A stretch of 64,000 nt of DNA, taken from the NCBI RefSeq assembly GCF_001517975.1, contig NZ_KQ950180.1, positions 911,847-975,846 of the forward strand, written 5' to 3'. Positions 1 to 64,000 of this stretch are shown piece by piece. Under the pieces are notes generated by a model. The model was given only the letters and a program-made list of their open reading frames with translations, did not search any database and was not told the DNA's origin. Position 1 is the stretch's first letter. Each line of letters opens with the position of its first letter. Both the position numbers and the translations under genes were made by a program. The stretch comes from Thermobifida cellulosilytica TB100 (GTDB lineage Bacteria; Actinomycetota; Actinomycetes; Streptosporangiales; Streptosporangiaceae).

Positions 1-1
1 T

Positions 2-886
2 CCGGCCTGGGGCTCTCAGGAGGCCTCTTCGGAGACGACCGGTTCGTGGAACGCCCAGCCCTCCGCCGAGACCACCGGCTCCTGGAACGCCCAGCCCTCC
101 GCCGAGACCACCGGCTCCTGGAACCCGCCCCCCACGGGCGGCACCTCCTCCTGGAACGCCCAGGACAACGAGCCCGACGCCAACACGGTCTGGAACACTC
201 CCGCCTCCGGCAGTTCTCCGGCCTGGGGCTCCCAGGGCGCTTCTGCGGAGACCACCGGCTCGTGGAACACCCCCGCGGCCGACACCACCGGCTCGTGGAA
301 CCCCCAGCCCTCTTCGGAGACCACCGGCTCGTGGAACGCTCCCGCGGGCGACACCACCGGCTCCTGGAACACCGCGCCCACCGGCGGCGACGCCCCGCGC
401 TACGGCGCGTCCCCGGACACGGGCTCCGACTCCCCCTTCGGCGGCTCGCCCACCTGGAACCCCCAGCCCTCTTCGGAGACCACCGGTTCCTGGAACCCCC
501 AGCCCTCCGCCGAGACCACCGGCTCCTGGAACACCGCGCCCACCGGCGGCGACGCCCCGCGCTACGGCGCCGGGGACACCGGGAGCTTCTCGCCTCCCCC
601 GTCCCCGTCCCACGGGGCGGCCCCCGCCTCCGGTGACGGCGCGGCCCCGCCCTACCGGCTCCCCTCGGAGCCCGGTCCCGGCGGCTACCGGCTGCCGTCG
701 GACCCCGCTCCCGGGACCGGGAGCTCCCCTGGCGGGAGGCCTCGGCCCGGCGGCCTGCACGGCACCGGCGCCACCTACTACCCGGGCTACCGCGGGGACA
801 TCTTCACCTCGGATCCGGAGCACGACGGCACCGGGCGCGACCGCAGCGAGGACGATTCGCGGACGGATCCCCCGGGCTACCGCTGA
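2..886 (+). CDS. C-terminal part of a TTGSWN-repeat, low-complexity protein (5' end outside window)
   Basis: The frame is open from the window edge to TGA at 884-886 and contributes about 294 residues with no internal Met, so the start lies upstream. Residues 1-190 are a degenerate tandem repeat built on (E/D)TTGSWN followed by short Pro/Ala/Gln spacers; nine TTGSWN copies are visible plus variants such as TSSWN and TVWN. Two copies of a TAPTGGDAPRYGA block lie within it. The rest is Pro/Gly/Ser-rich and ends in an acidic, Arg-rich tail. No membrane segment or known catalytic domain is visible, so function is unknown; it resembles a disordered, repeat-bearing tail of a larger protein. The iron-transport gene downstream has its own control site, so the two are probably not co-transcribed. 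Confidence 0.75.
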   Translation, partial: PAWGSQEASSETTGSWNAQPSAETTGSWNAQPSAETTGSWNPPPTGGTSSWNAQDNEPDANTVWNTPASGSSPAWGSQGASAETTGSWNTPAADTTGSWNPQPSSETTGSWNAPAGDTTGSWNTAPTGGDAPRYGASPDTGSDSPFGGSPTWNPQPSSETTGSWNPQPSAETTGSWNTAPTGGDAPRYGAGDTGSFSPPPSPSHGAAPASGDGAAPPYRLPSEPGPGGYRLPSDPAPGTGSSPGGRPRPGGLHGTGATYYPGYRGDIFTSDPEHDGTGRDRSEDDSRTDPPGYR

Positions 887-941
887 CCGGACCGGCCCCG
901 GCAGGGCTTCCGGTTTCCTCCCCTTCAGCAAGGGACGCACC

Positions 942-960
942 GTAGGTTAGCCTTGTCTAA
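942..960 (+). promoter_or_regulatory. Putative DtxR/IdeR iron box upstream of the FecCD operon
   Basis: The 19-bp site GTAGGTTAGCCTTGTCTAA matches about 15 of 19 positions of the actinobacterial DtxR/IdeR consensus TTAGGTTAGCCTAACCTAA. It ends 12 bp before the first GTG of the permease gene, where a repressor would block the promoter when iron is sufficient. The match is seen directly; iron repression is inferred from the family and the transporter content. Confidence 0.7.
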
Positions 961-972
961 GTTTCTGACGGT

Positions 973-2136
973 GTGTCCCCGGAGGACTACGGTGCCCCTG
1001 CCGTTGCGGTACTCCTGTGCCCGGATCGGCGTCCGGTGAGCCTGGAACGACTGGCCACGGTCGACGCCGACCGCATCGACCTCGACGACGCGTCCGCCGC
1101 CCGGGCCGCGCTCACCCGGCGCACCTCCGCCCGGGCCGCGGCCCACGCCCTGCGCGCCGGCGGGCTGCTGCTGGCGCTGGGGGTGCTGGCGCTGGCCGCG
1201 CTGCTCGGCCTGGCGGTGGGCGCCAAACCCATCCCGCCGGGCGTGGTGTGGGACGCGCTGTGGCACTTCGACGGCTCCTACGACCACACGGTGATCCGCG
1301 GGCTGCGCGTCCCCCGGACCGCGCTGGGGGTCGCGGTCGGCGCGGCCCTCGGCCTGGCCGGGGCGCTCATGCAGGCGCTGGTGCGCAACCCGCTGGCCGA
1401 TCCCGGCCTGCTCGGCGTCAACATGGGGGCCACCACCGCCGTGGTGGCGGCGATCCACCTGTTCGGGCTGACCGGTGTCGACGTCTACGTCTGGTTCTCC
1501 TTCGTCGGCGCCGCGGCGGCCTCGGTCCTCGTCTACCTCCTGGGCAGCCGGGGGCGGACCGGTGCGACCCCGGTGCGGCTCGCCCTGGCGGGGACCGCCG
1601 TCAGCGCGGTGCTGCTGGGCGTGACCAACGGCGTCGTCCTGTTCGACGACTTCGTCTTCGAGGAGATCCGGTTCTGGCAGGTGGGCTCCCTGACCGGGCG
1701 GGACCTGGAGATCCTCGGCTCGGTCGCCCCGTTCCTCGTCGGCGGGGTGCTGCTCGCGCTGTCGCTGGGCCGGTCGCTGAACGCGATCGCGCTGGGCGAG
1801 GACCTCGCCGCCGCGCTGGGCGCGCGCATCGGCCGGGTGCGGGCGCTGACCGCGACCGCCGTGGTGCTACTGTGCGGGGCGGCCACCGCCGCCGCCGGGC
1901 CGATCGCGTTCGTGGGCCTGGCCGTGCCGCACGCGGCCCGTCTGCTCACCGGTCCGGACCAGCGCTGGCTGCTGCCCTACTCGGCGGTGCTGGGCGCGGT
2001 CCTGCTGGTGGCCTCCGACACGCTGGGACGGGTGGTGCTGCCCCACGGGGAGCTGGAGGTCGGCATCATCACCGCGCTGGTCGGCGCCCCCGTCTTCGTC
2101 TTCCTGGTCCGCCGTACGAGGATGCCGCGACTGTGA
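973..2136 (+). CDS. FecCD-family iron-siderophore ABC permease, first subunit
   Basis: 387-residue polytopic permease of the FecCD/BtuC family, one half of the membrane channel of a siderophore (ferric chelate) importer. Family hallmarks are the RNPLADPGLLGVNMGA segment after the second membrane helix and GPIAFVGLAVPHAARLL near the C-terminus. The first helix begins near residue 62, so the N-terminus is longer than usual; a GTG at 1036 would give a more typical start. No Shine-Dalgarno sequence precedes 973, and the iron box ends just upstream, so a leaderless message or the later start are both possible. The gene overlaps the next permease by 4 bp (GTGA), so they are translated together. No substrate-binding protein lies in this window. 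Confidence 0.88.
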   Translation: MSPEDYGAPAVAVLLCPDRRPVSLERLATVDADRIDLDDASAARAALTRRTSARAAAHALRAGGLLLALGVLALAALLGLAVGAKPIPPGVVWDALWHFDGSYDHTVIRGLRVPRTALGVAVGAALGLAGALMQALVRNPLADPGLLGVNMGATTAVVAAIHLFGLTGVDVYVWFSFVGAAAASVLVYLLGSRGRTGATPVRLALAGTAVSAVLLGVTNGVVLFDDFVFEEIRFWQVGSLTGRDLEILGSVAPFLVGGVLLALSLGRSLNAIALGEDLAAALGARIGRVRALTATAVVLLCGAATAAAGPIAFVGLAVPHAARLLTGPDQRWLLPYSAVLGAVLLVASDTLGRVVLPHGELEVGIITALVGAPVFVFLVRRTRMPRL

Positions 2137-3173
2137 CCGCTGTCCCCCTCCGCTCCGTCCGCCTGGGCCCGGTGTCGTTCCGGCTGCGCCCGCGCGTGCT
2201 CGCCGTCTGCCTCGCCCTGAGCGCCGTGGTCGTCGCGGCGCTGGTGGTCTGCCTCACGGTCGGCGACTACTCGATCACGTTGGAGAACGTGCTGGCCGCG
2301 CTGGCCGGCCGGGGAAAGCGGCTGGACCGCTTCTTCGTCCGCGAGGTCCGCCTGCCCCGGGCGCTCACGGCGGTCCTGGTGGGCGCGGCGCTGGGCACGG
2401 CGGGCGCGGTGTTCCAGAGCCTGTCGCGCAACCCGCTGGGCAGCCCCGACATCATCGGCTTCACCTCGGGGGCGTCCACGGGGGCGGTGCTGACCATCCT
2501 GGTGTTCGGCGGCGGCATGCTGTCCACGGCGCTGGGGGCGATGCTCGGCGGGGTGGGCACGGCCGCGCTCGTCTACCTGCTGGCCCTGCGGCAGGGCGTG
2601 CAGGGCTACCGGCTCGTCCTGGTGGGCATCGGCGTCAGCGCGCTGCTGGGCTCGGTGACGCAGTACCTCATCACCCGCGCCGAACTCACCGACGCGCTGT
2701 CCGCCCAGGTGTGGCTGATCGGTACCCTCAACTCGCGAGAGTGGTCGCACGTCGCCTCGGTCGGTGTCGGCTCCGCGGTGCTGATCCCGGTCCTGCTGCT
2801 GCTCGGCGGGCGGCTGCGGCTCATGGAGATGGGCGAGGACACCGCGCGGGCGCTCGGCGTGTCCGCGCAGCGCACCCAGGCGCTGGCGCTGGTCGCGGCG
2901 AGCACGCTGACGGGGGTGGCGATCGCGGTGTCCGGGCCGATCGCGTTCGTCGCCCTGGCCGCCCCCCAGTTGGCCCGGCGGCTGACCCGCGCCGACGGGA
3001 CGACGCTGACCGCGTCCGCCCTCATGGGGGCGGCGCTGCTGCTCTGCTCGGACCTGGCGGCGCTGCGGCTGCTGGCTCCCGTGCAGCTTCCGGTGGGCGT
3101 GGTCACCACGGTCGTCGGCGGAACCTACCTGGTCTGGCTGCTGTACGCGGAGTGGCGGAGCGGCCGTGCCTGA
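2133..3173 (+). CDS. FecCD-family iron-siderophore ABC permease, second subunit
   Basis: 346-residue FecCD permease that should pair with the upstream permease to form the heterodimeric channel. It shows the SRNPLGSPDIIGFTSGAS motif, SGPIAFVALAAPQLARRL and a C-terminal LPVGVVTTVVGG segment. The start is GTG 2133, overlapping the upstream stop as GTGA; the open frame runs much further upstream but there it is only the shadow of the first permease. The next gene, an ATPase, begins 16 bp after its stop, completing a permease-permease-ATPase operon behind a DtxR-type iron box. Confidence 0.88.
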   Translation: MTAVPLRSVRLGPVSFRLRPRVLAVCLALSAVVVAALVVCLTVGDYSITLENVLAALAGRGKRLDRFFVREVRLPRALTAVLVGAALGTAGAVFQSLSRNPLGSPDIIGFTSGASTGAVLTILVFGGGMLSTALGAMLGGVGTAALVYLLALRQGVQGYRLVLVGIGVSALLGSVTQYLITRAELTDALSAQVWLIGTLNSREWSHVASVGVGSAVLIPVLLLLGGRLRLMEMGEDTARALGVSAQRTQALALVAASTLTGVAIAVSGPIAFVALAAPQLARRLTRADGTTLTASALMGAALLLCSDLAALRLLAPVQLPVGVVTTVVGGTYLVWLLYAEWRSGRA

Positions 3174-3189
3174 CAAACGAGGTGAGAAC

Positions 3190-4026
3190 ATGTCCCAGTC
3201 CCCGTCCTCCCGCCTGCGGGGAGAGGGCCTGACCCTGGCCTACGACCGGCGCGTCGTCTCCCGCAACCTGGAGGTCACCGTCCCGGACCGCTCCTTCACC
3301 GTGATCGTCGGCCCCAACGCCTGCGGCAAGTCCACGCTGCTGCGCGCGCTGTCGCGGATGATCCGGCCGTCGGAGGGGGCGGTGTACCTGGACGGCAAGG
3401 CCATCCACTCGTACCCGTCCAAGGAGGTGGCGCGGCGGCTGGGCCTGCTGCCGCAGACGTCCGTGGCTCCGGACGGCATCACCGTGGCCGACCTGGTGGC
3501 GCGGGGCCGCTACCCCCACCAGCGGCTGCTGCGGCAGTGGTCGCGGGAGGACGAGCGGGTCGTCGCCGAGGCGATGGCGGCCACCCGGGTCTCCGACCTG
3601 GCCGACCGGCTGGTGGACGAGCTGTCGGGCGGGCAGCGCCAGCGGGTGTGGCTGGCGATGGTGCTGGCGCAGCAGACCCCGCTGCTGCTGCTGGACGAGC
3701 CGACCACGTTCCTGGACATCGCCCACCAGTTGGACATGCTGGACCTCTGCGCCGACCTGCACCAGGAGCGCGGCCACACGCTGGTGGCGGTGCTGCACGA
3801 CCTCAACCACGCCTGCCGGTACGCCACCCACCTGATCGCGATGAAGGACGGGGCGGTGGTCGCGCAGGGGGATCCGAGCCAGATCGTCACCGCCGAACTG
3901 GTGCAGGAGGTCTTCGGGCTGCCCTGCCGGGTGATCCCCGACCCGGAGACCGGTACCCCCCTGGTGGTGCCGAGCGACCGGAGGAAGCGGTCCGGCCGGT
4001 GGGCGGAGGTCCGCCAGGCGGGGTAG
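3190..4026 (+). CDS. Siderophore ABC transporter ATP-binding protein (FepC-like)
   Basis: 278-residue ATPase that powers the FecCD pair. Visible motifs are Walker A GPNACGKST (residues 41-49), signature LSGGQRQRVW, Walker B LLLLDEPTTFLD, and a downstream VLHDLNHACRYA switch-histidine region; the ACGKST and TTFLDI variants are typical of FepC/FecE ATPases. ATG 3190 is chosen because GAGGTGAG lies just upstream and the Walker spacing fits; GTG 3166 would add eight residues and overlap the permease stop. Third gene of the iron-boxed operon. A cobalamin substrate is less likely because a separate riboswitch-controlled btuFCD set exists at 21-24 kb. Confidence 0.9.
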   Translation: MSQSPSSRLRGEGLTLAYDRRVVSRNLEVTVPDRSFTVIVGPNACGKSTLLRALSRMIRPSEGAVYLDGKAIHSYPSKEVARRLGLLPQTSVAPDGITVADLVARGRYPHQRLLRQWSREDERVVAEAMAATRVSDLADRLVDELSGGQRQRVWLAMVLAQQTPLLLLDEPTTFLDIAHQLDMLDLCADLHQERGHTLVAVLHDLNHACRYATHLIAMKDGAVVAQGDPSQIVTAELVQEVFGLPCRVIPDPETGTPLVVPSDRRKRSGRWAEVRQAG

Positions 4027-4070
4027 GAGGCGCCGCCTCTGCCAGCGGACTTGCCGCCAGGTTACCACTT

Positions 4071-4090
4071 GTATACAGGGGGTATATACC
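4071..4090. promoter_or_regulatory. AT-rich palindromes upstream of the four-helix membrane protein gene
   Basis: Two short perfect palindromes, GTATAC (4071-4076) and GGTATATACC (4081-4090), sit 39-58 bp before ATG 4129 in an otherwise GC-rich gap. The position fits a promoter/operator for the downstream gene. The regulator is not identifiable. Confidence 0.35.
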
Positions 4091-4128
4091 GAAACGACCA
4101 TATAGGTGCCGTATCGGGGGGTAACGGC

Positions 4129-4617
4129 ATGACCGAATATGGATTCGGCGCCGGGGGCGAGCGGCCCGTCAACGCGGTACGCCTGTGGGCGGGAGGACTG
4201 GCCACGGCCGTGGTCGCGGCGCTCGTCGTCCTCGCGGGAACCCTGCTCGTCAACGGCCTCCTCGGCGCATCGGCACCGTCCCCGGAGGACTCCTGGCAGT
4301 TCGGCGGGGCGGGCACGGCCGCCTACGCGGTCCTGGCTGCACTCGGCGCGCTGGCCGCCACCGGCCTGCTGCACCTGCTGCTGCCCCACACGCCCCGGCC
4401 GCTCAGCTTCTTCTGCTGGATCGTCGGCCTGGCCGTCGTGGTCGCCACGGTCAGCCCGTTCACCCAGGGCGTCCCGGCGGCGGCCGCGGTCGCGACGGCC
4501 CTGCTCAACCTGGCGGCCGGAGCCGTCATCCTGTCCCTGCTCAGCAAGGTGGGCGCGGCCGCGCGGGCGGAGCGCCGCACGCTGCCTCCGCAGCCCGCAC
4601 GTCCCCGCGGAAACTGA
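4129..4617 (+). CDS. Four-helix membrane protein, DUF6069-like
   Basis: 162-residue integral membrane protein. Four hydrophobic helices are visible: about residues 16-42 (LWAGGLATAVVAALVVLAG), 60-84, 88-112 (FFCWIVGLAVVVATVSPF) and 116-142. Length and four-helix plan match the DUF6069 family of actinobacteria, whose function is unknown; this assignment is by pattern only. The ATG at 4129 is preceded by GGGGGT; an upstream ATG at 4051 lies before the palindromic promoter region and is unlikely. It follows the iron operon by 102 bp and probably has its own promoter. The C-terminus is short, basic and cytoplasmic. Confidence 0.75.
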   Translation: MTEYGFGAGGERPVNAVRLWAGGLATAVVAALVVLAGTLLVNGLLGASAPSPEDSWQFGGAGTAAYAVLAALGALAATGLLHLLLPHTPRPLSFFCWIVGLAVVVATVSPFTQGVPAAAAVATALLNLAAGAVILSLLSKVGAAARAERRTLPPQPARPRGN

Positions 4618-4703
4618 CGCCTCTCCGGCGGCGTTCCCCGTTCCGTAGCGCCCGGGTGACTTAGGGTGGTGGCCACGGCCTGATCGTGTGAGGGGGACCC
4701 GGC

Positions 4704-7034
4704 GTGGCTGGAGGCAGGTGGCTCGCCCATGTGCTGACCACGCTGGCTGTTCTGGCCGTCCTGGTCGGCATGGCGCCTCCGGCGGCCGCGGCCCCCGCCG
4801 CCGCCCCGCGCCGCGGGCCGGTGGTGCTGGTCGGCGTCCCAGGGCTGCAATGGCACGAGATCACCCCGCAGGTCACGCCGTACCTGTGGGAGCTGGCCGG
4901 GCGCAGCGCCATCGGCAACCTGTCGATCCGCACCGTCACCTCGCGCACCTGCCCGGTCGACGGGTGGCTGACCGTCTCGGCCGGGCAGCGCGCGGCGAGC
5001 GAGCGCCAGACCTACTCCATCTGCGAACTGCCGCTGCTGCCGGAGCCCGACGGCGTGGGCGCGGTCGTGCCCCACTACGCCGAGCACGTCTCCTACAACG
5101 CCGGGTCCCGGTTCGGCGCACGGGTGGGTCTGCTCGGCGACACGGTCCGCGCCCACGGCGGCACCACGCTGGCGGTCGGCCCGGGGGCGGCGCTGGCCGC
5201 CGCGGGCAGCGACGGGCGGGTCGACCGCTACCTGGACGACCCGGCCGAACTGGACCGCTCCTCGTGGGAGGGCGTCACGCTCGGCGTGGTCGACCTGAAG
5301 GACCTCGCCGACCTGTACCTCGACCCGCCGCCCTCGGCCGTCGTGGAGGAGGGGCTCGGCTACGGCACGGTGGACGGGGTCCCCCGGGACCTCCAGGGCA
5401 GCCTGCGCTTCCCCGACGCTCTGGACCTGTTGGCCGAGGAGGCCGCGGAGGAGGCCGAGCCGGAACCCGACCCCACCGAGTACAGCGAGCTCCAGGAGCG
5501 GCGGAGGCGGCTCGCCGCGATCGACGCCGACCTGGCCGCGGTGCACGCCAGCCTGCCGCCGCGCTCGACCCTGCTGGTCGCGGGGATCTCCGTGGAGGCC
5601 GGGGCCTCCAGCCTGAACGCCGCGCTGCTGCACGGCCCGGGGCCGGACGGCACCGACTTCGACGGCGGCTATCTGGTCTCCGAGTCCACCCGCCGGGCCG
5701 GCCTGGTGGCGCTGACCGACATCACCACCACCCTGCTGCACTCCCTGGGCACCCCGCCGGACCGGGGCACGGTGGGGCGGACCTGGCGGCAGGCGCCGCG
5801 TCCCGCGGCGCTGGAGGCGGCCGTGGACCGGCTGGTGGAGTTCACCACCGCCGCGGAGGTGGTGGAGTCGCTGGTGCCCGGGTTCTTCAGCGGGCTGGTG
5901 GCGACCCAGTTGTTCATCTACGTCTGCGCCGCCTACGCCCTCAACCGCTACGGCAGGCGGGACCGGGCCAAACGCCACCTGGTGCTGTCGGTGACCCGGG
6001 TGGTGGCGCTCGCCGGGGCCGCCTTCCCCGTCTCCAGCTACCTGGTCAACCTGGTGCCGTGGTGGTCGGCGGGCTTTCCGCAGGCGGCGCTGCTGGGCGG
6101 GGTGCTGCTGGCCGACGCGGCGATCGTGGCGGCCGCGCTCGCCGGGCCGTGGCGGCGGGACATCCTGGCGCCCACCACGGTCGTGGCGGCCGTGACCACC
6201 CTGGTGCTCTTCGTCGACCTGTGCACCGGGTCGGACCTTCAGATGAACTCGCCCACCGGGTACACGCCGATCGTGGCCGGGCGGTTCTACGGGCTCGGCA
6301 ACATCGCCTTCGCCACCTTCGCCACGGGCATGCTGATGACCGCCGCGGGGATCGCGCACCCGCTGATCGCGCGAGGCCGCCGCGGCTGGGCGGTGGCGCT
6401 CTGCCTGCTCCTGGGGCTGGCGACGCTGTTCACGATCGGCTGGCCGGGGCTGGGCACCGACTTCGGCGGGGTGCTGGCGCTGGTGCCGGGCCTGGCGGTG
6501 ACCCTGCTGATCGTCGCCGACCTGCGGGTGACGCCGGTGCGGCTGGCGCTGATCGGCGGCTCCGCGGTGGCCGCGATCGCCGCCCTGTCGTTCCTGGACT
6601 ACCTGCGCCCGCTCAACGAGCGCAGCCACTTCGGCCTGTTCGCGGGCCAGGTCCTGGACGGCACGGCCTGGCCGGTGGTCTCCCGCAAGCTCGACGCGAT
6701 GCTGGGCTCCCTGGGCAACTGGCAGTTGACGCTGCTGGCCGCGGCGGCGCTGCTGTTCCTGTTCGCCGTGTTGAACAACCCGCTGGACTGGCGGGTGGGC
6801 GTGCTGTGGCGGGTCTACGAGTACGCGCCGACCCTGCGGGCGGGGATCACCGGCTCGCTGGTGACCGGGCTGGCGGGGTTCGCGTTCAACGATTCGGGGA
6901 TCGCCATTCCGGCGCTGGCGCTCACCGTGTCGGTGCCGCTCACCCTCGCCGCCTGCACCTGGGTCTTGCAGCGCACGGGGCCGTCGGCGGAGCCCCGGGC
7001 GGTCTCGGAGTGCGGTCGAACCGCGACTGTGTGA
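4704..7034 (+). CDS. Large membrane protein with extracytoplasmic phosphatase-like N-terminal part
   Basis: 776 residues. A signal peptide (residues 1-31, ending in a run of Ala) leads into a soluble part of roughly 350 residues that begins GPVVLVGVPGLQWHEITPQ and contains SRTCPVDGWLTVSAGQRA, a layout reminiscent of the alkaline-phosphatase/sulfatase superfamily although metal ligands cannot be confirmed by eye. From about residue 390 there are roughly ten membrane helices, with a conserved-looking NSPTGYTPIVAGRFYGLGN loop. Proteins of this architecture are widespread in actinobacteria but uncharacterised, so no function is assigned. The start is GTG 4704 after GGGGGACC. It is monocistronic here; the next gene begins 376 bp later. 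Confidence 0.8.
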   Translation: MAGGRWLAHVLTTLAVLAVLVGMAPPAAAAPAAAPRRGPVVLVGVPGLQWHEITPQVTPYLWELAGRSAIGNLSIRTVTSRTCPVDGWLTVSAGQRAASERQTYSICELPLLPEPDGVGAVVPHYAEHVSYNAGSRFGARVGLLGDTVRAHGGTTLAVGPGAALAAAGSDGRVDRYLDDPAELDRSSWEGVTLGVVDLKDLADLYLDPPPSAVVEEGLGYGTVDGVPRDLQGSLRFPDALDLLAEEAAEEAEPEPDPTEYSELQERRRRLAAIDADLAAVHASLPPRSTLLVAGISVEAGASSLNAALLHGPGPDGTDFDGGYLVSESTRRAGLVALTDITTTLLHSLGTPPDRGTVGRTWRQAPRPAALEAAVDRLVEFTTAAEVVESLVPGFFSGLVATQLFIYVCAAYALNRYGRRDRAKRHLVLSVTRVVALAGAAFPVSSYLVNLVPWWSAGFPQAALLGGVLLADAAIVAAALAGPWRRDILAPTTVVAAVTTLVLFVDLCTGSDLQMNSPTGYTPIVAGRFYGLGNIAFATFATGMLMTAAGIAHPLIARGRRGWAVALCLLLGLATLFTIGWPGLGTDFGGVLALVPGLAVTLLIVADLRVTPVRLALIGGSAVAAIAALSFLDYLRPLNERSHFGLFAGQVLDGTAWPVVSRKLDAMLGSLGNWQLTLLAAAALLFLFAVLNNPLDWRVGVLWRVYEYAPTLRAGITGSLVTGLAGFAFNDSGIAIPALALTVSVPLTLAACTWVLQRTGPSAEPRAVSECGRTATV

Positions 7035-7410
7035 GCAAAACAGGCGAGAAAACCCCAAATCCGCCGACGGGCGTGTGGTATCGTCCGGGACGGACGTCGC
7101 CCTTCGGCGGCAGAGCAAGCAACGATCAGACGCAGCAGTGCCGCGTAGGACCATTCGAGAGTCCACCACCGCGCCGGGAGCGAACCGCCCCAGACGACTG
7201 ATCACCACGGTCCGCGAAAAACTCGTAGCGTTCGGCGAGTCCGTGTCGTCGAAACGAGGAGTGGCACACATGAGACAGACCTCCCGGCCCGCTCGCATGC
7301 CTGCCAGCAGGTCCACCCGTGCCTCGTCCCCGCGTTCCGGCCGGTGGAAGGTCTGTTTCGCCGCGTCTCCCGGCCGGAAGCCAGCATCGGCGTATCTTTC
7401 CGGAGCCAGC
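7035..7410. other. 376-bp gap before the STAS gene
   Basis: No RNA gene or operator could be recognised. The frame of the STAS gene is open throughout, and an ATG at 7270 has a good ribosome site (AGGAG) upstream. It would add 47 basic, low-complexity residues (starting MRQTSRPARMPASR) to the STAS protein, or could be a short leader. I treat it as untranslated, with moderate doubt. Confidence 0.4.
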
Positions 7411-7761
7411 ATGTCCGCGTTGCAGATCACCGTTGACGAGCGCGACGGCGCCGCTGTCATCGTGCTCGGCGGAGAGATCGACATCGCCACCGAGCACGAC
7501 TTCCGGGACGCGGTCGCCGCCGCCCTGGAAAAGCACCCGGGCGGCCGTGTCGTGCTGGACTGTTCCGGTCTCTTCTTCATCGACTCCAGCGGGCTTCGGG
7601 TGCTGGTACAGAGCTACCGGGCCGCCCAGGAACGCCACTGCCAGTTGTTCATCGCGGGGCCGTCCGAGCGGATCGCCAAGCTGCTGCGGGTCACCGCCAT
7701 CGACACGCGCATTCCCGTCCACCCGACCGTGGCCGCGGCCCTGGAGGCGCCCGCCGCGTGA
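7411..7761 (+). CDS. STAS-domain anti-sigma factor antagonist
   Basis: 116-residue single STAS domain. It begins LQITVDERDGAAVIVLGGEIDIAT and carries DCSGLFFIDSSGLRVLVQ, where the Ser of DSSG is the usual phosphorylation site of RsbV/SpoIIAA/BldG-type antagonists. Such proteins bind and release an anti-sigma kinase according to phosphorylation state. No kinase or sigma factor gene is adjacent; the nearest candidate kinase is at 54.8 kb. ATG 7411 gives a domain-length protein with GGAG upstream; ATG 7270 is an in-frame alternative. The gene converges on the M50 peptidase gene. Confidence 0.85.
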   Translation: MSALQITVDERDGAAVIVLGGEIDIATEHDFRDAVAAALEKHPGGRVVLDCSGLFFIDSSGLRVLVQSYRAAQERHCQLFIAGPSERIAKLLRVTAIDTRIPVHPTVAAALEAPAA

Positions 7762-7763
7762 CC

Positions 7764-7795
7764 CGGCGCGCGGCGCTCCCCGCACCGCCGCGCCG
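7764..7795. terminator. Possible terminator hairpin between convergent STAS and M50 genes
   Basis: CGGCGCG (7764-7770) is complementary to CGCGCCG (7789-7795), in the 34-bp gap between two convergent stops. No T-run follows, as is common in high-GC actinobacteria. Confidence 0.4.
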
Positions 7796-8512
7796 TCAGC
7801 GGAACAGCAGCAGCCACACGCCCAGCACCACCACGGCGATGTTGAACAGGCCGAAGAACATCACCCAGACGGTGCCGGGCACCCCGGTCAGCCGGTCGAG
7901 CTGGTCGGCGTCGGAGTGCGGGGACGGCTGGCGGCGGCGCTGGGACTGGAGTTCGAACACCGGGCGCACGCTCGCGAACAGCATGAACCAGGTGAACAGG
8001 TAGGCGAAGAAGCTCTGCACCTGGGCGGGGGTGAACCAGGAGACGAGGAAGACCACCGCCCCGGTGCCGACCACCGACACCACGCCGTAGACGTTGCGGA
8101 TGAGCAGCAGCATCATCGCCAGCAGCAGGATGCTGATCCACAGCAGGCCGGTGATCCGCCCGGCGGTGAGCAGCACGATCCCGACGAGTCCCACCACGGC
8201 GGGCGCGGTGTAGCCCGCCAGGATCGTCACGATCATGCCGATGCCGTCGGGGCGCCCCCGGGAGACGGTGACGCCCGAGGTGTCGGAGTGGAGGCGGACT
8301 CCGGCCAGTTGGCGTCCGCTGAGCAGCGCCGCGAGCGCGTGGCCGCCCTCGTGGGCGATGGTGACCACGTTGCGGGCTATCCGCCACGCCCGGCCTCCTG
8401 TCGCCACCACGAGCAGCGCGATCACTCCGGTGGTGATGACGAGCCACAGCGGAGGCTCGGGCTGCACGGTGAAGACGTCCTGCCATACCCGGGCGAACGA
8501 GTTGTCTTCCAT
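7796..8512 (-). CDS. M50-family integral membrane metallopeptidase
   Basis: 238-residue polytopic protein with an HEGGH zinc motif (His54, Glu55, His58) in a helix starting VTIAHEGGHALAALL, followed by several further membrane segments. The single HExxH in a membrane helix is the mark of M50B site-2-protease-like peptidases. The substrate is unknown; related enzymes cut membrane proteins such as anti-sigma factors. ATG 8512 follows GAAGAGGG; a longer start at 8551 is less likely. It lies 130 bp downstream of the DUF4097 gene on the same strand, but a hairpin sits between them, so it probably has its own promoter. Confidence 0.8.
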   Translation of the reverse strand: MEDNSFARVWQDVFTVQPEPPLWLVITTGVIALLVVATGGRAWRIARNVVTIAHEGGHALAALLSGRQLAGVRLHSDTSGVTVSRGRPDGIGMIVTILAGYTAPAVVGLVGIVLLTAGRITGLLWISILLLAMMLLLIRNVYGVVSVVGTGAVVFLVSWFTPAQVQSFFAYLFTWFMLFASVRPVFELQSQRRRQPSPHSDADQLDRLTGVPGTVWVMFFGLFNIAVVVLGVWLLLFR

Positions 8513-8608
8513 CGGCCCTCTTCCGTCTCGGCTGCTACGCACTCTAGCCATTTCGCCGTGCCCGCGGCGGTTCCGGGCCTGTCCGGCGAAACGGAATCGG
8601 CGCCGAAA

Positions 8609-8637
8609 CCGCCCGCCCCGGCGGACGGAGCGGGCGG
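8609..8637 (-). terminator. Terminator-like hairpin after the DUF4097 gene
   Basis: CCGCCCGC (8609-8616) pairs with GCGGGCGG (8630-8637) across a 13-nt loop, six bases beyond the TGA of the minus-strand DUF4097 gene. No T-tract. Confidence 0.5.
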
Positions 8638-8642
8638 GAGGG

Positions 8643-9563
8643 TCACTGCGGCAGGACGGTGATCGACCCGGTGTCGCTGCGGGCCTCGATGCAGGGTTCG
8701 GCGCCGGAGGACTGGTCCACCGCGATGTTCTCCGCGCCGATGTCGGTCCGGGCGATCACCCGGTAGTCGGTGTCGGGCACCCGGAGTTCGATGTCCCCGA
8801 TGTCGGTGGTGGCGGTCAGCGTCCGGAACTCGGTGTCGGTGTCGACCCGCACGGACCCGGTGTCGCTGCGCACCGTGGCGGTCTCGAACCCCGAGCCGAT
8901 CCAGATGTCGCCGACGGCGGTCGTCGCCCGCACCTCGGCGGCCTCGAAGCCCGACAGGTCGACCGTTCCGGTGTCGCTGGTCGCGACGGCGGAAGGGCCG
9001 GAGCCCTCGGCGGTGATGTTGCCGGTGTCGCTCTCCAGGGTGATCCCGCCCTCGACGTCCGCCACCTGGATCGCCCCCGTGTCGGTGGTGACGTCGACCG
9101 GGGCGGAGACCCCGGTGACCTGGACGTCCCCGGTCAGGGCGACCACCGAGACCTCGGTGCCCTCCGGCACGGTGACCTTGTAGTCCACGGCGCAGCGGCC
9201 GAAGACGAGGGCGCTGCCGCAGCGGGCGGCGAGCCGCAGCCGGTCTCCCTGGGTCTGCGCCTTCTGCCCGGCCACGGCGGTCATGGAGGACCACATCCGC
9301 ATCTCCACGGTGACCGTGTCGTCGTCCCCCACGACGACGGTGACGCCTCCTTCGGTCTGGTTGTCGATCTCCAGGACGGCCGAGGCGGGGAACTCCTGCG
9401 TCTCGGTGCTGGTCGTGGTGGCGACGGTGTTGAGGGCGCCCAGCGCGCCCACGCCGAGCGCGGCCAGGCCGATGCACGCGCCGACGATCAGCCAGCCCCG
9501 GCCCCGGCGGTCTCTCGGCGCCTTGCTCGACGAAGCGTAGAGTCCTCTGGCGGTAAAGGTCAT
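8643..9563 (-). CDS. Membrane-anchored DUF4097 (putative adhesin/beta-helix) protein
   Basis: 306 residues. A basic cytoplasmic head (1-23) and one membrane helix (about 24-47, WLIVGACIGLAALGVGAL) precede an extracytoplasmic domain made of about ten turns of 16-20 residues, each with a (S/T)DTG or TDIG motif (for example SDTGNITAEG, SDTGTVDLSG, SDTGSVRVD, TDIGDIELRV, SDTGSITVLPQ). This is the regular parallel beta-helix pattern of the DUF4097 family, whose function is unknown. Two Cys pairs could form disulfides. It is encoded 31 bp downstream of a LuxR response regulator on the same strand and is likely co-transcribed with the two-component genes. Confidence 0.82.
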   Translation of the reverse strand: MTFTARGLYASSSKAPRDRRGRGWLIVGACIGLAALGVGALGALNTVATTTSTETQEFPASAVLEIDNQTEGGVTVVVGDDDTVTVEMRMWSSMTAVAGQKAQTQGDRLRLAARCGSALVFGRCAVDYKVTVPEGTEVSVVALTGDVQVTGVSAPVDVTTDTGAIQVADVEGGITLESDTGNITAEGSGPSAVATSDTGTVDLSGFEAAEVRATTAVGDIWIGSGFETATVRSDTGSVRVDTDTEFRTLTATTDIGDIELRVPDTDYRVIARTDIGAENIAVDQSSGAEPCIEARSDTGSITVLPQ

Positions 9564-9594
9564 CGCGGTTTCGCTTTCTTCGTGCGCGGGATGG

Positions 9595-10254
9595 TCACGA
9601 CCGCCCCGAACTGGCTCTCAGGTACTGGAGGACCGCGAGCACCCGGCGGTGGTCGTGCGGGTCGGGAAGCAGGTCGAGCTTGGTGAAGATGGACCGGACG
9701 TGCTTCTCCACCGCGCGTTCGGTGATGACCAGCCGCTCGGCGATGCCCGCGTTGGTGAGTCCCTCGGCCATGGCCGCGAGCACCTCGGTCTCTCGCGGGC
9801 TCAGCCGGTCCAGCGCGTTGTCGGTGTTGCGGCTGAGCAGTTGCGCCACCACCTCCGGGTCGATGGCGGTCCCCCCGTCGGCGATGCGGCGCAGGGTCTC
9901 CAGGAACTCGTCGATGTCGGCCACCCGGTCCTTGAGCAGGTAGCCGACCTTCGCCGCGCCGCCGCCCAGCAGTTGCGCGGCGTAGGTGCCGACCACGTGC
10001 TGCGACAGCAGCAGGACCGCGACGTCGGGGTGCTCGGCGCGGATGCGGATCGCCGCGTGCATGCCCTCCTCCGAGTAGGTGGGCGGCATGCGGATGTCCA
10101 CCAGGCACAGGTCCACGTCGTCGTGCTCGGCGACCGCGGCGAGCAGCGCGTCGGCGTCGCCGACCTGGGCGACGATCTCGATGCCCGCGTCCTCCAGCAG
10201 GCGGGCCATGCCGCCGCGCAGCAGTACCGAGTCCTCAGCGATGATCACGCGCAC
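9595..10254 (-). CDS. LuxR/NarL-type response regulator
   Basis: 219 residues: receiver domain (1-~125) with acidic residues Glu7/Asp8, phospho-acceptor Asp53 in LVDIRMP and the switch Lys in LLKDRV; then a C-terminal LuxR helix-turn-helix starting LSPRETEVLAAMAEGLTNAGIAERL. It should be phosphorylated by the DesK-type kinase encoded immediately upstream, whose stop lies 2 bp before this GTG start. Likely targets include the DUF4097 gene downstream and its own operon, by position only. Confidence 0.9.
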   Translation of the reverse strand: MRVIIAEDSVLLRGGMARLLEDAGIEIVAQVGDADALLAAVAEHDDVDLCLVDIRMPPTYSEEGMHAAIRIRAEHPDVAVLLLSQHVVGTYAAQLLGGGAAKVGYLLKDRVADIDEFLETLRRIADGGTAIDPEVVAQLLSRNTDNALDRLSPRETEVLAAMAEGLTNAGIAERLVITERAVEKHVRSIFTKLDLLPDPHDHRRVLAVLQYLRASSGRS

Positions 10255-10256
10255 GG

Positions 10257-11567
10257 TTACGCCTTCCAGGGAATGTCGGCGGTGAGGACGGTCCCCTCAC
10301 CGGGTGGGCTGTGCACGAACAGCGCGCCGTCGACCGCCTGCACCCGGTCGGACAGCCCGTGCAGTCCGGTGCCCGCGTCCGGGTCGGCGCCGCCGCGGCC
10401 GTCGTCGGTGACGGTGATGCGGAGCAGGTCGCCGCCGCGGCGGCGTGCCACCCGCTCGGCCCGCACCGTCACCGACGAGGCCCCGGCGTGCTTGGCGACG
10501 TTGGTGAGGGCTTCGCAGGCCACGTAGTAGGCGACGCCCTCGGCGCGCGGCGACGGCCGCTCGTCCAGGTCGACGTCGAGGCGGACGGGCACCGGGCAGC
10601 GTCCGGCGGCGACCGGGAGCGCGGCGTCGAGGCCGTGGTCGGTGAGCACCCGCGGGTGCAGCCCGCGGGCCACCTCCCGCAGGTCGGCCATGACCGCCCG
10701 GGACTCGCGCTGGGCCTCCTCCAGCAGTTGCCGGGCCTGCTCGGGGTCGCGTTCGAACTTGGCGCGCGCCCGCGCCAGGGTCATGGTGAGGGCCAGCAGC
10801 CGCTGCTGGGCTCCGTCGTGCAGGTCGCGTTCGATGCGGCGGCGCTCGGCCTCGGCCGCGTCCACCATGCGGGAGCGGGAGTCGCTGAGCTCCAGCAGCC
10901 GGCGGCGGACCCGCACCTGCGGGGAGTCGAACAGCACCCGCTGCATGATGCGGGCGTCGAGGCGGACCAGGTGCGGGGCGGCCCACAGGCCGCCCACCAC
11001 CAGCGGCGGCCCCGCCAGCAGGCAGACCAGGACCGTGGCCAGGCTGGTGGTCTGCACCGACACGGTGCTCAGCAGGGTGACGGCCAGCGCGACCACGCCG
11101 CCGACCACCCCGCCGGCCCCGTAGGCGACCAGCAGCACGGTCAGGCCCCCGAACAGCAGGCCGGTGGCCCCGGCGACGGTGCTGTAGAGCACCGCGGTCC
11201 AGGCGTCCCGGCCGAGGACGAACCGCAGCGCGCGCAGCGGCGGCGGCGCGTCGCCGGCCTCGGGCACCGTGGTCTCCACGATGCCGAACAGCGAGCCCAC
11301 CCGCTTCTTCTGGACCAGGGTGAACAGCCGGGACAGCAGCGTGGCCGCGGGCAGGGACACCAGGGTCAGGGCGGCCAGCAGGGGCAGCTCCCAGTCGAGG
11401 GTCACCAAGCCGAGCACGATCTCGGCCACCGTGGCCGACAGGGAGCCGACCACCAGCACCAGCAGCGCCGCGGGCGTCAGGTAGAGCAGGGACAGCGCGA
11501 ACGAGGTGAACAGGTGGAGCACCGACACCAGGCGCTCCCGCCACGCCCCGAATCCGCCGTCCGTCAT
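10257..11567 (-). CDS. DesK-type (HisKA_3) sensor histidine kinase
   Basis: 436 residues. The N-terminal 200 residues hold about six membrane helices. The dimerisation/phospho-acceptor motif ERRRIERDLHDGAQQ has His250, and the C-terminal HATPase carries NVAKHAGASS and DDGRGGADPDAGTGLHGL (N and G boxes). ATG 11567 is preceded by a strong ribosome site GGGAGGTGAG. The signal is unknown; there is no large extracytoplasmic sensor domain, so it probably senses the membrane or its neighbours. It forms an operon with the LuxR regulator and DUF4097 gene and is divergent from modA. Confidence 0.9.
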   Translation of the reverse strand: MTDGGFGAWRERLVSVLHLFTSFALSLLYLTPAALLVLVVGSLSATVAEIVLGLVTLDWELPLLAALTLVSLPAATLLSRLFTLVQKKRVGSLFGIVETTVPEAGDAPPPLRALRFVLGRDAWTAVLYSTVAGATGLLFGGLTVLLVAYGAGGVVGGVVALAVTLLSTVSVQTTSLATVLVCLLAGPPLVVGGLWAAPHLVRLDARIMQRVLFDSPQVRVRRRLLELSDSRSRMVDAAEAERRRIERDLHDGAQQRLLALTMTLARARAKFERDPEQARQLLEEAQRESRAVMADLREVARGLHPRVLTDHGLDAALPVAAGRCPVPVRLDVDLDERPSPRAEGVAYYVACEALTNVAKHAGASSVTVRAERVARRRGGDLLRITVTDDGRGGADPDAGTGLHGLSDRVQAVDGALFVHSPPGEGTVLTADIPWKA

Positions 11568-11646
11568 CCGTCTCACCTCCCGCGCTCCTCGACGAACCGC
11601 CGGTCGATTCTCAACCGTAGGCGGGCGTCGCACAGGGCGCACTGGC

Positions 11647-11673
11647 GGCACCACGCCGGAACGCGGTGGTGCC
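11647..11673. promoter_or_regulatory. Inverted repeat in the kinase/modA divergent promoter region
   Basis: GGCACCAC (11647-11654) and GTGGTGCC (11666-11673) form a perfect 8-bp dyad with an 11-bp spacer, inside the 190-bp gap between two divergent starts (11567 and 11758). The location suggests an operator for either side; the regulator is unknown. It does not look like the Escherichia coli ModE site. Confidence 0.35.
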
Positions 11674-11757
11674 AGCACTACCAGGCGCCGGGGTGCTCTC
11701 GCAGGTCAGCCCCTGCCCGGCCGGGTCGGGGCGGGCGGGGCGCGGTAGGGTCGTCGC

Positions 11758-12513
11758 GTGAGACTCTCCCGGCTTGCCGCGCCACTGTGCGTCGCCCTGG
11801 CGGCCTGCGCGTGCGCGCCCGGCACGTCCGAGCAGGACGGGCGGACCCTCACCGTGTTCGCCGCCGCCTCCCTCACCGAGGTCTTCGGCGGACTGGGGGA
11901 GCGGTTCGAGGAGGAGCACCCCGGCGTCACCGTGGAGTTCTCCTTCGCGGGCAGCTCGGCCCTCGCCGAACAGCTCGTCCGGGGCGCGTCCGCCGACGTG
12001 TTCGCCTCCGCCGACACCGCCACCATGGACCGGGTCGTCGACGGCGTCGGCGTGTCCCTCGGCCCGGAGGTGTTCGCGCGCAACACGTTGCAGATCGCGG
12101 TGCCGCCGGACAACCCGGCCGGGGTCGGCTCGCTCGACGACCTCGCCGCGGACGGCGTCGCCGTGGTGCTGTGCGCCGAGGAGGTGCCGTGCGGCGCCGC
12201 CTCACGCACCGTGCTGGAGGCCGCCGGGGTCGCGGTGGAGCCGGTGTCCTGGGAGGAGGACGTGAAGGCCGCGCTGACCCGGGTGCGGCTGGGCGAGGCG
12301 GACGCCGCCCTGGTGTACCGCACCGACGTGCTGTCCGCCGGCGGCGGGGTGCTCGGCGTCGACTTCCCGGAGTCCGGGGAGGCCGTCAACGACTACGCGA
12401 TCGGGGTGGTCGACGGCGGCCCCGAGCCGGGCCTGGCCGCGGAGTGGATCGCCCTGGTGGCCTCCCCCGAGGGGGAGAAGGTGCTGACCGATGCCGGTTT
12501 CGTCCTTCCCTGA
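11758..12513 (+). CDS. modA: Molybdate ABC transporter substrate-binding lipoprotein
   Basis: 251 residues. The signal peptide ends in a lipobox (ALAACAC region, Cys near residue 18-20), so the mature protein is lipid-anchored outside the membrane. The ModA fold start TLTVFAAASLTEVF, FSFAGSSALAEQL and GASADVFASAD are the oxyanion-binding motifs of molybdate/tungstate binders. It captures molybdate and delivers it to ModB. GTG 11758 is the first in-frame start giving a proper signal peptide. It overlaps modB by 23 bp, consistent with tight translational coupling. Confidence 0.92.
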   Translation: MRLSRLAAPLCVALAACACAPGTSEQDGRTLTVFAAASLTEVFGGLGERFEEEHPGVTVEFSFAGSSALAEQLVRGASADVFASADTATMDRVVDGVGVSLGPEVFARNTLQIAVPPDNPAGVGSLDDLAADGVAVVLCAEEVPCGAASRTVLEAAGVAVEPVSWEEDVKAALTRVRLGEADAALVYRTDVLSAGGGVLGVDFPESGEAVNDYAIGVVDGGPEPGLAAEWIALVASPEGEKVLTDAGFVLP

Positions 12514-13321
12514 GCGGGGTCGGCGGTCCGGGCGGCTGTCCGCGGGCCGCGTCCCCTGGCTCCTGGTGCTTCCCGCGCTGTTGGGCCTCGGCTTCCTGGT
12601 GCTGCCGCTGGCCGGGCTGCTGGTGCGCGCCCCGTGGTCCGCCCTGGGCGCCCGGCTGCTGTCGGCCGGGGTGCGCGACGCGCTGCTGCTGTCGCTGGGC
12701 ACGGCGACCGCGGCGACCGCGGTCTCCCTGCTGCTGGGGGTGCCGTTGGCGTGGCTGCTGGCGCGCACCGGGTTTCCGGGGCGGCGCGTGGTGCGGGCGC
12801 TGGTCACGGTGCCGCTGGTGCTGCCGCCGGTGGTGGGCGGCGTGGCACTGCTGCTGGTGCTGGGCCGCAACGGCGTGCTCGGCCGGTACCTGTACGAGTG
12901 GACCGGGTACTCGCTGCCGTTCACCACGGCCGCGGTGGTGGTGGCGCAGGTGTTCGTGGCCATGCCGTTCCTGGTGATCAGTGTGGAGGGGGCGCTGCGC
13001 GGCGTGGACCGGCGCTACGAGGAGGCCGCGGCCACCCTGGGCGCGACCCGCTGGACGGTGTTCCGCCGGGTGACGCTGCCGATGGTCGCCCCGGGCGTGC
13101 TGGCGGGCGCGGTGCTGTGCTGGTCGCGGGCGCTCGGCGAGTTCGGCGCGACCATCATGTTCGCGGGCAACTTCCCCGGCCGCACCCAGACCATGCCGCT
13201 GGCGGTGTACCTGGAGATGCAGCGCAGCCCGGAGGCGGCGATCGTGCTCAGCCTGGTGCTGCTGGCGGTGTCCGTGCTGGTCCTGGTGCTGCTGCGGGAC
13301 CGCTGGACGGGGACGCCGTGA
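12491..13321 (+). CDS. modB: Molybdate ABC transporter permease
   Basis: 276 residues with six membrane helices and the inner-membrane component loop EEAAATLGATRWTVFRRVTLP near residue 175, the site that contacts the ATPase. The cytoplasmic N-terminus is Arg-rich. ATG 12491 lies inside the 3' end of modA. The stop overlaps the GTG of modC (GTGA). The permease works as a homodimer with ModC to import molybdate, needed for molybdenum-cofactor enzymes; no such enzyme genes are in this window. Confidence 0.92.
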   Translation: MPVSSFPERGRRSGRLSAGRVPWLLVLPALLGLGFLVLPLAGLLVRAPWSALGARLLSAGVRDALLLSLGTATAATAVSLLLGVPLAWLLARTGFPGRRVVRALVTVPLVLPPVVGGVALLLVLGRNGVLGRYLYEWTGYSLPFTTAAVVVAQVFVAMPFLVISVEGALRGVDRRYEEAAATLGATRWTVFRRVTLPMVAPGVLAGAVLCWSRALGEFGATIMFAGNFPGRTQTMPLAVYLEMQRSPEAAIVLSLVLLAVSVLVLVLLRDRWTGTP

Positions 13322-14388
13322 GCTCCGGCGGTCCGGGGGCGGCCGTGCTGGACGCGCACCTGGTGGTGCGCCGTCCCGGCTTCGGGCTGGACGTGCGGCT
13401 GCGCGTGGCACTCGGCCAGGTGCTGGCGCTGCTCGGCCCCAACGGGGCGGGCAAGTCCACGGCGCTGCGCGCGCTCGCCGGGCTGGTGCCGCTGTCGGAG
13501 GGGCACGTCCTGGTGGACGGCGCGGACGTGACGACCGCGCCCGCCGAGCGGCGCCCGGTCGGCATGGTGTTCCAGGACTACCTGCTGTTTCCGCACCTGA
13601 GCGTGGTGGAGAACGTCGCGTTCGGGCCGCGCTGCCGGGGGGTGCCCGCGCGGCGGGCCCGCCGTCTCGCCCTGGACCTGCTGGCGGAGGCGGGCCTCGA
13701 CGGGTACGCGGCGGCGCGGCCGGGCGCGCTGTCCGGCGGCCAGCAGCAGCGGGTGGCGCTGGCCCGGGCGTTGGCGGTGCGCCCGCGGCTGCTGCTGTTG
13801 GACGAGCCGATGGCGGCGCTGGACGCGCACACGCGGGTGTCGGTCCGCACGCAGTTGCGCCGCCGCCTGGCGGCCTTCGCCGGGGCGACCGTGCTGGTCA
13901 CCCACGACCCGCTGGACGCGATGGTGCTCGCCGACCGGGTGCTGGTGCTGGAGGGCGGCGCGGCCGTGCAGGAGGGCTCGCCCGCCGAGGTGGCCCGGCG
14001 GCCCCGCACCGGGTACGTGGCCCGGCTGGTGGGGGTGAACCTGTACCGGGGGCGCGCCTCGGGTACGCGGGTGCGGCTGGCCGCCTCCTCGGGCGAGGGG
14101 GCGGTGCTGACCGTGGCGGAGTCCGTGGAGGGGGAGGTGTTCGCCGCGTTCCCGCCGCGCGCCGTCGCCCTGTACCGGGAGCGGCCCGCGGGCAGCCCGC
14201 GCAACGTGTGGCCGCTGACCGTGGACGGCGTGGAGCCCTTCGGCGACCGGGTGCGGGTGCACCTCACCGGCGTCCTGGAGGTGAACGCCGACATCACGGC
14301 GGCCGCGCTCGCCGAACTGGCGCTGTCCCCGGGGGTCCGGGTGTGGGCCGGGGTGAAGGCGACGGAGGTGGAGTGCTATCCGGCGTGA
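13318..14388 (+). CDS. modC: Molybdate ABC transporter ATP-binding protein with C-terminal molybdate-binding region
   Basis: 356 residues. Walker A GPNGAGKST, Q-loop VFQDYLLFPHLSV, signature LSGGQQQRVALARAL, Walker B LLLLDEPMAALD and the switch VTHD are all present. From about residue 240 a TOBE/MOP-like domain (GVNLYRGRASG ... ITAAALAELALSPGVRVWAGVKATEVECYP) follows, typical of ModC and absent from most importer ATPases; it can bind oxyanion and limit uptake. GTG 13318 overlaps the modB stop. Confidence 0.92.
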   Translation: MSSGGPGAAVLDAHLVVRRPGFGLDVRLRVALGQVLALLGPNGAGKSTALRALAGLVPLSEGHVLVDGADVTTAPAERRPVGMVFQDYLLFPHLSVVENVAFGPRCRGVPARRARRLALDLLAEAGLDGYAAARPGALSGGQQQRVALARALAVRPRLLLLDEPMAALDAHTRVSVRTQLRRRLAAFAGATVLVTHDPLDAMVLADRVLVLEGGAAVQEGSPAEVARRPRTGYVARLVGVNLYRGRASGTRVRLAASSGEGAVLTVAESVEGEVFAAFPPRAVALYRERPAGSPRNVWPLTVDGVEPFGDRVRVHLTGVLEVNADITAAALAELALSPGVRVWAGVKATEVECYPA

Positions 14389-14390
14389 CC

Positions 14391-14420
14391 GGCGGACCGG
14401 TCACCGGCGGGAGGTCCGCC
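14391..14420. terminator. Bidirectional terminator hairpin after modC
   Basis: GGCGGACC (14391-14398) is exactly complementary to GGTCCGCC (14413-14420), placed between the stops of convergent modC and the SRPBCC gene. Confidence 0.55.
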
Positions 14421-14428
14421 GCTGCCGG

Positions 14429-14869
14429 CTACGCCTCCAGCAACTGCTTGAGCCGTTGCAGGCTGGCCTCGATGGCGCGGGCGTTGCGCGACGGGTAGCC
14501 GACGAGCCGGTAGAGGAAGGCGTAGGGGCCCGCGTGCGAGTAGTCGAAGGTCTCGGTGACCCGGGTGGTGTTCTCGTCGACCGGCTCCAGCTCCCAGCGC
14601 CAGCGGTGCGGCCCGAAGTGCCGCCAGGCGATGCGGCGGTCCGGTTCGTACTCCACGACCCGGTTCCTGGTCCGGTAGGGGATGCCGAGCAGTCTCATGC
14701 TCATGCCGAACGTCGAGCCGGCCTCCAGCCGCTCCGGCCCGTACAGGTTGCCGCGGACCATGGCGGAGCCGTCGATGTCGGGGTGGCGGCGCGGATCGGC
14801 GATGATCGCGAAGATCTTCTCCGCGGGGGCGGCGATGACTGCGCTTCGGGACACCTTGCGTTCGTCCAT
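14429..14869 (-). CDS. SRPBCC-family (START-like) protein
   Basis: 146 residues starting MDERKVSRSAVIAAPAEKIFAIIADPRRHPDID, the standard opening of the SRPBCC/polyketide-cyclase-like lipid-binding fold, with YEPDRRIAWRHFGPHRWRWELEPVDENTTRVTETFDY in the middle. Proteins of this class bind hydrophobic ligands or act as cyclases/aromatases, but the specific role cannot be read from the sequence. Single domain, no signal peptide. It lies 42 bp downstream of the RNA methyltransferase start and diverges from nothing: both neighbours suggest a stand-alone housekeeping gene. Confidence 0.78.
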   Translation of the reverse strand: MDERKVSRSAVIAAPAEKIFAIIADPRRHPDIDGSAMVRGNLYGPERLEAGSTFGMSMRLLGIPYRTRNRVVEYEPDRRIAWRHFGPHRWRWELEPVDENTTRVTETFDYSHAGPYAFLYRLVGYPSRNARAIEASLQRLKQLLEA

Positions 14870-14911
14870 GCCGACAATCTACCTGTTCCACCCCGTTTTG
14901 ATTACCCTCCG

Positions 14912-15724
14912 TCACCTGCGGAAATCCGGGGCGTGCCGTCTGACCTCGTAGAGCACGACGCCCGCGGCGACGGCGAGGTTGAGGGACTCGGCGGTGCCCG
15001 TCATGGGGATGCGCACCCGCAGGTCGGCGCGGTCCAACAGGTCGTCGGGGAGTCCGTCGCCCTCGCTGCCGAGCAGGACGGCCAGCGGCGGCCGGTACTC
15101 GGCACTCCAGTGGTCGGCGTCGGCGTACCCGGAGGTGGCGACCACCTGCACGCCGTGCCGTTTCGCCCAGTCGAGGAAGGCGTCCGCGTCGCGGGCGTGC
15201 GCCACGTCCACGGCGAACAGGGACCCCATGCTGGCCTTCACCGCCGCCGGGGCGTACGGGTCGGCGGTCTCCCCCACCAGCACCACGCCCGCGCCGCCCA
15301 CCGCGTCCACGGTGCGGACGACCGTGCCGAGGTTGCCGGGGTTGCCCACCCGGTGCAGCACCGCGAAGACCGCGCCCGGCTCCACGGCGAGGTCGTCCAG
15401 GCGGGTGCTGCGGCTCCGGACGATCGCGGCCACCCCGGCGGGGCCGTCCCGCTCGGACAGCCGCGTGAACAGCTCGGCGCTGAGCCGGGCCACCCGCGTG
15501 CCGCGCGCCTCCTGCTCGGCGACCAGTCCGGCGGCCGTCCGGCTGAGCAGGTCGGGGGCGACGACGAGGGTCTCCACCTCCCATCCGGCCTCCACGGCAC
15601 GCCACACCGGCTGGGCGCCCTCCACCAGGAACACGCCCTCCCTGCGGCGGTACCGGCGGGAGGACATCTGCCGTATCCGCTTCACCAGCGGGTTGGCGGC
15701 ACTGACGATCACGTCGCTCTTCAC
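14912..15724 (-). CDS. SPOUT (TrmH/SpoU) RNA 2'-O-ribose methyltransferase
   Basis: 270 residues. The N-terminal substrate-binding part (NPLVKRIRQMSSRRYRRREG, residues 10-30) recognises RNA. The C-terminal knotted SAM domain carries all three SPOUT motifs: RVGNPGNLGTVVRTVDA, LLGSEGDGLP and IPMTGTAESLNLAVAAGVVLYE. It methylates a ribose in rRNA or tRNA; the exact target cannot be decided. GTG 15724 follows a strong GGAGGAG site. It lies 41 bp downstream of the Nudix/phosphatase gene on the same strand and may be co-transcribed with it and ppk. Confidence 0.88.
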   Translation of the reverse strand: MKSDVIVSAANPLVKRIRQMSSRRYRRREGVFLVEGAQPVWRAVEAGWEVETLVVAPDLLSRTAAGLVAEQEARGTRVARLSAELFTRLSERDGPAGVAAIVRSRSTRLDDLAVEPGAVFAVLHRVGNPGNLGTVVRTVDAVGGAGVVLVGETADPYAPAAVKASMGSLFAVDVAHARDADAFLDWAKRHGVQVVATSGYADADHWSAEYRPPLAVLLGSEGDGLPDDLLDRADLRVRIPMTGTAESLNLAVAAGVVLYEVRRHAPDFRR

Positions 15725-15765
15725 GTTCTCCTCCTCCGCGGCCGTCCCGGGAGCCGCGTCTCCTG

Positions 15766-16714
15766 TCAGGCCCGGCCGTGCCGCTCCGCCGCGGCCAGGG
15801 AGCCGTCCCGGGCGTCGAGGTGGAACACCCAGAAGGCACCCTTGACCAGCGACAACTGCTGCGGGACGGGGGCGCCGGACCGTTCGAACGCCTCGCGCAT
15901 GAGGTCGGCCACCAGTTCCCCGTGCGTGCACACCAGGGTCGGCCGCCGCTGCTCCAGCAGCTCCCGGAACGCCTCGCGGGCGGCTCCGCTGTCGTAGGGG
16001 TCGCCCGCGGCGTGGCGCGCGCCGAGGGTGAACGCGTTCTCGGTGCGGATGTGCACCGCGTGGGCGACCGCGTAGGGCGTGACGGTCTCGGTGCAGCGCG
16101 CGGCCGCGGAGGAGACCACCCGCAGCGGCCCGAACGCGCCGAGCACCCCGGCCAGCTCCAGGGCCTCGGCGCGGCCGGTCTCGTCCAGCGGGCGCAGCAG
16201 GTCGGGGCCGCGCCAGGCGGCCTTGTCGCCCGCGGCGGCGTGCCGCAGCAGGACCAGCGGGACCGTGCGCGCCGGACCGGCCTGGAAGTCGTCCAGCACC
16301 CGTACGTCGTGGTCGTGGGTGAGGCGGTCGCGGGCCTCGGCCACGGGCAGCCACTCCACCGCGTCCACCTCGTCGTCGGGCGTGAACCGCGAGCTGTCCG
16401 AGGCGGCGGTGGCCGCCCACCACTCGACCTGCTTGGGCCAGCCGTTCCTGAGGTAGCGCTGCGACGGCAGACGGCGGCCCAGCACCGGGTGCACGCCGGT
16501 CTCCTCGCGGACCTCGCGCACCGCGGCGGCGAGGAGGTGCTCGCCGCTCCTGGGTTTGCCCTTGGGCAGCGTCCAGTCGTCGCGGCCCGGCCGGTGGACG
16601 AGTGCGACCTCGCGCCCGCGGTCGGTGTCCCGCCACAGCACCGCGCCCGCGGCCTGGACAGGTTCGAGGTGGCCGCCGGGTGCGGCGGCCGGTGCGGCGG
16701 TCTGGGTGTCCGGT

Positions 16715-16722
<8 letters not shown>
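15766..16722 (-). CDS. Nudix hydrolase fused to histidine phosphatase (MutT1-like)
   Basis: 318 residues. The N-terminal Nudix domain has the full box starting at Gly55 with Glu61, Arg69, Glu70, Glu73 and Glu74 ([17 protein letters not shown]). From about residue 150 a histidine-phosphatase domain starts [17 protein letters not shown] with the catalytic RH pair, a [11 protein letters not shown] loop and a second His in VCTHGELV. This Nudix-SixA/PhoE fusion matches mycobacterial MutT1, which sanitises 8-oxo-(d)GTP; related proteins also act on diadenosine and inositol polyphosphates. ATG 16722 overlaps the ppk stop by 8 bp (ATGGCTGA); GTG 16746 is an alternative. Overlap with ppk implies translational coupling to polyphosphate synthesis. 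Confidence 0.87.
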
Positions 16723-18838
<2,116 letters not shown>

Positions 18839-19130
18839 GGTGTTCTCCCGGCCGCACGCGCTCCTCGGTCCGCTGTCACCCCCCAGGGCAGCATGCCCGG
18901 TGACGGTTTGCTCAAAAACCGGCTCCAGCGACCTTCGACTCCTGCTTGCCCACGCTTCGGTGCTACGGGCGGCCGGACTCGCGGCCCGACCGTTCCATAT
19001 CTCCGATTTCGTCGTATAACACGGCAACCACCGGAACACCCTGTTTTTTCCCGAAATCCAGGAGTGACTTCTGTCCCGGAGGTCCGGGTGTGCCGGAATT
19101 CCGCGGCGTGCCGGAAGCGGCCGAGCGGCG

Positions 19131-20042
19131 TCACATGGCGATCGCGGGCCCCACGAGCGCGGTGAGCAGGCCCGTGCGCAGCGCGACGTTGAGCCAGATG
19201 TTGCGGTAGCGCGCCCACAGGTAGCCGTAGCACAGCCCGAGGACCCCGTAGGCGGCGACGGACACCGCGTAGTCGCCGCCCGCGGCGTGCGCGTCGAGGC
19301 GGAAGAAGTCGGCGTAGCCGTCGAGGGCCGCGTAGGAGGCCGCGAACAGCAGCGCGACCAGCACGATCCCGGCGCCGCGGCCCAGCACCGCCTCCAGTCT
19401 GGTCTGCAACAGGAAGCGGAAGAAGATCTCCTCGGGGAGGGCCACGACCAGCAGGACCGCCAGGGCGCCCAGCAGCAGTTGCGCCGCGTCCAGGCCGGTG
19501 AGCGCAGGCCACCGGTACTGCACGACGACGGCCAGCGCGGCGGCCGCCGGCACCGCCCCCCACCAGCGCCACGCCTCTCCGACGCGCACCGCCAGCACCT
19601 GCATCTGCGAGACGCGGCCCACCCGCAACTGCCCGGCCCGGTCCACCAGCAGGACGGGCAGCAGCCCCAGGAAGACCGCCCTGGCCACGGGGGCGCCCAG
19701 GACGTACAGGGCGTCGTCGAAGACCCCGAACAGCCGGGCGAGCAGGACCGCGCCCACGGGGAACGCGACCAGGCACAGCAGCAGCCGGATCAGCTCGCGG
19801 CCGAGCAGGTGGCCCCGGAGCGCCAGGGCAACCCGGTCGTCGAGCTCGGTCCGGCCGCGGTCCGGCGGCAGCAGCGCGGCCAGCGCGATGCCCACGGCGG
19901 CGGGCGCCCAGCACATCCACACCAGGAAGACCAGGCCGCGGGTGTCGATCCAGGAGGTCCCCGCGGCGGCGACCGTGGCGATCAGGCAGGCCGCGATCAC
20001 GGCGGCCCCCGCCCAGAGCACCCACGCGCCTACCCGTTCCAC
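19131..20042 (-). CDS. CPBP-like (CAAX protease/bacteriocin-processing) membrane protein with degenerate catalytic site
   Basis: 303 residues, eight or more membrane helices. Motif 1 of the CPBP/Abi family is present as [13 protein letters not shown] (EExxxR). The usual motif 2 His is replaced ([10 protein letters not shown] reads FxxxY), and the expected His in the last helices is also missing ([13 protein letters not shown]). Whether it retains proteolytic activity is therefore doubtful. Its start is ATG 20042 with GGGGGACC upstream. It is a separate unit between ppk and the flavodoxin gene. Confidence 0.7.
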
Positions 20043-20126
20043 CGGTCCCCCTCGACAGCCGGACCTCCAGTCTGCCCCGAAGCAGGCCGAACGCCGTGGC
20101 AGGGACGCGGGATGTCGGGGGTCCGG

Positions 20127-20606
20127 TCAGGTTGCGCGCCGCGCTGCCTCCGCGTGTTCGGCGGCGGCCAGCGCGGTGACCGCGCCCAGCTCCCAGCAGG
20201 CCTCGCGGTCGGCGCGGGTGAGGTCGCCGACCACGGTGACCGGCGGCCGGTGGCGGCGCCAGGACAGGCCCGTGGCGATCGACTCGACGGCGCGGACCGC
20301 CCCGGTGGTGTCGTTGTTGCCGTGCACGTACAGCGCGTAGGGCAGGCCGGCGGTCTCGGCCAGGCACGGGTAGTACACGGTGTCGAAGAAGACCTTGAGG
20401 GCACCCGACATGTAGCCGATGTTGGCGGGGGTACCCAGGACCACCGCGTCGGCGGCGAGCACGTCCACGGCCGTGGCGGCCAGCGCCGCGCGGGTCACCA
20501 CCTCCACGCCCTCGACCTCGTCGGTGCGCGCCCCCTCCAGCACCGATTCCAGCATCGCCTGGGTGGAGGGGGACGCGGTGTGGTGCACGATCAGCAGGCG
20601 GGCCAT
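20127..20606 (-). CDS. Flavodoxin-like/NAD(P)H-dependent FMN protein
   Basis: 159 residues. It opens MARLLIVHHTASPSTQAMLESVLEG (phosphate-binding loop of the flavodoxin fold) and has AADAVVLGTPANIGYMSGALKVFFD, the second FMN-binding loop seen in flavodoxin-fold reductases. It is likely an FMN-dependent electron carrier or quinone/flavin reductase. ATG 20606 removes a 33-residue low-complexity extension. It is divergent from the riboswitch-controlled btuF operon. A role in corrinoid reduction is possible by position only. Confidence 0.75.
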   Translation of the reverse strand: MARLLIVHHTASPSTQAMLESVLEGARTDEVEGVEVVTRAALAATAVDVLAADAVVLGTPANIGYMSGALKVFFDTVYYPCLAETAGLPYALYVHGNNDTTGAVRAVESIATGLSWRRHRPPVTVVGDLTRADREACWELGAVTALAAAEHAEAARRAT

Positions 20607-20682
20607 GGTTCCAGTATCCCGATCCCGCGACGACCGCGCCGGGAAGGGGCCGTGGCACGCGGTCCGAAGGGCACCAACCAGT

Positions 20683-20742
20683 GGCGATCCTGTTTCCAGA
20701 GCCATTGGAGCGACCGGGAATGACCTTGGAAACAGGATCGCC
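20683..20742. repeat. 16-bp perfect inverted repeat, GATCNTG palindrome copy 1
   Basis: The arm GGCGATCCTGTTTCCA (20683-20698) is repeated as an exact reverse complement at 20727-20742, with a 28-nt loop. It lies in the 215-bp gap between divergent genes, so it cannot serve as an ordinary terminator for either of them. It shares the core GATCNTG with three other inverted repeats at 32.77, 33.35 and 39.75 kb. Confidence 0.75.
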
Positions 20743-20821
20743 GGTGGCTTCTCTCCCCCGGCACCCCGGGGACTGACCCGGTTCTACCAGGGGCGAACGG
20801 GACACCGAAACGGCGCTGCTG

Positions 20822-20985
20822 TACTGTCTCTAGTGCCGCGGTGCTCGGGAAGTCCGGTGCGAATCCGGACGCGGGACTCGCCACTGTATTCAGGTACTCC
20901 GCCGGTACGACGCCACTGGACACACCAGGTCTGGGAAGGCATCGGCGGGGGATCCCTGTGAGCCAGGAGACCGGCCGCGGTGTTT
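20822..20985 (+). ncRNA. Cobalamin riboswitch controlling btuF-btuC-btuD-fdx
   Basis: Recognised by the ordered conserved blocks of the cobalamin (B12) aptamer: GGGAAGTCCGGTGCGAATCC (20837-20856), CTCGCCACTGT, a second GCCACTGG, TCTGGGAAGG and GAGCCAGGAGACCGGCC near the 3' end. It ends about 40 nt before the btuF start, close enough to mask its ribosome site when adenosylcobalamin is bound. Boundaries are approximate. Confidence 0.92.
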
Positions 20986-21024
20986 GCCCGACTTCCACGA
21001 GTTCCTTGGAAAGGCGGACCACCG

Positions 21025-22038
21025 GTGCACACCCGTGTCCCCCCTCCCCCGTCCCCGCTGCCGCGCCGCTTCCCCCTCCGCGCCCTGCCCCTGGCACTGC
21101 TGGCCCTGACCGCGTGCGGCGACCAGACCCCCGATTCCGGCCCCGCGCCCGCCGCGGCGGCCGTCACCGTGGCCAACTGCGGCCACACCGTCGCACTGGA
21201 GGCGCCCCCGCAGCGCGTCATCACCCTCAACCAGGGGGCGACCGAAATCGTCCTCGCCCTGGGCGCCGAGGAGCAGCTGGTGGGCACCGCCTACCTCGAC
21301 GACGAGGTCAGCGAGGCATGGGCCGACGCCTACGCCCGGGTCCCCGTCCTGTCCGAGGAGTACCCCAGCCGCGAGGCAATCCTGGAGCAGCGCCCCGACC
21401 TGGTCGTCGGCTCCTACGCCAGCGCGTTCACCGACCAGGCCGCGGGCGACCGCGAGTCCCTCGACGGCCTCGGCATCGCCTCCTACCTGTCGCCGTTCGC
21501 TTGCCCCGACGACGCCGACGTCCCGGAGATCAGCTGGGACACCGTCCACCGGCAGATCGAGGAGCTGGCCCTGCTGCTGGGCCGCGAGGAGGAGGGGAAC
21601 GCGCTGGTCGAGGAGCAGCGGGCCGTGCTCGACGAGATCCGCGGCCGTGCCCCCGCCGAGGGGCTGTCCGTACTGTGGTGGGACAACGACACCGACACCC
21701 CGATGGTCGGCGCGGGCGAAGGCGGCCCGCAGCTGATCCTCGACGCGCTGGGCGCCGCCAACGTCTTCGCCGACCTCTCCGGCGAGTGGGCGACGACCAG
21801 CTGGGAGTCCGTTCTGGAAGCCGACCCCGACCTGATCGTCCTCGTGGACGCATCGTGGGACACCGCCGAGGAGAAGACCGCATTCCTCCGCGAGGACCCG
21901 GCGCTGCGCGACCTCACCGCCGTACGGGAGGAGGCGTTCATCACCGTACCCTTCTCCACCAGCACTCCCGGGGTGCGCAACGTGGAGGCCGTGCAGCTGA
22001 TCGACGCCCAGCTGGCCGACGGCGGAGGCCCGCGGTGA
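21025..22038 (+). CDS. btuF: Cobalamin (corrinoid) ABC transporter substrate-binding lipoprotein, BtuF-like
   Basis: 337 residues. The signal peptide ends in lipobox LTAC (LALLALTACGDQ), giving an anchored extracellular binding protein. The Peripla_BP_2 fold is shown by PQRVITLNQGATEIVLALGAEEQLVGTAYLDD and ILEQRPDLVVGSY. The same fold also binds ferric siderophores; the corrinoid assignment rests on the riboswitch and cobalamin neighbourhood. GTG 21025 is preferred because GTG 20980 would lie inside the riboswitch and 21025 has a purine-rich site upstream. Overlaps btuC by GTGA. Confidence 0.85.
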   Translation: MHTRVPPPPSPLPRRFPLRALPLALLALTACGDQTPDSGPAPAAAAVTVANCGHTVALEAPPQRVITLNQGATEIVLALGAEEQLVGTAYLDDEVSEAWADAYARVPVLSEEYPSREAILEQRPDLVVGSYASAFTDQAAGDRESLDGLGIASYLSPFACPDDADVPEISWDTVHRQIEELALLLGREEEGNALVEEQRAVLDEIRGRAPAEGLSVLWWDNDTDTPMVGAGEGGPQLILDALGAANVFADLSGEWATTSWESVLEADPDLIVLVDASWDTAEEKTAFLREDPALRDLTAVREEAFITVPFSTSTPGVRNVEAVQLIDAQLADGGGPR

Positions 22039-23087
22039 GCGTCCTCGTGAAGGCACGGCCCGGTGCCGCACCCCGGCTCACCGTTCTCGTCGGCGCGGCG
22101 GCGCTGGTGCTCAGCGCCGCCCTCGGCGTGGTGATCGGCACCGCGGACCTGTCCGTGGCCACCGTGTTCCGGGCGGTCGCCGCGCAGCTCGGCGCCGAGA
22201 CCGGAATCGACACCCTGACCCGGCACATCGTCGTCGACCTGCGCGCGCCCCGGGTGGCGGCCGCGATACTGACGGGCGCCGGGCTCGCCGTGTGCGGCGG
22301 GGTCCTGCAGTCCCTCACCGGCAACCCCCTCGCCGACCCCTACCTGCTCGGCCTGTCGTCGGGGGCGCTGCTCGGCGTCTCGCTGAGCCTCTTTTTCGGG
22401 CTGGGCGCCGCCGGGGTGGCGGGATTCGGCGCGACGTCGGTGGCCGCGTTCCTCGGCTCGCTGGCCGCGCTGGCGCTGGTGTTCGCCCTGGCCTCCGCGC
22501 GGACGGGGGCACTGCCGACGTCGCGGCTGGTCCTCGCCGGGATCGCGGTGGGCCAGCTCGGCAGCGCGGTCGCCTCCGGCCTCGTCCTGGCCTCCGACCG
22601 GGACGCCGCCCGCAGGATCACCGAGTGGACGCTCGGCTCGGTCGCCGGGGCACGCTGGAACTCCCTCGCCGTCACCGCCTCGGTGGTGGCGGTGACCCTC
22701 GCCGTCGTCCTCTGGTACTCCCGGGACCTGGACTCCTTCGCGTTCGGGGAGCGCGCGGCGACGAGCCTCGGCACCGACGTGGCCGGCGTGCGCCGGGTGC
22801 TGTACTGCGCGGTGTCGCTGTGCACCGCGGTCCTCGTCGCGCAGGCGGGGATCGTCGGCTTCGTCGGCTTGGTGGTCCCCCACATCGCCCGGTTCCTCAC
22901 CGGCGCGGGGCACCTGCGCCTGCTGCCGGCGAGCGCGCTGCTGGGCGCGCTGCTGCTGGTGTGGACCGACGTGCTGTGCCGCAGCGCGCTGCCCGACCGG
23001 GAGCTTCCGCTGGGGATCGTCACCGCCGTGCTCGGCGTGCCCGTGTTCGTCGTCCTGTTCCGCCGTCGGGGAGGCGCCCGTGGCTGA
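22035..23087 (+). CDS. btuC: Cobalamin ABC transporter permease, BtuC-like
   Basis: 350 residues, FecCD/BtuC family with about ten helices. Signature segments are GGVLQSLTGNPLADPYLLGLSSGALLG and VGFVGLVVPHIARFLTGAGH. It forms a homodimeric channel for corrinoid import with BtuD and BtuF. GTG 22035 overlaps the btuF stop and its own stop overlaps btuD by 8 bp, so the three are translationally coupled behind the cobalamin riboswitch. Confidence 0.87.
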   Translation: MSVLVKARPGAAPRLTVLVGAAALVLSAALGVVIGTADLSVATVFRAVAAQLGAETGIDTLTRHIVVDLRAPRVAAAILTGAGLAVCGGVLQSLTGNPLADPYLLGLSSGALLGVSLSLFFGLGAAGVAGFGATSVAAFLGSLAALALVFALASARTGALPTSRLVLAGIAVGQLGSAVASGLVLASDRDAARRITEWTLGSVAGARWNSLAVTASVVAVTLAVVLWYSRDLDSFAFGERAATSLGTDVAGVRRVLYCAVSLCTAVLVAQAGIVGFVGLVVPHIARFLTGAGHLRLLPASALLGALLLVWTDVLCRSALPDRELPLGIVTAVLGVPVFVVLFRRRGGARG

Positions 23088-23886
23088 CCTCCGTCCACCC
23101 GAGGTGGCGCTCCGCCGGGCCTCGTGGACCGTCGACGGCACTCCCGTCCTCCGGGAGGTCACGTTCACCGCTCCGGCGGGGCGGACGACCGGGCTCATCG
23201 GCCCCAACGGGTCGGGCAAGACCTCCCTGATCTCCCTGCTGGCCCGGTGGACCCGGCCGACGTCGGGGAGGGTACTCCTCGACGGGGTGGATGCGGGCTC
23301 CGTTCCGCTGCGGGAGTTCGCGCGACGCGTCGCCGCCCTGGAGCAGCACACCGCGACCGAACTCGACCTGACCGTCCGACAGGTCGTCGCGATGGGACGC
23401 GTCCCGCACAGCCGCCGTCTCGGCTTCGACCTGGACGGCGGGGACGACCCCGTGGTCGCCCGCGCCCTCGCCCGCGTCGGCGCGGCCGGGCTCGCGGACC
23501 GCCACTGGCACACCCTGTCCGGTGGGGAACGCCAGAAGGTGCAGGTGGCGCGGGTCTTGGCGCAGGAGCCGCGGGTCCTACTCCTCGACGAACTGGCGAA
23601 CCATCTCGACCCGGCGGCCGGACTGCGGCTGCTCGACCTGGTGCGCGGGCTCGGACTCACCACGATCGGCTCGTTCCACGACCTCAACCTGGCCGCGATG
23701 TTCTGCGACCACCTGGTCGTGCTGCACCGCGGACGCGTGGTCGCCGAGGGAACGCCGCGGCAGGTCCTCACGCCCGCCCTGCTGGGCGAGGTCTACGGGG
23801 TGGAGGCGGTGGTGGACGACCACCCCGCCACCGGCGGTCCGCTCGTGGTGATGTGCGGCGCGGCCAGAGAGAAGGAGGAGGGATGA
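23080..23886 (+). CDS. btuD: Cobalamin ABC transporter ATP-binding protein, BtuD-like
   Basis: 268 residues. Walker A GPNGSGKTS (41-49), signature LSGGERQKVQVARVL and a Walker B reading LLLDELANHLD, where the usual Pro-Thr after DE is Leu-Ala; the catalytic Glu is kept. SFHDLN holds the switch His. It powers BtuC. GTG 23080 lies inside the 3' end of btuC and the stop overlaps the next gene by ATGA. Confidence 0.87.
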   Translation: MADLRPPEVALRRASWTVDGTPVLREVTFTAPAGRTTGLIGPNGSGKTSLISLLARWTRPTSGRVLLDGVDAGSVPLREFARRVAALEQHTATELDLTVRQVVAMGRVPHSRRLGFDLDGGDDPVVARALARVGAAGLADRHWHTLSGGERQKVQVARVLAQEPRVLLLDELANHLDPAAGLRLLDLVRGLGLTTIGSFHDLNLAAMFCDHLVVLHRGRVVAEGTPRQVLTPALLGEVYGVEAVVDDHPATGGPLVVMCGAAREKEEG

Positions 23887-24626
23887 GCGCACCGGAGTGG
23901 ATTCTCCTCACTGCCCCCGGCGACCTGGCCGTTGACCAGGAGGAGGTGCTCCGGCCACTGGCGGAGCGGCTCGCGGAGCGCTTCCCCGGCGTCCGCGTCC
24001 GCACCGCGCTGCTGCTGGGGAACGGGCCGACCGTCACGGAGGTGCTGGACGAGGCCGCCGCCGCGGGGGTGGCGGCCGTGACGGTCGTACACCCGCAGAC
24101 GGTGGAGGACCGGGCGACCGCCGCGTGGCTGCGCCGGGTGGTCAGCCACTGGCTGCGGGAGGCGGACCCCGAGCGGGTGCCGCTGGTCCGGCTGGCACCG
24201 CCGCTGACGGGCGTGTCCGTGCTCGCCGACGCGGTGGGGCGGGCGGTCGAGGAAGCGGCGGAGTTCCCCGCGACGGGCGCGCCGCTGCTGTCGCCGGCGT
24301 GGCTGGCCCCACCCGACTTCACCCGCCACCTGCTGCTGTGCCGGGGGCCGCGCTGCTGTGCGCTGGGCGCGGAACGGGTCCACGTGGAACTGGTCCGCGC
24401 CGTGGAGCGGCACGGCGCGGCCGAGGACGACCACGTGCTCCTCACCCGCACCGGCTGCCTGTTCCCGTGCACGAACGGCCCGGTCGGCGTGGTCTACCCG
24501 GACGGCGTCTGGTACCGGCTGGCCGATGCGGACACCGTCGACCGGGTCGTCCGCGACCACCTCGTCGGGGGTGTGCCGGTCGCCGACGCCGCGTTCGCCC
24601 GCCGGCCGTCGGGGCCCGGGGAGTGA
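23883..24626 (+). CDS. [2Fe-2S] thioredoxin-fold ferredoxin domain fused to a CbiX-like N-terminal region
   Basis: 247 residues. The C-terminal half (from about residue 140) has the LLLCRGPRCCALGAE and TRTGCLFPCTNGPVGVVYPDGVWY segments, the Cys layout of thioredoxin-like [2Fe-2S] ferredoxins. The N-terminal half (WILLTAPGDLAVDQEEVLRPLAERLAERFPGVRVRTALL) resembles sirohydrochlorin-chelatase (CbiX/CbiK) folds but lacks the usual HGS metal-binding His at the start. It is last in the riboswitch-controlled btuFCD operon (ATGA overlap). Likely an electron carrier for corrinoid reduction or CobG; that role is inference. Confidence 0.75.
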   Translation: MSAPEWILLTAPGDLAVDQEEVLRPLAERLAERFPGVRVRTALLLGNGPTVTEVLDEAAAAGVAAVTVVHPQTVEDRATAAWLRRVVSHWLREADPERVPLVRLAPPLTGVSVLADAVGRAVEEAAEFPATGAPLLSPAWLAPPDFTRHLLLCRGPRCCALGAERVHVELVRAVERHGAAEDDHVLLTRTGCLFPCTNGPVGVVYPDGVWYRLADADTVDRVVRDHLVGGVPVADAAFARRPSGPGE

Positions 24627-24633
24627 GCCGGGG

Positions 24634-25425
24634 TCAGTCCGCAGCGGCCCGGCGCAGCAGGTAGGTGTCCATCACCCAGCCCCGGGCCGCGCGGGCCCGC
24701 TCCCGGGCGGCCCGGACGGCGTCGAGGACCTCGCCGAGCCGTCCCGCCACCAGCTCCTCGTGTTCGGTGCCGAGGTTGGCCCCCCACCACAGGTCCCAGG
24801 CGTCACCGTCCAGGTCGGCGCAGGCCAGACCGCCGTCGAGCATCACCACCAGGTTGTCGGCACCGGAGGCGACGTCGGCGGCCAACCGCCGGCCGGTGGT
24901 CACCGTGACCGGGCCGCCGATACGGTTGAGCACCAGCCGGTGCCGGGCCGCGAGCAGCTGGACGCTGCTCACCCCGGGGATTACCCGGTAGTCCAGGTCC
25001 ACCCCGCCGACGGTGCGGATCTGCTCCACCACCCGGATCGTGCTGTCGTAAAGGCTCGGGTCGCCCCACACCAGGAAGCCGACGGTGTTGCCGGGCCGGG
25101 TGTGCTCGACGACGGCGCGCGCGTAGGCGCGGGCCCGGGCGGCGTGCCAGTCCCGGACCTCCGCACCGTAGACGCGGTCGGTCGCGGGGGCGCGGTCGCG
25201 GGGCGGGTCGGGCACCGTGACGACCCGGTAGCCGTCTCCGGTGATGTGGCGGCGGCAGATCTCCTCCCGCAGCGCCACCAGGTCCCCGGTGCCCGCCCGG
25301 CCGGCCTCCGCCTCCTTGTCGGCGACGAGGAAGACGTCGACCTCGTTGAGGGCGTGCACCGCCTCGACGGTGAGCTGGTCGGGGCCGCCCGGTCCGATAC
25401 CGATGAGCAGGGCCCTGCGGGTCAT
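24634..25425 (-). CDS. cobF: Precorrin-6A synthase (deacetylating)
   Basis: 263 residues, tetrapyrrole methylase fold: LLIGIGPGGPDQLTVEAVHALNEVDVFLVADK at the N-terminus (SAM-binding GxGxG), WGDPSLYDSTIRVVEQI and RVIPGVSSVQLLAARHRLVLNRIG. CobF methylates C-1 of precorrin-5 with loss of the C-20 acetyl as acetate and occurs only in the aerobic pathway, agreeing with cobG here. The ATG overlaps the cobN stop by 4 bp, so the two share the cobN riboswitch message. It converges tail-to-tail, 7 bp apart, with the [2Fe-2S] gene. Confidence 0.93.
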   Translation of the reverse strand: MTRRALLIGIGPGGPDQLTVEAVHALNEVDVFLVADKEAEAGRAGTGDLVALREEICRRHITGDGYRVVTVPDPPRDRAPATDRVYGAEVRDWHAARARAYARAVVEHTRPGNTVGFLVWGDPSLYDSTIRVVEQIRTVGGVDLDYRVIPGVSSVQLLAARHRLVLNRIGGPVTVTTGRRLAADVASGADNLVVMLDGGLACADLDGDAWDLWWGANLGTEHEELVAGRLGEVLDAVRAARERARAARGWVMDTYLLRRAAAD

Positions 25426-28400
25426 GGGCGGCCCGTCCCCCGGTCCTCCAGGTCACCCTCGACGTCCAGGTAGACCTGGCGCAGCGCGTCCATCGTCGCC
25501 GGGTCGGGCTCCTCCCACAGGCCGCGGTCGGCGGCCTCGGAGAGCCGCTCCACGATGCCGCGCAGCGCCCACGGGTTGGCCTCGCGCAGGAACTCCTGGT
25601 TCTCGGCGTCCAGCACGTAGGTCTGGGCGAGCGTCTCGTACATCCAGTCGGCGACCACCCCGGCGGTCGCGTCGTAGCCGAACAGGTAGTCGACGGTTGC
25701 CGCCAGTTCGAACGCGCCCTTGTAGCCGTGCCGGCGCATCGCCGCCAACCAGCGGGGGTTGACCACGCGGGACCGGAACACGCGGGCGGTCTCCTCCCGC
25801 AGCGACCGGGTGCGCACCCGGTCGGGGGTGGTGGAGTCGCCGATGTAGGCCTTCGGGTCGGCGCCGGTGAGGGCGCGCACGGTGGCGACCATGCCGCCGT
25901 GGTACTGGAAGTAGTCGTCGGAGTCGGCGATGTCGTGCTCGCGGGTGTCGGTGTTCTTCGCGGCCACCGCGATCCGCCGGTAGTTGGCGCGCATGTCCTC
26001 CGCGGCGGGTTCGCCGTGCAGGTCGCGGCCGTAGGCGAAACCGCCCCACGCGGTGTAGACCTCGGCGAGGTCGGCGTCGGTGCGCCAGTTACCGGAGTCG
26101 ACGAGCTGGAGGAGTCCCGCGCCGTAGGAGCCGGGCGCGGAGCCGAAGACACGCCGCACCGCGCGGTCGGCGTCGCCGTGCTCGGCGAGGTCGGCGCGCA
26201 CGTGGGCGCGCACGTAGTTGTCCTCGTCCGCTTCGTCCAGCTCCGCGACCATGCGGAAGGCGTCGTCGAGCATCGCGACGACGTGCGGGAAGGCGTCCCG
26301 GAAGAACCCGGAGATGCGGACGGTGACGTCGATGCGGGGACGGCCCAGCTCCTCCAGCGGGACGACGGCCAACTCCCGCACGCGGCGGGACTCCTCGTCC
26401 CACTCGGGGCGCACCCCGATGAGCGCCAGCACCTCGGCGATGTCGTCGCCGGAGGTGCGCATGGCCGAGGTGCCCCACACCGACAGGCCCACCGAACGCG
26501 GGTACTCGCCGGTCTCGGCCCGGTACCGGTCGATCAGGGCGTCGGCCAGCGCGGCCCCCGTCTCGTAGGCGAGGCGGCTGGGCACGGCGCGCGGGTCGAC
26601 GGTGTAGAAGTTGCGGCCGGTCGGCAGCACGTTGACCAGGCCGCGCAGCGGCGACCCGGACGGCCCCGCCGGAATGTAGCCGCCGTCCAGGGCGTGCAGC
26701 ACGGCGTCGAGCTCCTGGCCGGTCCCGGCCAGGCGCGGCACGACCTCCTCGGCCGCGAACCGCAGGACACGGACGACGTCGGGCGCGGTCTCCCCGAGCC
26801 GGTCGGCGACGGCGCGGGCCGCCTCCGGGGCCCAGCCGGCCTCTTCCATGCCCTCCACCAGGGCGCGGGCGCGCGCCTCGGCCGCGTCGACCTCGGCGAG
26901 GTCCCCGGTGTCGCCGTCCAGGCCAAGCGCGCGGCGCAGCCCCGGAACCGCCCCGGCCTTCCCGCCCCACACCTGGGAGGCGCGCAGGATCGCCAGCACC
27001 AGGTTGACCCGGGCCTCCCCGGTGGGCGCCTCACCCAGCACGTGCAGTCCGTCGCGGATCTGCGCGTCCTTGACCTCGCACAGCCAGCCGTCGACGTGCA
27101 GCAGGAAGTCGTCGAACTCGGCGTCGTGCGGGCGTTCGGACAGGCCCAGGTCGTGGTCGAGTTTCGCGGCCTGGATCAGGGTCCAGATGCGGGCGCGGAT
27201 CGCGGGCAGTTTCGCCGGATCCATCGCGGCGATGTTGGCGTGCTCGTCGAGGAGCTGCTCCAGTTTGGCGATGTCGCCGTAGGATTCGGCGCGCGCCATC
27301 GGCGGGACGAGGTGGTCGACGATGGTGGCGTGGGCGCGCCGCTTGGCCTGCGCGCCCTCCCCCGGGTCGTTGACCAGGAACGGGTAGACCAGCGGCAGCG
27401 AGCCGACGGCCGCGTCGGTGGCGCACGCCGCGGACAGTGCGGCGTTCTTACCGGGCAGCCACTCCAAGGAGCCGTGTTTGCCGAGGTGGATGATGGCGTG
27501 CGCGCCGAAGCCGCGTTCCAGCCACCGGTAGGCGGCCAGGTAGTGGTGCGGCGGCGGCAGGTCGGGGTCGTGGTAGATCGCCACCGGGTTCTCTCCGAAG
27601 CCGCGCGGCGGTTGGATCATCAGCACCACGTTGCCCGCCTGGAGGGTGGCCAGCACGATGTCGCCGTCGTCGACGAAGAGCGTGCCGGGCGGCTCCCCCC
27701 AGTGTTCGGCCATCGCGTCGGTGAGTTCGGCGGGCAGGTCAGCGATCCACTCGCGGTAGCGTTCGGCGGGGATGCGGACCGGGTTGCCCGCCATCTGCTC
27801 GGCGGTCAGCCACTCCTCGTCCTGGCCCCCGGCTTCGATGAGCGCGTGGATGAGCGCGTTGCCCGCCTCGGTGTCGTCGGCGAGGTCCAGCCCGGGCAGT
27901 CCGTCGCCCAGGTCGTACCCGGCGTCGCGCAGGGCCCGCAGCAGCCGCACCGCCGAGACGGGAGTGTCCAGGCCCACAGCGTTACCGACGCGGGAGTGCT
28001 TGGTGGGGTAGGCCGACAGCACGACCGCGATGCGGCGCTGCGCCGGAGGGGTGTGGCGCAGGCGGGCGTGGGCGACGGCGATGCCGGCGACGCGGCGGCA
28101 CCGTTCGGGGTCGGTGACGTAGTGGGGCAGGCCCTCGTCGTCGAACTCCTTGAAGGAGAACGGCACGGTGATGATGCGGCCGTCGAACTCGGGGACGGCG
28201 ATCTGGGAGGCGGAGTCCAGGGGGGAGGTGCCGTCGTCGGAGGCCGCCCACTGGTCGCGCCCCCAGGTCAGGCAGAGCGCCTGGAGGATCGGGATGTCAA
28301 GCCGCGCCAGTTCGCCGACGTCCCACGCCTCGTCGTCGCCTCCGGCCGAGGCCGCGGCCGGGCGGGTCCCCCCGGCGGCCAGCACGGTGACCACCAGTGC

Positions 28401-29042
28401 GTCGAGGGTGCCGAGTGTGGCGAGGAGGTCCGCGGGTGCGCCGCGCAGCGAGGAGCAGTAGAGGGGGACCGCGACGGCTTCGCCGGTGGCGTCGACGGCG
28501 TCGGCCAGGTCGTGCACGAAACGGGTGTTTCCGCTGGCCTGGTGGGCGCGGTAGTACAGGATGCCGACCCGGGGCAGTCCGTCGCGCTCCGGGGCGGGCC
28601 GCTCCGACAGGCCCCACTCGGGCAGTTCGGTCGGCGGGTCGAAGCCCTCACCGCCCAGCAGCACGGTGTCGCTGAGAAACGCGTGCAGCGCGGCGAGGTT
28701 GGCGGGACCACCATAGGCCAGGTACCGGTGGGCCTCGGCGGCGGTGCCGAGGGGCACGGTGGAGTGGCTCATCAGCTCCGCGTCGGGGGTCTGCTCGCCG
28801 CCGAGCACCACGACGGGCACGCCATGCGCCAGGACCCGGTCGAGGCCCTCCTGCCAGGAGCGGACGGACCCGAGGATGCGCACGACCACCAGGTCGGCGC
28901 CGTCGAGGAGGGCGCGGAGCGAACCGGGGCCGTCGCCGGCCACGTCGAGCCGCGACGGGTTGCCCCAGACGTAGTCCGCGCCGCTGGCACGGGCCGACAG
29001 CAGGTCGGTGTCGGAGGTGGAGAGCAGCGCTACGCGGGGCAT
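25422..29042 (-). CDS. cobN: Aerobic cobaltochelatase large subunit
   Basis: 1206 residues, the normal CobN length. CobN inserts Co(II) into hydrogenobyrinic acid a,c-diamide in an ATP-dependent complex. Conserved blocks include [53 protein letters not shown] and [20 protein letters not shown]. CobN itself has no P-loop; the ATPase partner here is most likely the ChlI/ChlD-like protein at 35.7 kb rather than CobS/CobT. ATG 29042 is chosen because the frame further upstream runs through the riboswitch. The first gene of a cobN-cobF transcript. Confidence 0.93.
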   Translation of the reverse strand: [1206 protein letters not shown]

Positions 29043-29162
29043 CGGCGGCCCGCCCAGAAACCGACGACCATCGAAGACAGCGGGAACGCCGGGGGTGGTG
29101 CGGGGCGCGGCACGGAACAGGCCATAGCCAATGTCTCCAAAACCCTCGTGGACATGACGTGC

Positions 29163-29333
29163 CGTGGCCGGTCTCCTGGCTGACGAGTCGCTGCCGGCGG
29201 GCCGACCTTCCCGGGTGGTCACCCAGTGGTCCCCGGGGTGGTCTCCCAACCCGGGTGAGGCCCGACGACTCCTCGATCACAGTGGCGAGGGCCGCGCCGG
29301 TTTCGCACCGGCTTCCCGTCACCACGGCGTGCC
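29163..29333 (-). ncRNA. Cobalamin riboswitch controlling cobN-cobF
   Basis: On the minus strand, reading from 29333 down: GGGAAGCCGGTGCGAAACC, CTCGCCACTGTG, GACCACTGGGTG, CCGGGAAGGTCGG and TCAGCCAGGAGACCGGCC in the order of the cobalamin aptamer. It precedes cobN by about 120 nt. Boundaries approximate. Confidence 0.92.
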
Positions 29334-29334
29334 C

Positions 29335-29365
29335 ACCATAGCGCACCAGTTGAGGGCGTATGCAA
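29335..29365 (-). promoter_or_regulatory. Candidate promoter for the cobN riboswitch transcript
   Basis: Minus-strand TTGCAT (29365-29360) and TATGGT (29340-29335) with a 19-bp spacer would start RNA just at the 5' edge of the riboswitch. The elements fall within 35 bp of the divergent cobG start, so both promoters must overlap. Confidence 0.4.
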
Positions 29366-29369
29366 CCAT

Positions 29370-30548
29370 GTGCCGGTGTTCGACCCACAACCACCCGACC
29401 GCTGTCCCGGCGTGCTGCGGCCGCATCTGGCGGCCGACGGCGCGCTGCTGCGGATCCGTGTCCCCGGAGGCCGGACCGACCGCCGCGGACTGGCCGCGCT
29501 CAGCCGGATCGCGGCCGAATTCGGCGACGGCGACCTCCATCTGACCTCGCGCGGAAATGTGCAGATCAGGGGAATTCCCACTACGGCCGGAGAACAGATT
29601 CCGGACGAATTGCCGGACGCTGTGGCGGCCGCCGGATTCCTGCCGTCCCCCGCCCACGAGCGGGTGCGCAACATCGTCGCCTCGCCGCTTTCCGGAATGG
29701 TCGGCGGACGTATGGACGTGCGTCCCGTGGTCGCCGACCTGGACCGGGCGCTGTGCGCCGATCCGCGTCTGGCAGAACTGCCGGGGCGGTTCCTGTTCGG
29801 CCTCGACGACGGCCGCGCCGACCTCGCCGACATGCCCTGTGACCTGGGTGCACGAGCGATCGACGGGAAGTCGGCGCAGGTGCGGGTCGGTGCCTTGCCC
29901 GGTCCCGTGGTGGCGGGCGCGGACATCGTCACGGCACTGACCGCGCTGGCCCACCGGTTTCTCGACGTGCGCGGGGACCGGTGGAATGTGCACCGGCTCC
30001 CCGGGAAAGGCCGGGAGCTGCTCGACGGAAAGGAATTCCCGGAAAGGACCGGAGACCCCGCCGGGTCCGGCGGACCGGGAGCCGTGGAACGGCGGCGCAG
30101 CGAACTCCACGGCATTCTCCGCATCGCGGGATCCGCGACCGCGGTGGCGGGTTCGGTGCCGCTGGGCGTTCTCACCCCGCCCCTGCAGCGGGCGCTCGCC
30201 GACGCGGCCGACGCGGACTCGGGCACGGTCGTCCTCACCCCGTGGCGGGGCGTGGTCGTCGCCGGAATCCCCGCGGACCGCGTCGAGCGCGTCGCGGCCT
30301 CGCTCACCGAGGCGGGACTAGTCCTGGACCCGGATTCCCCGTGGAGCCGGGTCAGCGCCTGCGTCGGCTCCCCGGGTTGCGCGAAGAGCCGGGGCGACAC
30401 CCGGTCGCACGCGGCCGGCCTGGTCCGACGCCTCACCACCTCCGACGTCCGCGACGACGGACGCCCCGTCCACGTCGCCGGATGCGAGCGCGCCTGCGGC
30501 GCCCCGCACACGCCCCACACCCTCGTCCTGCTCGGGAGGACCACGTGA
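29370..30548 (+). CDS. cobG: Precorrin-3B synthase (O2-dependent, aerobic pathway)
   Basis: 392 residues, sulfite/nitrite-reductase-like fold. The early [11 protein letters not shown] motif and the C-terminal Cys set [19 protein letters not shown] ... [12 protein letters not shown] bind a [4Fe-4S] cluster. CobG hydroxylates precorrin-3A at C-20 using O2 and marks the aerobic route. GTG 29370 is only about 35 bp from the divergent riboswitch, and no Shine-Dalgarno sequence is evident, so a leaderless message is likely. The stop overlaps cobH by GTGA. Confidence 0.9.
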
Positions 30549-31219
30549 CACCGCATTCCGACAGCCGCACCCCCCTGGCTCCGCCGCCCCGCCGCTACGA
30601 CTATGAGACCGATGGCGCCGCCATCTACGCGCGGTCCTTCGCCACCATCCGGGCTGAGGCCGACCTGTCGAGGCTGCCCGCCGACGCCGAGAAGGTCGCC
30701 GTCCGCATGATCCACGCCTGCGGTCAGACCGACCTCGGCGGCGACCTGGTCGTCCACCCCGGCCTCGTGTCGGCGGCGCGCGGCGCGCTGCGCGCCGGAG
30801 CGCCGATCCTCGTCGACGCGTATATGGTGGCGTCGGGAGTGACGCGCTCCCGGCTGCCCGCCGACAACGAGGTGCTGTGCCTGCTGCACGACCCCCGTGT
30901 CCCGGAACTCGCCGAGCAGTGGCGCACCACCCGGTCGGCGGCGGCGGTGTCGCTGTGGGCGGACCGTCTGGAGGGCGCGGTCGTCGCGATCGGCAACGCC
31001 CCCACCGCCCTGTTCCACCTGCTGGAGATGATCGACGCGGGCGCGCCCCGGCCGGCCGCGATCATCGGCGTCCCCGTCGGGTTCGTCGGCTCCGCCGAAT
31101 CCAAGGAAGCCCTGGTCGCGCACCCGGCAGGCATCCCCTACCTGGTGGTGCGCGGCCGCCGCGGCGGTTCGGCGATGGCCTCCGCAGCGATCAACGCCCT
31201 CGCCCAGGAGAAGGAATGA
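30545..31219 (+). CDS. cobH: Precorrin-8X methylmutase
   Basis: 224 residues. [42 protein letters not shown] (with the catalytic His) and [30 protein letters not shown] are CobH/CbiC signatures. It moves the C-11 methyl to C-12, giving hydrogenobyrinate. GTG 30545 overlaps the cobG stop; its own stop overlaps the cobIJ ATG (ATGA). Middle gene of cobG-cobH-cobIJ. Confidence 0.93.
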
Positions 31220-32745
31220 GCAGCTCTTCCGGCCACCTGTACGGAGTCGGGCTGGGCCCCGGCGACCCGGAACTGATCACCCGCAAGGCGGCCCGCCTCA
31301 TCGCCGAGGCCGACGTGGTCGCCTACTACTCGGGTACCCACGGCCGCTCCATCGCGCGGTCCATCGCCGCCGACCTGATCCCCGAGGGGGTGGTCGAGGA
31401 ACGGCTCGTCTACCCGGTCACCACCGGGACCACCGACCATCCCGGCGGCTACGAGGGCGCCATCGCGGAGTTCTACGATGCGTCGGCGCGCCGCCTGGCC
31501 GCGCACCTGGAGCGGGGACGCGACGTGGTCGTGCTGTGCGAGGGCGACCCGCTGTTCTACGGCTCCTACATGTACCTGCACGACCGGTTGGCGCCGCGCT
31601 TCCCCGCCGAGGTGGTGCCCGGGGTGACGTCGGTGTCCGCGGCCTCCGCGGCGGTGGCGCGCCCGCTGGTGCGCCGCACCGACGTGTTCACGGTGCTGCC
31701 CGGCACGCTGCCCGTGCCGGAACTGGCCCGGCGGCTGGCCGACACCGACGGCGCGGCGGTCATGAAGCTGGGCCGGACCTTCGAGGGGGTCCGCGACGCC
31801 CTGGCGCAGGCCGGGCGGCTCGACGACGCGGTCTACGTGGAGCGCGCCTCCATGTCTGGGCAGCGGGTGCTGCCGGTGCGGGACGTGGACCCGGCGAGCG
31901 TCCCCTACTTCTCGATGATCCTCACCACCGGGGACGACGCGCCGCGCAACCGGGGGTTGACCACCCGGGCGCACACGGCCGGGGAGACCGCGGCGTCCGG
32001 TCGCGCGGCGCCCGCCGAACTGCTCGTGGTGGGGCTCGGCCCCGCCGACGAGCGGTGGCTGACCCCTGAGGCGGCGCGGGCGCTCGCCGAGGTCGACCAC
32101 GTCGTCGGCTACGGGCCGTACGTGGACCGGGTCCCGGTGCGGCCCGGCCAGCGGCGGCACTCCAGCGGCAACACCGTGGAGGTGGACCGGGCGCGGCTCG
32201 CCCTCGACCTGGCCCTGGCCGGGGAGCGGGTGGCCGTGGTGTCGGGCGGGGACGCCGGGGTGTTCGGCATGGCTTCGGCGGTGTTCGAGGCGGCGCAGGA
32301 CCCCCGCTACGCGGACGTCCCGGTGCGGGTGCTGCCCGGGGTGACGGCGGTGCAGGCGGTCGCCGCGCGGGCGGGCGCGCCTATCGGCGGGGACTTCGCG
32401 GTGCTAAGCCTGTCGGACCGGCTCAAGCCGTGGGAGGTCGTCGAGGCCCGGCTGGAGGCGGCGGCCCGCGCCGACCTGGTGATCGCGGTCTACAATCCCG
32501 CGTCCCGGTCCCGCCGCACGCAGGTGGCGCGGGCCCGGGAGGTGCTGCTGCGGCACCGTCCGGGCGACACCGTGGTGGTGGTCGGCCGCGACGTGGGCCG
32601 TGCTGGCGAGTCGGTGGAGGTCACCACCCTGGAGAAGCTCGCCCCGGACAGCGTCGACATGCGCTGCCTGCTCATCGTGGGCTCCTCCGGCACCTCGGTG
32701 ACCGCCTCAGGCGCGGTGTGGACGCGGCGGTACGTGCCGGACTAG
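31216..32745 (+). CDS. cobIJ: Fused precorrin-2 C20-methyltransferase / precorrin-3B C17-methyltransferase
   Basis: 509 residues made of two tetrapyrrole methylases. CobI occupies about residues 1-245 ([63 protein letters not shown]). A short linker leads to CobJ, about 265-509 ([71 protein letters not shown]). The fusion joins the steps just before and just after CobG and is known from mycobacteria. ATG 31216 overlaps the cobH stop by 4 bp. Last gene of the operon; a strong hairpin follows 21 bp after the stop. Confidence 0.93.
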
Positions 32746-32766
32746 CGGGCGGGGACCGAAAACGTC

Positions 32767-32826
32767 GGTGATCATGTCCCCAGCGCCACCGGCCCGGCCG
32801 ATTGCGGCGCTGGGGACATGATCACC
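32767..32826. terminator. 21-bp perfect inverted repeat after cobIJ, GATCNTG palindrome copy 2
   Basis: The 21-nt arm at 32767-32787 (core GATCATGTCCCC) is exactly reverse-complementary to 32806-32826, with an 18-nt loop. Placement 21 bp after the cobIJ stop suggests a terminator, though no T-run follows and the arms are longer than usual. It shares GATCNTG with three other palindromes. Confidence 0.7.
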
Positions 32827-32863
32827 AGGTTTTCCGGGGGTAGATCCCTGTCCGGTCTCCGGG

Positions 32864-33051
32864 TGGCTTGGGTGGTGGAGGATTTTGGCCCTTCCGGTCT
32901 GCCTCAGCCGCGAGGCGCGGCAGCCCTGACCGCTCCCCGGGTGCGGGAGGGGTTGCCGGGCGGCGGGTATCCAATGGCAAAGTGCTACAGGAGGGTGGCC
33001 ATCCCTCCGAGACCGGAGCAAGCGTCAAGGCTGCCGGGCCTCCCGGCCGAA
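32864..33051. repeat. Direct repeat copy A (188 bp) with internal dyad
   Basis: About 90 % identical to copy B at 33089-33277, including a ~50-bp block without differences; most differences are A/G or C/T transitions. Within the unit, a 5' arm reading GCGGCAGCCCTGACC is mirrored near the 3' end by an imperfect reverse complement, so each copy can fold into a long hairpin. The copies are separated by 37 bp. Confidence 0.85.
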
Positions 33052-33088
33052 ACCAACCAGCCACCCCACCACCTGCCCGGCCCCCGAA

Positions 33089-33277
33089 TGGCTTGGGCTG
33101 GTGGAGGATCTCAACCCTTCCGGTCTGCCTCAGCCGCGAGGCGCGGCAGCCCTGACCGCTCCCCGGGTACGGGAGGGGTTGCCGGGCGGCGGGTATCCGG
33201 TGGCGAAGCGCTGCGGAAGGATGGCCATCCCTCCGAGACCAGAGCGGGGGTCAGGGCTGCCGGGCCTCCCGGCCGAA
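33089..33277. repeat. Direct repeat copy B (189 bp) with internal dyad
   Basis: Second copy of the unit at 32864-33051. Here the dyad is better preserved: GGCAGCCCTGACC in the 5' arm faces GGTCAGGGCTGCC in the 3' arm. No transposase or target-site duplication is visible, so a non-autonomous palindromic element is one possibility. Confidence 0.85.
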
Positions 33278-33346
33278 GCAGACGGAGACTGTCAGCGCAG
33301 CACGGAACCATCCGCAGCCTGGAGACAACCCCCGCCCGCCACCCCG

Positions 33347-33410
33347 CGATGATCTTGACACGAGGGGGCACCAAACCGCAGATCATGGCCCCTTTCTGTC
33401 AAGATCATCG
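33347..33410. terminator. 14-bp perfect inverted repeat at the 3' end of cobM, GATCNTG palindrome copy 3
   Basis: CGATGATCTTGACA (33347-33360) is exactly reverse-complementary to TGTCAAGATCATCG (33397-33410). A second inner stem (GGGGCA with TGGCCCC) can form inside the loop. The cobM TGA (33405-33407) is embedded in the right arm. Likely a terminator for the minus-strand cobL-cobM message. Confidence 0.7.
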
Positions 33411-34175
33411 GGGTGTGGTGCCGCGGTCGCGGGCCGGGTCGTACAGGTGCGAACCGACAACCTGGCAGACGTCCAGCTCCCGGCTGGCCACGGCCGGACC
33501 CACCAGGATGACCGCGGCCTTGCGCAGCCCGGCCGCCTCCACCTGGTCGGCGATGTCGGCGAGGGTACCGCGCAGCACCAGCTCGTCGGGGCGGGTCGCG
33601 TGCGCGACCACCGCCACGGGGCAGTCGGCCCCGTACTCGGGCACCAGCTCCTCGGCGAGGGCGCGGACCCGCCGAATCGCCAGGTGCAGCACGAGAGTGC
33701 CGCGCACCTTCGCGACGTTCGCCAGCGCCTCCGACTCCGGCATCCGCGTGGAGCGGGCCTGGGTGCGGGTGAGCACCACGGTCTGCACCAGTTCGGGAAC
33801 CGTCAGCTCGGTGCCGAGCAGGGCCGCCGCCGCCGCGTACGCGGGCACACCGGGGGTGACGTCCCAGGCCACGCCCGCCGCGTCGAGCCGCCGGGTCTGC
33901 TCGGTCAGGGCGCTGTAGACCGACGGGTCGCCGGAGCAGAGCCGGACCGCGTCCAGACCGCGCCGGTCGGCCTCGACCAGGTGGGCGGTGATCTGGTCGA
34001 GGTCGAGGTGCTGGGTGTCCACCAGTTCGGCGTCGGCGGGGCAGTGCGCCAGGATCTCGGCGTCGATGTAGGTGCCCGCGTACAGGCAGACGGGGGTGGT
34101 GCGCAGCAGCTCCACCGCGCGCAGCGTCAGCAGGTCGGCGGCTCCGGGGCCGGCTCCCACAAAGTGGACGGTCAT
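33405..34175 (-). CDS. cobM: Precorrin-4 C11-methyltransferase
   Basis: 256 residues, tetrapyrrole methylase: VHFVGAGPGAADLLTLRAVELLRTTPVCLYAGTYID at the start, LCSGDPSVYSALTEQTRRLDAAGV and VTPGVPAYAAAAALLGTELTVPEL. It adds the C-11 methyl to precorrin-4. ATG 34175 overlaps the cobL stop by 4 bp. Its stop codon sits inside the arm of a perfect hairpin. No riboswitch precedes the cobL-cobM pair. Confidence 0.93.
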   Translation of the reverse strand: MTVHFVGAGPGAADLLTLRAVELLRTTPVCLYAGTYIDAEILAHCPADAELVDTQHLDLDQITAHLVEADRRGLDAVRLCSGDPSVYSALTEQTRRLDAAGVAWDVTPGVPAYAAAAALLGTELTVPELVQTVVLTRTQARSTRMPESEALANVAKVRGTLVLHLAIRRVRALAEELVPEYGADCPVAVVAHATRPDELVLRGTLADIADQVEAAGLRKAAVILVGPAVASRELDVCQVVGSHLYDPARDRGTTPR

Positions 34176-35389
34176 GGCTGGTCCTCCTGATCTGTCTTGG
34201 TCGCGGCCCACTGGACGACCGGGCGGGCCGGGCTCCATCCGGTGAAGGCGCCCAGCGGCGCGGCCCGTTCCACCGCCAGGCGGGTCAGGTCGCCGCCGTG
34301 CCGCTTCCACCGCTCCACCAGGGCGGCCTCCGTCTCCAGCGTCACCGCGTGGACCACCATCCGGCCGCCGGGCCGCAGCGCCGACCAGCACAGGTCCAGC
34401 ACGGCCGGGTCGGAGGCCCCGCCGCCGACGAACACCGCGTCCGGCGACTCCAGGCCGGCCAGTGCCTCGGGGGCGGCGCCGTGGACCACGCGCAGGGACG
34501 GCACACCCAACCGGGCGGCGTTGCGGGCGATGCGGCGCACCCGTTCGGGGTGCCGCTCGACCGCGACGGCCCGGCACCGGGGGTCGGCGCGCAGCCACTC
34601 CACGGCCACCGACCCCGCTCCGGCCCCGACGTCCCACAGCAGCGCCCCGGGACGCGGGCCGAGCGCGCACACCGCGGCGATCCGCAGCTCCCGCTTGGTG
34701 AGCTGGCCGTCGTGGTCGAAGACCTCGTCGGGCAGTCCGGGCGTGACGGGATGCCCGCCGCTGCCGGCGACCTCCACGCACACCACGTTCAGCGCGGGCG
34801 CGGCCCGCCCGTCCCATTCCGCGGCGGTGGCGTCGTGCCGGGTCTCATCCGCGGCGCCGAGGTCGGCCAGGACGGTCATCCGGCTGTCGCCCAGGCCGTC
34901 CTCCACGAGCCGCGCGGCCACCAGGGCGGGGGTGGTGCCGTCGGAGGAGAGCACGACCAGCCGCCGTCCGGGGGTGAAGTAGCGGCGCACCGCGTCGACG
35001 TCGCGTCCCACCAGCGTCACCACGTCCACGGACTCCGCGCTCCACCGCATCCGGGCCCGGGCCAGGGCAACGGAGCTCACCGCGGGCAGGATCCGCACCC
35101 TTTCCGCACCGAGCAGCCGCACCAGGGTGGTGCCGATCCCGGACAGCAGGGGGTCGCCGGAGGCGAGGACCGCCACCCTGCGGCCGCGGTACCGATCCAG
35201 CATCGCCGGAAGGCCGCTGAGCAGCGGAGAGGGCCAGGGTTCCCGTACTGCCCCGGTGTCGGGGACCAGGGCCAGGTGCCGGGCGCCGCCGATGACCACG
35301 TCGGCGTCGCGGATCGCCGCGCGGGAGGCAGGCGGCAGCCCCTCCCAGCCGTCGGCGCCCACGCCGACCACGGTGACCGGTGTTTCCAT
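34172..35389 (-). CDS. cobL: Precorrin-6Y C5,15-methyltransferase (decarboxylating)
   Basis: 405 residues with two domains: an N-terminal CbiE-type methylase (VTVVGVGADGWEGLPPASRAAIRDADVVIGG; LASGDPLLSGIGTTLVRLLG) to about residue 200, and a C-terminal CbiT-type SAM domain (FDHDGQLTKRELRIAAVCALGPRPGALLWDVGAGAGSVAVEW). CobL methylates C-5 and C-15 and decarboxylates the C-12 acetate. ATG 35389 is chosen by domain start; it lies about 90 bp from the divergent chlID riboswitch. Confidence 0.93.
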   Translation of the reverse strand: METPVTVVGVGADGWEGLPPASRAAIRDADVVIGGARHLALVPDTGAVREPWPSPLLSGLPAMLDRYRGRRVAVLASGDPLLSGIGTTLVRLLGAERVRILPAVSSVALARARMRWSAESVDVVTLVGRDVDAVRRYFTPGRRLVVLSSDGTTPALVAARLVEDGLGDSRMTVLADLGAADETRHDATAAEWDGRAAPALNVVCVEVAGSGGHPVTPGLPDEVFDHDGQLTKRELRIAAVCALGPRPGALLWDVGAGAGSVAVEWLRADPRCRAVAVERHPERVRRIARNAARLGVPSLRVVHGAAPEALAGLESPDAVFVGGGASDPAVLDLCWSALRPGGRMVVHAVTLETEAALVERWKRHGGDLTRLAVERAAPLGAFTGWSPARPVVQWAATKTDQEDQP

Positions 35390-35477
35390 GGCGGGTAACC
35401 CTAACCGACCGGGGAAGTGACCCCGCCCTCCGGGCACCCGCACCGCCACCGGCTAGACTCGGCCGCGGCAGAACCAC

Positions 35478-35642
35478 CGAGGTGCCCCCACGGGGATAAT
35501 CGGGAAGCCGGTGCGAATCCGGCACAGGCCCGCTGCGGTGACCTGGGAGCCGCCGATCACGCGCTTCGCGCAACCACTGGACGCGAGTCCGGGAAGGCGA
35601 TCGGACGGTGTCGATCAGGAAGTCCGAAGACCGGCCTCGGCA
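35478..35642 (+). ncRNA. Cobalamin riboswitch controlling chlID-cobO-cobB
   Basis: Conserved blocks in order: CGGGAAGCCGGTGCGAATCC (35501-35520), CCCGCTGCGGTGACCTGGGAGCC, AACCACTGGACGCGAGTCCGGGAAGG and CAGGAAGTCCGAAGACCGGCC. The GCTGCGGTGA block replaces GCCACTGT but is a common variant. It ends about 45 nt before the chelatase gene. Confidence 0.9.
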
Positions 35643-35689
35643 CGGCTGCCGCTTTTGCCCACCCCCAGCGGGAGCCTGTGGAGGAACGC

Positions 35690-37684
35690 GTGCACGTGTA
35701 CCCGTTCAGCGCCGTCGTCGGTTCCGACGACCTGATGCTGGCCCTGATCCTGACCGGTGTTAGCCCCGAGATCGGGGGTGTGCTCGTCCGGGGTGAGAAG
35801 GGCACTGCGAAGTCGACGGCGGTGCGCGCGCAGGCCGCCCTGCTCCCCCCGGTCACCGTGGTCGCCGACTGCCGGTTCTCCTGTGATCCCGCCGCCCCCG
35901 ACCCCGCCTGCCCGGACGGGCCGCATCCCCCGTCGGCCGCCTCTGTCAGCCGCCCGGTGCGTCTGGTGGAGCTGCCGGTGGGTGCGGGCGAGGACCGGGT
36001 GGTGGGCTCCCTGCACCTGGAGAAGGCCCTGTCGGGCGGCGGCGTCGAGTACGAGCCGGGGCTGCTGGCCCGCGCCCACCGCGGCATCCTCTACGTCGAC
36101 GAGGTCAACCTGCTCCACGACCACCTGGTGGACCTGCTGCTCGACGCGGCGGCCATGGGCCGCGCCACCGTGGAGCGCGACGGGGTGTCGCTCACCCACG
36201 CCGCGCGGTTCAGCCTGGTGGGGACGATGAACCCGGAGGAGGGCGAGCTGCGTCCGCAGCTGCTGGACCGGTTCGGCCTGTCGGTGGAGGTCGCCGCGCC
36301 CCGCGATCCGGCGCTGCGGGTGGAGATCGTGCGGCGGCGGCTCGCGTTCGACGCCGACCCGGAGGGCTTCACCGCCGCCTACGCCGCGGCGGAGCGGGAG
36401 CTGTCCGAGCGCGTGGCGGCGGCGCGCGCCCGCCTGCCGGAGGTGGTGCTCGGCGAGGACGCGCTGCTCGCCGTCGCCGAAGTGTGCGCCGCGTTCGACG
36501 TGGACGGCATGCGCGCCGACCTGGTGTGCGCCCGCGCGGCCGTGGCCCACGCCGCCTGGTGCGGCCGCACCGAGGTCACCCGGGCCGATGTGCGCGCCGC
36601 CGCCCGCCTCGCCCTGCCGCACCGGCGTCGGCGCAACCCGTTCGACAGTCCCGGCATGGACGAGGACCTGCTCGACGAGGTGCTCGGCGACGACCCGGAT
36701 CCGGGTCCGGACGATCCGGGCGGGGGAGGCGGCCCCGCCCCGGAGGACGGACCGGACTCCCCCGTCCCGTCCGACGCGGGCTCCGCTTCCTCCGCGCCCG
36801 CGGACCCCTCCGGTGCTTCCGCCCCGCCCGACGCCGAGCCCCGGCCCGACGTTCCGGCGCCGGTGTCCGTCACCGCCCCGGAGGAGGCGTACCGTGCCCG
36901 GCTGTTCACGGTCGCCGGAACCGGCAACGGCACGCTGGGCCGCCGTTCGCGGGCGGTCACCACGGCGGGCCGCACCGTCGGCGACGTTCCGGCGGACCGG
37001 GGGACGGGACCGATCCACCTGGCCGCCACGGTCCGTGCCGCCGCGCTGCGCTCCGCCGCGTCCCGACCCGCCCGGCTGTCCCTCGTCCCCGCCGACCTGC
37101 GGCGGGCCGTGCTCGAGGGCCGGGAGTCCAACCTGGTGCTGCTGTGCGTGGACGCCTCCGGCTCCATGGCTGCCCGGCGGCGCATGGCCCAGGTCAAGAC
37201 GGCTGTCCTCGCCTTGCTGCTGGACGCCTACCGCAGACGCGACCGGGTGGGGCTGGTGACCTTCCGGGACCGGGACGCCACCCTGGTGCTGCCGCCCACC
37301 GGGTCGGTGGACGTGGCGGCGGCCCGCCTGCGGGAGCTGCCCGCCGGGGGCCGCACCCCGCTAGCCGAGGGCCTGCTGGAGGCGGCGGAGACGCTGCGGC
37401 GGGAGCGGCTGCGCGACCCCGACCGGCGCGCCCTGCTCGTGGTGGTCACCGACGGTCGGGCCACCGCCGGACCCGCCGCGGTGGAACGCTCCCTGCGCGC
37501 CGCCGACCACCTGGCCCGCGAGGGGGTCGCCGCGCTGGTCATCGACTCTGAGACGGGCCGGTTCCGGATGGGGCTGGCCGCCGCCCTGGCCCGCCGCATG
37601 GGGGCCGAGTACACCCACGTCGGCGAGGTCAGCGCCGAATCGATCACGTCCGCCGTTGCCGAGGCCACTGGGAGGGCCGCCTGA
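35690..37684 (+). CDS. ChlI/ChlD-like AAA+/von Willebrand fusion, probable cobaltochelatase ATPase subunit
   Basis: 664 residues. The N-terminal AAA+ (ChlI/BchI) domain has Walker A GEKGTAKST (residues 35-43), a Walker B at LYVDEVNLLHDHLVDLLLDAA and sensor region SLVGTMNPEEGELRPQLLDRFGL. A Pro/Asp/Gly-rich acidic linker (about 325-410) leads to a von Willebrand A domain with the MIDAS motif CVDASGSM near residue 483. This is the Mg-chelatase I+D plan in one chain; with cobN and cobO next door and no chlorophyll genes it most likely replaces CobS/CobT. GTG 35690 has GGAGGAA upstream; GTG 35678 is an alternative. Confidence 0.87.
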   Translation: MHVYPFSAVVGSDDLMLALILTGVSPEIGGVLVRGEKGTAKSTAVRAQAALLPPVTVVADCRFSCDPAAPDPACPDGPHPPSAASVSRPVRLVELPVGAGEDRVVGSLHLEKALSGGGVEYEPGLLARAHRGILYVDEVNLLHDHLVDLLLDAAAMGRATVERDGVSLTHAARFSLVGTMNPEEGELRPQLLDRFGLSVEVAAPRDPALRVEIVRRRLAFDADPEGFTAAYAAAERELSERVAAARARLPEVVLGEDALLAVAEVCAAFDVDGMRADLVCARAAVAHAAWCGRTEVTRADVRAAARLALPHRRRRNPFDSPGMDEDLLDEVLGDDPDPGPDDPGGGGGPAPEDGPDSPVPSDAGSASSAPADPSGASAPPDAEPRPDVPAPVSVTAPEEAYRARLFTVAGTGNGTLGRRSRAVTTAGRTVGDVPADRGTGPIHLAATVRAAALRSAASRPARLSLVPADLRRAVLEGRESNLVLLCVDASGSMAARRRMAQVKTAVLALLLDAYRRRDRVGLVTFRDRDATLVLPPTGSVDVAAARLRELPAGGRTPLAEGLLEAAETLRRERLRDPDRRALLVVVTDGRATAGPAAVERSLRAADHLAREGVAALVIDSETGRFRMGLAAALARRMGAEYTHVGEVSAESITSAVAEATGRAA

Positions 37685-38298
37685 TGCCCAAGGGACAGCC
37701 GACCGTCGTGCCCGACGACGGGCTCACCACCCGCCAGCGCCGCCACCGGCCGCTGCTCATGGTGTACACCGGTGACGGCAAGGGGAAGTCCACCGCCGCG
37801 TTCGGGTTGGCGCTGCGCGGCTGGAACCAGGGCTGGCGCATCGCGGTGTTCCAGTTCGTGAAGTCCGCGAAGTGGCGCATCGGGGAGCAGACCGCGTTGG
37901 AGGCGCTCGCCGGGGTGCACGCCGAGAAGGGCGTGGGCGGTCCGGTCGAGTGGCACAAGATGGGGTCGGGCTGGTCGTGGTCGCGCAAGGCGGGCACGGA
38001 GGCCGACCACGCGGCCGCGGCTGCGGAGGGCTGGGCCGAGGTCAAGCGCCGCCTCGCCGAGCAGCGGCACGACCTGTACGTGCTCGACGAGTTCACTTAC
38101 CCCATCGCCTGGGGCTGGGTCGACGTCGACGACGTGGTGGCGGCCCTGCGCGACCGCCCCGGGCACCAGCACGTGGTGGTCACCGGCCGCCGCGCCCACC
38201 CCGCGCTGCTGGAGGCGGCCGACCTGGTCACGGAGATGACGAAGGTGCGGCACCCGATGGACGCGGGCCAGAAGGGGCAGCGCGGCATTGAGTGGTGA
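37684..38298 (+). CDS. cobO: Cob(I)yrinic acid a,c-diamide adenosyltransferase
   Basis: 204 residues, CobA/CobO family. P-loop TGDGKGKSTAAFGLALRG near residue 29, GWRIAVFQFVKSAKW and LYVLDEFTYPIAWGWVD. It transfers the adenosyl group of ATP to Co(I) of the corrinoid, which needs a reduced cobalt made by a separate flavoprotein. ATG 37684 shares one base with the chelatase stop (TGATG). The cobB frame begins inside its 3' end. Confidence 0.94.
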   Translation: MPKGQPTVVPDDGLTTRQRRHRPLLMVYTGDGKGKSTAAFGLALRGWNQGWRIAVFQFVKSAKWRIGEQTALEALAGVHAEKGVGGPVEWHKMGSGWSWSRKAGTEADHAAAAAEGWAEVKRRLAEQRHDLYVLDEFTYPIAWGWVDVDDVVAALRDRPGHQHVVVTGRRAHPALLEAADLVTEMTKVRHPMDAGQKGQRGIEW

Positions 38299-39715
38299 GC
38301 CCCCGTACGACGATGCGGTGACGCCGCTGCCCCGGCTGGTGGTCGCCGCCCCCGTCTCGGGTTCCGGCAAGACCACGGTGGCCACCGGGCTCATGGCGGC
38401 GCTGCGTGCCGCCGGCTACGAGGTGTCGGGGCACAAGGCCGGACCGGACTACATCGACCCCGGCTACCACGCCCTGGCCACCGGGCGGCCGGGCCGCAAC
38501 CTCGACGTGCACCTGCACGGTGAGGAGCTGCTGGCCCCGCTGCTGCTGCACGGCGCGCGCACCCCGCGGCCGGCCGACCTGGCCGTGGTCGAGGGCATGA
38601 TGGGCCTGTACGACGGGCGGCTCGCGGGACGCGGGTTCGCGTCCACCGCGCACGTGGCCACCGTGCTCGACGCCCCCGTGGTGCTGGTGGTGGACGTGTC
38701 CCACACGTCGCGGTCGGCGGCGGCAGTGGTGGCGGGCATGGCGGTGTTCGACCGCCGGGTGCGGGTCGCCGGGGTTGTGCTGAACCGGGTGGGGTCGGAC
38801 CGGCACGCCGCCGAGGTCGCCTCCGCGATGGAGGAGATCGGTGTTCCGGTGCTGGGGGCGCTGCGCCGCGACGACGGGATCGCCGCCCCCTCGCGGCACC
38901 TGGGGCTGGTGCCCGCCCAGGAGCGGGCCGAGTCGGCGGCGGTCCTGGACCGGTTGGCCGAACGCATCGCCGCGCAGGTGGACCTGGCCGCGGTGGTGGA
39001 GGTCGCGCGGTCCGCGCCGCCGCTGCGCGCACGGCCGTGGTCGCCGGAGGCGGCGCTCGCCGCGGCGGGTTTCCCGCCCGCCGCCCGCCGGGCGGACGGG
39101 CCGGTGGTGGCGGTGGCCGGGGGCAGGGCGTTCACCTTCCGCTACGCCGAGACCGAGGAGTTGCTGCGCGCCGCGGGCTGCCGCCCGGTGGTGTTCGACC
39201 CGACGGCCGACGCCGCCCTGCCCGACGGCACCGCCGGAATCTATCTGGGCGGTGGCTTCCCCGAGGTGTACGCGGCGGAGCTGGCGCAGAATACGGCGCT
39301 GCGCGCGGCCTTGCTGGAGGCGGTACGGTCGGGGGTGCCGACGGTCGCCGAGTGCGCGGGGTTGCTGTACCTGTGCCGCGAGGTGGACGGAGCGCCGATG
39401 GTGGGGGTGCTCGACGCGGTGGGGGCCATGACGCCGAAGCTGGCCTTGGGCTACCACTCGGCGCTGGCCCCGGAGGAGACCCTGCTGGCGGAGGCGGGAG
39501 ACCGGGTGACCGGGCACGAGTTTCACCGCACCGGTGTCACGTCCACCGGGGAGCGGGCGGGCCCGGCGTGGCTGCTGGACGGCCGGCCTGACGGTTTCTC
39601 CGCTGATCCGGCGGGCCTCGGCCGTCCCACGCTGCACGCCTCCTACCTGCACACCCACTGGGCGGGCTGTCCGCGGGCCGCGGTCCGGTTCGCGGCGGCG
39701 GTCCACGCCCGGTGA
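38288..39715 (+). CDS. cobB: Hydrogenobyrinic acid a,c-diamide synthase
   Basis: 475 residues. The N-terminal dethiobiotin-synthetase-like ATPase carries APVSGSGKTTVATGLMAALR and KAGPDYIDPGYHALATGRPGRNLD; the C-terminal class-I glutaminase has nucleophile Cys in TVAECAGLLYLCRE and catalytic His near the end (HASYLHTHWAG). It amidates the a and c side chains using glutamine and ATP, just before cobalt insertion. The listed start is TTG 38288 within cobO; GTG 38318 is an in-frame alternative, and neither has a strong ribosome site, consistent with coupling to cobO. Confidence 0.92.
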   Translation: MSGEPPYDDAVTPLPRLVVAAPVSGSGKTTVATGLMAALRAAGYEVSGHKAGPDYIDPGYHALATGRPGRNLDVHLHGEELLAPLLLHGARTPRPADLAVVEGMMGLYDGRLAGRGFASTAHVATVLDAPVVLVVDVSHTSRSAAAVVAGMAVFDRRVRVAGVVLNRVGSDRHAAEVASAMEEIGVPVLGALRRDDGIAAPSRHLGLVPAQERAESAAVLDRLAERIAAQVDLAAVVEVARSAPPLRARPWSPEAALAAAGFPPAARRADGPVVAVAGGRAFTFRYAETEELLRAAGCRPVVFDPTADAALPDGTAGIYLGGGFPEVYAAELAQNTALRAALLEAVRSGVPTVAECAGLLYLCREVDGAPMVGVLDAVGAMTPKLALGYHSALAPEETLLAEAGDRVTGHEFHRTGVTSTGERAGPAWLLDGRPDGFSADPAGLGRPTLHASYLHTHWAGCPRAAVRFAAAVHAR

Positions 39716-39745
39716 CCGGGAGCGGGTACCGGATCGGTTGGCTTA

Positions 39746-39805
39746 ATGATCTTGGCGGGAGTGGGGTGTCACCCGCGGTTGCGCCCCCGCTACCGTCAAG
39801 ATCAT
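39746..39805. terminator. Inverted repeat between convergent cobB and cobK, GATCNTG palindrome copy 4
   Basis: ATGATCTTG (39746-39754) is reverse-complementary to CAAGATCAT (39797-39805); inner GC-rich segments (GCGGGAGTGGGG facing GCGCCCCCGC) extend the fold. The right arm contains the cobK TGA (39802-39804), exactly as the cobM stop lies in copy 3. Probably a bidirectional terminator. Confidence 0.65.
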
Positions 39806-40545
39806 CGTCTTGTGGGTCCTAGCCACTCCAGGACGGCGGGGACGTCCGTGACCTCGGGGGCGTTTCCACCGTACCGGGGGCGGCGCACCACCACCACGGC
39901 GACGCCCAGCTCGTCGGCGGCGTCCAGTTTGGCACGGGTGTAGGAGCCGCCGGAGTCCTTGGTGACCAGCACCTCCACGGAGTGCTCGCGCATGAGTGTC
40001 CGCTCACCGTCGAGGGTGTAGGGGCCGCGGTCGCGCAGCAGCGTCCACGTCGGCGGCAGTGCGAGGTCCACGGCCTCCACCACCCGGGCCAGTACCGTGT
40101 GCCGGGCGAGCGGGGCGACGAAGCGGTGCAGGGTCTGCCGTCCCGTGGTGAGGAGGACACGGCGGCCCAGCGCGGCGGCGTGTCGGGCGGCCTCGTCGTG
40201 GTCGTCCACCCAGGTCCAGCGGGCCGCGCCCGCCTCGTCGGCCCAGCCGGGGCGGACCAGGCGCAGCAGCGGCACACCGGTCCGCGCGCACGCCTCGGCC
40301 GCGTTGGCGGAGATCCGCGCGGCGAAGGGGTGGGTGGCGTCCACCACCCGGGTGATCCCGTTGCCGCGCAGGAAGTCGACGAGTCCGCCGACCCCGCCGA
40401 AGCCGCCGATGTGCACCCCGCCGACGGGCAGGCGCGGTCGGCTGACCCGTCCGGCGAGGGAGGACAGCACCGGTGTCCCGGCGGCGACGAGCGCCTCGGC
40501 GAGGGCGCGCGCCTCGGCCGTGCCGCCGAGGACGAGCACCGTCAC
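39802..40545 (-). CDS. cobK: Precorrin-6A reductase
   Basis: 247 residues. [23 protein letters not shown] is the CobK nucleotide-binding start, with [53 protein letters not shown] and [30 protein letters not shown]. It reduces precorrin-6A to precorrin-6B with NADPH. GTG 40545 overlaps the cobQ stop by 4 bp. Last gene of the cbtB-cbtA-cobQ-cobK transcript; its stop is inside a hairpin arm. Confidence 0.93.
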
Positions 40546-42047
40546 CGCAGCTCTCCCCGCACGGTCGGCAGGACCGGGGGTCCCTCGGCGATCAGGCGCA
40601 GCACGGCGTCCATGTCGAGGTGCTCCTCCACGAGGTCGGCGAGCAGGTCGAGGCGGGCCTCGCGGGCGGCGGCGAAGCTGACCCGCCCGAACCGGCCGCC
40701 GTCGCGTCCCGCGTGCTCGGCGGCTGCCGCCAGCCACGCGCCCCGGAACGCGTCGTGTTCCAGGCTGCCGTGCCACATCGTGCCGTACACGGAGCCGTCG
40801 CGCAGTCCGCCGGGGAACGCCTCGCCCCGGCCGGTCCGGACGCGGCCGTGGTGGATCTCGTATCCGCCGACGGGCACGCCCCGCCACTTCCCGGAGGGCA
40901 GGCGCAGCACCTTGTCGCGGGTGAAGACGGTCTCCAGGTCGAGCAGGCCCAGTCCGGCGGCGGTGCGCCCGGCCGAGCCCTCCACGCCGTCGGGGTCGCG
41001 AATCGTACGGCCCAGCATCTGGCAGCCGCCGCAGAGGCCCAGCACCGTGCCGCCCCGGCGGGCGTGGCCGGTGATCGCGGTGTCCAGGCCGCGGGAACGC
41101 AGCCACTCCAGGTCGGCGAGGGTGGCGCGGGTGCCGGGCAGGACGACAACGTCGGCGGAGGCCAGCGGCCGGGGGTCGGTGACGAAGTCGACGCGCAGGT
41201 CCGGTTCCAGGCACAGGGCGTCGACGTCGGTGAAGTTGCTGATCCGGGGCAGCATCACCACGGCCACCCGCAGCGCGGGGGCGGCCGCGGCGTCCGCCTC
41301 GCGGGCGGTGAGGGCCAGCGAGTCCTCGGAGTCCAGCCACAGGTCGCGCTGCCAGGGCAGGACGCCGAGTACGGGCCGGCCGGTCAGGTCCTCCAGGGTC
41401 TTCAGCCCCGGGTCCAGCAGGGCCGCGTCGCCCCGGAACTTGTTGATGACGAACCCGGCAACCAGGGCCTGGTCGGCGGGGTCGAGTAGGGCCAGCGACC
41501 CGTACAGCGCGGCGAACACGCCGCCCCGGTCGATGTCGCCGACCACAACGACGGGCAGGTCGGCGGCGCGCGCCAGGCCCATGTTGACGTAGTCGTGGGC
41601 GCGCAGGTTGATCTCGGCGACGCCGCCCGCGCCCTCGCAGACCACCACGTCGTAGCGGGAGCGCAGCTCCGCCAGCGCGGCGTGCGCGGCCTCGGTGAGC
41701 GTGGCGCGCCCGCCCGCGAACTCGCCTGCCCGCAACCGGCCGGAGGGGCGGCCCCGCAGCACGACGTGGCTGGTGCGGTCGCCGCCGGGTTTGAGCAGCA
41801 CCGGGTTCATGGCGGTCTCGGGTTCGGCGCGCGCGGCGAGCGCCTGGACCCACTGGGCGCGGCCGATCTCGGCGGCCCGCCCGTCGGGGTCCGCGACCAC
41901 CATGGAGTTGTTCGACATGTTCTGCGCCTTGAACGGCGCCACCCTGATCCCGCGCCGGGCCAGGGCCCGGCACAGGGCGCTGGTGACCACGGACTTGCCC
42001 GCGTCGGACGTGGTCCCGGCCACCAGCAGGCCCCGTGCCGTACTCAT
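40542..42047 (-). CDS. cobQ: Adenosylcobyric acid synthase (glutamine-hydrolysing)
   Basis: 501 residues, normal for CobQ. N-terminal ATP-binding domain [39 protein letters not shown] and [16 protein letters not shown]-terminal glutaminase with Cys in [11 protein letters not shown] and the YEIHHGR and MWHGSLEHD segments. It amidates four remaining side chains of adenosylcobyrinic acid a,c-diamide. ATG 42047 overlaps the cbtA stop by 4 bp. Confidence 0.94.
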
Positions 42048-42850
42048 CGGTCTCCTCGCGTTCCGGCCGCCGACCGGCGGTCGAACCGTTCGGTCAGCCA
42101 GGCGAAGGCCACTCCCAGCACCAGCCAGAGGCTGGCCTGGGTGGCCAGCGAGGCCGTGCGGAATTCCCACAGCAAGGTGGCGGGGAAGTCTTCGCCGACC
42201 TCGTCGATTCCGGGGAGGGCGAGGTAGCCGACACAGACCACCGCGAGGAACACGGCGAGGGGGGCCGTGAGACGCGAGGCGAGCGACGTCCCGGACGGCA
42301 GTGCGCGCGCGGCGGCCACGGCGGCCGCGGCCGCGGCGAGGCCGAGGAGCACCGCGGCCGCCCAGAGCAGGGTGCGCTGGTCGATCGTCTCGGGGGCGCC
42401 CACCGCGGGCGGGTTGGCGGGGTACTTACCGAACGGCACCGCCGCGACGGCCGCCCATCCCAGTCCGGCGGCGACCAGCGCGAGCACCGGTCCGCTGAGC
42501 CGGCTGCGGTGCCGGGCCGCGGAGAGCACCGAGGCGTAGAGCGCTCCCAGCGCCATACCCGCAAGGCCGGTGGCGAGGAACAGTCCCACCTGCTGTCCGG
42601 TACGGCTGACCAGTGCGTCCTCTCCGTGGGAGTGGGCGTGGCCTTCGTCTGCTCCGTGGTCGTGGGAGACGGCTGCCTGCTCTTCCAGGGCGATGGCCGC
42701 CTCGATCTGGGGTTCGCCGAGGAGGAAGGCGACGGCGCCCGCGACCAGCCCGGCCAGCAGTCCGGCCAGCAGCCCGCGGAGCAGCAGTTGCAGGTAGGTG
42801 CCCCGCAGCGGACGGACCGGCGGGGAGACGGCGGGGGAGGTCAGTGACAC
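42044..42850 (-). CDS. cbtA: Cobalt transporter membrane subunit CbtA
   Basis: 268 residues with five to seven hydrophobic helices, matching CbtA. Between the first two helices lies an extracytoplasmic His-rich loop ([17 protein letters not shown], about residues 62-78) suited to binding Co2+. CbtA and CbtB are predicted cobalt carriers usually found under cobalamin riboswitches, as here. GTG 42850 overlaps the cbtB stop by 10 bp. cobQ follows directly. Confidence 0.88.
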
Positions 42851-43041
42851 GGGACCCCCATGAGGTGGCGGCCGTCGTGCATCAGTTCGTGCAGGTACAT
42901 TCCCGTGCGGGAGACGGCTCCCTGGTCGAAGCCGACCAGGTAGAGGACGAGGAGGGCGAGGACGGTCACCGCAGTGGCGGTGAGCGCGAGCGGGACGGGG
43001 CCCAACTCCGCGCCGACCCGGGGGGCATGGACGGCTGACAT
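42841..43041 (-). CDS. cbtB: Cobalt transporter small subunit CbtB
   Basis: 66 residues. One membrane helix (LALTATAVTVLALLVLYLVGFD, about 18-40) followed by the CbtB C-terminal signature [19 protein letters not shown], whose His and Cys residues could pass cobalt to CbtA. ATG 43041 has AGGAGTG upstream; GTG 43047 is less well placed. First gene downstream of a cobalamin riboswitch. Confidence 0.9.
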   Translation of the reverse strand: MSAVHAPRVGAELGPVPLALTATAVTVLALLVLYLVGFDQGAVSRTGMYLHELMHDGRHLMGVPCH

Positions 43042-43080
43042 GGTCACTCCTTACAGGATTACGCGTCCCACAGAGACCAC

Positions 43081-43205
43081 ACGCGTCGGGTGAGTTTTCT
43101 GGCTCACGGGCTTGTGCCCGTCCACAGTGGCGCGACCGCTCCGGGTTTCGACCGGATTGCCTGCACCAGACGCATCCCTGTTCTCTTGTCCAGGGGGAGT
43201 GTACC
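43081..43205 (-). ncRNA. Cobalamin riboswitch controlling cbtB-cbtA-cobQ-cobK
   Basis: Minus strand from 43205: GGTGCAGGCAATCCGGTC, GAAACCCGG, GTCGCGCCACTGTGGACG and GTGAGCCAGAAAACTCACC. Core blocks match, but the region between GCCACTGT and the final AGCCAG is very short, so it is a compact form without the usual peripheral P7-P11-like extension. It lies 40 bp before cbtB. Confidence 0.87.
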
Positions 43206-43266
43206 CAGCCGCGTGGTGGGTCATGCCGGGCGGGGAACCCTTCCCGGGGCTCCTCCTCGTCCGCGC

Positions 43267-43309
43267 CGCCGGGCCGGTGCCGCGGGGGTGCGCGGTACCG
43301 GCCCCGGCG
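43267..43309 (-). terminator. Terminator-like hairpin after ehuA
   Basis: The arms 43267-43284 and 43291-43309 (CGCCGGG... and CGCGGTACCGG...) are complementary with one mismatch and one bulged base around a 6-nt loop. It follows the ehuA TAG by six bases on the minus strand. Confidence 0.6.
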
Positions 43310-43314
43310 GGGCC

Positions 43315-44124
43315 CTAGTCCAGGACCGCGTGCAGGAAGGCCCGGGTGCGTTCCTCCCTGGGGTCGCCGAAGATCTGCTCGGGCGGCCCTTCCTCGACGA
43401 TGCGGCCCTGGTCGAACATCAGCACCCGGTGGGAGACGTCCCGCGCGAACTGCATCTCGTGCGTGACCAGCAGCATGGTGATGTCGGTGGTCTCGGCGAC
43501 GGTGCGCAGCACGTCGAGGACGCCGGTGACCAGTTCCGGGTCGAGGGCGGAGGTGACCTCGTCCAGCAGCAGGATTCTCGGGCGCATCGCCAGGGCGCGC
43601 GCGATGGCGACGCGCTGCTGCTGGCCGCCGGACAACTGCGTGGGGTGGGCGTCGATCTTGTCGGCCAGGTCCACCATCTCCAGCAGTTCCGCGGCCCGCC
43701 GGTCGGCCTCGCCGCGGGGGACGCCCAGGCTGTGGACGGGCCCCTCGGTGATGTTCTGCCGCACGGTCATGTTCGGGAACAGGTTGAACTGCTGGAAGAC
43801 CATGCCGATCTGCCTGCGCACCCGGCGCTGGTGCCTCTCGTTGGCGCGGACCAGGCGGCCGCCCTTGGGCATGTGGCTGAGCGGTTCCCCGCCGACCCAG
43901 ATGACGCCGTCGGTGACCTGCTCCAATGTCATCAGCAGACGCAGGATGGTCGTCTTGCCCGAGCCGCTGGGGCCGATGAGGGTGACCCGCTCGCCCGGGG
44001 CGACGGTGAAGTCCAGGTGGTCGAGCACGGTGTTGTCGCCGAACCGCTTGACCACCCCGTCGAAGCGGATGAGCGGTCCACCCGCGCCGGGACCGGCGCC
44101 GAGGGGGGTTTCATACTGCGGCAT
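43315..44124 (-). CDS. ehuA: Ectoine/hydroxyectoine ABC transporter ATP-binding protein
   Basis: 269 residues, polar amino acid (HisP/GlnQ) type. Walker A GPSGSGKTT, Q-loop VFQQFNLFPNMTV, signature LSGGQQQRVAIARAL, Walker B ILLLDEVTSALD and VTHEM. The assignment to ectoine rests on the complete ehuBCDA set beside ectABCD; on sequence alone it could serve another amino acid. ATG 44124 overlaps the ehuD stop by 14 bp. Last gene of the set. Confidence 0.85.
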   Translation of the reverse strand: MPQYETPLGAGPGAGGPLIRFDGVVKRFGDNTVLDHLDFTVAPGERVTLIGPSGSGKTTILRLLMTLEQVTDGVIWVGGEPLSHMPKGGRLVRANERHQRRVRRQIGMVFQQFNLFPNMTVRQNITEGPVHSLGVPRGEADRRAAELLEMVDLADKIDAHPTQLSGGQQQRVAIARALAMRPRILLLDEVTSALDPELVTGVLDVLRTVAETTDITMLLVTHEMQFARDVSHRVLMFDQGRIVEEGPPEQIFGDPREERTRAFLHAVLD

Positions 44125-44749
44125 AACGTCGCTCCAGTCGTCGGATGAGAACGGCCGAGGGCACGCTCACCAGGAGGAAGAACAGCCCGACCAGGGTCAT
44201 GGCCTCCAGGTAGCGGAAGTACACGCCGCCGATCCGCGACGCCTGGTACATCAGTTCGCCGACGGTGATCGCGAACAGCAGGGGTGTGTCCTTGAACATG
44301 GCGATGAGGTAGTTGCCGAGCGCGGGGATCACCCTGCGGATCGCCTGCGGCAGCACCACCGCGCCCCAGGTACGGTGCGGGGGCAGGCTCAGGGCCCGGC
44401 ACGCCTCCCACTGTCCCGGCGGTACGCCTTCGATCCCGGAGCGGTACACCTCGGCGGTGTAGGCGGCGTAGTGCACGCCCAGTACCGCGACGCCGACCGT
44501 GAACGCCGAGACGTAGCTCGGTGCCAGGTAGAACACGAAGACCAACTGCACCAGCAGCGGGGTGCAGCGGATGAACTCCATGACCGCGAACACCGCGGTC
44601 CCGAGCACCGGCACGCGGCGCGCCAGCGCCACCGCCAGGCCCAGGACGAGCGCCAGCACGTAGCCCAGCAGGGTGGCCTGGACGGTGACGACCAGCCCGT
44701 CGAGCAGGTCGGGGATGATCTTCCCGGTGAATTCCCAGTCCCAGGTCAT
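44111..44749 (-). CDS. ehuD: Ectoine/hydroxyectoine ABC transporter permease EhuD
   Basis: 212 residues, HisM-type amino acid permease with about five helices. FIRCTPLLVQLVFVFYLAPSY and the ATPase-contact loop EACRALSLPPHRTWGAVVLPQAIRRVIPALGNYLIAMFKDTPLLFAI are family signatures. It pairs with EhuC. ATG 44749 overlaps the ehuC stop by 4 bp. Confidence 0.85.
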   Translation of the reverse strand: MTWDWEFTGKIIPDLLDGLVVTVQATLLGYVLALVLGLAVALARRVPVLGTAVFAVMEFIRCTPLLVQLVFVFYLAPSYVSAFTVGVAVLGVHYAAYTAEVYRSGIEGVPPGQWEACRALSLPPHRTWGAVVLPQAIRRVIPALGNYLIAMFKDTPLLFAITVGELMYQASRIGGVYFRYLEAMTLVGLFFLLVSVPSAVLIRRLERRYAAV

Positions 44750-45474
44750 CGGCGGCCGCCTCCGATCGCGGTGGCGGGCGGGGGCCGCAGCAGGGCCCAC
44801 AGTCCGGTGTCGGAGGCGGGGAGCCGCCCCAGCCTCCGGTTGGCCCGGCGTTCCAGCAGCCGCATGCCGACGATCAGCAGCTGGGCGATCACGAAGTAGA
44901 CCACCAGGGCCCCGGTGAAGGCCGCGATCGTCTCGCCGGTGGCGGCCCGCTGCTCCTGGGCGACGCGGGTCAGGTCGGCGACCCCGATCAGCGACACGAT
45001 GGCGGTCGCCTTCATCAGTTCGATGACGAGGTTGCCGAAGGTGGGCAGCATCTGCGCCCACGCCTGCGGCAGCACCACCGACCGCGTGCGCCGCCACCAC
45101 GACATGTTGAGCGCGATCGTGGCTTCGATCTGCGCTCTGGGCACCGCGTTGATCGCGGCCCGCACCACCTCGGCCCCGTAGGCGCCGACGTTGAGGCCGA
45201 GTGCCAGCACCGCGGCGAACACCGGGTCGATCTCGTAGGGGGTGAGCTGCGGAATCGCGAACGCCATCCAGTACATCAGGACCAGCGCGGCCACTCCGCG
45301 GAACGTCTCGGTGTAGCCGGTGGCGACGGCGCGGGCGGCCCGGTTGCGCAGGGTTCCGAGCATGCCCACGACCATGGCGAGGACGAAGGCGAGCGCGGCC
45401 CCGAGCAGGGTGATCACGAGGGTGGTTCCGGCCCCGCTCAGGTAGAGCGGGAGCCGGTCGATGAAGAAGTCCAC
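44746..45474 (-). CDS. ehuC: Ectoine/hydroxyectoine ABC transporter permease EhuC
   Basis: 242 residues, HisQ/HisM family. TETFRGVAALVLMYWMAFAIPQL, then AINAVPRAQIEATIALNMSWWRRTRSVVLPQAWAQMLPTFGNLVIELMKATAIVSLIGVADLT carries the inner-membrane EAA-type loop. GTG 45474 gives the usual short N-terminus before helix 1. It lies 14 bp after the ehuB stop. Hetero-pairs with EhuD in the membrane. Confidence 0.85.
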   Translation of the reverse strand: MDFFIDRLPLYLSGAGTTLVITLLGAALAFVLAMVVGMLGTLRNRAARAVATGYTETFRGVAALVLMYWMAFAIPQLTPYEIDPVFAAVLALGLNVGAYGAEVVRAAINAVPRAQIEATIALNMSWWRRTRSVVLPQAWAQMLPTFGNLVIELMKATAIVSLIGVADLTRVAQEQRAATGETIAAFTGALVVYFVIAQLLIVGMRLLERRANRRLGRLPASDTGLWALLRPPPATAIGGGRR

Positions 45475-45488
45475 GTCGGCTGCCGCCC

Positions 45489-46379
45489 TCAGGCCCGGCA
45501 GAGCTGCTCGGTGGTCAGGTCGCCGGGCAGCTCCTGCTCGGTGAAGCCGAACGGTTCGATGATCTCCAGCAGCCGGCCGTTCTCCTTGAACTCGGCGAGC
45601 ACCCGGTTGACCTCGGCGAGGAGTTCGGTGTCGCTCCTGCGGAAGGCGAGGGCCCCGGCGGGGGTGACCTCCTCGCCGTCCACCACCGGGGTGAAGCCCT
45701 CGGTGACCTCGAAGTCGCCGCCGCGCTGCTCCAGCAGCCGGTTGAGCGAGATGGTGCTCAGCGCGACCGCGTCGACCCGGCCCTTCTGCAGCAGTTCGTA
45801 GGCGCTGACCTGGTTGTCGACCGTCTCGATCTGGTCGGCGGGCACGCCCGCGCCCTCGGCGTAGCCCTGTTCCACGGAGGCGTTGAGCACGGCCACCGTG
45901 ACGTCGGGGTCGGCGGCGATGTCGTCGAAGGTGCTCAGGCCGTGGGGGTTGCCGGAGGGGACGAGGAAGGCCTGGAGGATGCGGTAGTCGGGTTCGGCGA
46001 ATGCGACCTCGGCGCACCGCTCGGGGGTGATGTACATCCCGGCGGCCACCGCGTCGAACCGCCTGGCCTTCAGGCCGGGGATGAGTCCGTCCCAGGCCAC
46101 GGACTCGGCGCGGACCTCGTCGACGCCCAGTTCCGCGAAGATGGCGCGGAGCAGCTCGGGGGAGGAGCCGGTCACCTCGCCGTCCTCGCCGATGTAGCCG
46201 AAGGGGGCCTCGTTGTTGATCGCGACCCGGATGTAGCCCTGTTCTCGCAGGCTGTCCAGGGTCACGGTGTCCTCGGTGCGGGAGCAGGCGGCCAGGGCGG
46301 GGCCCAGTGCGGCCGCGGCCAGTCCGATTCCTCCGGCGCGGAAGAGGCCGCGACGGTCCAGGTTCTTGTGCTCGGTCAT
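45489..46379 (-). CDS. ehuB: Ectoine/hydroxyectoine-binding lipoprotein EhuB
   Basis: 296 residues, SBP_bac_3 fold. The signal has a twin-arginine-like start (NLDRRGLFRAGGIGLAAAAL) and ends in lipobox LAAC, so it is probably folded before export and lipid-anchored. YIRVAINNEAPFGYIGEDGEVTGSSPELLRAIFAELG and DAVAAGMYITPERCAEVAFAEPDY are typical of EhuB; the ITPERC segment is diagnostic for this group. First gene of ehuBCDA, 159 bp downstream of ectD but beyond a hairpin. Confidence 0.88.
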   Translation of the reverse strand: MTEHKNLDRRGLFRAGGIGLAAAALGPALAACSRTEDTVTLDSLREQGYIRVAINNEAPFGYIGEDGEVTGSSPELLRAIFAELGVDEVRAESVAWDGLIPGLKARRFDAVAAGMYITPERCAEVAFAEPDYRILQAFLVPSGNPHGLSTFDDIAADPDVTVAVLNASVEQGYAEGAGVPADQIETVDNQVSAYELLQKGRVDAVALSTISLNRLLEQRGGDFEVTEGFTPVVDGEEVTPAGALAFRRSDTELLAEVNRVLAEFKENGRLLEIIEPFGFTEQELPGDLTTEQLCRA

Positions 46380-46496
46380 GGTGTCGCTCCTGTCAGCGAG
46401 CGTCGGAGGGCGACGGGGGTCGCGACGCTCGGGTGCGGGTGGGCGGGGGTTCGGAGGGGTGCGCCCTCGCGGGGCGGTCGTCGGGGATCCGGCCGG

Positions 46497-46532
46497 GGCG
46501 GCGGTGTCCCGCGGGGGCGGGGCACCGCCGCC
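46497..46532 (-). terminator. Terminator-like hairpin after ectD
   Basis: GGCGGCGGTG (46497-46506) is exactly complementary to CACCGCCGCC (46523-46532). It begins six bases after the ectD TAG on the minus strand and would separate ectABCD from ehuBCDA, at least partly. Confidence 0.6.
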
Positions 46533-46538
46533 GGTCCG

Positions 46539-47447
46539 CTACACCACGGGCGTGAAGTCGCGCGCCCCCAGGAACTCGGGGCGCGGGCGGGGCGCGGAGA
46601 ACGGTGCGCCGCAGGTGTTCTCGACGCTGTTGAACACGATGAAGATGTTCGACCGCGGGAACGGCGTGATGTTGCCGCCGGATCCGTGCATGCAGTTGCA
46701 GTCGAACATGACCGCGCCGCCCGCCGGGCCGGTGAGCACGTCGATGCCGTGCTTCTCGGCCAGGATGGTGAGGCTGTCCTGGTCGGGGACGCCGATCTCC
46801 TGCTTCTTGAGGGACGCCCGGTAGTGGTCGTCCGGGGTCTCGCCGACGCACGAGACGAACGTCTTGTGCGAGCCGGGCATGATCATCAGGGCGCCGTTGT
46901 GCACGTAGTTCTCGGTGAGCGCGATGGAGATGCTGGTCGCCCGCGGCTGCGGCATCCCGTCCTCGGCGTGCCAGGTCTCGAAGTCGGAGTGCCAGTAGAA
47001 GTCGCCGCCGCCGAAGCCCGGCTTGTAGTTGATGCGGCTCTGGTGCACGTAGACGTCGGAGCCGAGGATCTGGCGGGCGCGGCCCACGACGCGCGGGTCG
47101 CGCACCAGTTCGGCGAAGAGCGGGCTGATCTTGTGCACGTCGAAGATGGAGCGGACCTCGTTGGAGGTGCGCTCGACCACGACGCGCTCGTCGCGCCTGA
47201 GGTCCTCGTCGGAGCTGAGCCGGTCCAGTTCGGCCCGGCAGGCGGCCAGTTCGTCGGCGGTGAGCAGTTGCTCGACCTGCAGGTAGCCCTTGGCCTCGTA
47301 GCTGTCGAGCGTCTCGGAGTCGATGGGGCCCTCGTGGTCCCCCCAGACGACCGGGTGCTTGCGGTAGAGCAGGGCGGGCTCGCTCGCCCTGCGGGTGGGG
47401 TAGTCGTCGGCGGTCTGTCGTGCAGCCTCGTGGGTCGGGGCAGTCAT
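46539..47447 (-). CDS. ectD: Ectoine 5-hydroxylase
   Basis: 302 residues, non-heme Fe(II)/2-oxoglutarate dioxygenase. The EctD signature FYWHSDFETWHAEDGMPQPR contains the His and Asp iron ligands; the distal His is in NCMHGSGGNITPFPRSN, which also carries the 2-oxoglutarate-binding Arg. It turns ectoine into 5-hydroxyectoine. ATG 47447 has GAGGGGG upstream. 61 bp after ectC. Confidence 0.95.
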   Translation of the reverse strand: MTAPTHEAARQTADDYPTRRASEPALLYRKHPVVWGDHEGPIDSETLDSYEAKGYLQVEQLLTADELAACRAELDRLSSDEDLRRDERVVVERTSNEVRSIFDVHKISPLFAELVRDPRVVGRARQILGSDVYVHQSRINYKPGFGGGDFYWHSDFETWHAEDGMPQPRATSISIALTENYVHNGALMIMPGSHKTFVSCVGETPDDHYRASLKKQEIGVPDQDSLTILAEKHGIDVLTGPAGGAVMFDCNCMHGSGGNITPFPRSNIFIVFNSVENTCGAPFSAPRPRPEFLGARDFTPVV

Positions 47448-47508
47448 TCGGTTCCCCCTCGCGGGTTCTCTCTTGTCTGCGAACAGTTCGGCGCGCACGG
47501 GTTCCGGG

Positions 47509-47913
47509 TCAGTCGGCGGCAGCGGCCTCCTCGGTGAGCAGCGGGTAGGCGCCGTTCTCGTCGTGGACCTCGCGGCCGGTGACCGGCGGGTTGAACACGC
47601 ACAGCACGCGGAAGTCGGTCCTGGGCCGGACCGTGTGGCGCTCGTGGCCGTCGAGCAGGTAGAGCATTCCGGGCCGGATGAGGAACGTCTCCCCGGTCTC
47701 GTCGTTGGTGACCTCTGCCTCGCCCTCGATGCAGTGCACCAGTTCGACGTGGTTGGCGTACCACATCGAGGTCTCGGTGCCCGCGTAGAGGACGGTCTCG
47801 TGGAACGAGAAGCCGACGCCGTCGCGGGCCAGGACGATGCGGCGGCTGCGCCAGTTCTCGGTGGAGACGTCGGCGTCGGTGCCGTCGACGTCGTCCAGAC
47901 TGCGCACGATCAT
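47509..47913 (-). CDS. ectC: L-ectoine synthase
   Basis: 134 residues, cupin. [47 protein letters not shown] and [14 protein letters not shown] with the [15 protein letters not shown] segment are the EctC hallmarks, including the metal-binding Glu, Tyr and His positions. It cyclises N-gamma-acetyl-diaminobutyrate to ectoine. ATG 47913. Confidence 0.95.
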
Positions 47914-48029
47914 GCGGTGCTTCCTTTCACTGGGCGGGACAGGGCTGGGCCTGCCGCCGGGTGCGCCCGCGCACCGCCACGGTCCTGTGTCCGGAGGCGG
48001 GCGGGGCTGCCGGGCGGCGGGGGTCGGGG

Positions 48030-49295
48030 TCAGGCGGGCTGGGGGGCGCGGACCACCGCGCGCACCGACTCGGCGAGGATCTCCAGCCCCTCCTCCAGTT
48101 CGGCGACGGAGGTGGTCAGCGGCGGCAGCAGCTTGGCGACCTCGTCCTCGGGTCCGGAGGTCTCCATGAGCAGGCCGCGTTCGAAGGCCTCGGCGCACAC
48201 CCGCGTGGCCTCCCCCCTGCCCGGCAGCACCAGGCCGCGCGCCATGCCGCGGCCGCGGGTGGTCACGCCGGCCTCGGCGTGCTCGGCGGCGATCGCGTCG
48301 AGCCGTTCGGCGATCAGGTCGCCCTTGGCCCGGGTCTCGTTCTGGAGGTTCTCGTCGCGCCAGTAGGTGTCGAGCGCGGCGGTCGCGGTGAGGAAGGCCG
48401 GGTTGAACCCGCGGAAGGTGCCGTTGTGCTCGCCCGGCTCCCACACGTCCAGGTCCCGCCGGAACAGGGTGAGCGCCATGGGCAGGCCGTAGCCGCTGAT
48501 CGACTTGGACAGGGTGACGATGTCCGGGACGATCCCGGCCTCCTCGAAGCTGAAGAAGGGGCCGGTACGGCCGCAGCCCATCTGGATGTCGTCGACGATG
48601 AGCAGCAGGTCGTACTCCCGGCACAGGTCGGCCAGGCCGCGCAGCCACCCGGCGCTGGCGACGTTGACGCCGCCTTCGCCCTGGACCGTCTCCACGATGA
48701 CCGCGGCGGGCCTGTCCAGGCCGCTGCCGCTGTCCTCCAGCAGGCTGCGCAGCCACAGGAAGTCGGGGGTCCGGCCGTCCATGTAGTTGTCGAACGGCAT
48801 GGTGGCGGCGTGTCCGAGCGGCACTCCCGCGCCGCCGCGCTTCACGGAGTTGCCGGTGACGGCGAGCGCTCCCAGGGTCATGCCGTGGAAGCTGTTGGTG
48901 AAGTTGATGACGGTCTCGCGCCCGGAGACCTTGCGGGCGAGCTTGAGGGCGGCCTCCACGGCGTTGGTGCCGGCCGGGCCGGGGAACTGCACCTTGTAGT
49001 CGAGGCCGCGGGGTTTGAGGACCACCTCCTCGAAGGTGCTCAGGAAGTCGCGTTTGGCGACGGTGTGGGCGTCCAGGCTGTGCACGATCGCGTCGCCGTC
49101 CAGGTAGTCCAGCAGCGCGGCCTTGAGCCGGGGGTTGTTGTGGCCGTAGTTGAGCGACCCGGCTCCGGCGAAGAAGTCCAGGTAGCCGCGGCCGGAGCTG
49201 TCGTAGACGCGGCTGCCCCGCGCCTTGTCGAAGAGGACCGGCCAGCCCCGGCAGTAGCTGCGCACCTCGGATTCGAGACGGGAGAAGGTGTCCAC
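48030..49295 (-). CDS. ectB: L-2,4-diaminobutyrate transaminase
   Basis: 421 residues, class-III PLP aminotransferase. [40 protein letters not shown] and [19 protein letters not shown]; the PLP Lys is in [15 protein letters not shown]. It makes diaminobutyrate from aspartate semialdehyde and glutamate, the first step to ectoine. GTG 49295 is preceded by AAGGAGA. Second gene of ectABCD. Confidence 0.95.
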
Positions 49296-49338
49296 CGCGG
49301 ATTCTCCTTGATCTTCTTGGCGTCAGGTCGGGGCCCGG

Positions 49339-49848
49339 TCAGTGCAGCGGGCCGATGCGGACCAGGTCCTCCGGTTCGTGCGGTCCGGGGCCGTCCGCGG
49401 GGAAGTGGGCGCGGGTGAAGAGCGGTGTCCAGGTCAGGTCGGCGCCGCGGTCGCGGGCGAACGAGGCGAACAGCGCACGTGAGGCGGTGTTGTCGGGGGT
49501 GACCGTGGCTTCCAGGTAGCGGATTCCGCGCGCTGCGATGCGGGAGCCGACGCGGTCGAGCATCCTGCGGGCCAGGCGGCGGCCACGGCACTCGGGGTCG
49601 ACGGCGACCTGCCACAGGAAGTAGGTGTCGAGGGCTTCGGGACGCACGTAGCCGGTGACGAAGCCGCGCAGGGCGCCGCTCCCGTCCCGGGCCGCCAGGG
49701 AAGTGGCCGCGAAGTCGCGGCACCACAGGACGTAGGCGTAGGGCGAGTTCACGTCGAGGCCGGAGTCGCGGGCCAGCCGCCACAGGTGCCGTCCGTCGTC
49801 GAGGGCGGGCGGGGCCAGGGTCACGTCCTCTGCGCGAAACACCGCCAC
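49339..49848 (-). CDS. ectA: L-2,4-diaminobutyrate N-gamma-acetyltransferase
   Basis: 169 residues, GNAT fold. APPALDDGRHLWRLARDSGLDVNSPYAYVLWCRDFA is the EctA start, and WQVAVDPECRGRRLARRMLDRV holds the acetyl-CoA pyrophosphate loop (Q/RxxGxG/A region). GTG 49848 follows GGAG at a 9-nt distance and gives the usual family length; GTG 49869 is an alternative, while longer in-frame extensions are low-complexity. First gene of the ectABCD run. Confidence 0.92.
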   Translation of the reverse strand: MAVFRAEDVTLAPPALDDGRHLWRLARDSGLDVNSPYAYVLWCRDFAATSLAARDGSGALRGFVTGYVRPEALDTYFLWQVAVDPECRGRRLARRMLDRVGSRIAARGIRYLEATVTPDNTASRALFASFARDRGADLTWTPLFTRAHFPADGPGPHEPEDLVRIGPLH

Positions 49849-50556
49849 ATGATCACTCTCCGTATCCACACTGGTCGAGTCGGTTGCTGACTGTTTCCGT
49901 CCAAGCACGTCGAGGGACCCTAGCGAACGAACCTGAGCAGCACTTTCATGAAAACCGCGGGGAATGTTTCGGCCGTGTTTCCGCCGGGTAGGACGGATCT
50001 CTTTGTCTCGGCGGTTACTTTGCGCCACCAACGACGGCACGCTAAGCGGCCCGCGGCCCCGCCCCCTTCCCGCCGCCCGCCAGCGGATACCGGGACTTGA
50101 CCGTGACTTTGCGCAACCTTGCCGCATGGTTCTCCGCGCAGTGGGTAGCGCAAAGCCCACGCCGACCCGTGAGGAATCCGAGAGAACTTTAAGGGTGACT
50201 TAGAACACAAGAATTCGGTGCAAAGGTCCAATCAATCCGGCCCGGAACACGCCTCTGCCAACCGTCTGACCCCACTGGATCGGAGTTTTCGCCCTGCCAC
50301 AGGAACGGACGTGCTTCGCGACATCCGTGTGACGTTTGGGTCAATTTCGGTAGGACCTTATGTAGTACGACCGAACGTAGTACTACAATCGGTCGCGAGG
50401 TGTTGGCCAGCCTCGCACTACGTCGCCGCGCGGCCGGCGACACACAGCCGCACAACGGCCCGCGGAGTCAGCGAGTCACACACCCGCGACAGGGCCACGG
50501 TCCCCGACGCTTCCGCCGGGGAGATCAAGCCACGAGCCAGGGATCGGAGGCGCCTG
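49849..50556. other. 708-bp divergent intergenic region, ectA to whiB
   Basis: It must hold the promoters of ectABCD and whiB. Short open frames exist on both strands but have no ribosome sites or recognisable domains. A repeated operator-like element is listed separately at 50362-50386. Confidence 0.6.
50362..50386 (+). promoter_or_regulatory. Operator-like GTAGTAC direct repeat and palindrome upstream of whiB
   Basis: GTAGTAC (50362-50368) recurs 15 bp later as part of the perfect 10-bp palindrome GTAGTACTAC (50377-50386). It is the only AT-rich stretch in the surrounding GC-rich DNA, 171-195 bp before whiB. A promoter with an operator is likely; the protein is unknown. Confidence 0.45.
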
Positions 50557-50823
50557 GTGAACCGTCTTTACCACGAGAGCGAAGACTGGGTCCGGCAGGG
50601 AGCATGCCGCCAGTACGACCCCGAGCTCTTCTTCCCGGTCAGCACAACCGGCCCCGGACGCGAAACCGTGGAGCTCGCCAAGGCCATCTGCCGCAGTTGT
50701 ACTGTTCGCCAAGACTGCCTGCGGTGGGCGCTGCGAGCCGGAGAGGCGCACGGAGTCTGGGGGGCCACCACCCCCGAGGAACGCCGCTACCTGCGCAGGG
50801 AACTTCTGCCAACGGCGAGCTGA
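50557..50823 (+). CDS. WhiB-family [4Fe-4S] transcriptional regulator
   Basis: 88 residues. The four cluster Cys are Cys17 (GACRQY), Cys45, Cys48 (ICRSC) and Cys54 (RQDC), followed by the turn GVWG and a basic C-terminal helix (PEERRYLRREL). The DPELFFPVSTTGPG segment is characteristic of WhiB1/WblE-like members. These proteins bind the primary sigma factor and sense NO or redox state. GTG 50557 has a perfect GGAGG site six bases upstream. It stands alone with a long upstream region. Confidence 0.92.
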   Translation: MNRLYHESEDWVRQGACRQYDPELFFPVSTTGPGRETVELAKAICRSCTVRQDCLRWALRAGEAHGVWGATTPEERRYLRRELLPTAS

Positions 50824-51028
50824 CTCCGCTCGAAAATCAGGTCGCACCAGGCCGTCGGGTGGTCGGACCCGGCGGCCTGTCCGTGTGCGCGGCCGCCGCG
50901 GGCGCGGTGAGGCGCTCTGCCGTCCGGGTACGGTCAGAGCCGACGGGGTTCCTGGAAGACCGCCGCCCCGCCAGGGCGCGCGTTCTCCCGCCCTGTCGCG
51001 ATCCAGCCGTCAGAAAGGTGCTCTGGAG

Positions 51029-51646
51029 ATGCCAGACATACCCGTGCAGTCCCCCGGCCGCCGCGTCGCCGCCCTGCTGGCAGGGCTCCTGCTCGCCCTG
51101 CCGCTGTCGGTGGGCCTCGCCCCCTCGGCCCAGGCGCACAACACCCTGATCTCCTCGTCCCCCGAGGACGGAGCCACGCTCGACGCTCCCCCGGAGGAGG
51201 TGGTGCTGACCTTCAACGCCGACGTCCTGGAGGGCGGCAACGGAATCGTGGTGACCGGCCCGGACGGTGCCGACTACGCGGACGGGGAGGTCGTCGTCGA
51301 CGGATCGGAGGCGTCCGTCGCACTGGCCCCGCTGACCGTGCCCGGCGAGTACACCATCGACTACCGGATCGTCTCCGCCGACGGTCACCCGCTCTCGGAC
51401 ACCCTGTCCTTCACGCTGGACGAGTCCGCCGTCCCCGAACCCTCCCCGAGCCCGTCCGAGGCCGAAGAGCCGGGCGAGGAGGAGACTCCGCCGCCCGCCT
51501 CCGTCGAGGAGGAGGCGGCGACCGACGTCCGCTCCCTCGCCGGTCCGTTCGCCCCGGTCCTGGGCGTCCTCGCGGCCATCGGCGGCATCGCGGTGATCGC
51601 CATCATCGTCATCCGCCTGCGTCGCCGCCCCGGTTCCGGAGACTGA
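51029..51646 (+). CDS. CopC-domain copper-resistance protein, membrane-anchored
   Basis: 205 residues. A signal peptide (1-~36) ends just before AHNTLISSSPEDGATLDAPPEEVVLTFNADV, the CopC beta-sandwich start whose N-terminal His is the copper ligand; SADGHPLSDTLSFTL is the second ligand region. A Pro/Glu-rich linker leads to one C-terminal helix (about 176-198) and an Arg-rich tail. It probably binds copper at the outer face of the membrane. ATG 51029. A CopD partner is not adjacent. Confidence 0.85.
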   Translation: MPDIPVQSPGRRVAALLAGLLLALPLSVGLAPSAQAHNTLISSSPEDGATLDAPPEEVVLTFNADVLEGGNGIVVTGPDGADYADGEVVVDGSEASVALAPLTVPGEYTIDYRIVSADGHPLSDTLSFTLDESAVPEPSPSPSEAEEPGEEETPPPASVEEEAATDVRSLAGPFAPVLGVLAAIGGIAVIAIIVIRLRRRPGSGD

Positions 51647-51670
51647 CGCCGCGGACGTCCCCCTCCTTGT

Positions 51671-51686
51671 CCCCCTCCGGAGGGGG
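51671..51686. terminator. Palindromic terminator between convergent copC-like and PP2C genes
   Basis: CCCCCTCCGGAGGGGG is a perfect 16-bp palindrome in the 66-bp gap between two stops, forming a 6-bp stem with a 4-nt loop. Confidence 0.5.
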
Positions 51687-51712
51687 TGTCGCCGGTGCCG
51701 CAGTGGTGGGGC

Positions 51713-52477
51713 TCAGGAGTGGCGGCGCACCAGCAGGATGCTGATGTTGTCCCGCCCGGAGGCGTTCATCGCGGCCTTCCACAGGTTGTAGACGGCGATG
51801 TTGTCGTCGCCCGCCTCGGCGATGATGCGCTCCATCTCCTCCAGCGGTACCAGGTCGGACAGTCCGTCGCTGCACATCAGCCAGGCACCGGGCCCCGGCT
51901 CGGTGTCCTGGCCCACGTGCGGGACCATGGCGGTGTTGCCGCTGCCGCCCAGCGACTGGGTGATGTAGTTCGTGGTGACCGGACGGCCGTCCTCCGCGGG
52001 CGGCAGCACCGGCGAGTCGTCCTCGGAGAGCTGGATCAGCCGGGAGTCCTTCAGCCGGTAGGTGCGGGAGTCGCCCACGTTGAACCAGTAGTTCGCGTCG
52101 GGGGTCAGCAGCACACCCGCGACCGTGGTCCCCATGCCCGAGAACTCCACGTGCTGGCCGGCGTGCTCCTTGATCTCGTCGTCGATGTGCTTGAGCAGCA
52201 GGTCCACCGATTCCGGCCCGGTCAACTGGGGGCCGCTCTCGGCCATCCGGTGCACCGCGTGCTCCGAGGCGATCTCACCGGCGGCGTGGCCTCCCAGTCC
52301 GTCGGCGACCGCGATGATGACGGGATCAGCGATGGGGAGCCAGCAGTGTGCCGGTGCGTTCATCTCGGCGCCCGCGACCGTGAGCGCGCCCATGACCACG
52401 GCGTCCTCATTGGCCTGGCGAACAGCGCCTCTGTGCGTGAGGACCGTGACCTCGACTGCCCCACGAGCGACACCCAT
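51713..52477 (-). CDS. PP2C-family Ser/Thr protein phosphatase
   Basis: 254 residues. Metal-binding motifs are complete: RQANEDAV, VADGLGGHAAGEIAS, GMGTTVAGVLL, NVGDSRTYRL, LMCSDGLSD and GRDNISILLV. Cytoplasmic, single domain, PstP-like catalytic part without a membrane anchor. It removes phosphate from Ser/Thr-phosphorylated proteins. ATG 52477 with CAGGAGGTAGG upstream; upstream in-frame extension is unsupported. Confidence 0.9.
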   Translation of the reverse strand: MGVARGAVEVTVLTHRGAVRQANEDAVVMGALTVAGAEMNAPAHCWLPIADPVIIAVADGLGGHAAGEIASEHAVHRMAESGPQLTGPESVDLLLKHIDDEIKEHAGQHVEFSGMGTTVAGVLLTPDANYWFNVGDSRTYRLKDSRLIQLSEDDSPVLPPAEDGRPVTTNYITQSLGGSGNTAMVPHVGQDTEPGPGAWLMCSDGLSDLVPLEEMERIIAEAGDDNIAVYNLWKAAMNASGRDNISILLVRRHS

Positions 52478-53568
52478 GCGCCCTACCTCCTGTTTCATCG
52501 GCGTTGCGGCCGAACAGTGCCAAGCGGCGCCCCGGCTGGACGGCAGCCAAGGCGTGTTGATCATGTAACCGTACCGACGGACGGTCGGCCGTGGTCAAAA
52601 TCCGTGTCCATCATGGCGGAAATCGTTCTGGTACGCAGTCCCTGGCGGCGGTAAGCTCCACAGCCCCCGCCCGTCGGCGCGTCACCGCCGCTCGGGGGCG
52701 GTCGCCGCCGTTCTCAACGCCGTCTGTGGTCACGGTCCCGTCCAGCCGTCTCCACCCGGAACATCCACCGGGCCGCTCAGTTCCCTTGAGCAATGTGATG
52801 CCCGTCGGGACGCGGGGGTTCACTCCCTTTCGGGGATGTTTTCCCCACCCCGTCCCGCGGTCCCGGCACGGTGCCGGGCGGTCGCATCCTACGCCGTGGA
52901 GCGGCGCGCTCCCGGGCCCCCCCGACCGTGCCGTCGTCCGGCCGGGACCTCGGCCTCCCGGTCGGGGCGGACCGTCCGGCGCGGGTCCTCCGACCCGCCG
53001 CGGACCGCCGACGGGTGCCCCGCGGCGGGTGCGTCCGCCGTCCGGTCCGGCTCTCCCTCCGGTGCGACGCACCCGCGCAACCGACGCCCGGCGGTCCCCC
53101 GGCCCGCCCGTCACACCGGAATCCGCCGTTCCCGGAGTCCTCGTCCCCCTTTGCGCCCGCGGTCACTCTCCGCAGAAAGCGCGTGTCCCCTCCGAACGGG
53201 CACCGCCGGGACTCCCGAACCCTCGGGAGAAGACCGCACCGCCGGGACTTGTCCCTTCCCTCTCACATCTGGCAGACTTACCGGAGTTGGGTGTCTAAGA
53301 CGCAGACACACCTTCGCCTCTGTGCGCTCGCACCTGGCCGTAGCCAGTGGTTCTGGACGAGCGCTTTTTGTGTTTCCCGCAATGGCCAAAGGTGTGATCG
53401 TGATGCGTCTGCCCGCTTCTCATTTTTCTCGTTTCACCACACGAGCTCATCCGCCCGTCCGGGCTCCCGTCGGCATGCCCTTCCCGCGCCCTGCCCGGCG
53501 CAGGTCCCTCTCGTCTCCGCACACGAGGTCGACCGGCATGCCCAGCCACCTTCGATGAGGAGTCGCAC
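52478..53568. other. 1.09-kb region without a convincing gene
   Basis: Open frames occur on both strands because stop codons are rare at this GC content, but their translations are Arg/Pro/Ser-rich without domains, none has a good ribosome site, and frame-specific third-position GC bias is absent. A small hairpin lies at 52862-52878 (CCCGGCA/TGCCGGG). The last 300 bp probably hold the promoter of the glycosyltransferase gene. An unrecognised small RNA is possible. Confidence 0.5.
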
Positions 53569-54810
53569 GTGAAGATCGCCCTGGTTTCCGAACACGCCAC
53601 CCCGCTCCCCGCACACAAGGGTGAACGCACCGACGGCGAGAGCCTGCACCTGTACCACCTGGCCCGGAACCTGGCCCGCCTGGGCCACCGGGTCACCGTC
53701 CACACGCGCTGCACCGACCCCGCCTCGGGCGAGCGCAGCCGCATGGGCCGCGGGGTCGTGGTGGCGCCCGTCACGGCGGGACCGCGGCGTCCGCTGCGGG
53801 AGGAGGAGCACACCCGGCACACGGCGGCCTTCGCCCACGGCCTGGCCGGGCGGTTGCGCGCCGAGTCCCCCGACGTCGTGCACGCGTTCGGGTGGAGCAG
53901 CGGCCTGGCCGTGCTCGCCGCGATGCGCGACAGCGGCTGCGACACCCCCTTCGTGCAGACCTTCCACTCCCTGAACGTCAGCGAACAGCGCGTGGGTCTG
54001 CCCGCCAACCCCCAGCGGGTGCGGCTGGAGGCCGCGCTCGCCCACCGCGCCGGGGCGGTCCTGGTCAACTCCGCCGACCAGCGCTTCGAACTGGCCCGGC
54101 TGGGGGTGCCGCGCGGCCGGGTCTGCGTCGTCCCGTTCGGCGTGGACGTGGACCACTTCACCGTCGAGGGAGCCGCCCACGGCCCGTGGCAGCGGCGGCG
54201 GTCCGGCGCGGGGCAGCAGTTGCGGGTCGTCTCCGTCACCCGGCTGGACCCGCTGGGCGGCGCCGACGCCCTGATCGACACGATGGCGCGGGTGCCCGAC
54301 GGGGAACTGCTCGTCGTCGGCGGCCCCGACCCCGACCACCTGGCGATCGACCCGGACGCCCGCCGCCTGGAGCAGCGCGCCAAGGAGATCGGCGTCGACG
54401 ACCGCGTCACCCTCGTCGGGGCGGCCACCCGCCGGGAGCTGCCCCGCCTGCTGCGGTCGGCCGACGTGTTCGTGTCCACCGCCGCCTACGACCCCTACGG
54501 CGCGGCCGTCCTGGAGGCCATGGCCTGCGGGCTGCCGGTCGTGGCCCGCGCGGTCGGCAGCGTGACCGGGGCCATGCTCGACGGCACCACCGGCGTGCTG
54601 CTGCGCTCGGCCCGCCCCGCGGCCCTGGCCCGCGCGTTGCGGCAACTGGCCGCCGACACCACCCAGCGCACCGCCTACGGGATCGCCGGCGCCGACCGCG
54701 CCGTCTCCCGCTTCAAGTGGCCCCGGGTGGCCGCGGAGACCGCACGGATCTACGAGCGGCTGCTGGCCGGCGCCCCCGCGCTGCCGCTGGCCGCCGGACA
54801 CCACGCATAG
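53569..54810 (+). CDS. GT4-family glycosyltransferase
   Basis: 413 residues, GT-B fold. MKIALVSEHATPLPAHKGERTDGESLHLYHLARNLARLGH is the acceptor-side N-terminal domain; the C-terminal donor domain has VPFGVDVDHF and ADVFVSTAAYDPYGAAVLEAMACGLPVVA. In the usual E(x7)E donor motif the first Glu is Asp (YDPYGAAVLE). It transfers a sugar from a nucleotide donor; substrate unknown. GTG 53569 with GAGGAG upstream. A 12-bp gap separates it from the next gene, so the two may be co-transcribed. Confidence 0.85.
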   Translation: MKIALVSEHATPLPAHKGERTDGESLHLYHLARNLARLGHRVTVHTRCTDPASGERSRMGRGVVVAPVTAGPRRPLREEEHTRHTAAFAHGLAGRLRAESPDVVHAFGWSSGLAVLAAMRDSGCDTPFVQTFHSLNVSEQRVGLPANPQRVRLEAALAHRAGAVLVNSADQRFELARLGVPRGRVCVVPFGVDVDHFTVEGAAHGPWQRRRSGAGQQLRVVSVTRLDPLGGADALIDTMARVPDGELLVVGGPDPDHLAIDPDARRLEQRAKEIGVDDRVTLVGAATRRELPRLLRSADVFVSTAAYDPYGAAVLEAMACGLPVVARAVGSVTGAMLDGTTGVLLRSARPAALARALRQLAADTTQRTAYGIAGADRAVSRFKWPRVAAETARIYERLLAGAPALPLAAGHHA

Positions 54811-54822
54811 CCGCACGGTCGG

Positions 54823-55842
54823 GTGGCGGACGGCGCGCCGGGGAGCACCGGCAGACCACGGGGGCGAGGAGCGATTCCGGACCGGGGCACGGCAGCGCGG
54901 AGCGGGGCGGAGCGCCCCGGTCCGGAGGAGTTCGTCCACACCGGCCTGGTCTTCCGCTCCCTCCGGGCGCTGGCCGACGCGGTCGTGCCGGTCGTCCGGG
55001 CGGCGCACCGGGAGGGCGGGCGGATCCTCGTCGTCCTCGGCGACGTCGAACGGGAGGCCGTGTCCACGGTCCTGCCACCGCCGCTGCGCCGCGCCGCCGA
55101 GTTCCGGCCCCGGTCCGCCTTCTACACCGCCCCGGGACGGACGCTGGCCGCGCTGCACCGGCTCGCGCGCTCCTCTCCCGGACGGCCCGTCACCGTGGTC
55201 GGCCAGCCGGTCCTGCCCGAGGGCGACCCGCTGGCCCTGGACGAGTGGCGCCTGCTGGACTCGGTGCTGAACCTGGCGCTGGCCCGGCACCGGATCCGGC
55301 TGTTCTGCGTCCACGACGCGGGCGCGGTGCCCGCCGCCGCGCTGGACGGGGTGTGGCGCACCCATCCCACGGTGTCCGACGGCGGCGGCCCCCGCCCCAG
55401 CCCGCGTTACCGCACGCCCGACGCACTGGGGGCGGAGCTCGCCGCCCGTCCCCTGGCGCCGCTCGGGGAGCCCGCGCACCGGATCAGGATCTCCGCGGAC
55501 CTGGGCGCCCTGCGCGCCGAGGTGGCGCGGCTCGCCGCCCGGCTGGAGGTCCCCGGCGGCCGGGCGGAGGACCTGGTGGTGGCGGTCAACGAGCTGGCCG
55601 CGAACGTCCTGGAGCACGGCGCGGGCAGGGGGACGGTCGCCCTGTGGCGGCGGGACGGCCGGGTCGTGTGCGACGTGTTCGACGAGGCGGGCGGGCTGAC
55701 CGACCCGCTCGGCGGCTACCGGGTCGGCGGGGCGCTGGGCGCCCGCGGCCACGGCCTGTGGATCACCCGCCAGGTGTGCGACTTCATGGAGGTGCGGGGC
55801 GGGCCGGGAGGGTCGCTGGTGCGCGTGCACCTCCGGCTGTGA
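54823..55842 (+). CDS. MEDS-domain / HATPase anti-sigma-type kinase
   Basis: 339 residues. The N-terminal part (40-~210; FVHTGLVFRSLRALADAVVPVVRAAHREGGRILVVLGDVERE) resembles the MEDS/DcmR sensory domain. The C-terminal RsbW-like ATPase has N-box NELAANVLEHG, DVFDEAGGLTDP and RGHGLWITRQVCD, with no His phospho-acceptor domain, as in anti-sigma factor kinases. A sensor-kinase that phosphorylates a STAS antagonist is the expected role. The STAS gene ends 11 bp away on the opposite strand. Confidence 0.8.
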   Translation: MADGAPGSTGRPRGRGAIPDRGTAARSGAERPGPEEFVHTGLVFRSLRALADAVVPVVRAAHREGGRILVVLGDVEREAVSTVLPPPLRRAAEFRPRSAFYTAPGRTLAALHRLARSSPGRPVTVVGQPVLPEGDPLALDEWRLLDSVLNLALARHRIRLFCVHDAGAVPAAALDGVWRTHPTVSDGGGPRPSPRYRTPDALGAELAARPLAPLGEPAHRIRISADLGALRAEVARLAARLEVPGGRAEDLVVAVNELAANVLEHGAGRGTVALWRRDGRVVCDVFDEAGGLTDPLGGYRVGGALGARGHGLWITRQVCDFMEVRGGPGGSLVRVHLRL

Positions 55843-55853
55843 GCGCGGGCGGC

Positions 55854-56213
55854 CTAGTTCGCGGTCACGGCCTTGACAGCGCGTCCCAGGTCCTCCTCGA
55901 CGGTGATGACCTGGTCGATCCCCGCGATCACGAACAGCCGCTGCACGGCTCCCCGCGGGCGGGCGACGGCCATGCCGATGCCGCGGTCCCGCGCGTGCCG
56001 GTAGCTCGCGACCAGCACCCCGATGCACCGGGAGTCGCAGAACTCCACTCCGGAGAAGTCCAGGACGACGCCCCGGCAGGGCTCTGCCGCGCCGAGGTGC
56101 TCCTGGAGCACGCGGGCCAGCGCGGGGGAGGTGACGGCGTCCAGGTCTCCCCGGGGGACGACGATCGCCACGTCTCCCTCGATCCTGGTCGTGATGCCGA
56201 ATTCCGCGCTCAC
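55854..56213 (-). CDS. STAS-domain anti-sigma factor antagonist
   Basis: 119 residues. EGDVAIVVPRGDLDAVTSPALARVLQEHL and LDFSGVEFCDSRCIGVLVASYRHA give the STAS fold; the phosphorylatable Ser is in FCDSRCIG rather than DSSG. GTG 56213 follows GGGCGAGAG. It converges on the MEDS-HATPase gene, and the two are a likely antagonist-kinase pair. Similar in role, not in sequence, to the STAS protein at 7.4 kb. Confidence 0.82.
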   Translation of the reverse strand: MSAEFGITTRIEGDVAIVVPRGDLDAVTSPALARVLQEHLGAAEPCRGVVLDFSGVEFCDSRCIGVLVASYRHARDRGIGMAVARPRGAVQRLFVIAGIDQVITVEEDLGRAVKAVTAN

Positions 56214-56470
56214 ATCTCTCGCCCACTCGACCGCCGCGCCGTCGCGGCTCCGGCAGGACTCCCCGCCGCTCCCGAGGAGGGCGCCGGGCCGGTCCGGGAC
56301 TCCTGCGGCAACCCTAGCGCCGGAAGGCGACGGGAAACCGATCGGCCGTTGCGCTTTGACCACTCCGATACCGTCGGTCCCCGTCATTCTCGACGATTGT
56401 CGCCTCCGCGGAAATCGCCCCGTCCGAACAGTGACCTCTGTCACTGATTCCGACTTCTTTTCCCTTTTTC

Positions 56471-57220
56471 TTACTGGTGTCCGTTGCTTGTGGCCTGTTC
56501 GGCCATGAGTCGCCGGGCCACGTCGGCGACCTTCATCCCGTTGCGCTGCGCCACCCTGCGCAGTTCCTCGAACGCCTGCTGCGAGGTGAGCCCGCGGGCG
56601 TGCATGAGGATGCCCTTGGCCTGGTCGATGACGGTGCGGGCGGTCATCGCCCGGCGCATGTGCACGGCCTCCCGCACGGCCTCGGCGTCCCGTCCGATGC
56701 TGCGCAGCGTGGTCGCCGTGTGCTCGGTGAGCATCGCCAGGGGCGGCACCACCTCCTCGGGGTCGAACCGGCGCCCCCGGCAGGAGTGCACCCCGAAGGT
56801 GAGCAGCTCGCCGTCCAGCTCGCACTGGTAGGTGACGGACGAGCGGTCCCCGCACCGCACGGCCATGCTGGTGTAGCCCGGCCACCGCCGGTCGGTCAGG
56901 GTGTCCTCGACGACGACGGTGGCGCCCTCCCGGACCGCCTGGACCGTCGGCCCCTGGTCGGTGGCGTACTGGTGCTCGAAGGCGGCGGCGAGGTCGGAGT
57001 GGGAGGCGGCGTAGTCCACGACGACGTGGCGCCCCCGCAGGTCGGCGCCGGGGCCGCGCTCCTCGGGGCGCGTGTCGCGCCAGACCACCACGAGCGCCGC
57101 GGAACAGCCGGGCACGTGCCGCGCGGTCAACTGGCTGACCTGGTCCAGCACGCGGTTGCGGGTACCCTCCGCGGTCTGGGCCAACGCGCCGATGTCCCGT
57201 GCCAGCCGCTCGACCCACAT
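56471..57220 (-). CDS. GAF-ANTAR RNA-binding antiterminator-type regulator
   Basis: 249 residues. A GAF-like sensor (about 20-170; FEHQYATDQGPTVQAVREGATVVVEDTLTDRRWPGY) precedes an ANTAR domain (AMTARTVIDQAKGILMHARGLTSQQAFEELRRVAQRNGMKVADVARRLM), which binds paired stem-loops in nascent RNA and prevents termination. ATG 57220; GTG 57232 is an alternative. It stands alone, divergent from the PAS-GAF gene. Confidence 0.87.
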   Translation of the reverse strand: MWVERLARDIGALAQTAEGTRNRVLDQVSQLTARHVPGCSAALVVVWRDTRPEERGPGADLRGRHVVVDYAASHSDLAAAFEHQYATDQGPTVQAVREGATVVVEDTLTDRRWPGYTSMAVRCGDRSSVTYQCELDGELLTFGVHSCRGRRFDPEEVVPPLAMLTEHTATTLRSIGRDAEAVREAVHMRRAMTARTVIDQAKGILMHARGLTSQQAFEELRRVAQRNGMKVADVARRLMAEQATSNGHQ

Positions 57221-57449
57221 CGTCCCGTCCACCCCCTTCCCCCGCGCGCGGGGCGGTGCCGCCCCGGACTCCACCGTAACGGCTGCCGCCGCCTCGGCGT
57301 CATTTCCGACACCCTGGGCGGTCAACGGCCTTTTCCACCGGCGGCGTGTAAAGATCAACCCCCTCAAACACGCTGTTCTGGCGCGTGAGGCCATGAGCTA
57401 GCGTCAATGGTGCGATACCCTCCGGGAATCAAGTACAGGAGCCGTCAGC

Positions 57450-58601
57450 GTGCCGGAACACCTCGCGAAGTTGGAAGAAGCGATCGCGGACCTGCACGAG
57501 CGGGTCGCCGCGCTGCGCTCCACCCATGCGATGTACCCGGACGACGCGGCGGCCACCGCCGAGGCCGCGCTGGCCGAACTCGGCTTCGCCGAACGGCTGC
57601 TGCGGGAGTGCGGGGAGCGGCTGGCCACCCTGATCGACCCGGCCGCCACGCGCCGCAGCGACGACGAGCGCACCCTGCTGCGCGCCGTGTTCCACGAGCT
57701 CAGCATCCCCGTGGTGCTGCTCGACCACGGCGGCTACATCCGCCGGATCAACACCATGGGCGCCGAACGGCTGGGCAGCACGCCCGGCTACCTGACCGGC
57801 AAGCCGTTCTCCATCTTCGTGGACCTGCGGTCGCGGGCGGCCATGCGCAGTTGGCAGGCCGCGGTGCTCCAGAACGGGGAGACCGCGTCGTTCGACTCCC
57901 GGCTGGCCCGGCGCGGCTACGTCGAGGACGTCCGGCTGACCGTGAGCCGCCTGGACGTGCCGAGCGAGCCCAACCCGCTGCTGCTGGTGGCGATGTCGCC
58001 GCCGCTGCGGCCCGCCACGGACACCGGCCCCGCCCCGCTGGAGACCGAGGTCGAGGACCAGGTGGTGGTGCTCGCCGCGCGTCGGCTGGACGTGCTGACC
58101 CGGATGACCCGGCTGCTGCTGCGCAGCGCGGTGCCGGGCGGCGCGGGCGACCGTCCGGTGCTGGACGAGGCCGCCGCGCTGCTCGCCGACTCCTACGCGG
58201 ACTGGGTGGTCGTCGACCTGTGCGAGGAGCCCGGAAACCCCGACCGGCTCCGCCGCGCCGTCGTGTCCGGCCCGTCCGACTCCGACCTGACCGAGCTGGT
58301 GCGCTGCCTGCCCCCGCAGGCCGCCGAGGTCCCCCGCGACGTCCTCGCCCACGACAAGGCCGTCCTGCGGCAGCTCATCGGGGACGAGGCGGAGTTCGGC
58401 CGCACCCCCGAGGGCATCCCGGTGCTGACCATGCTGAACGCGCGCTCCCTGCTGAGCGTTCCGCTGCGCGGCAGCGGGGGCGTGGCCCACGGCGCCCTCA
58501 CCCTGGTCCGGCGCACCAACCGCACCTCCTTCCGCCTGGCCGACCAGGGGCTCATCGAGGAGATCGGGGAGCACATCGGACTGGCGCTGTCGGCGCGCTG
58601 A
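57450..58601 (+). CDS. PAS-GAF sensory protein without output domain
   Basis: 383 residues. An N-terminal helical segment, then a PAS domain (LRAVFHELSIPVVLLDHGGYIRRINTMGAERLGS, about 75-195) and a C-terminal GAF-like domain (about 215-383; LADSYADWVVVDLCEEPGNPDRL ... ARSLLSVPLRGSGGVAHGALTLVRR). No kinase, phosphatase or HTH domain follows, so it is probably a partner protein. GTG 57450 with AGGAG upstream. Nearby SpoIIE and ANTAR genes suggest a shared sensory role. Confidence 0.78.
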   Translation: MPEHLAKLEEAIADLHERVAALRSTHAMYPDDAAATAEAALAELGFAERLLRECGERLATLIDPAATRRSDDERTLLRAVFHELSIPVVLLDHGGYIRRINTMGAERLGSTPGYLTGKPFSIFVDLRSRAAMRSWQAAVLQNGETASFDSRLARRGYVEDVRLTVSRLDVPSEPNPLLLVAMSPPLRPATDTGPAPLETEVEDQVVVLAARRLDVLTRMTRLLLRSAVPGGAGDRPVLDEAAALLADSYADWVVVDLCEEPGNPDRLRRAVVSGPSDSDLTELVRCLPPQAAEVPRDVLAHDKAVLRQLIGDEAEFGRTPEGIPVLTMLNARSLLSVPLRGSGGVAHGALTLVRRTNRTSFRLADQGLIEEIGEHIGLALSAR

Positions 58602-58714
58602 GCCGGGACCGCGCCCGGACCTGACGTTCGTCACACCGCGGCCGTGGATTCCTCACGGCCGGGCGGTGACAGCCGCGTCTACCCCGGACCGCCGCGTTTC
58701 GCCAGGCTGGGACC

Positions 58715-59686
58715 ATGACCACGACCCAGCACGACGAGAGCGTCGCGATCAGCGTCCGCGACCTGCGCCAGTCCTACGGCAGCTTCGAGGCGGTCCGGGG
58801 CGTCTCGTTCACGGTCTCCCCCGGAGAGCTCTTCGCGCTCCTGGGGACCAACGGGGCCGGGAAGACCACCACCATCGAGACCGTCGTGGGCTTCCGCCGC
58901 CCCACCGGCGGCTCGGTCCGCGTCTTCGGGCTCGACCCGTTCGGCCAGCCCGCGCAGTTGCGCCCGCGCGTCAACGCGGTGCTCCAGCGCAGCGGGGTGT
59001 TCGAGGAGCTGACCGTGGCCGAGACCGTCGAGCTGGCCCGGGACCTGGCAGCCGACCCCATGGGCACGGCCGAGGTGCTCGCTGCGGTGAACCTGGCCGA
59101 GAAGGCGGGAATCGCCGTCCGCCGGCTGTCGGGCGGCGAGCGCCGCCGCCTCGACCTGGGGCTGGCCATTCTCACCCGCCCCGAGGTGCTGTTCCTGGAC
59201 GAGCCCACCACCGGCATGGACCCGGAGATGCGCCGGGAGACCTGGCAGATCATCAAGGACCAGGTCGAGAACGGGACCGCGGTGGTGCTCACCACGCACT
59301 ACCTGGAGGAGGCGGAGCGGCTCGCCGACCGGCTCGCCATCATGCACCGGGGCGAGGTCCGGGTCTCGGGCACGCTCGGCGAGGTCGTCTCCGCGTGGGG
59401 CGACCGGATCGGTTTCCGCCTGCCCGACAACCTCCGCTCCCAGGACCTGCCGCGGCTCCCCGACGCCGAGGCCGCCCTCGACGTGCGCGGCGGCGACCCG
59501 TGGGCGGTCTACACCGTCACCGGCCCCGACACCGCCCGGCGCACCCACCGGGCGCTCGCCGCGCTGTTCTCCTGGGCCGACGAGCACTTCCTCACCCTGG
59601 AGCGGCTGGAGGCGCGCCCGGCCTCCCTGGAGGACGTGTTCCTCTCCGTCGCCCAGGGCGACCTCGCCGACCTGCCCGAACGCTGA
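58715..59686 (+). CDS. ABC transporter ATP-binding protein (DrrA-like exporter)
   Basis: 323 residues. Walker A GTNGAGKTT, signature LSGGERRRLDLGLAIL, Walker B VLFLDEPTTGMD and TTHYLEEAERLADRLAIM, plus a C-terminal ~90-residue extension typical of DrrA-type exporter ATPases. It energises the ABC-2 permease encoded 19 bp downstream. Drug or lipid export is the usual role; the substrate is unknown. ATG 58715. Confidence 0.88.
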   Translation: MTTTQHDESVAISVRDLRQSYGSFEAVRGVSFTVSPGELFALLGTNGAGKTTTIETVVGFRRPTGGSVRVFGLDPFGQPAQLRPRVNAVLQRSGVFEELTVAETVELARDLAADPMGTAEVLAAVNLAEKAGIAVRRLSGGERRRLDLGLAILTRPEVLFLDEPTTGMDPEMRRETWQIIKDQVENGTAVVLTTHYLEEAERLADRLAIMHRGEVRVSGTLGEVVSAWGDRIGFRLPDNLRSQDLPRLPDAEAALDVRGGDPWAVYTVTGPDTARRTHRALAALFSWADEHFLTLERLEARPASLEDVFLSVAQGDLADLPER

Positions 59687-59705
59687 TCCCCGAAGGAGCC
59701 TGCCC

Positions 59706-60557
59706 GTGACGACTCCCGCTCTGCGGTCCTCGACCTCCACCGCCCGGACGGCGCGCACCCCCGTCGGCGTCCTGCGGCAGACCCTGCGCCTGACCCGCAC
59801 CGAGTTCACCCTCTTCTACCGGTACCGGATGGCGCTCTACATCGCCGCGCTCCCCGTGGTCTTCCTGCTCCCCCTGAGCGCCCTTCCCCCCGGCGAGGTG
59901 CTGCCCGGCGTGGACGCCCGGGCGGTGTCGATCGCCCGCTTCTTCGCGCTGGCCGCGATGACGGTGGGCGTGATGCACGTCTCGAACGTCTACGCGGCGC
60001 GCCGCGAGCAGCTCGTCCTCAAGCGCTTCCGGGTCTCCGGGGTGGCCCCGGCGGCGCTGTTCGGGGCCACCACCCTGTCGGTACTGGGCGTCGTCGCGGC
60101 GCAGTCCGCCGCGGTCGTGGCCTTCCTCGGCGTGGCGGGCACGCTGCCGGCCGACCCCGTGCTGCTGGCGCTGTCCGTGCTGCTGGTCACCGTGGTCATG
60201 TCGCTGCTGGGCGTGTTCGTCGCCCGGTTCGCGCGCAACGCCGAGAGCGCGCAGATGCTCTCGATGGTGCCGTTCCTGCTGCTGCTCGCCGTCAGCGGCT
60301 TCATCGTCCCGGTGGAGATGCTGCCGGACCCCGTGGCGGCCGTGTTCCGGCTGCTGCCGATGCTGCCCGCCGTCGAACTGGCCCAGTCCGCCTACGTCGG
60401 CTACGACCTGTTCGGCGGGGTCGAGGGCGCCCACCGGGCCGCCGGGGCGGACCTGTGGCTGGCGGCCGTCCCCTCCCTGCTCGTCCTGGCCGCCTGGGTC
60501 GTGGTCGCGGCCCTGCTGACGCGCCTCTTCCAGTGGGACCCGCGCGGTGCCCGCTGA
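59706..60557 (+). CDS. ABC-2 type permease
   Basis: 283 residues with six membrane helices: about 38-58, 74-94, 110-145, 150-165, 180-215 and 245-270. YVVYAARREQLVLKRFRVSGV-like segment VYAARREQLVLKRFRVSGVAP matches the ABC-2 coupling region. GTG 59706 follows GAAGGAG. A strong hairpin follows 4 bp after the stop. Confidence 0.85.
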   Translation: MTTPALRSSTSTARTARTPVGVLRQTLRLTRTEFTLFYRYRMALYIAALPVVFLLPLSALPPGEVLPGVDARAVSIARFFALAAMTVGVMHVSNVYAARREQLVLKRFRVSGVAPAALFGATTLSVLGVVAAQSAAVVAFLGVAGTLPADPVLLALSVLLVTVVMSLLGVFVARFARNAESAQMLSMVPFLLLLAVSGFIVPVEMLPDPVAAVFRLLPMLPAVELAQSAYVGYDLFGGVEGAHRAAGADLWLAAVPSLLVLAAWVVVAALLTRLFQWDPRGAR

Positions 60558-60561
60558 GGCG

Positions 60562-60599
60562 GGCGGCGCGCCCGGGAGGACGGACCCGGGCGCGCCGCC
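60562..60599 (+). terminator. 15-bp perfect GC hairpin between ABC-2 permease and kinase genes
   Basis: The arm 60562-60576 (GGCGGCGCGCCCGGG) is exactly complementary to 60585-60599, with an 8-nt loop, directly after the permease stop and 30 bp before the kinase start. It could terminate or attenuate read-through. Confidence 0.65.
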
Positions 60600-60629
60600 G
60601 CTACCCTTCCGGGAGAAGGAGGAGGTGTG

Positions 60630-61913
60630 ATGCCGCTGCTCCCCCCACCCGGCTGGCCGCCCGCCGCGGTGCCGGAGACCGACGAGCGCAGCATGCGGCG
60701 GCTGCGTTTCTCCCAGGGGGTGGTGTTCATCTCCCTCGCGGTCTGCGCGCTGGTCATCCTGCTGCTGAGCCTGCTGCAACTGGTGTCCGACGCCGCCGAG
60801 GAGAAGGCGCCGCGGGGGCTGTTCGCCCTGTTCGGGCTGGGGATGCCCTGGTACGCGAGCGCGATCGCGGTGCTGACGGCCGTGCTGGCGTGGCTGACCG
60901 TGCAGATCATCCGCCTGCGGATGGCGGCCGTGCCGGACCGGAGCAGTCCCGATGCCCTCCTGTACTGGTCGTTCGGCCTGCTGCTGGGGCTCGTCGCGGT
61001 CATGGACGTGACCTGGTGGTCGGTGACGGTCGCCACGGTGTGGTGGTCGGCGGCGGTCCTGGTGGCCTCCCGCAGGCAGATGGCGCTCCTCACCGCGGGG
61101 CTGGCGGCCTTCGTCGCGGGCTACACGCTGCTGTCCTCCCAGCCGCCGCTGCTGGCGGTGGTGTTCCTCGGCTACGGCTGCGGGCTGACCCTGCTGTTCG
61201 TGGCGGGCAACGTCGCGATGCTGTGGCTGTGGGAGATCGCCCGCGAGGCCACCCTGGCCCGGGAGGCCCGGGCCCGGCTCGCCGTGAGCGAGGAGCGGCT
61301 GCGGTTCGCCCGGGACATGCACGACCTGCTCGGCCACAGCCTGTCCGGCATCGCGGTGAAGAGCGAACTGGCGGCCCGGCTGGCCGCCCGCGACCCCGAG
61401 CGCGCCGCGGCGGAGATGGCCGAGGTGCAGCAGATCGCCCGGGAGGCGCTGCGCGAGGTGCGCGCCGCGGTCAGCGGGTACCGGTCCGTGGACCTGGCCG
61501 AGGAGCTGGCGAGCGTGCGCTCGGTGCTCACCGCCGCGGGCGTCCGCACCACCGTGACCGGCAGCGCCGCGGCGCTTCCCGAGCAGTCGCGGTCCCTGGT
61601 GGCGTGGCTGGTCCGGGAGGGCGCCACGAACGTGCTGCGGCACAGCTCCGCCCGGCGCTGCGACATCACCCTGGTCGAACGGGACCGGTCCTGCGTGGTG
61701 GAGGTGTACAACGACGGGGTGCGCCCGGGCCGGGAGACGGTGTTCGGCAACGGGCTGACCGGCCTGTCCGAGCGGGTCGCCGCGGTCGGCGGCACCCTCT
61801 CGGCGACGGGCACCGGGGACGGCGGGTTCCTGCTGCGCGCCGTGGTCCCCGCCCCCGGAAGCGCCTCCCCGCGGCCGGCGGAGACGCCGGAGGCGAAGGG
61901 GGGCGCCGCGTGA
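60630..61913 (+). CDS. DesK-type sensor histidine kinase
   Basis: 427 residues. Six membrane helices (about 32-52, 74-96, 112-132, 138-150, 155-170 and 178-202) lead to a HisKA_3 motif RLRFARDMHDLLGHSLSG with phospho-acceptor His231, then HATPase (EGATNVLRHSSARRC; GNGLTGLSERV). ATG 60630 follows GGAGGAGG; the GTG three bases earlier adds one residue. The regulator gene overlaps by GTGA. Probably controls the exporter upstream. Confidence 0.9.
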   Translation: MPLLPPPGWPPAAVPETDERSMRRLRFSQGVVFISLAVCALVILLLSLLQLVSDAAEEKAPRGLFALFGLGMPWYASAIAVLTAVLAWLTVQIIRLRMAAVPDRSSPDALLYWSFGLLLGLVAVMDVTWWSVTVATVWWSAAVLVASRRQMALLTAGLAAFVAGYTLLSSQPPLLAVVFLGYGCGLTLLFVAGNVAMLWLWEIAREATLAREARARLAVSEERLRFARDMHDLLGHSLSGIAVKSELAARLAARDPERAAAEMAEVQQIAREALREVRAAVSGYRSVDLAEELASVRSVLTAAGVRTTVTGSAAALPEQSRSLVAWLVREGATNVLRHSSARRCDITLVERDRSCVVEVYNDGVRPGRETVFGNGLTGLSERVAAVGGTLSATGTGDGGFLLRAVVPAPGSASPRPAETPEAKGGAA

Positions 61914-62515
61914 TCCGCATCGTTCTCGCCGACGACGAGCGCCTGGTCCGGGGCGCCATCGCCGCGCTGCTCAACCTGGAGGAGGACCTGGAGGTCGTCG
62001 CCGAGGTGGGGCGCGGCGACGAGGTGGTGGACGCCGTCGCCGGGCACCGCGCGGACATCGCCGTGCTGGACGTGGAGATGCCCGGCCTCACCGGGCTGGA
62101 GGCCGCCGCGGCGCTGCACGAGGCGGTGCCCTCCTGCGGCATCCTCATCCTCACCAGCTTCGGCCGCCCCGGCTACCTGCGCCGGGCGCTGGCCGCCGGG
62201 GCGCGCGGCTTCCTGGCCAAGGACGCCCCCGTCGACCAGTTGGCGGGCGCGATCCGCACGGTGCACCGGGGAGGCCGCTTCATCGACTCCGAACTGGCCG
62301 CCGACGCGATGACCGCCGGGGAGAACCCGCTGACCGCCCGGGAGACCGAGGTGCTGCGCGCCGCCGCCACCGGGGACTCGGCGGCGGCCATCGCGCGCGC
62401 CCTGCACCTGAGCGAGGGCACCGTGCGCAACTACCTGTCCAGCGCGATCACCAAGACGGGCGCGCCCAACCGCATCGCGGCCATCCGCAAGGCCGACGAG
62501 ATGGGCTGGCTGTGA
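61910..62515 (+). CDS. LuxR/DesR-type response regulator
   Basis: 201 residues. Receiver IRIVLADDERLVRGAIAALL with Asp9/Asp8 pair, phospho-acceptor Asp54 (VLDVEMPG) and Lys in LAKDAP; LuxR HTH LTARETEVLRAAATGDSAAAIARALHLSEGTVRNYLSSAITKTG. Partner of the kinase upstream (4-bp overlap). Likely regulates the ABC exporter genes at 58.7 kb. Confidence 0.9.
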   Translation: MIRIVLADDERLVRGAIAALLNLEEDLEVVAEVGRGDEVVDAVAGHRADIAVLDVEMPGLTGLEAAAALHEAVPSCGILILTSFGRPGYLRRALAAGARGFLAKDAPVDQLAGAIRTVHRGGRFIDSELAADAMTAGENPLTARETEVLRAAATGDSAAAIARALHLSEGTVRNYLSSAITKTGAPNRIAAIRKADEMGWL

Positions 62516-62543
62516 CCGGGGCGGGCCGGCGCGCCCGCCCCGG
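62516..62543. terminator. Bidirectional terminator hairpin between convergent regulator and SpoIIE genes
   Basis: CCGGGGCGGG (62516-62525) is exactly complementary to CCCGCCCCGG (62534-62543), with an 8-nt loop, between two convergent stops. Confidence 0.6.
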
Positions 62544-62562
62544 GGCCGCGCCGGCGGTCCGC

Positions 62563-64000
62563 TCAGACGAACCGCAGCACCAGCATCGCCGTGTCGTCGG
62601 TGTGCCCGCCGGGGGCGAACGCCTCCAGTTCCCGGTCGATGCGGGAGATCACGGCCTGCGCGGTCAGCCCCGAGCAGTTGGCGAAGATCTTCTCCAGCCC
62701 CTCGTCGCCGAGCATGTCGTCGCCGTTGCGCCGCTCGGTCACCCCGTCGGTGACCGCGAGCAGCACGTCGCCGGGGGCCACCTCGACGGTCTCGGTGAAG
62801 AACTCCACGTCCTCGAAGGCCCCCAGCAGCGGCTGCGAGGTCGCCAGGGTGGTGACCTCGCCGTGCCGGTTCAGCCGCAGCGGCAGCGGGTGCCCGGCGG
62901 AGACCAGGCGGATGCGCATGCCCCGGCCCGAGTCCGGCCCGTCGATCGGGGCCATCTCCCCGTACAGCATGGTCAGGAAGCGGGTCGTGAGGCTCTCCTC
63001 CAGGATGGCGAGGTTCAGGCGGTGCATGATGTGCGCCGGGGAGAACCCCTCGCGGGCCAGGGCGCGCAGGGTGTGCCGGGCCAGGCCGGTGACGGCGGCG
63101 GCCTCGGGTCCCGTCCCGCAGACGTCGCCGATCGCGAAGCACCAGCGGCCGTCGGTGCTGAACAGGTCGTAGAAGTCCCCGCCGACCACGGTGCGCTCCC
63201 CGGCCGGCTGGTAGAACACCGCGTAGTCCACCCTCGGGATCGTCGGCTGCTTCTCCTTGGCGGGCAGCAGGCTGCGCTGCAACGCCTCGCTCATCGAGGT
63301 CTGGGCGGAGTACAGCCGCGCGTTCTCCATCGCCGAGGAGACCCGCTGGGCGAGGTCGGCGGCGAGGTCCACGTCCTCGCGGGGGAAGTCCTCGCCCACG
63401 CCCCGGCCGATGGTGATCCGGCCGAGGGTGCGGCCGTGGGCGGTCAGCGGGAGGCTGATCCCGGTCCCCCGGGCCAGTTCCAGGCTGAGTGCGTCGGTCA
63501 TGCCCGCCGCGGCGAGCTCCTCGAAGGTCCACAGCGGTCCGGGCTCCCGCCGCTCCGCGGGCATGGACGCGGCGACCAGGTCGCGCAGCACGTCGGTGAT
63601 GTTCTCGTCCCGGTGCATGGCGAACGCCAGCCGCTCCGTCTCCAGCTCGTCGATGGTGTGCACCACGCACCAGTGCCCCAGCCGCGAGGTGCTGAGCTGG
63701 GCGGCCAGCGCGGCGGTCATCTGCTCGTCGAGCGTGCCCGACAGCAGGTCGTTGGCCTCGGCCAGGAAGCTGAGGGAGGCGCGCCGGTGCACCTCCACCT
63801 GGGCCAGGCGGGCGCGCTCCACGGTGAGCGCGATGCGGTCGGCGCCCTCCTGGAGCCGGTTGGCGGCGCCCTGCCCGAAGTGCCGGACCCGCCGGGAGGC
63901 CACCCCGATGAGGCCGGTGATCCTGCCGTCCACGCCCAGCGGCGCGGTCACCAGGGAGCGCATCCCCGCCGCGGCGAACACGCCCCGGTGCGCACGGGAG
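62563..64000 (-). CDS. GAF / SpoIIE PP2C-type phosphatase (5' end outside window)
   Basis: About 478 residues are visible; the frame is open to the window edge, so the start lies beyond 64000. A GAF domain at the N-terminus (SLVTAPLGVDGRITGLIGVASRRVRHFG), a second GAF-like region (about 90-215) and a SpoIIE phosphatase domain (YQPAGERTVVGGDFYDLFSTDGRWCFAIGDVCGTG ... TDGVTERRNGDDMLGDEGL ... DDTAMLVLRF). SpoIIE-type phosphatases dephosphorylate STAS antagonists, so it can reverse the MEDS-HATPase kinase action. Complete catalytic Asp set. Confidence 0.87.
   Translation of the reverse strand, partial: SRAHRGVFAAAGMRSLVTAPLGVDGRITGLIGVASRRVRHFGQGAANRLQEGADRIALTVERARLAQVEVHRRASLSFLAEANDLLSGTLDEQMTAALAAQLSTSRLGHWCVVHTIDELETERLAFAMHRDENITDVLRDLVAASMPAERREPGPLWTFEELAAAGMTDALSLELARGTGISLPLTAHGRTLGRITIGRGVGEDFPREDVDLAADLAQRVSSAMENARLYSAQTSMSEALQRSLLPAKEKQPTIPRVDYAVFYQPAGERTVVGGDFYDLFSTDGRWCFAIGDVCGTGPEAAAVTGLARHTLRALAREGFSPAHIMHRLNLAILEESLTTRFLTMLYGEMAPIDGPDSGRGMRIRLVSAGHPLPLRLNRHGEVTTLATSQPLLGAFEDVEFFTETVEVAPGDVLLAVTDGVTERRNGDDMLGDEGLEKIFANCSGLTAQAVISRIDRELEAFAPGGHTDDTAMLVLRFV

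Follow-up and report, generated by a model that had tools for sequence, protein, structure and literature searches.

Four inverted repeats in a 64,000-nucleotide stretch of Thermobifida cellulosilytica TB100 DNA (the window) fall into two related groups of dispersed ~60-bp palindromes, and they are probably bidirectional 3'-end hairpins, either terminators or RNA 3'-end barriers, that have no U-tract and occur in genome-specific repeat families. We infer the role in termination or protection, as well as the action in both directions, from sequence. The four sites, and a repeat located between sites 2 and 3, are as follows:

Site 1, 20683..20742, no strand assigned: type A palindrome GGCGATCCTGTTTCCA...TGGAAACAGGATCGCC with a 16 bp perfect stem, in the divergent gap between a gene (- strand) and a cobalamin riboswitch (+ strand).
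Site 2, 32767..32826, no strand assigned: type A palindrome with a 21-bp perfect stem, in a convergent gap, 21 nt past the stop codon of a + strand tetrapyrrole methylase gene.
Dispersed mosaic repeat, 32862..33300, no strand assigned: tandem duplication with a spacing of 226, between sites 2 and 3.
Site 3, 33347..33410, no strand assigned: type B palindrome CGATGATCTTGACA...TGTCAAGATCATCG with a 14 bp perfect stem, sharing bases at its TGATC end with the stop codon of a - strand tetrapyrrole methylase gene.
Site 4, 39744..39807, no strand assigned: type B palindrome with a 9-bp outer stem and inner stems, between convergent CbiA/CobB-like (+ strand) and precorrin-6x reductase CbiJ/CobK-like (- strand) genes, overlapping the - strand stop codon.

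The four inverted repeats of the original prediction are real, as found by a scan for perfect stems and, for site 4, by its outer and inner stems, and their frequency is not that of a shuffled background. Perfect stems of at least 14 bp with loops of at most 40 nt numbered four in the window, compared with a mean of 0.12 and a maximum of one in 25 dinucleotide shuffles, and stems of at least 16 bp numbered two, compared with none in the shuffles. Of the four stems of at least 14 bp, three belong to sites 1-3 and the fourth to an unrelated GC-only hairpin at 60562-60599; they do not include site 4. The predicted GATCNTG near the outer end is present at every site (as GATCCTG, GATCATG, GATCTTG and GATCTTG). 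Site 1, which is identical in sequence in the sister genome G002 and whose - strand neighbor has a weak likeness to FMN reductase, under the Pfam cut-off, lies in a divergent gap and is an exception to the 3'-end rule. The mosaic repeat has 90 matching pieces in its own genome, itself counted.

Type A (sites 1 and 2; ~56-60 bp) and type B (sites 3 and 4; 58-64 bp) have in common the outer GATCNTG and the overall size, and little else. A single family comprising all four sites, as originally supposed, was ruled out, as A and B require separate models. A whole-genome search for inverted repeats of the predicted kind with the pattern TGATCNTGN{15,45}CANGATCA matched seven places, of which six are palindromes and one (C4:30538) resembles a chance match, and the backward control matched none. 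At E <= 0.01, model R1 matched 30 places, which were sorted by eye, since this model also matches any long hairpin, into 11 clear type A copies, 14 copies of a mosaic sub-type and five looser hairpins; model R2 matched eight places at the same threshold, one of which (C5:201269) is unlike the family. The genome is thus counted as having 11 clear type A copies plus the mosaic sub-type, and seven type B copies, so that there are further copies beyond the four sites. The proposed link to a cobalamin island proved incidental, because the copies sit on many contigs of the genome. Some type A variants carry GGCCATG or GATGGTG instead of GATCATG on both arms, with pairing mostly retained. A called stop codon is found within 21 nt of 13 of the 18 A and B copies; the other five are not near a called stop, which counts against the 3'-end reading.

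Except at site 1 and, at greater distance, in G124, a stable hairpin is found close behind a stop codon, and copies are enriched in convergent gaps between genes, the genes being called by our own small codon-usage caller and not by standard annotation. Among the matches listed for Actinorugispora endophytica, which are a sample, the 52 placed copies are distributed as 29 convergent, 23 tandem and 0 divergent, compared with 39, 182 and 64 background gaps (p = 3e-10) or 21, 112 and 63 gaps of at least 60 nt (n = 196; p = 4e-11); the nearest stop is at a median of 22 nt, and 42 of the 52 are within 50 nt of one. For Nocardiopsis potens, likewise a sample among the matches listed, 38 copies are distributed as 18, 18 and 2 against 30, 123 and 45 background gaps (p = 3e-5) or 22, 73 and 45 gaps of at least 60 nt (p = 1e-4), with 31 of 36 copies within 50 nt of a stop. 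For G024, G011, G129 and G124, from each of which 20 copies were picked among the matches listed (palindromic ones in G124 and G129), the convergent, tandem and divergent counts are 13/6/1, 10/6/1, 8/8/3 and 10/7/1, respectively. The convergent excess against gaps of at least 60 nt has p values from 1.6e-5 to 0.024 in these genomes. In G011 (p = 0.59) and G129 (p = 0.22), the shortage of divergent copies does not reach significance. All these counts leave out copies that lie at the edge of a locus or within a called gene (6/58 in A. endophytica, 3/41 in N. potens, 2/20 in G124, 1/20 in G129, 3/20 in G011 and 0/20 in G024). Counting against the 3'-end reading are this lack of significance in G011 and G129, the three of 19 G129 copies in divergent gaps and the greater distance from the stop in G124, where three of 17 copies are within 50 nt and the median is 91 nt. 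Most copies nevertheless occupy the positions of terminators, just past stops in convergent or tandem gaps, and the assertion that they are something other than ordinary terminators is therefore wrong or unproven.

The sequences following the hairpins lack a U-tract, which sets them apart from canonical intrinsic terminators and counts against the 3'-end reading. T accounts for 4% and 11% of the 15 nt past the 58-bp core and for 7-10% of the 10 nt past the hairpin in G129 and G124, and the longest T-run is 0-1 in 185 of 198 sides. This is less than the 3-4 U per 10 nt given for Streptomyces terminators in the accessible part of the source (PMC12207403). A strong hairpin with few Us at a gene 3' end is seen here and is what defines U-lacking 3'-end hairpins, which in the accessible part of another report make up 353 of the 535 structured 3' ends of Streptomyces clavuligerus (PMC8269248). 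As far as these two sources are accessible, the U-lacking (I-shaped or HS-U-lack) hairpins of GC-rich actinomycetes resemble those described here in being strong, GC-rich and at gene ends with few or no Us, but no sharing of sequence, size and CGnTGATC-like ends within a genome was seen for them (PMC8269248; PMC12207403). A plain terminator requires no such recurring ends, which again counts against the 3'-end reading.

Covariation, proposed as a check of the original prediction, was found. In 48 distinct A. endophytica copies among the matches listed, 13 of 27 stem pairs have two-sided changes, compared with a shuffled mean of 3.8; none of 500 shuffles was as high, slid registers gave 0-3, and 98.5% of the cells of the stem alignment are paired. 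The base pair just outside TGATC also covaries among these copies (GC 21, CG 18, UA 5, AU 1 and other 3; n = 48). Part of the covariation among related copies could come from palindrome-correcting template switches, a point against the 3'-end reading. At the Rfam gathering score, only cobalamin riboswitches and a tRNA were matched in the window and 12 loci, which rules out a known Rfam RNA family; sub-threshold matches were mostly to microRNA models.

The type B architecture recurs in relatives: its strict pattern is found in 9 of 393 sampled class genomes, with 1 to 85 copies each, and has no copy in G003 of the same genus, while a looser palindrome, CGnTGATC...GATCAnCG, is found in further families. 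The hairpin ends are alike between genomes, a likeness partly ascertained through the search patterns, and the inner stem is genome-specific and homogenized inside each genome. Among the matches listed for A. endophytica, one 58-bp core is identical at seven loci, and copy pairs have a median aligned length of 72. Of 123 matches to a pattern that itself restricted the length to 54-62, 119 measure 57-58 bp. The generic pattern CGNTGATCN{44,50}GATCANCG matches in 328 of 393 genomes, mostly with 0-20 matches that look coding among those listed; its backward control, 0 in all genomes except one, is poor because codon bias favors the word, so that the pattern is weak alone and only outlier genomes were counted. 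A match in a Deltaproteobacteria MAG has an inner stem, 14 bp in from the T and 6 bp further out, and therefore may be a real hairpin; no inner stem was noted for a match in a Peptococcaceae MAG. Hairpins also differ between sister genomes at one shared locus. The site-4 junction carries the same type B in G002 as in T. cellulosilytica and an A-like palindrome beginning at the stop codon in G001, and in G003 the gap contains an unrelated stem of 18 bp and -38 kcal/mol. A divergent-gap copy of G002 is decayed in G000, which counts against the 3'-end reading.

We propose that transcription from either convergent side, or from the end of a tandem operon, would enter the ~60-bp palindrome past the stop codon, and that RNA from either strand would fold into a near-identical, very stable hairpin. 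This hairpin may act by I-shaped intrinsic termination, which needs no U-tract, or, alternatively, may block 3' exonucleases once Rho has terminated the transcript. Within a carrier genome, copying or homogenization, perhaps by recombination or conversion between copies, would have spread one or a few hairpin types over tens of loci, so that the inner stem would be genome-specific while the CGnTGATC-like end recurs.

Identical cores at separate loci, genome-specific bursts and the patchy occurrence of the strict pattern would also fit a MITE- or REP-like mobile palindromic element that a transposase inserts behind genes, any effect on termination being secondary. We consider such an element unlikely. 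In none of four copy sets are the copies flanked by direct repeats of 5-10 bp, which rules out insertion with target-site duplication in them, and the 2- and 4-bp flank repeats of A. endophytica (19 each, more than in shuffles) fit its self-palindromic CCGG flank; paired covariation of the base pair outside TGATC is not predicted by insertion. The Y1/IS200-type transposase domain (PF01797), the sole family searched, occurs in 8 of 30 genomes, namely the carriers G001, G010, G024 and, barely above the cut-off, G011, and four of 16 others (G006, G007, G008 and G018). It is absent from 10 of 14 carriers (G000, G002, G013, G026, G145, G198, G089, G135, G144 and G053), including G198 with its 85 copies, which rules out a RAYT-driven REP. 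Like REP/BIME with RAYT, the hairpins are many, short, genome-specific intergenic palindromes, often behind genes and dispersed, but the fully paired unit is longer (60-64 bp). REP elements have a conserved GTAG/GGAG-type end; no GTAG-type end is present here, where the ends are CGnTGATC...GATCAnCG. Of the predicted REP-like or structured-RNA family, the dispersed, REP-like organization and the covarying stems thus stood, and REP in the proper sense did not.

It is still less probable that the palindrome serves a DNA-binding protein, such as a nucleoid- or chromosome-organizing one, rather than RNA, and lies behind genes to avoid promoters. The occurrence of CGnTGATC-like ends in several families whose genomes otherwise differ in their stems, together with the narrow size range, is consistent with such a site, but the likeness of the ends is in part a product of the search, and the two-arm swaps of type A and the inner stems differing between genomes indicate that pairing, not one sequence, is kept. 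Paired DNA-uptake-like words that form terminators, a use of inverted word pairs at gene ends described for Neisseria and Pasteurellaceae in the accessible part of PMC1852404, would account for arms that make hairpins behind genes, and TGATCTTGAC outside strict palindromes exceeds its permuted expectation (4 vs. 0.08 in 447 kb of A. endophytica; 1 vs. 0.02 in 311 kb of N. potens). By eye, however, the four in A. endophytica are two arms of imperfect palindromes, one coding-looking occurrence and one lone half. DNA uptake words occur hundreds to thousands of times, and with single words nearly absent here this reading is ruled out for practical purposes.

The stem-loop repeat families of Cozzuto et al. 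(2008; PMC2267715) are of the same general kind, being repeated, mostly intergenic and built on a common stem-loop, but a term search of the main text found no mention of Streptomyces or Thermobifida, and the families described here were not seen there. Among the literature matches listed, in which subscription journals are thinly covered, no earlier report of these hairpin sequences in actinomycetes was found. A wider reading, which we offer tentatively, is that many actinomycetes share a class of gene-end hairpins, CGnTGATC...GATCAnCG of ~60-64 bp, with an inner stem that each genome independently rewrites and homogenizes by RAYT-free copying or conversion. If true, this would amount to a bidirectional, U-tract-free termination system, unrecognized and concertedly evolving, that has a recognition factor or a means of spread of its own. 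Transcript ends with few or no Us in GC-rich actinomycetes are not yet well explained. Carrier genomes, with tens to >100 near-identical natural hairpins that include differences and compensations, provide a ready test set, and same-genus genomes with and without the hairpins reveal which hairpins substitute for each other. The hairpins may be of use as short two-way terminators in actinomycete expression work and, if the spread mechanism is new, a genome-wide homogenizing process would be acting on gene ends.

All four inverted repeats of the original prediction are present in the sequence at the positions claimed. The window has four perfect stems of at least 14 bp with loops of up to 40 nt, compared with 0.12 on average over 25 dinucleotide shuffles; these four comprise sites 1–3 and an unrelated stem at 60562. 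The latter belongs to a GC-only hairpin (60562–60599, 15-bp perfect stem) in a tandem gap and is unlike the families described here. RNA folding of ten own-genome copies (six of type A and four of type B) gave −28.7 to −52.4 kcal/mol, with z-scores of −2.8 to −9.4. The proposal that the four sites form one family did not hold, as aligned copies separate into two sets.

Palindromes of the window and their types, from aligned copies
20683–20742 (site 1) and 32767–32826 (site 2): type A, ~60 bp, roughly GATCATGkCCCCAGkGCCAT N14 ATGGCnCTGGGGmCATGATC
33347–33410 (site 3) and 39744–39807 (site 4): type B, 64 bp, CGATGATCTTGAC...GTCAAGATCATCG

Further copies, also anticipated in the original prediction, were found when models of type A (R1) and type B (R2) were searched against the T. 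cellulosilytica TB100 genome (4.43 Mb, 19 contigs; E ≤ 0.01). R1 matched 30 distinct places, sorted by eye into 11 clear A copies, 14 copies of an A sub-type in larger mosaic repeats and five looser ones, while R2 matched eight, seven B and one unlike; these matches include the six R1 and four R2 copies used to build the models. The sub-type, with an inner GGGACAGAACAGACGCTTGTTCTGTCCC-like stretch, lies within related mosaics of ~100–700 bp.

A sub-type copies in mosaics, own genome
Loci L034, L036–L039, L058–L062, L066, L068, L069, L071

Within ~5 kb of two sub-type copies, near 898,900 of contig C1, is the stretch GGACCATCCCCACGTGCGTGGGGAGCACCG (locus L055), which we take to resemble a type I-E CRISPR repeat. 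Window positions 32862–33300 hold a tandem duplication (two 182-nt copies, 90% alike, spacing 226) that belongs to a dispersed mosaic repeat, matching pieces of which number 90 in this genome, the duplication itself counted; many pieces occur in sister genome G002 and some in G001, and none is among the four matches in G003.

The copies are found mainly at gene ends. With our own gene caller, the distance from a called stop codon to the copy behind it is at most 21 nt for 7 of the 11 A and 6 of the 7 B copies; four of the B copies overlap the stop (TGA of TGATC). Two of the eight convergent junctions of the window carry a family hairpin, and perfect stems at the remaining six measure 2–11 bp only. 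Sites 2–4 neighbor genes for two tetrapyrrole methylases, a CbiA/CobB-like protein and a CbiJ/CobK-like reductase. Site 1, in a divergent gap, is the exception. It is 76 nt upstream of an FMN reductase-like gene (a weak likeness, below the Pfam cut-off) and also ahead of a cobalamin riboswitch followed by a periplasmic-binding-protein gene. The 64-kb window has three cobalamin riboswitches (20822–20993, 29149–29341 and 35463–35653).

In G002 all four sites are identical to those here, including the B hairpin at the site-4 junction, and a B copy orthologous to site 3 is present in G001. At the site-4 junction, G001 has an A-like palindrome of ~59 bp running from the stop codon on (−30.9 kcal/mol), while G003 has an unrelated hairpin with an 18-bp perfect stem (−38.3 kcal/mol) in the gap, away from the stop. 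A terminator would be expected to show such differing hairpins in one slot. Sites 2 and 3 are flanked by convergent genes whose orthologs are ~3.2 kb apart in G001 (C1:4968389–4971563), compared with ~0.6 kb here.

Among 60 genomes, own included, R1 matched in 11 and R2 in 16 (E ≤ 1e-4). The strict B pattern TGATCTYGACN{34,42}GTCRAGATCA was found in 9 of 393 class genomes, and its backward control in none. Copies in the own family number 3 in the own genome, 7 in G002, 3 in G145, 85 in G198 and 48 in G011; those in a second family, f16, number 18, 16, 10 and 1 (G089, G135, G144 and G053). No strict match occurs in G003, of the same genus. Among the matches listed (116 stretches) in a scan of named genomes, carriers were Actinorugispora endophytica and Murinocardiopsis flavida (both Nocardiopsidaceae), Nocardiopsis potens, Allosalinactinospora lopnorensis, an actinomycete MAG and Frankiaceae MAGs. 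One match in a Peptococcaceae MAG is paired at the 10 patterned pairs only. Another, in a deltaproteobacterial MAG (L244, near 7910–7965), is an isolated TGATCTTGAC palindrome whose perfect stem measures 20 bp; it may be chance, contamination or a real outlier. A looser pattern, CGNTGATCN{44,50}GATCANCG, gave 0–20 matches in most genomes, 170 in G024, 129 in G198 and 100 in G011 and, outside the own family, 56 in G124 (f36) and 38 in G129 (f21). By eye, one palindrome type is common to 35 of the 37 G124 matches listed, 28 of 38 in G129 are palindromes of two main types, and four of five listed in G179 (f39) are palindromes. The hairpin architecture thus extends beyond the own family to f16, f21 and f36 at least, with different stems. 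In G011, the B copies at L151, L153, L155, L159, L163 and L167 lie within larger, partly inverted shared repeats (~100–1220 bp).

The gene-end position recurs in relatives. Among the matches listed, the 52 placed A. endophytica copies were distributed 29/23/0 over convergent/tandem/divergent gaps vs. 39/182/64 for the remaining gaps of these loci (p = 3e-10), and those of N. potens 18/18/2 vs. 30/123/45 (p = 3e-5); the median distance to the nearest stop is 22 nt in both. Since tight operon gaps could inflate the convergent excess, the background was redone with gaps of at least 60 nt, giving 21/112/63 (p = 4e-11) and 22/73/45 (p = 1e-4), respectively. Against such gaps, copies among the matches listed were 13/6/1 vs. 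0/12/6 in G024 (p = 2e-5), 10/6/1 vs. 2/11/2 in G011 (p = 0.012), 8/8/3 vs. 0/8/5 in G129 (p = 0.01) and 10/7/1 vs. 5/11/9 in G124 (p = 0.024), where copies are farther from the stop (median 91 nt). Divergent copies are clearly scarce in A. endophytica (p = 4e-8) and N. potens (p = 4e-4), with weak scarcity in G024 and G124 and none in G011 and G129 (gaps of at least 60 nt). Copy-free gaps hold another perfect stem of at least 9 bp in 10/26 and 9/22 convergent, 25/124 and 19/76 tandem and 3/47 and 4/34 divergent cases, more often in convergent than in divergent gaps.

Covariation, on which the original prediction also turned, is present: in 48 distinct A. endophytica copies among the matches listed, 98.5% of cells are paired and 13 of 27 pairs changed on both sides vs. 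3.8 ± 1.2 when shuffled (0/500 shuffles as high; slid registers 0–3). Type A ends likewise drift with compensation, from GATCATG/CATGATC to GGCCATG/CATGGCC or GATGGTG/CACCATC. Some of the A. endophytica covariation comes from shared ancestry of the copies, and palindrome-correcting template switches could be another source of two-sided changes. Mean inner-stem identity (positions 11–24; samples of 7–55 copies per genome) is 0.79–0.91 within each of six genomes vs. 0.20–0.66 between them; the outer ten positions are alike largely because the search pattern fixes them. The unit common to copies is about 64–75 bp: when 558-nt windows were compared pairwise, the median aligned length was 72–74 nt (95th percentile 96–101), and the longest alignment, in A. 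endophytica, reached 562. Among the A. endophytica loci listed, seven have exactly the same 58-bp core, whereas the 30-nt sequences beside it are either unlike or agree on a single side; the left flank of L220 equals that of L298, while its right flank nearly equals that of L229. Such one-sided matches are the pattern that exchange between copies would leave, and no target-site duplication was seen at the copies. We infer that copies are homogenized through recombination or conversion between them.

The nearest known kinds are REP elements, uptake-word terminators (PMC1852404) and stem-loop repeat families (PMC2267715). Tested features exclude membership of the first two; for REP elements, the Y1/IS200-type transposase domain of RAYT (PF01797) is missing from 10 of the 14 carriers searched. 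We rate the A and B hairpins as belonging with the gene-end stem-loop repeats, as a variant of these. The hairpins lack Us: in the 15 nt that follow the 58-bp core, T accounts for 4 and 11%. Of 535 structured 3′ ends in Streptomyces clavuligerus, 353 have no Us, and I-shaped termination or Rho-dependent transcript ends are discussed for them (PMC8269248); Streptomyces terminators are described as long hairpins with few Us (PMC12207403). By analogy, the A and B hairpins likely act in either of these ways, by I-shaped termination or as Rho-dependent transcript ends. RNA of both strands would form nearly the same hairpin, so that one element could serve both flanking genes.
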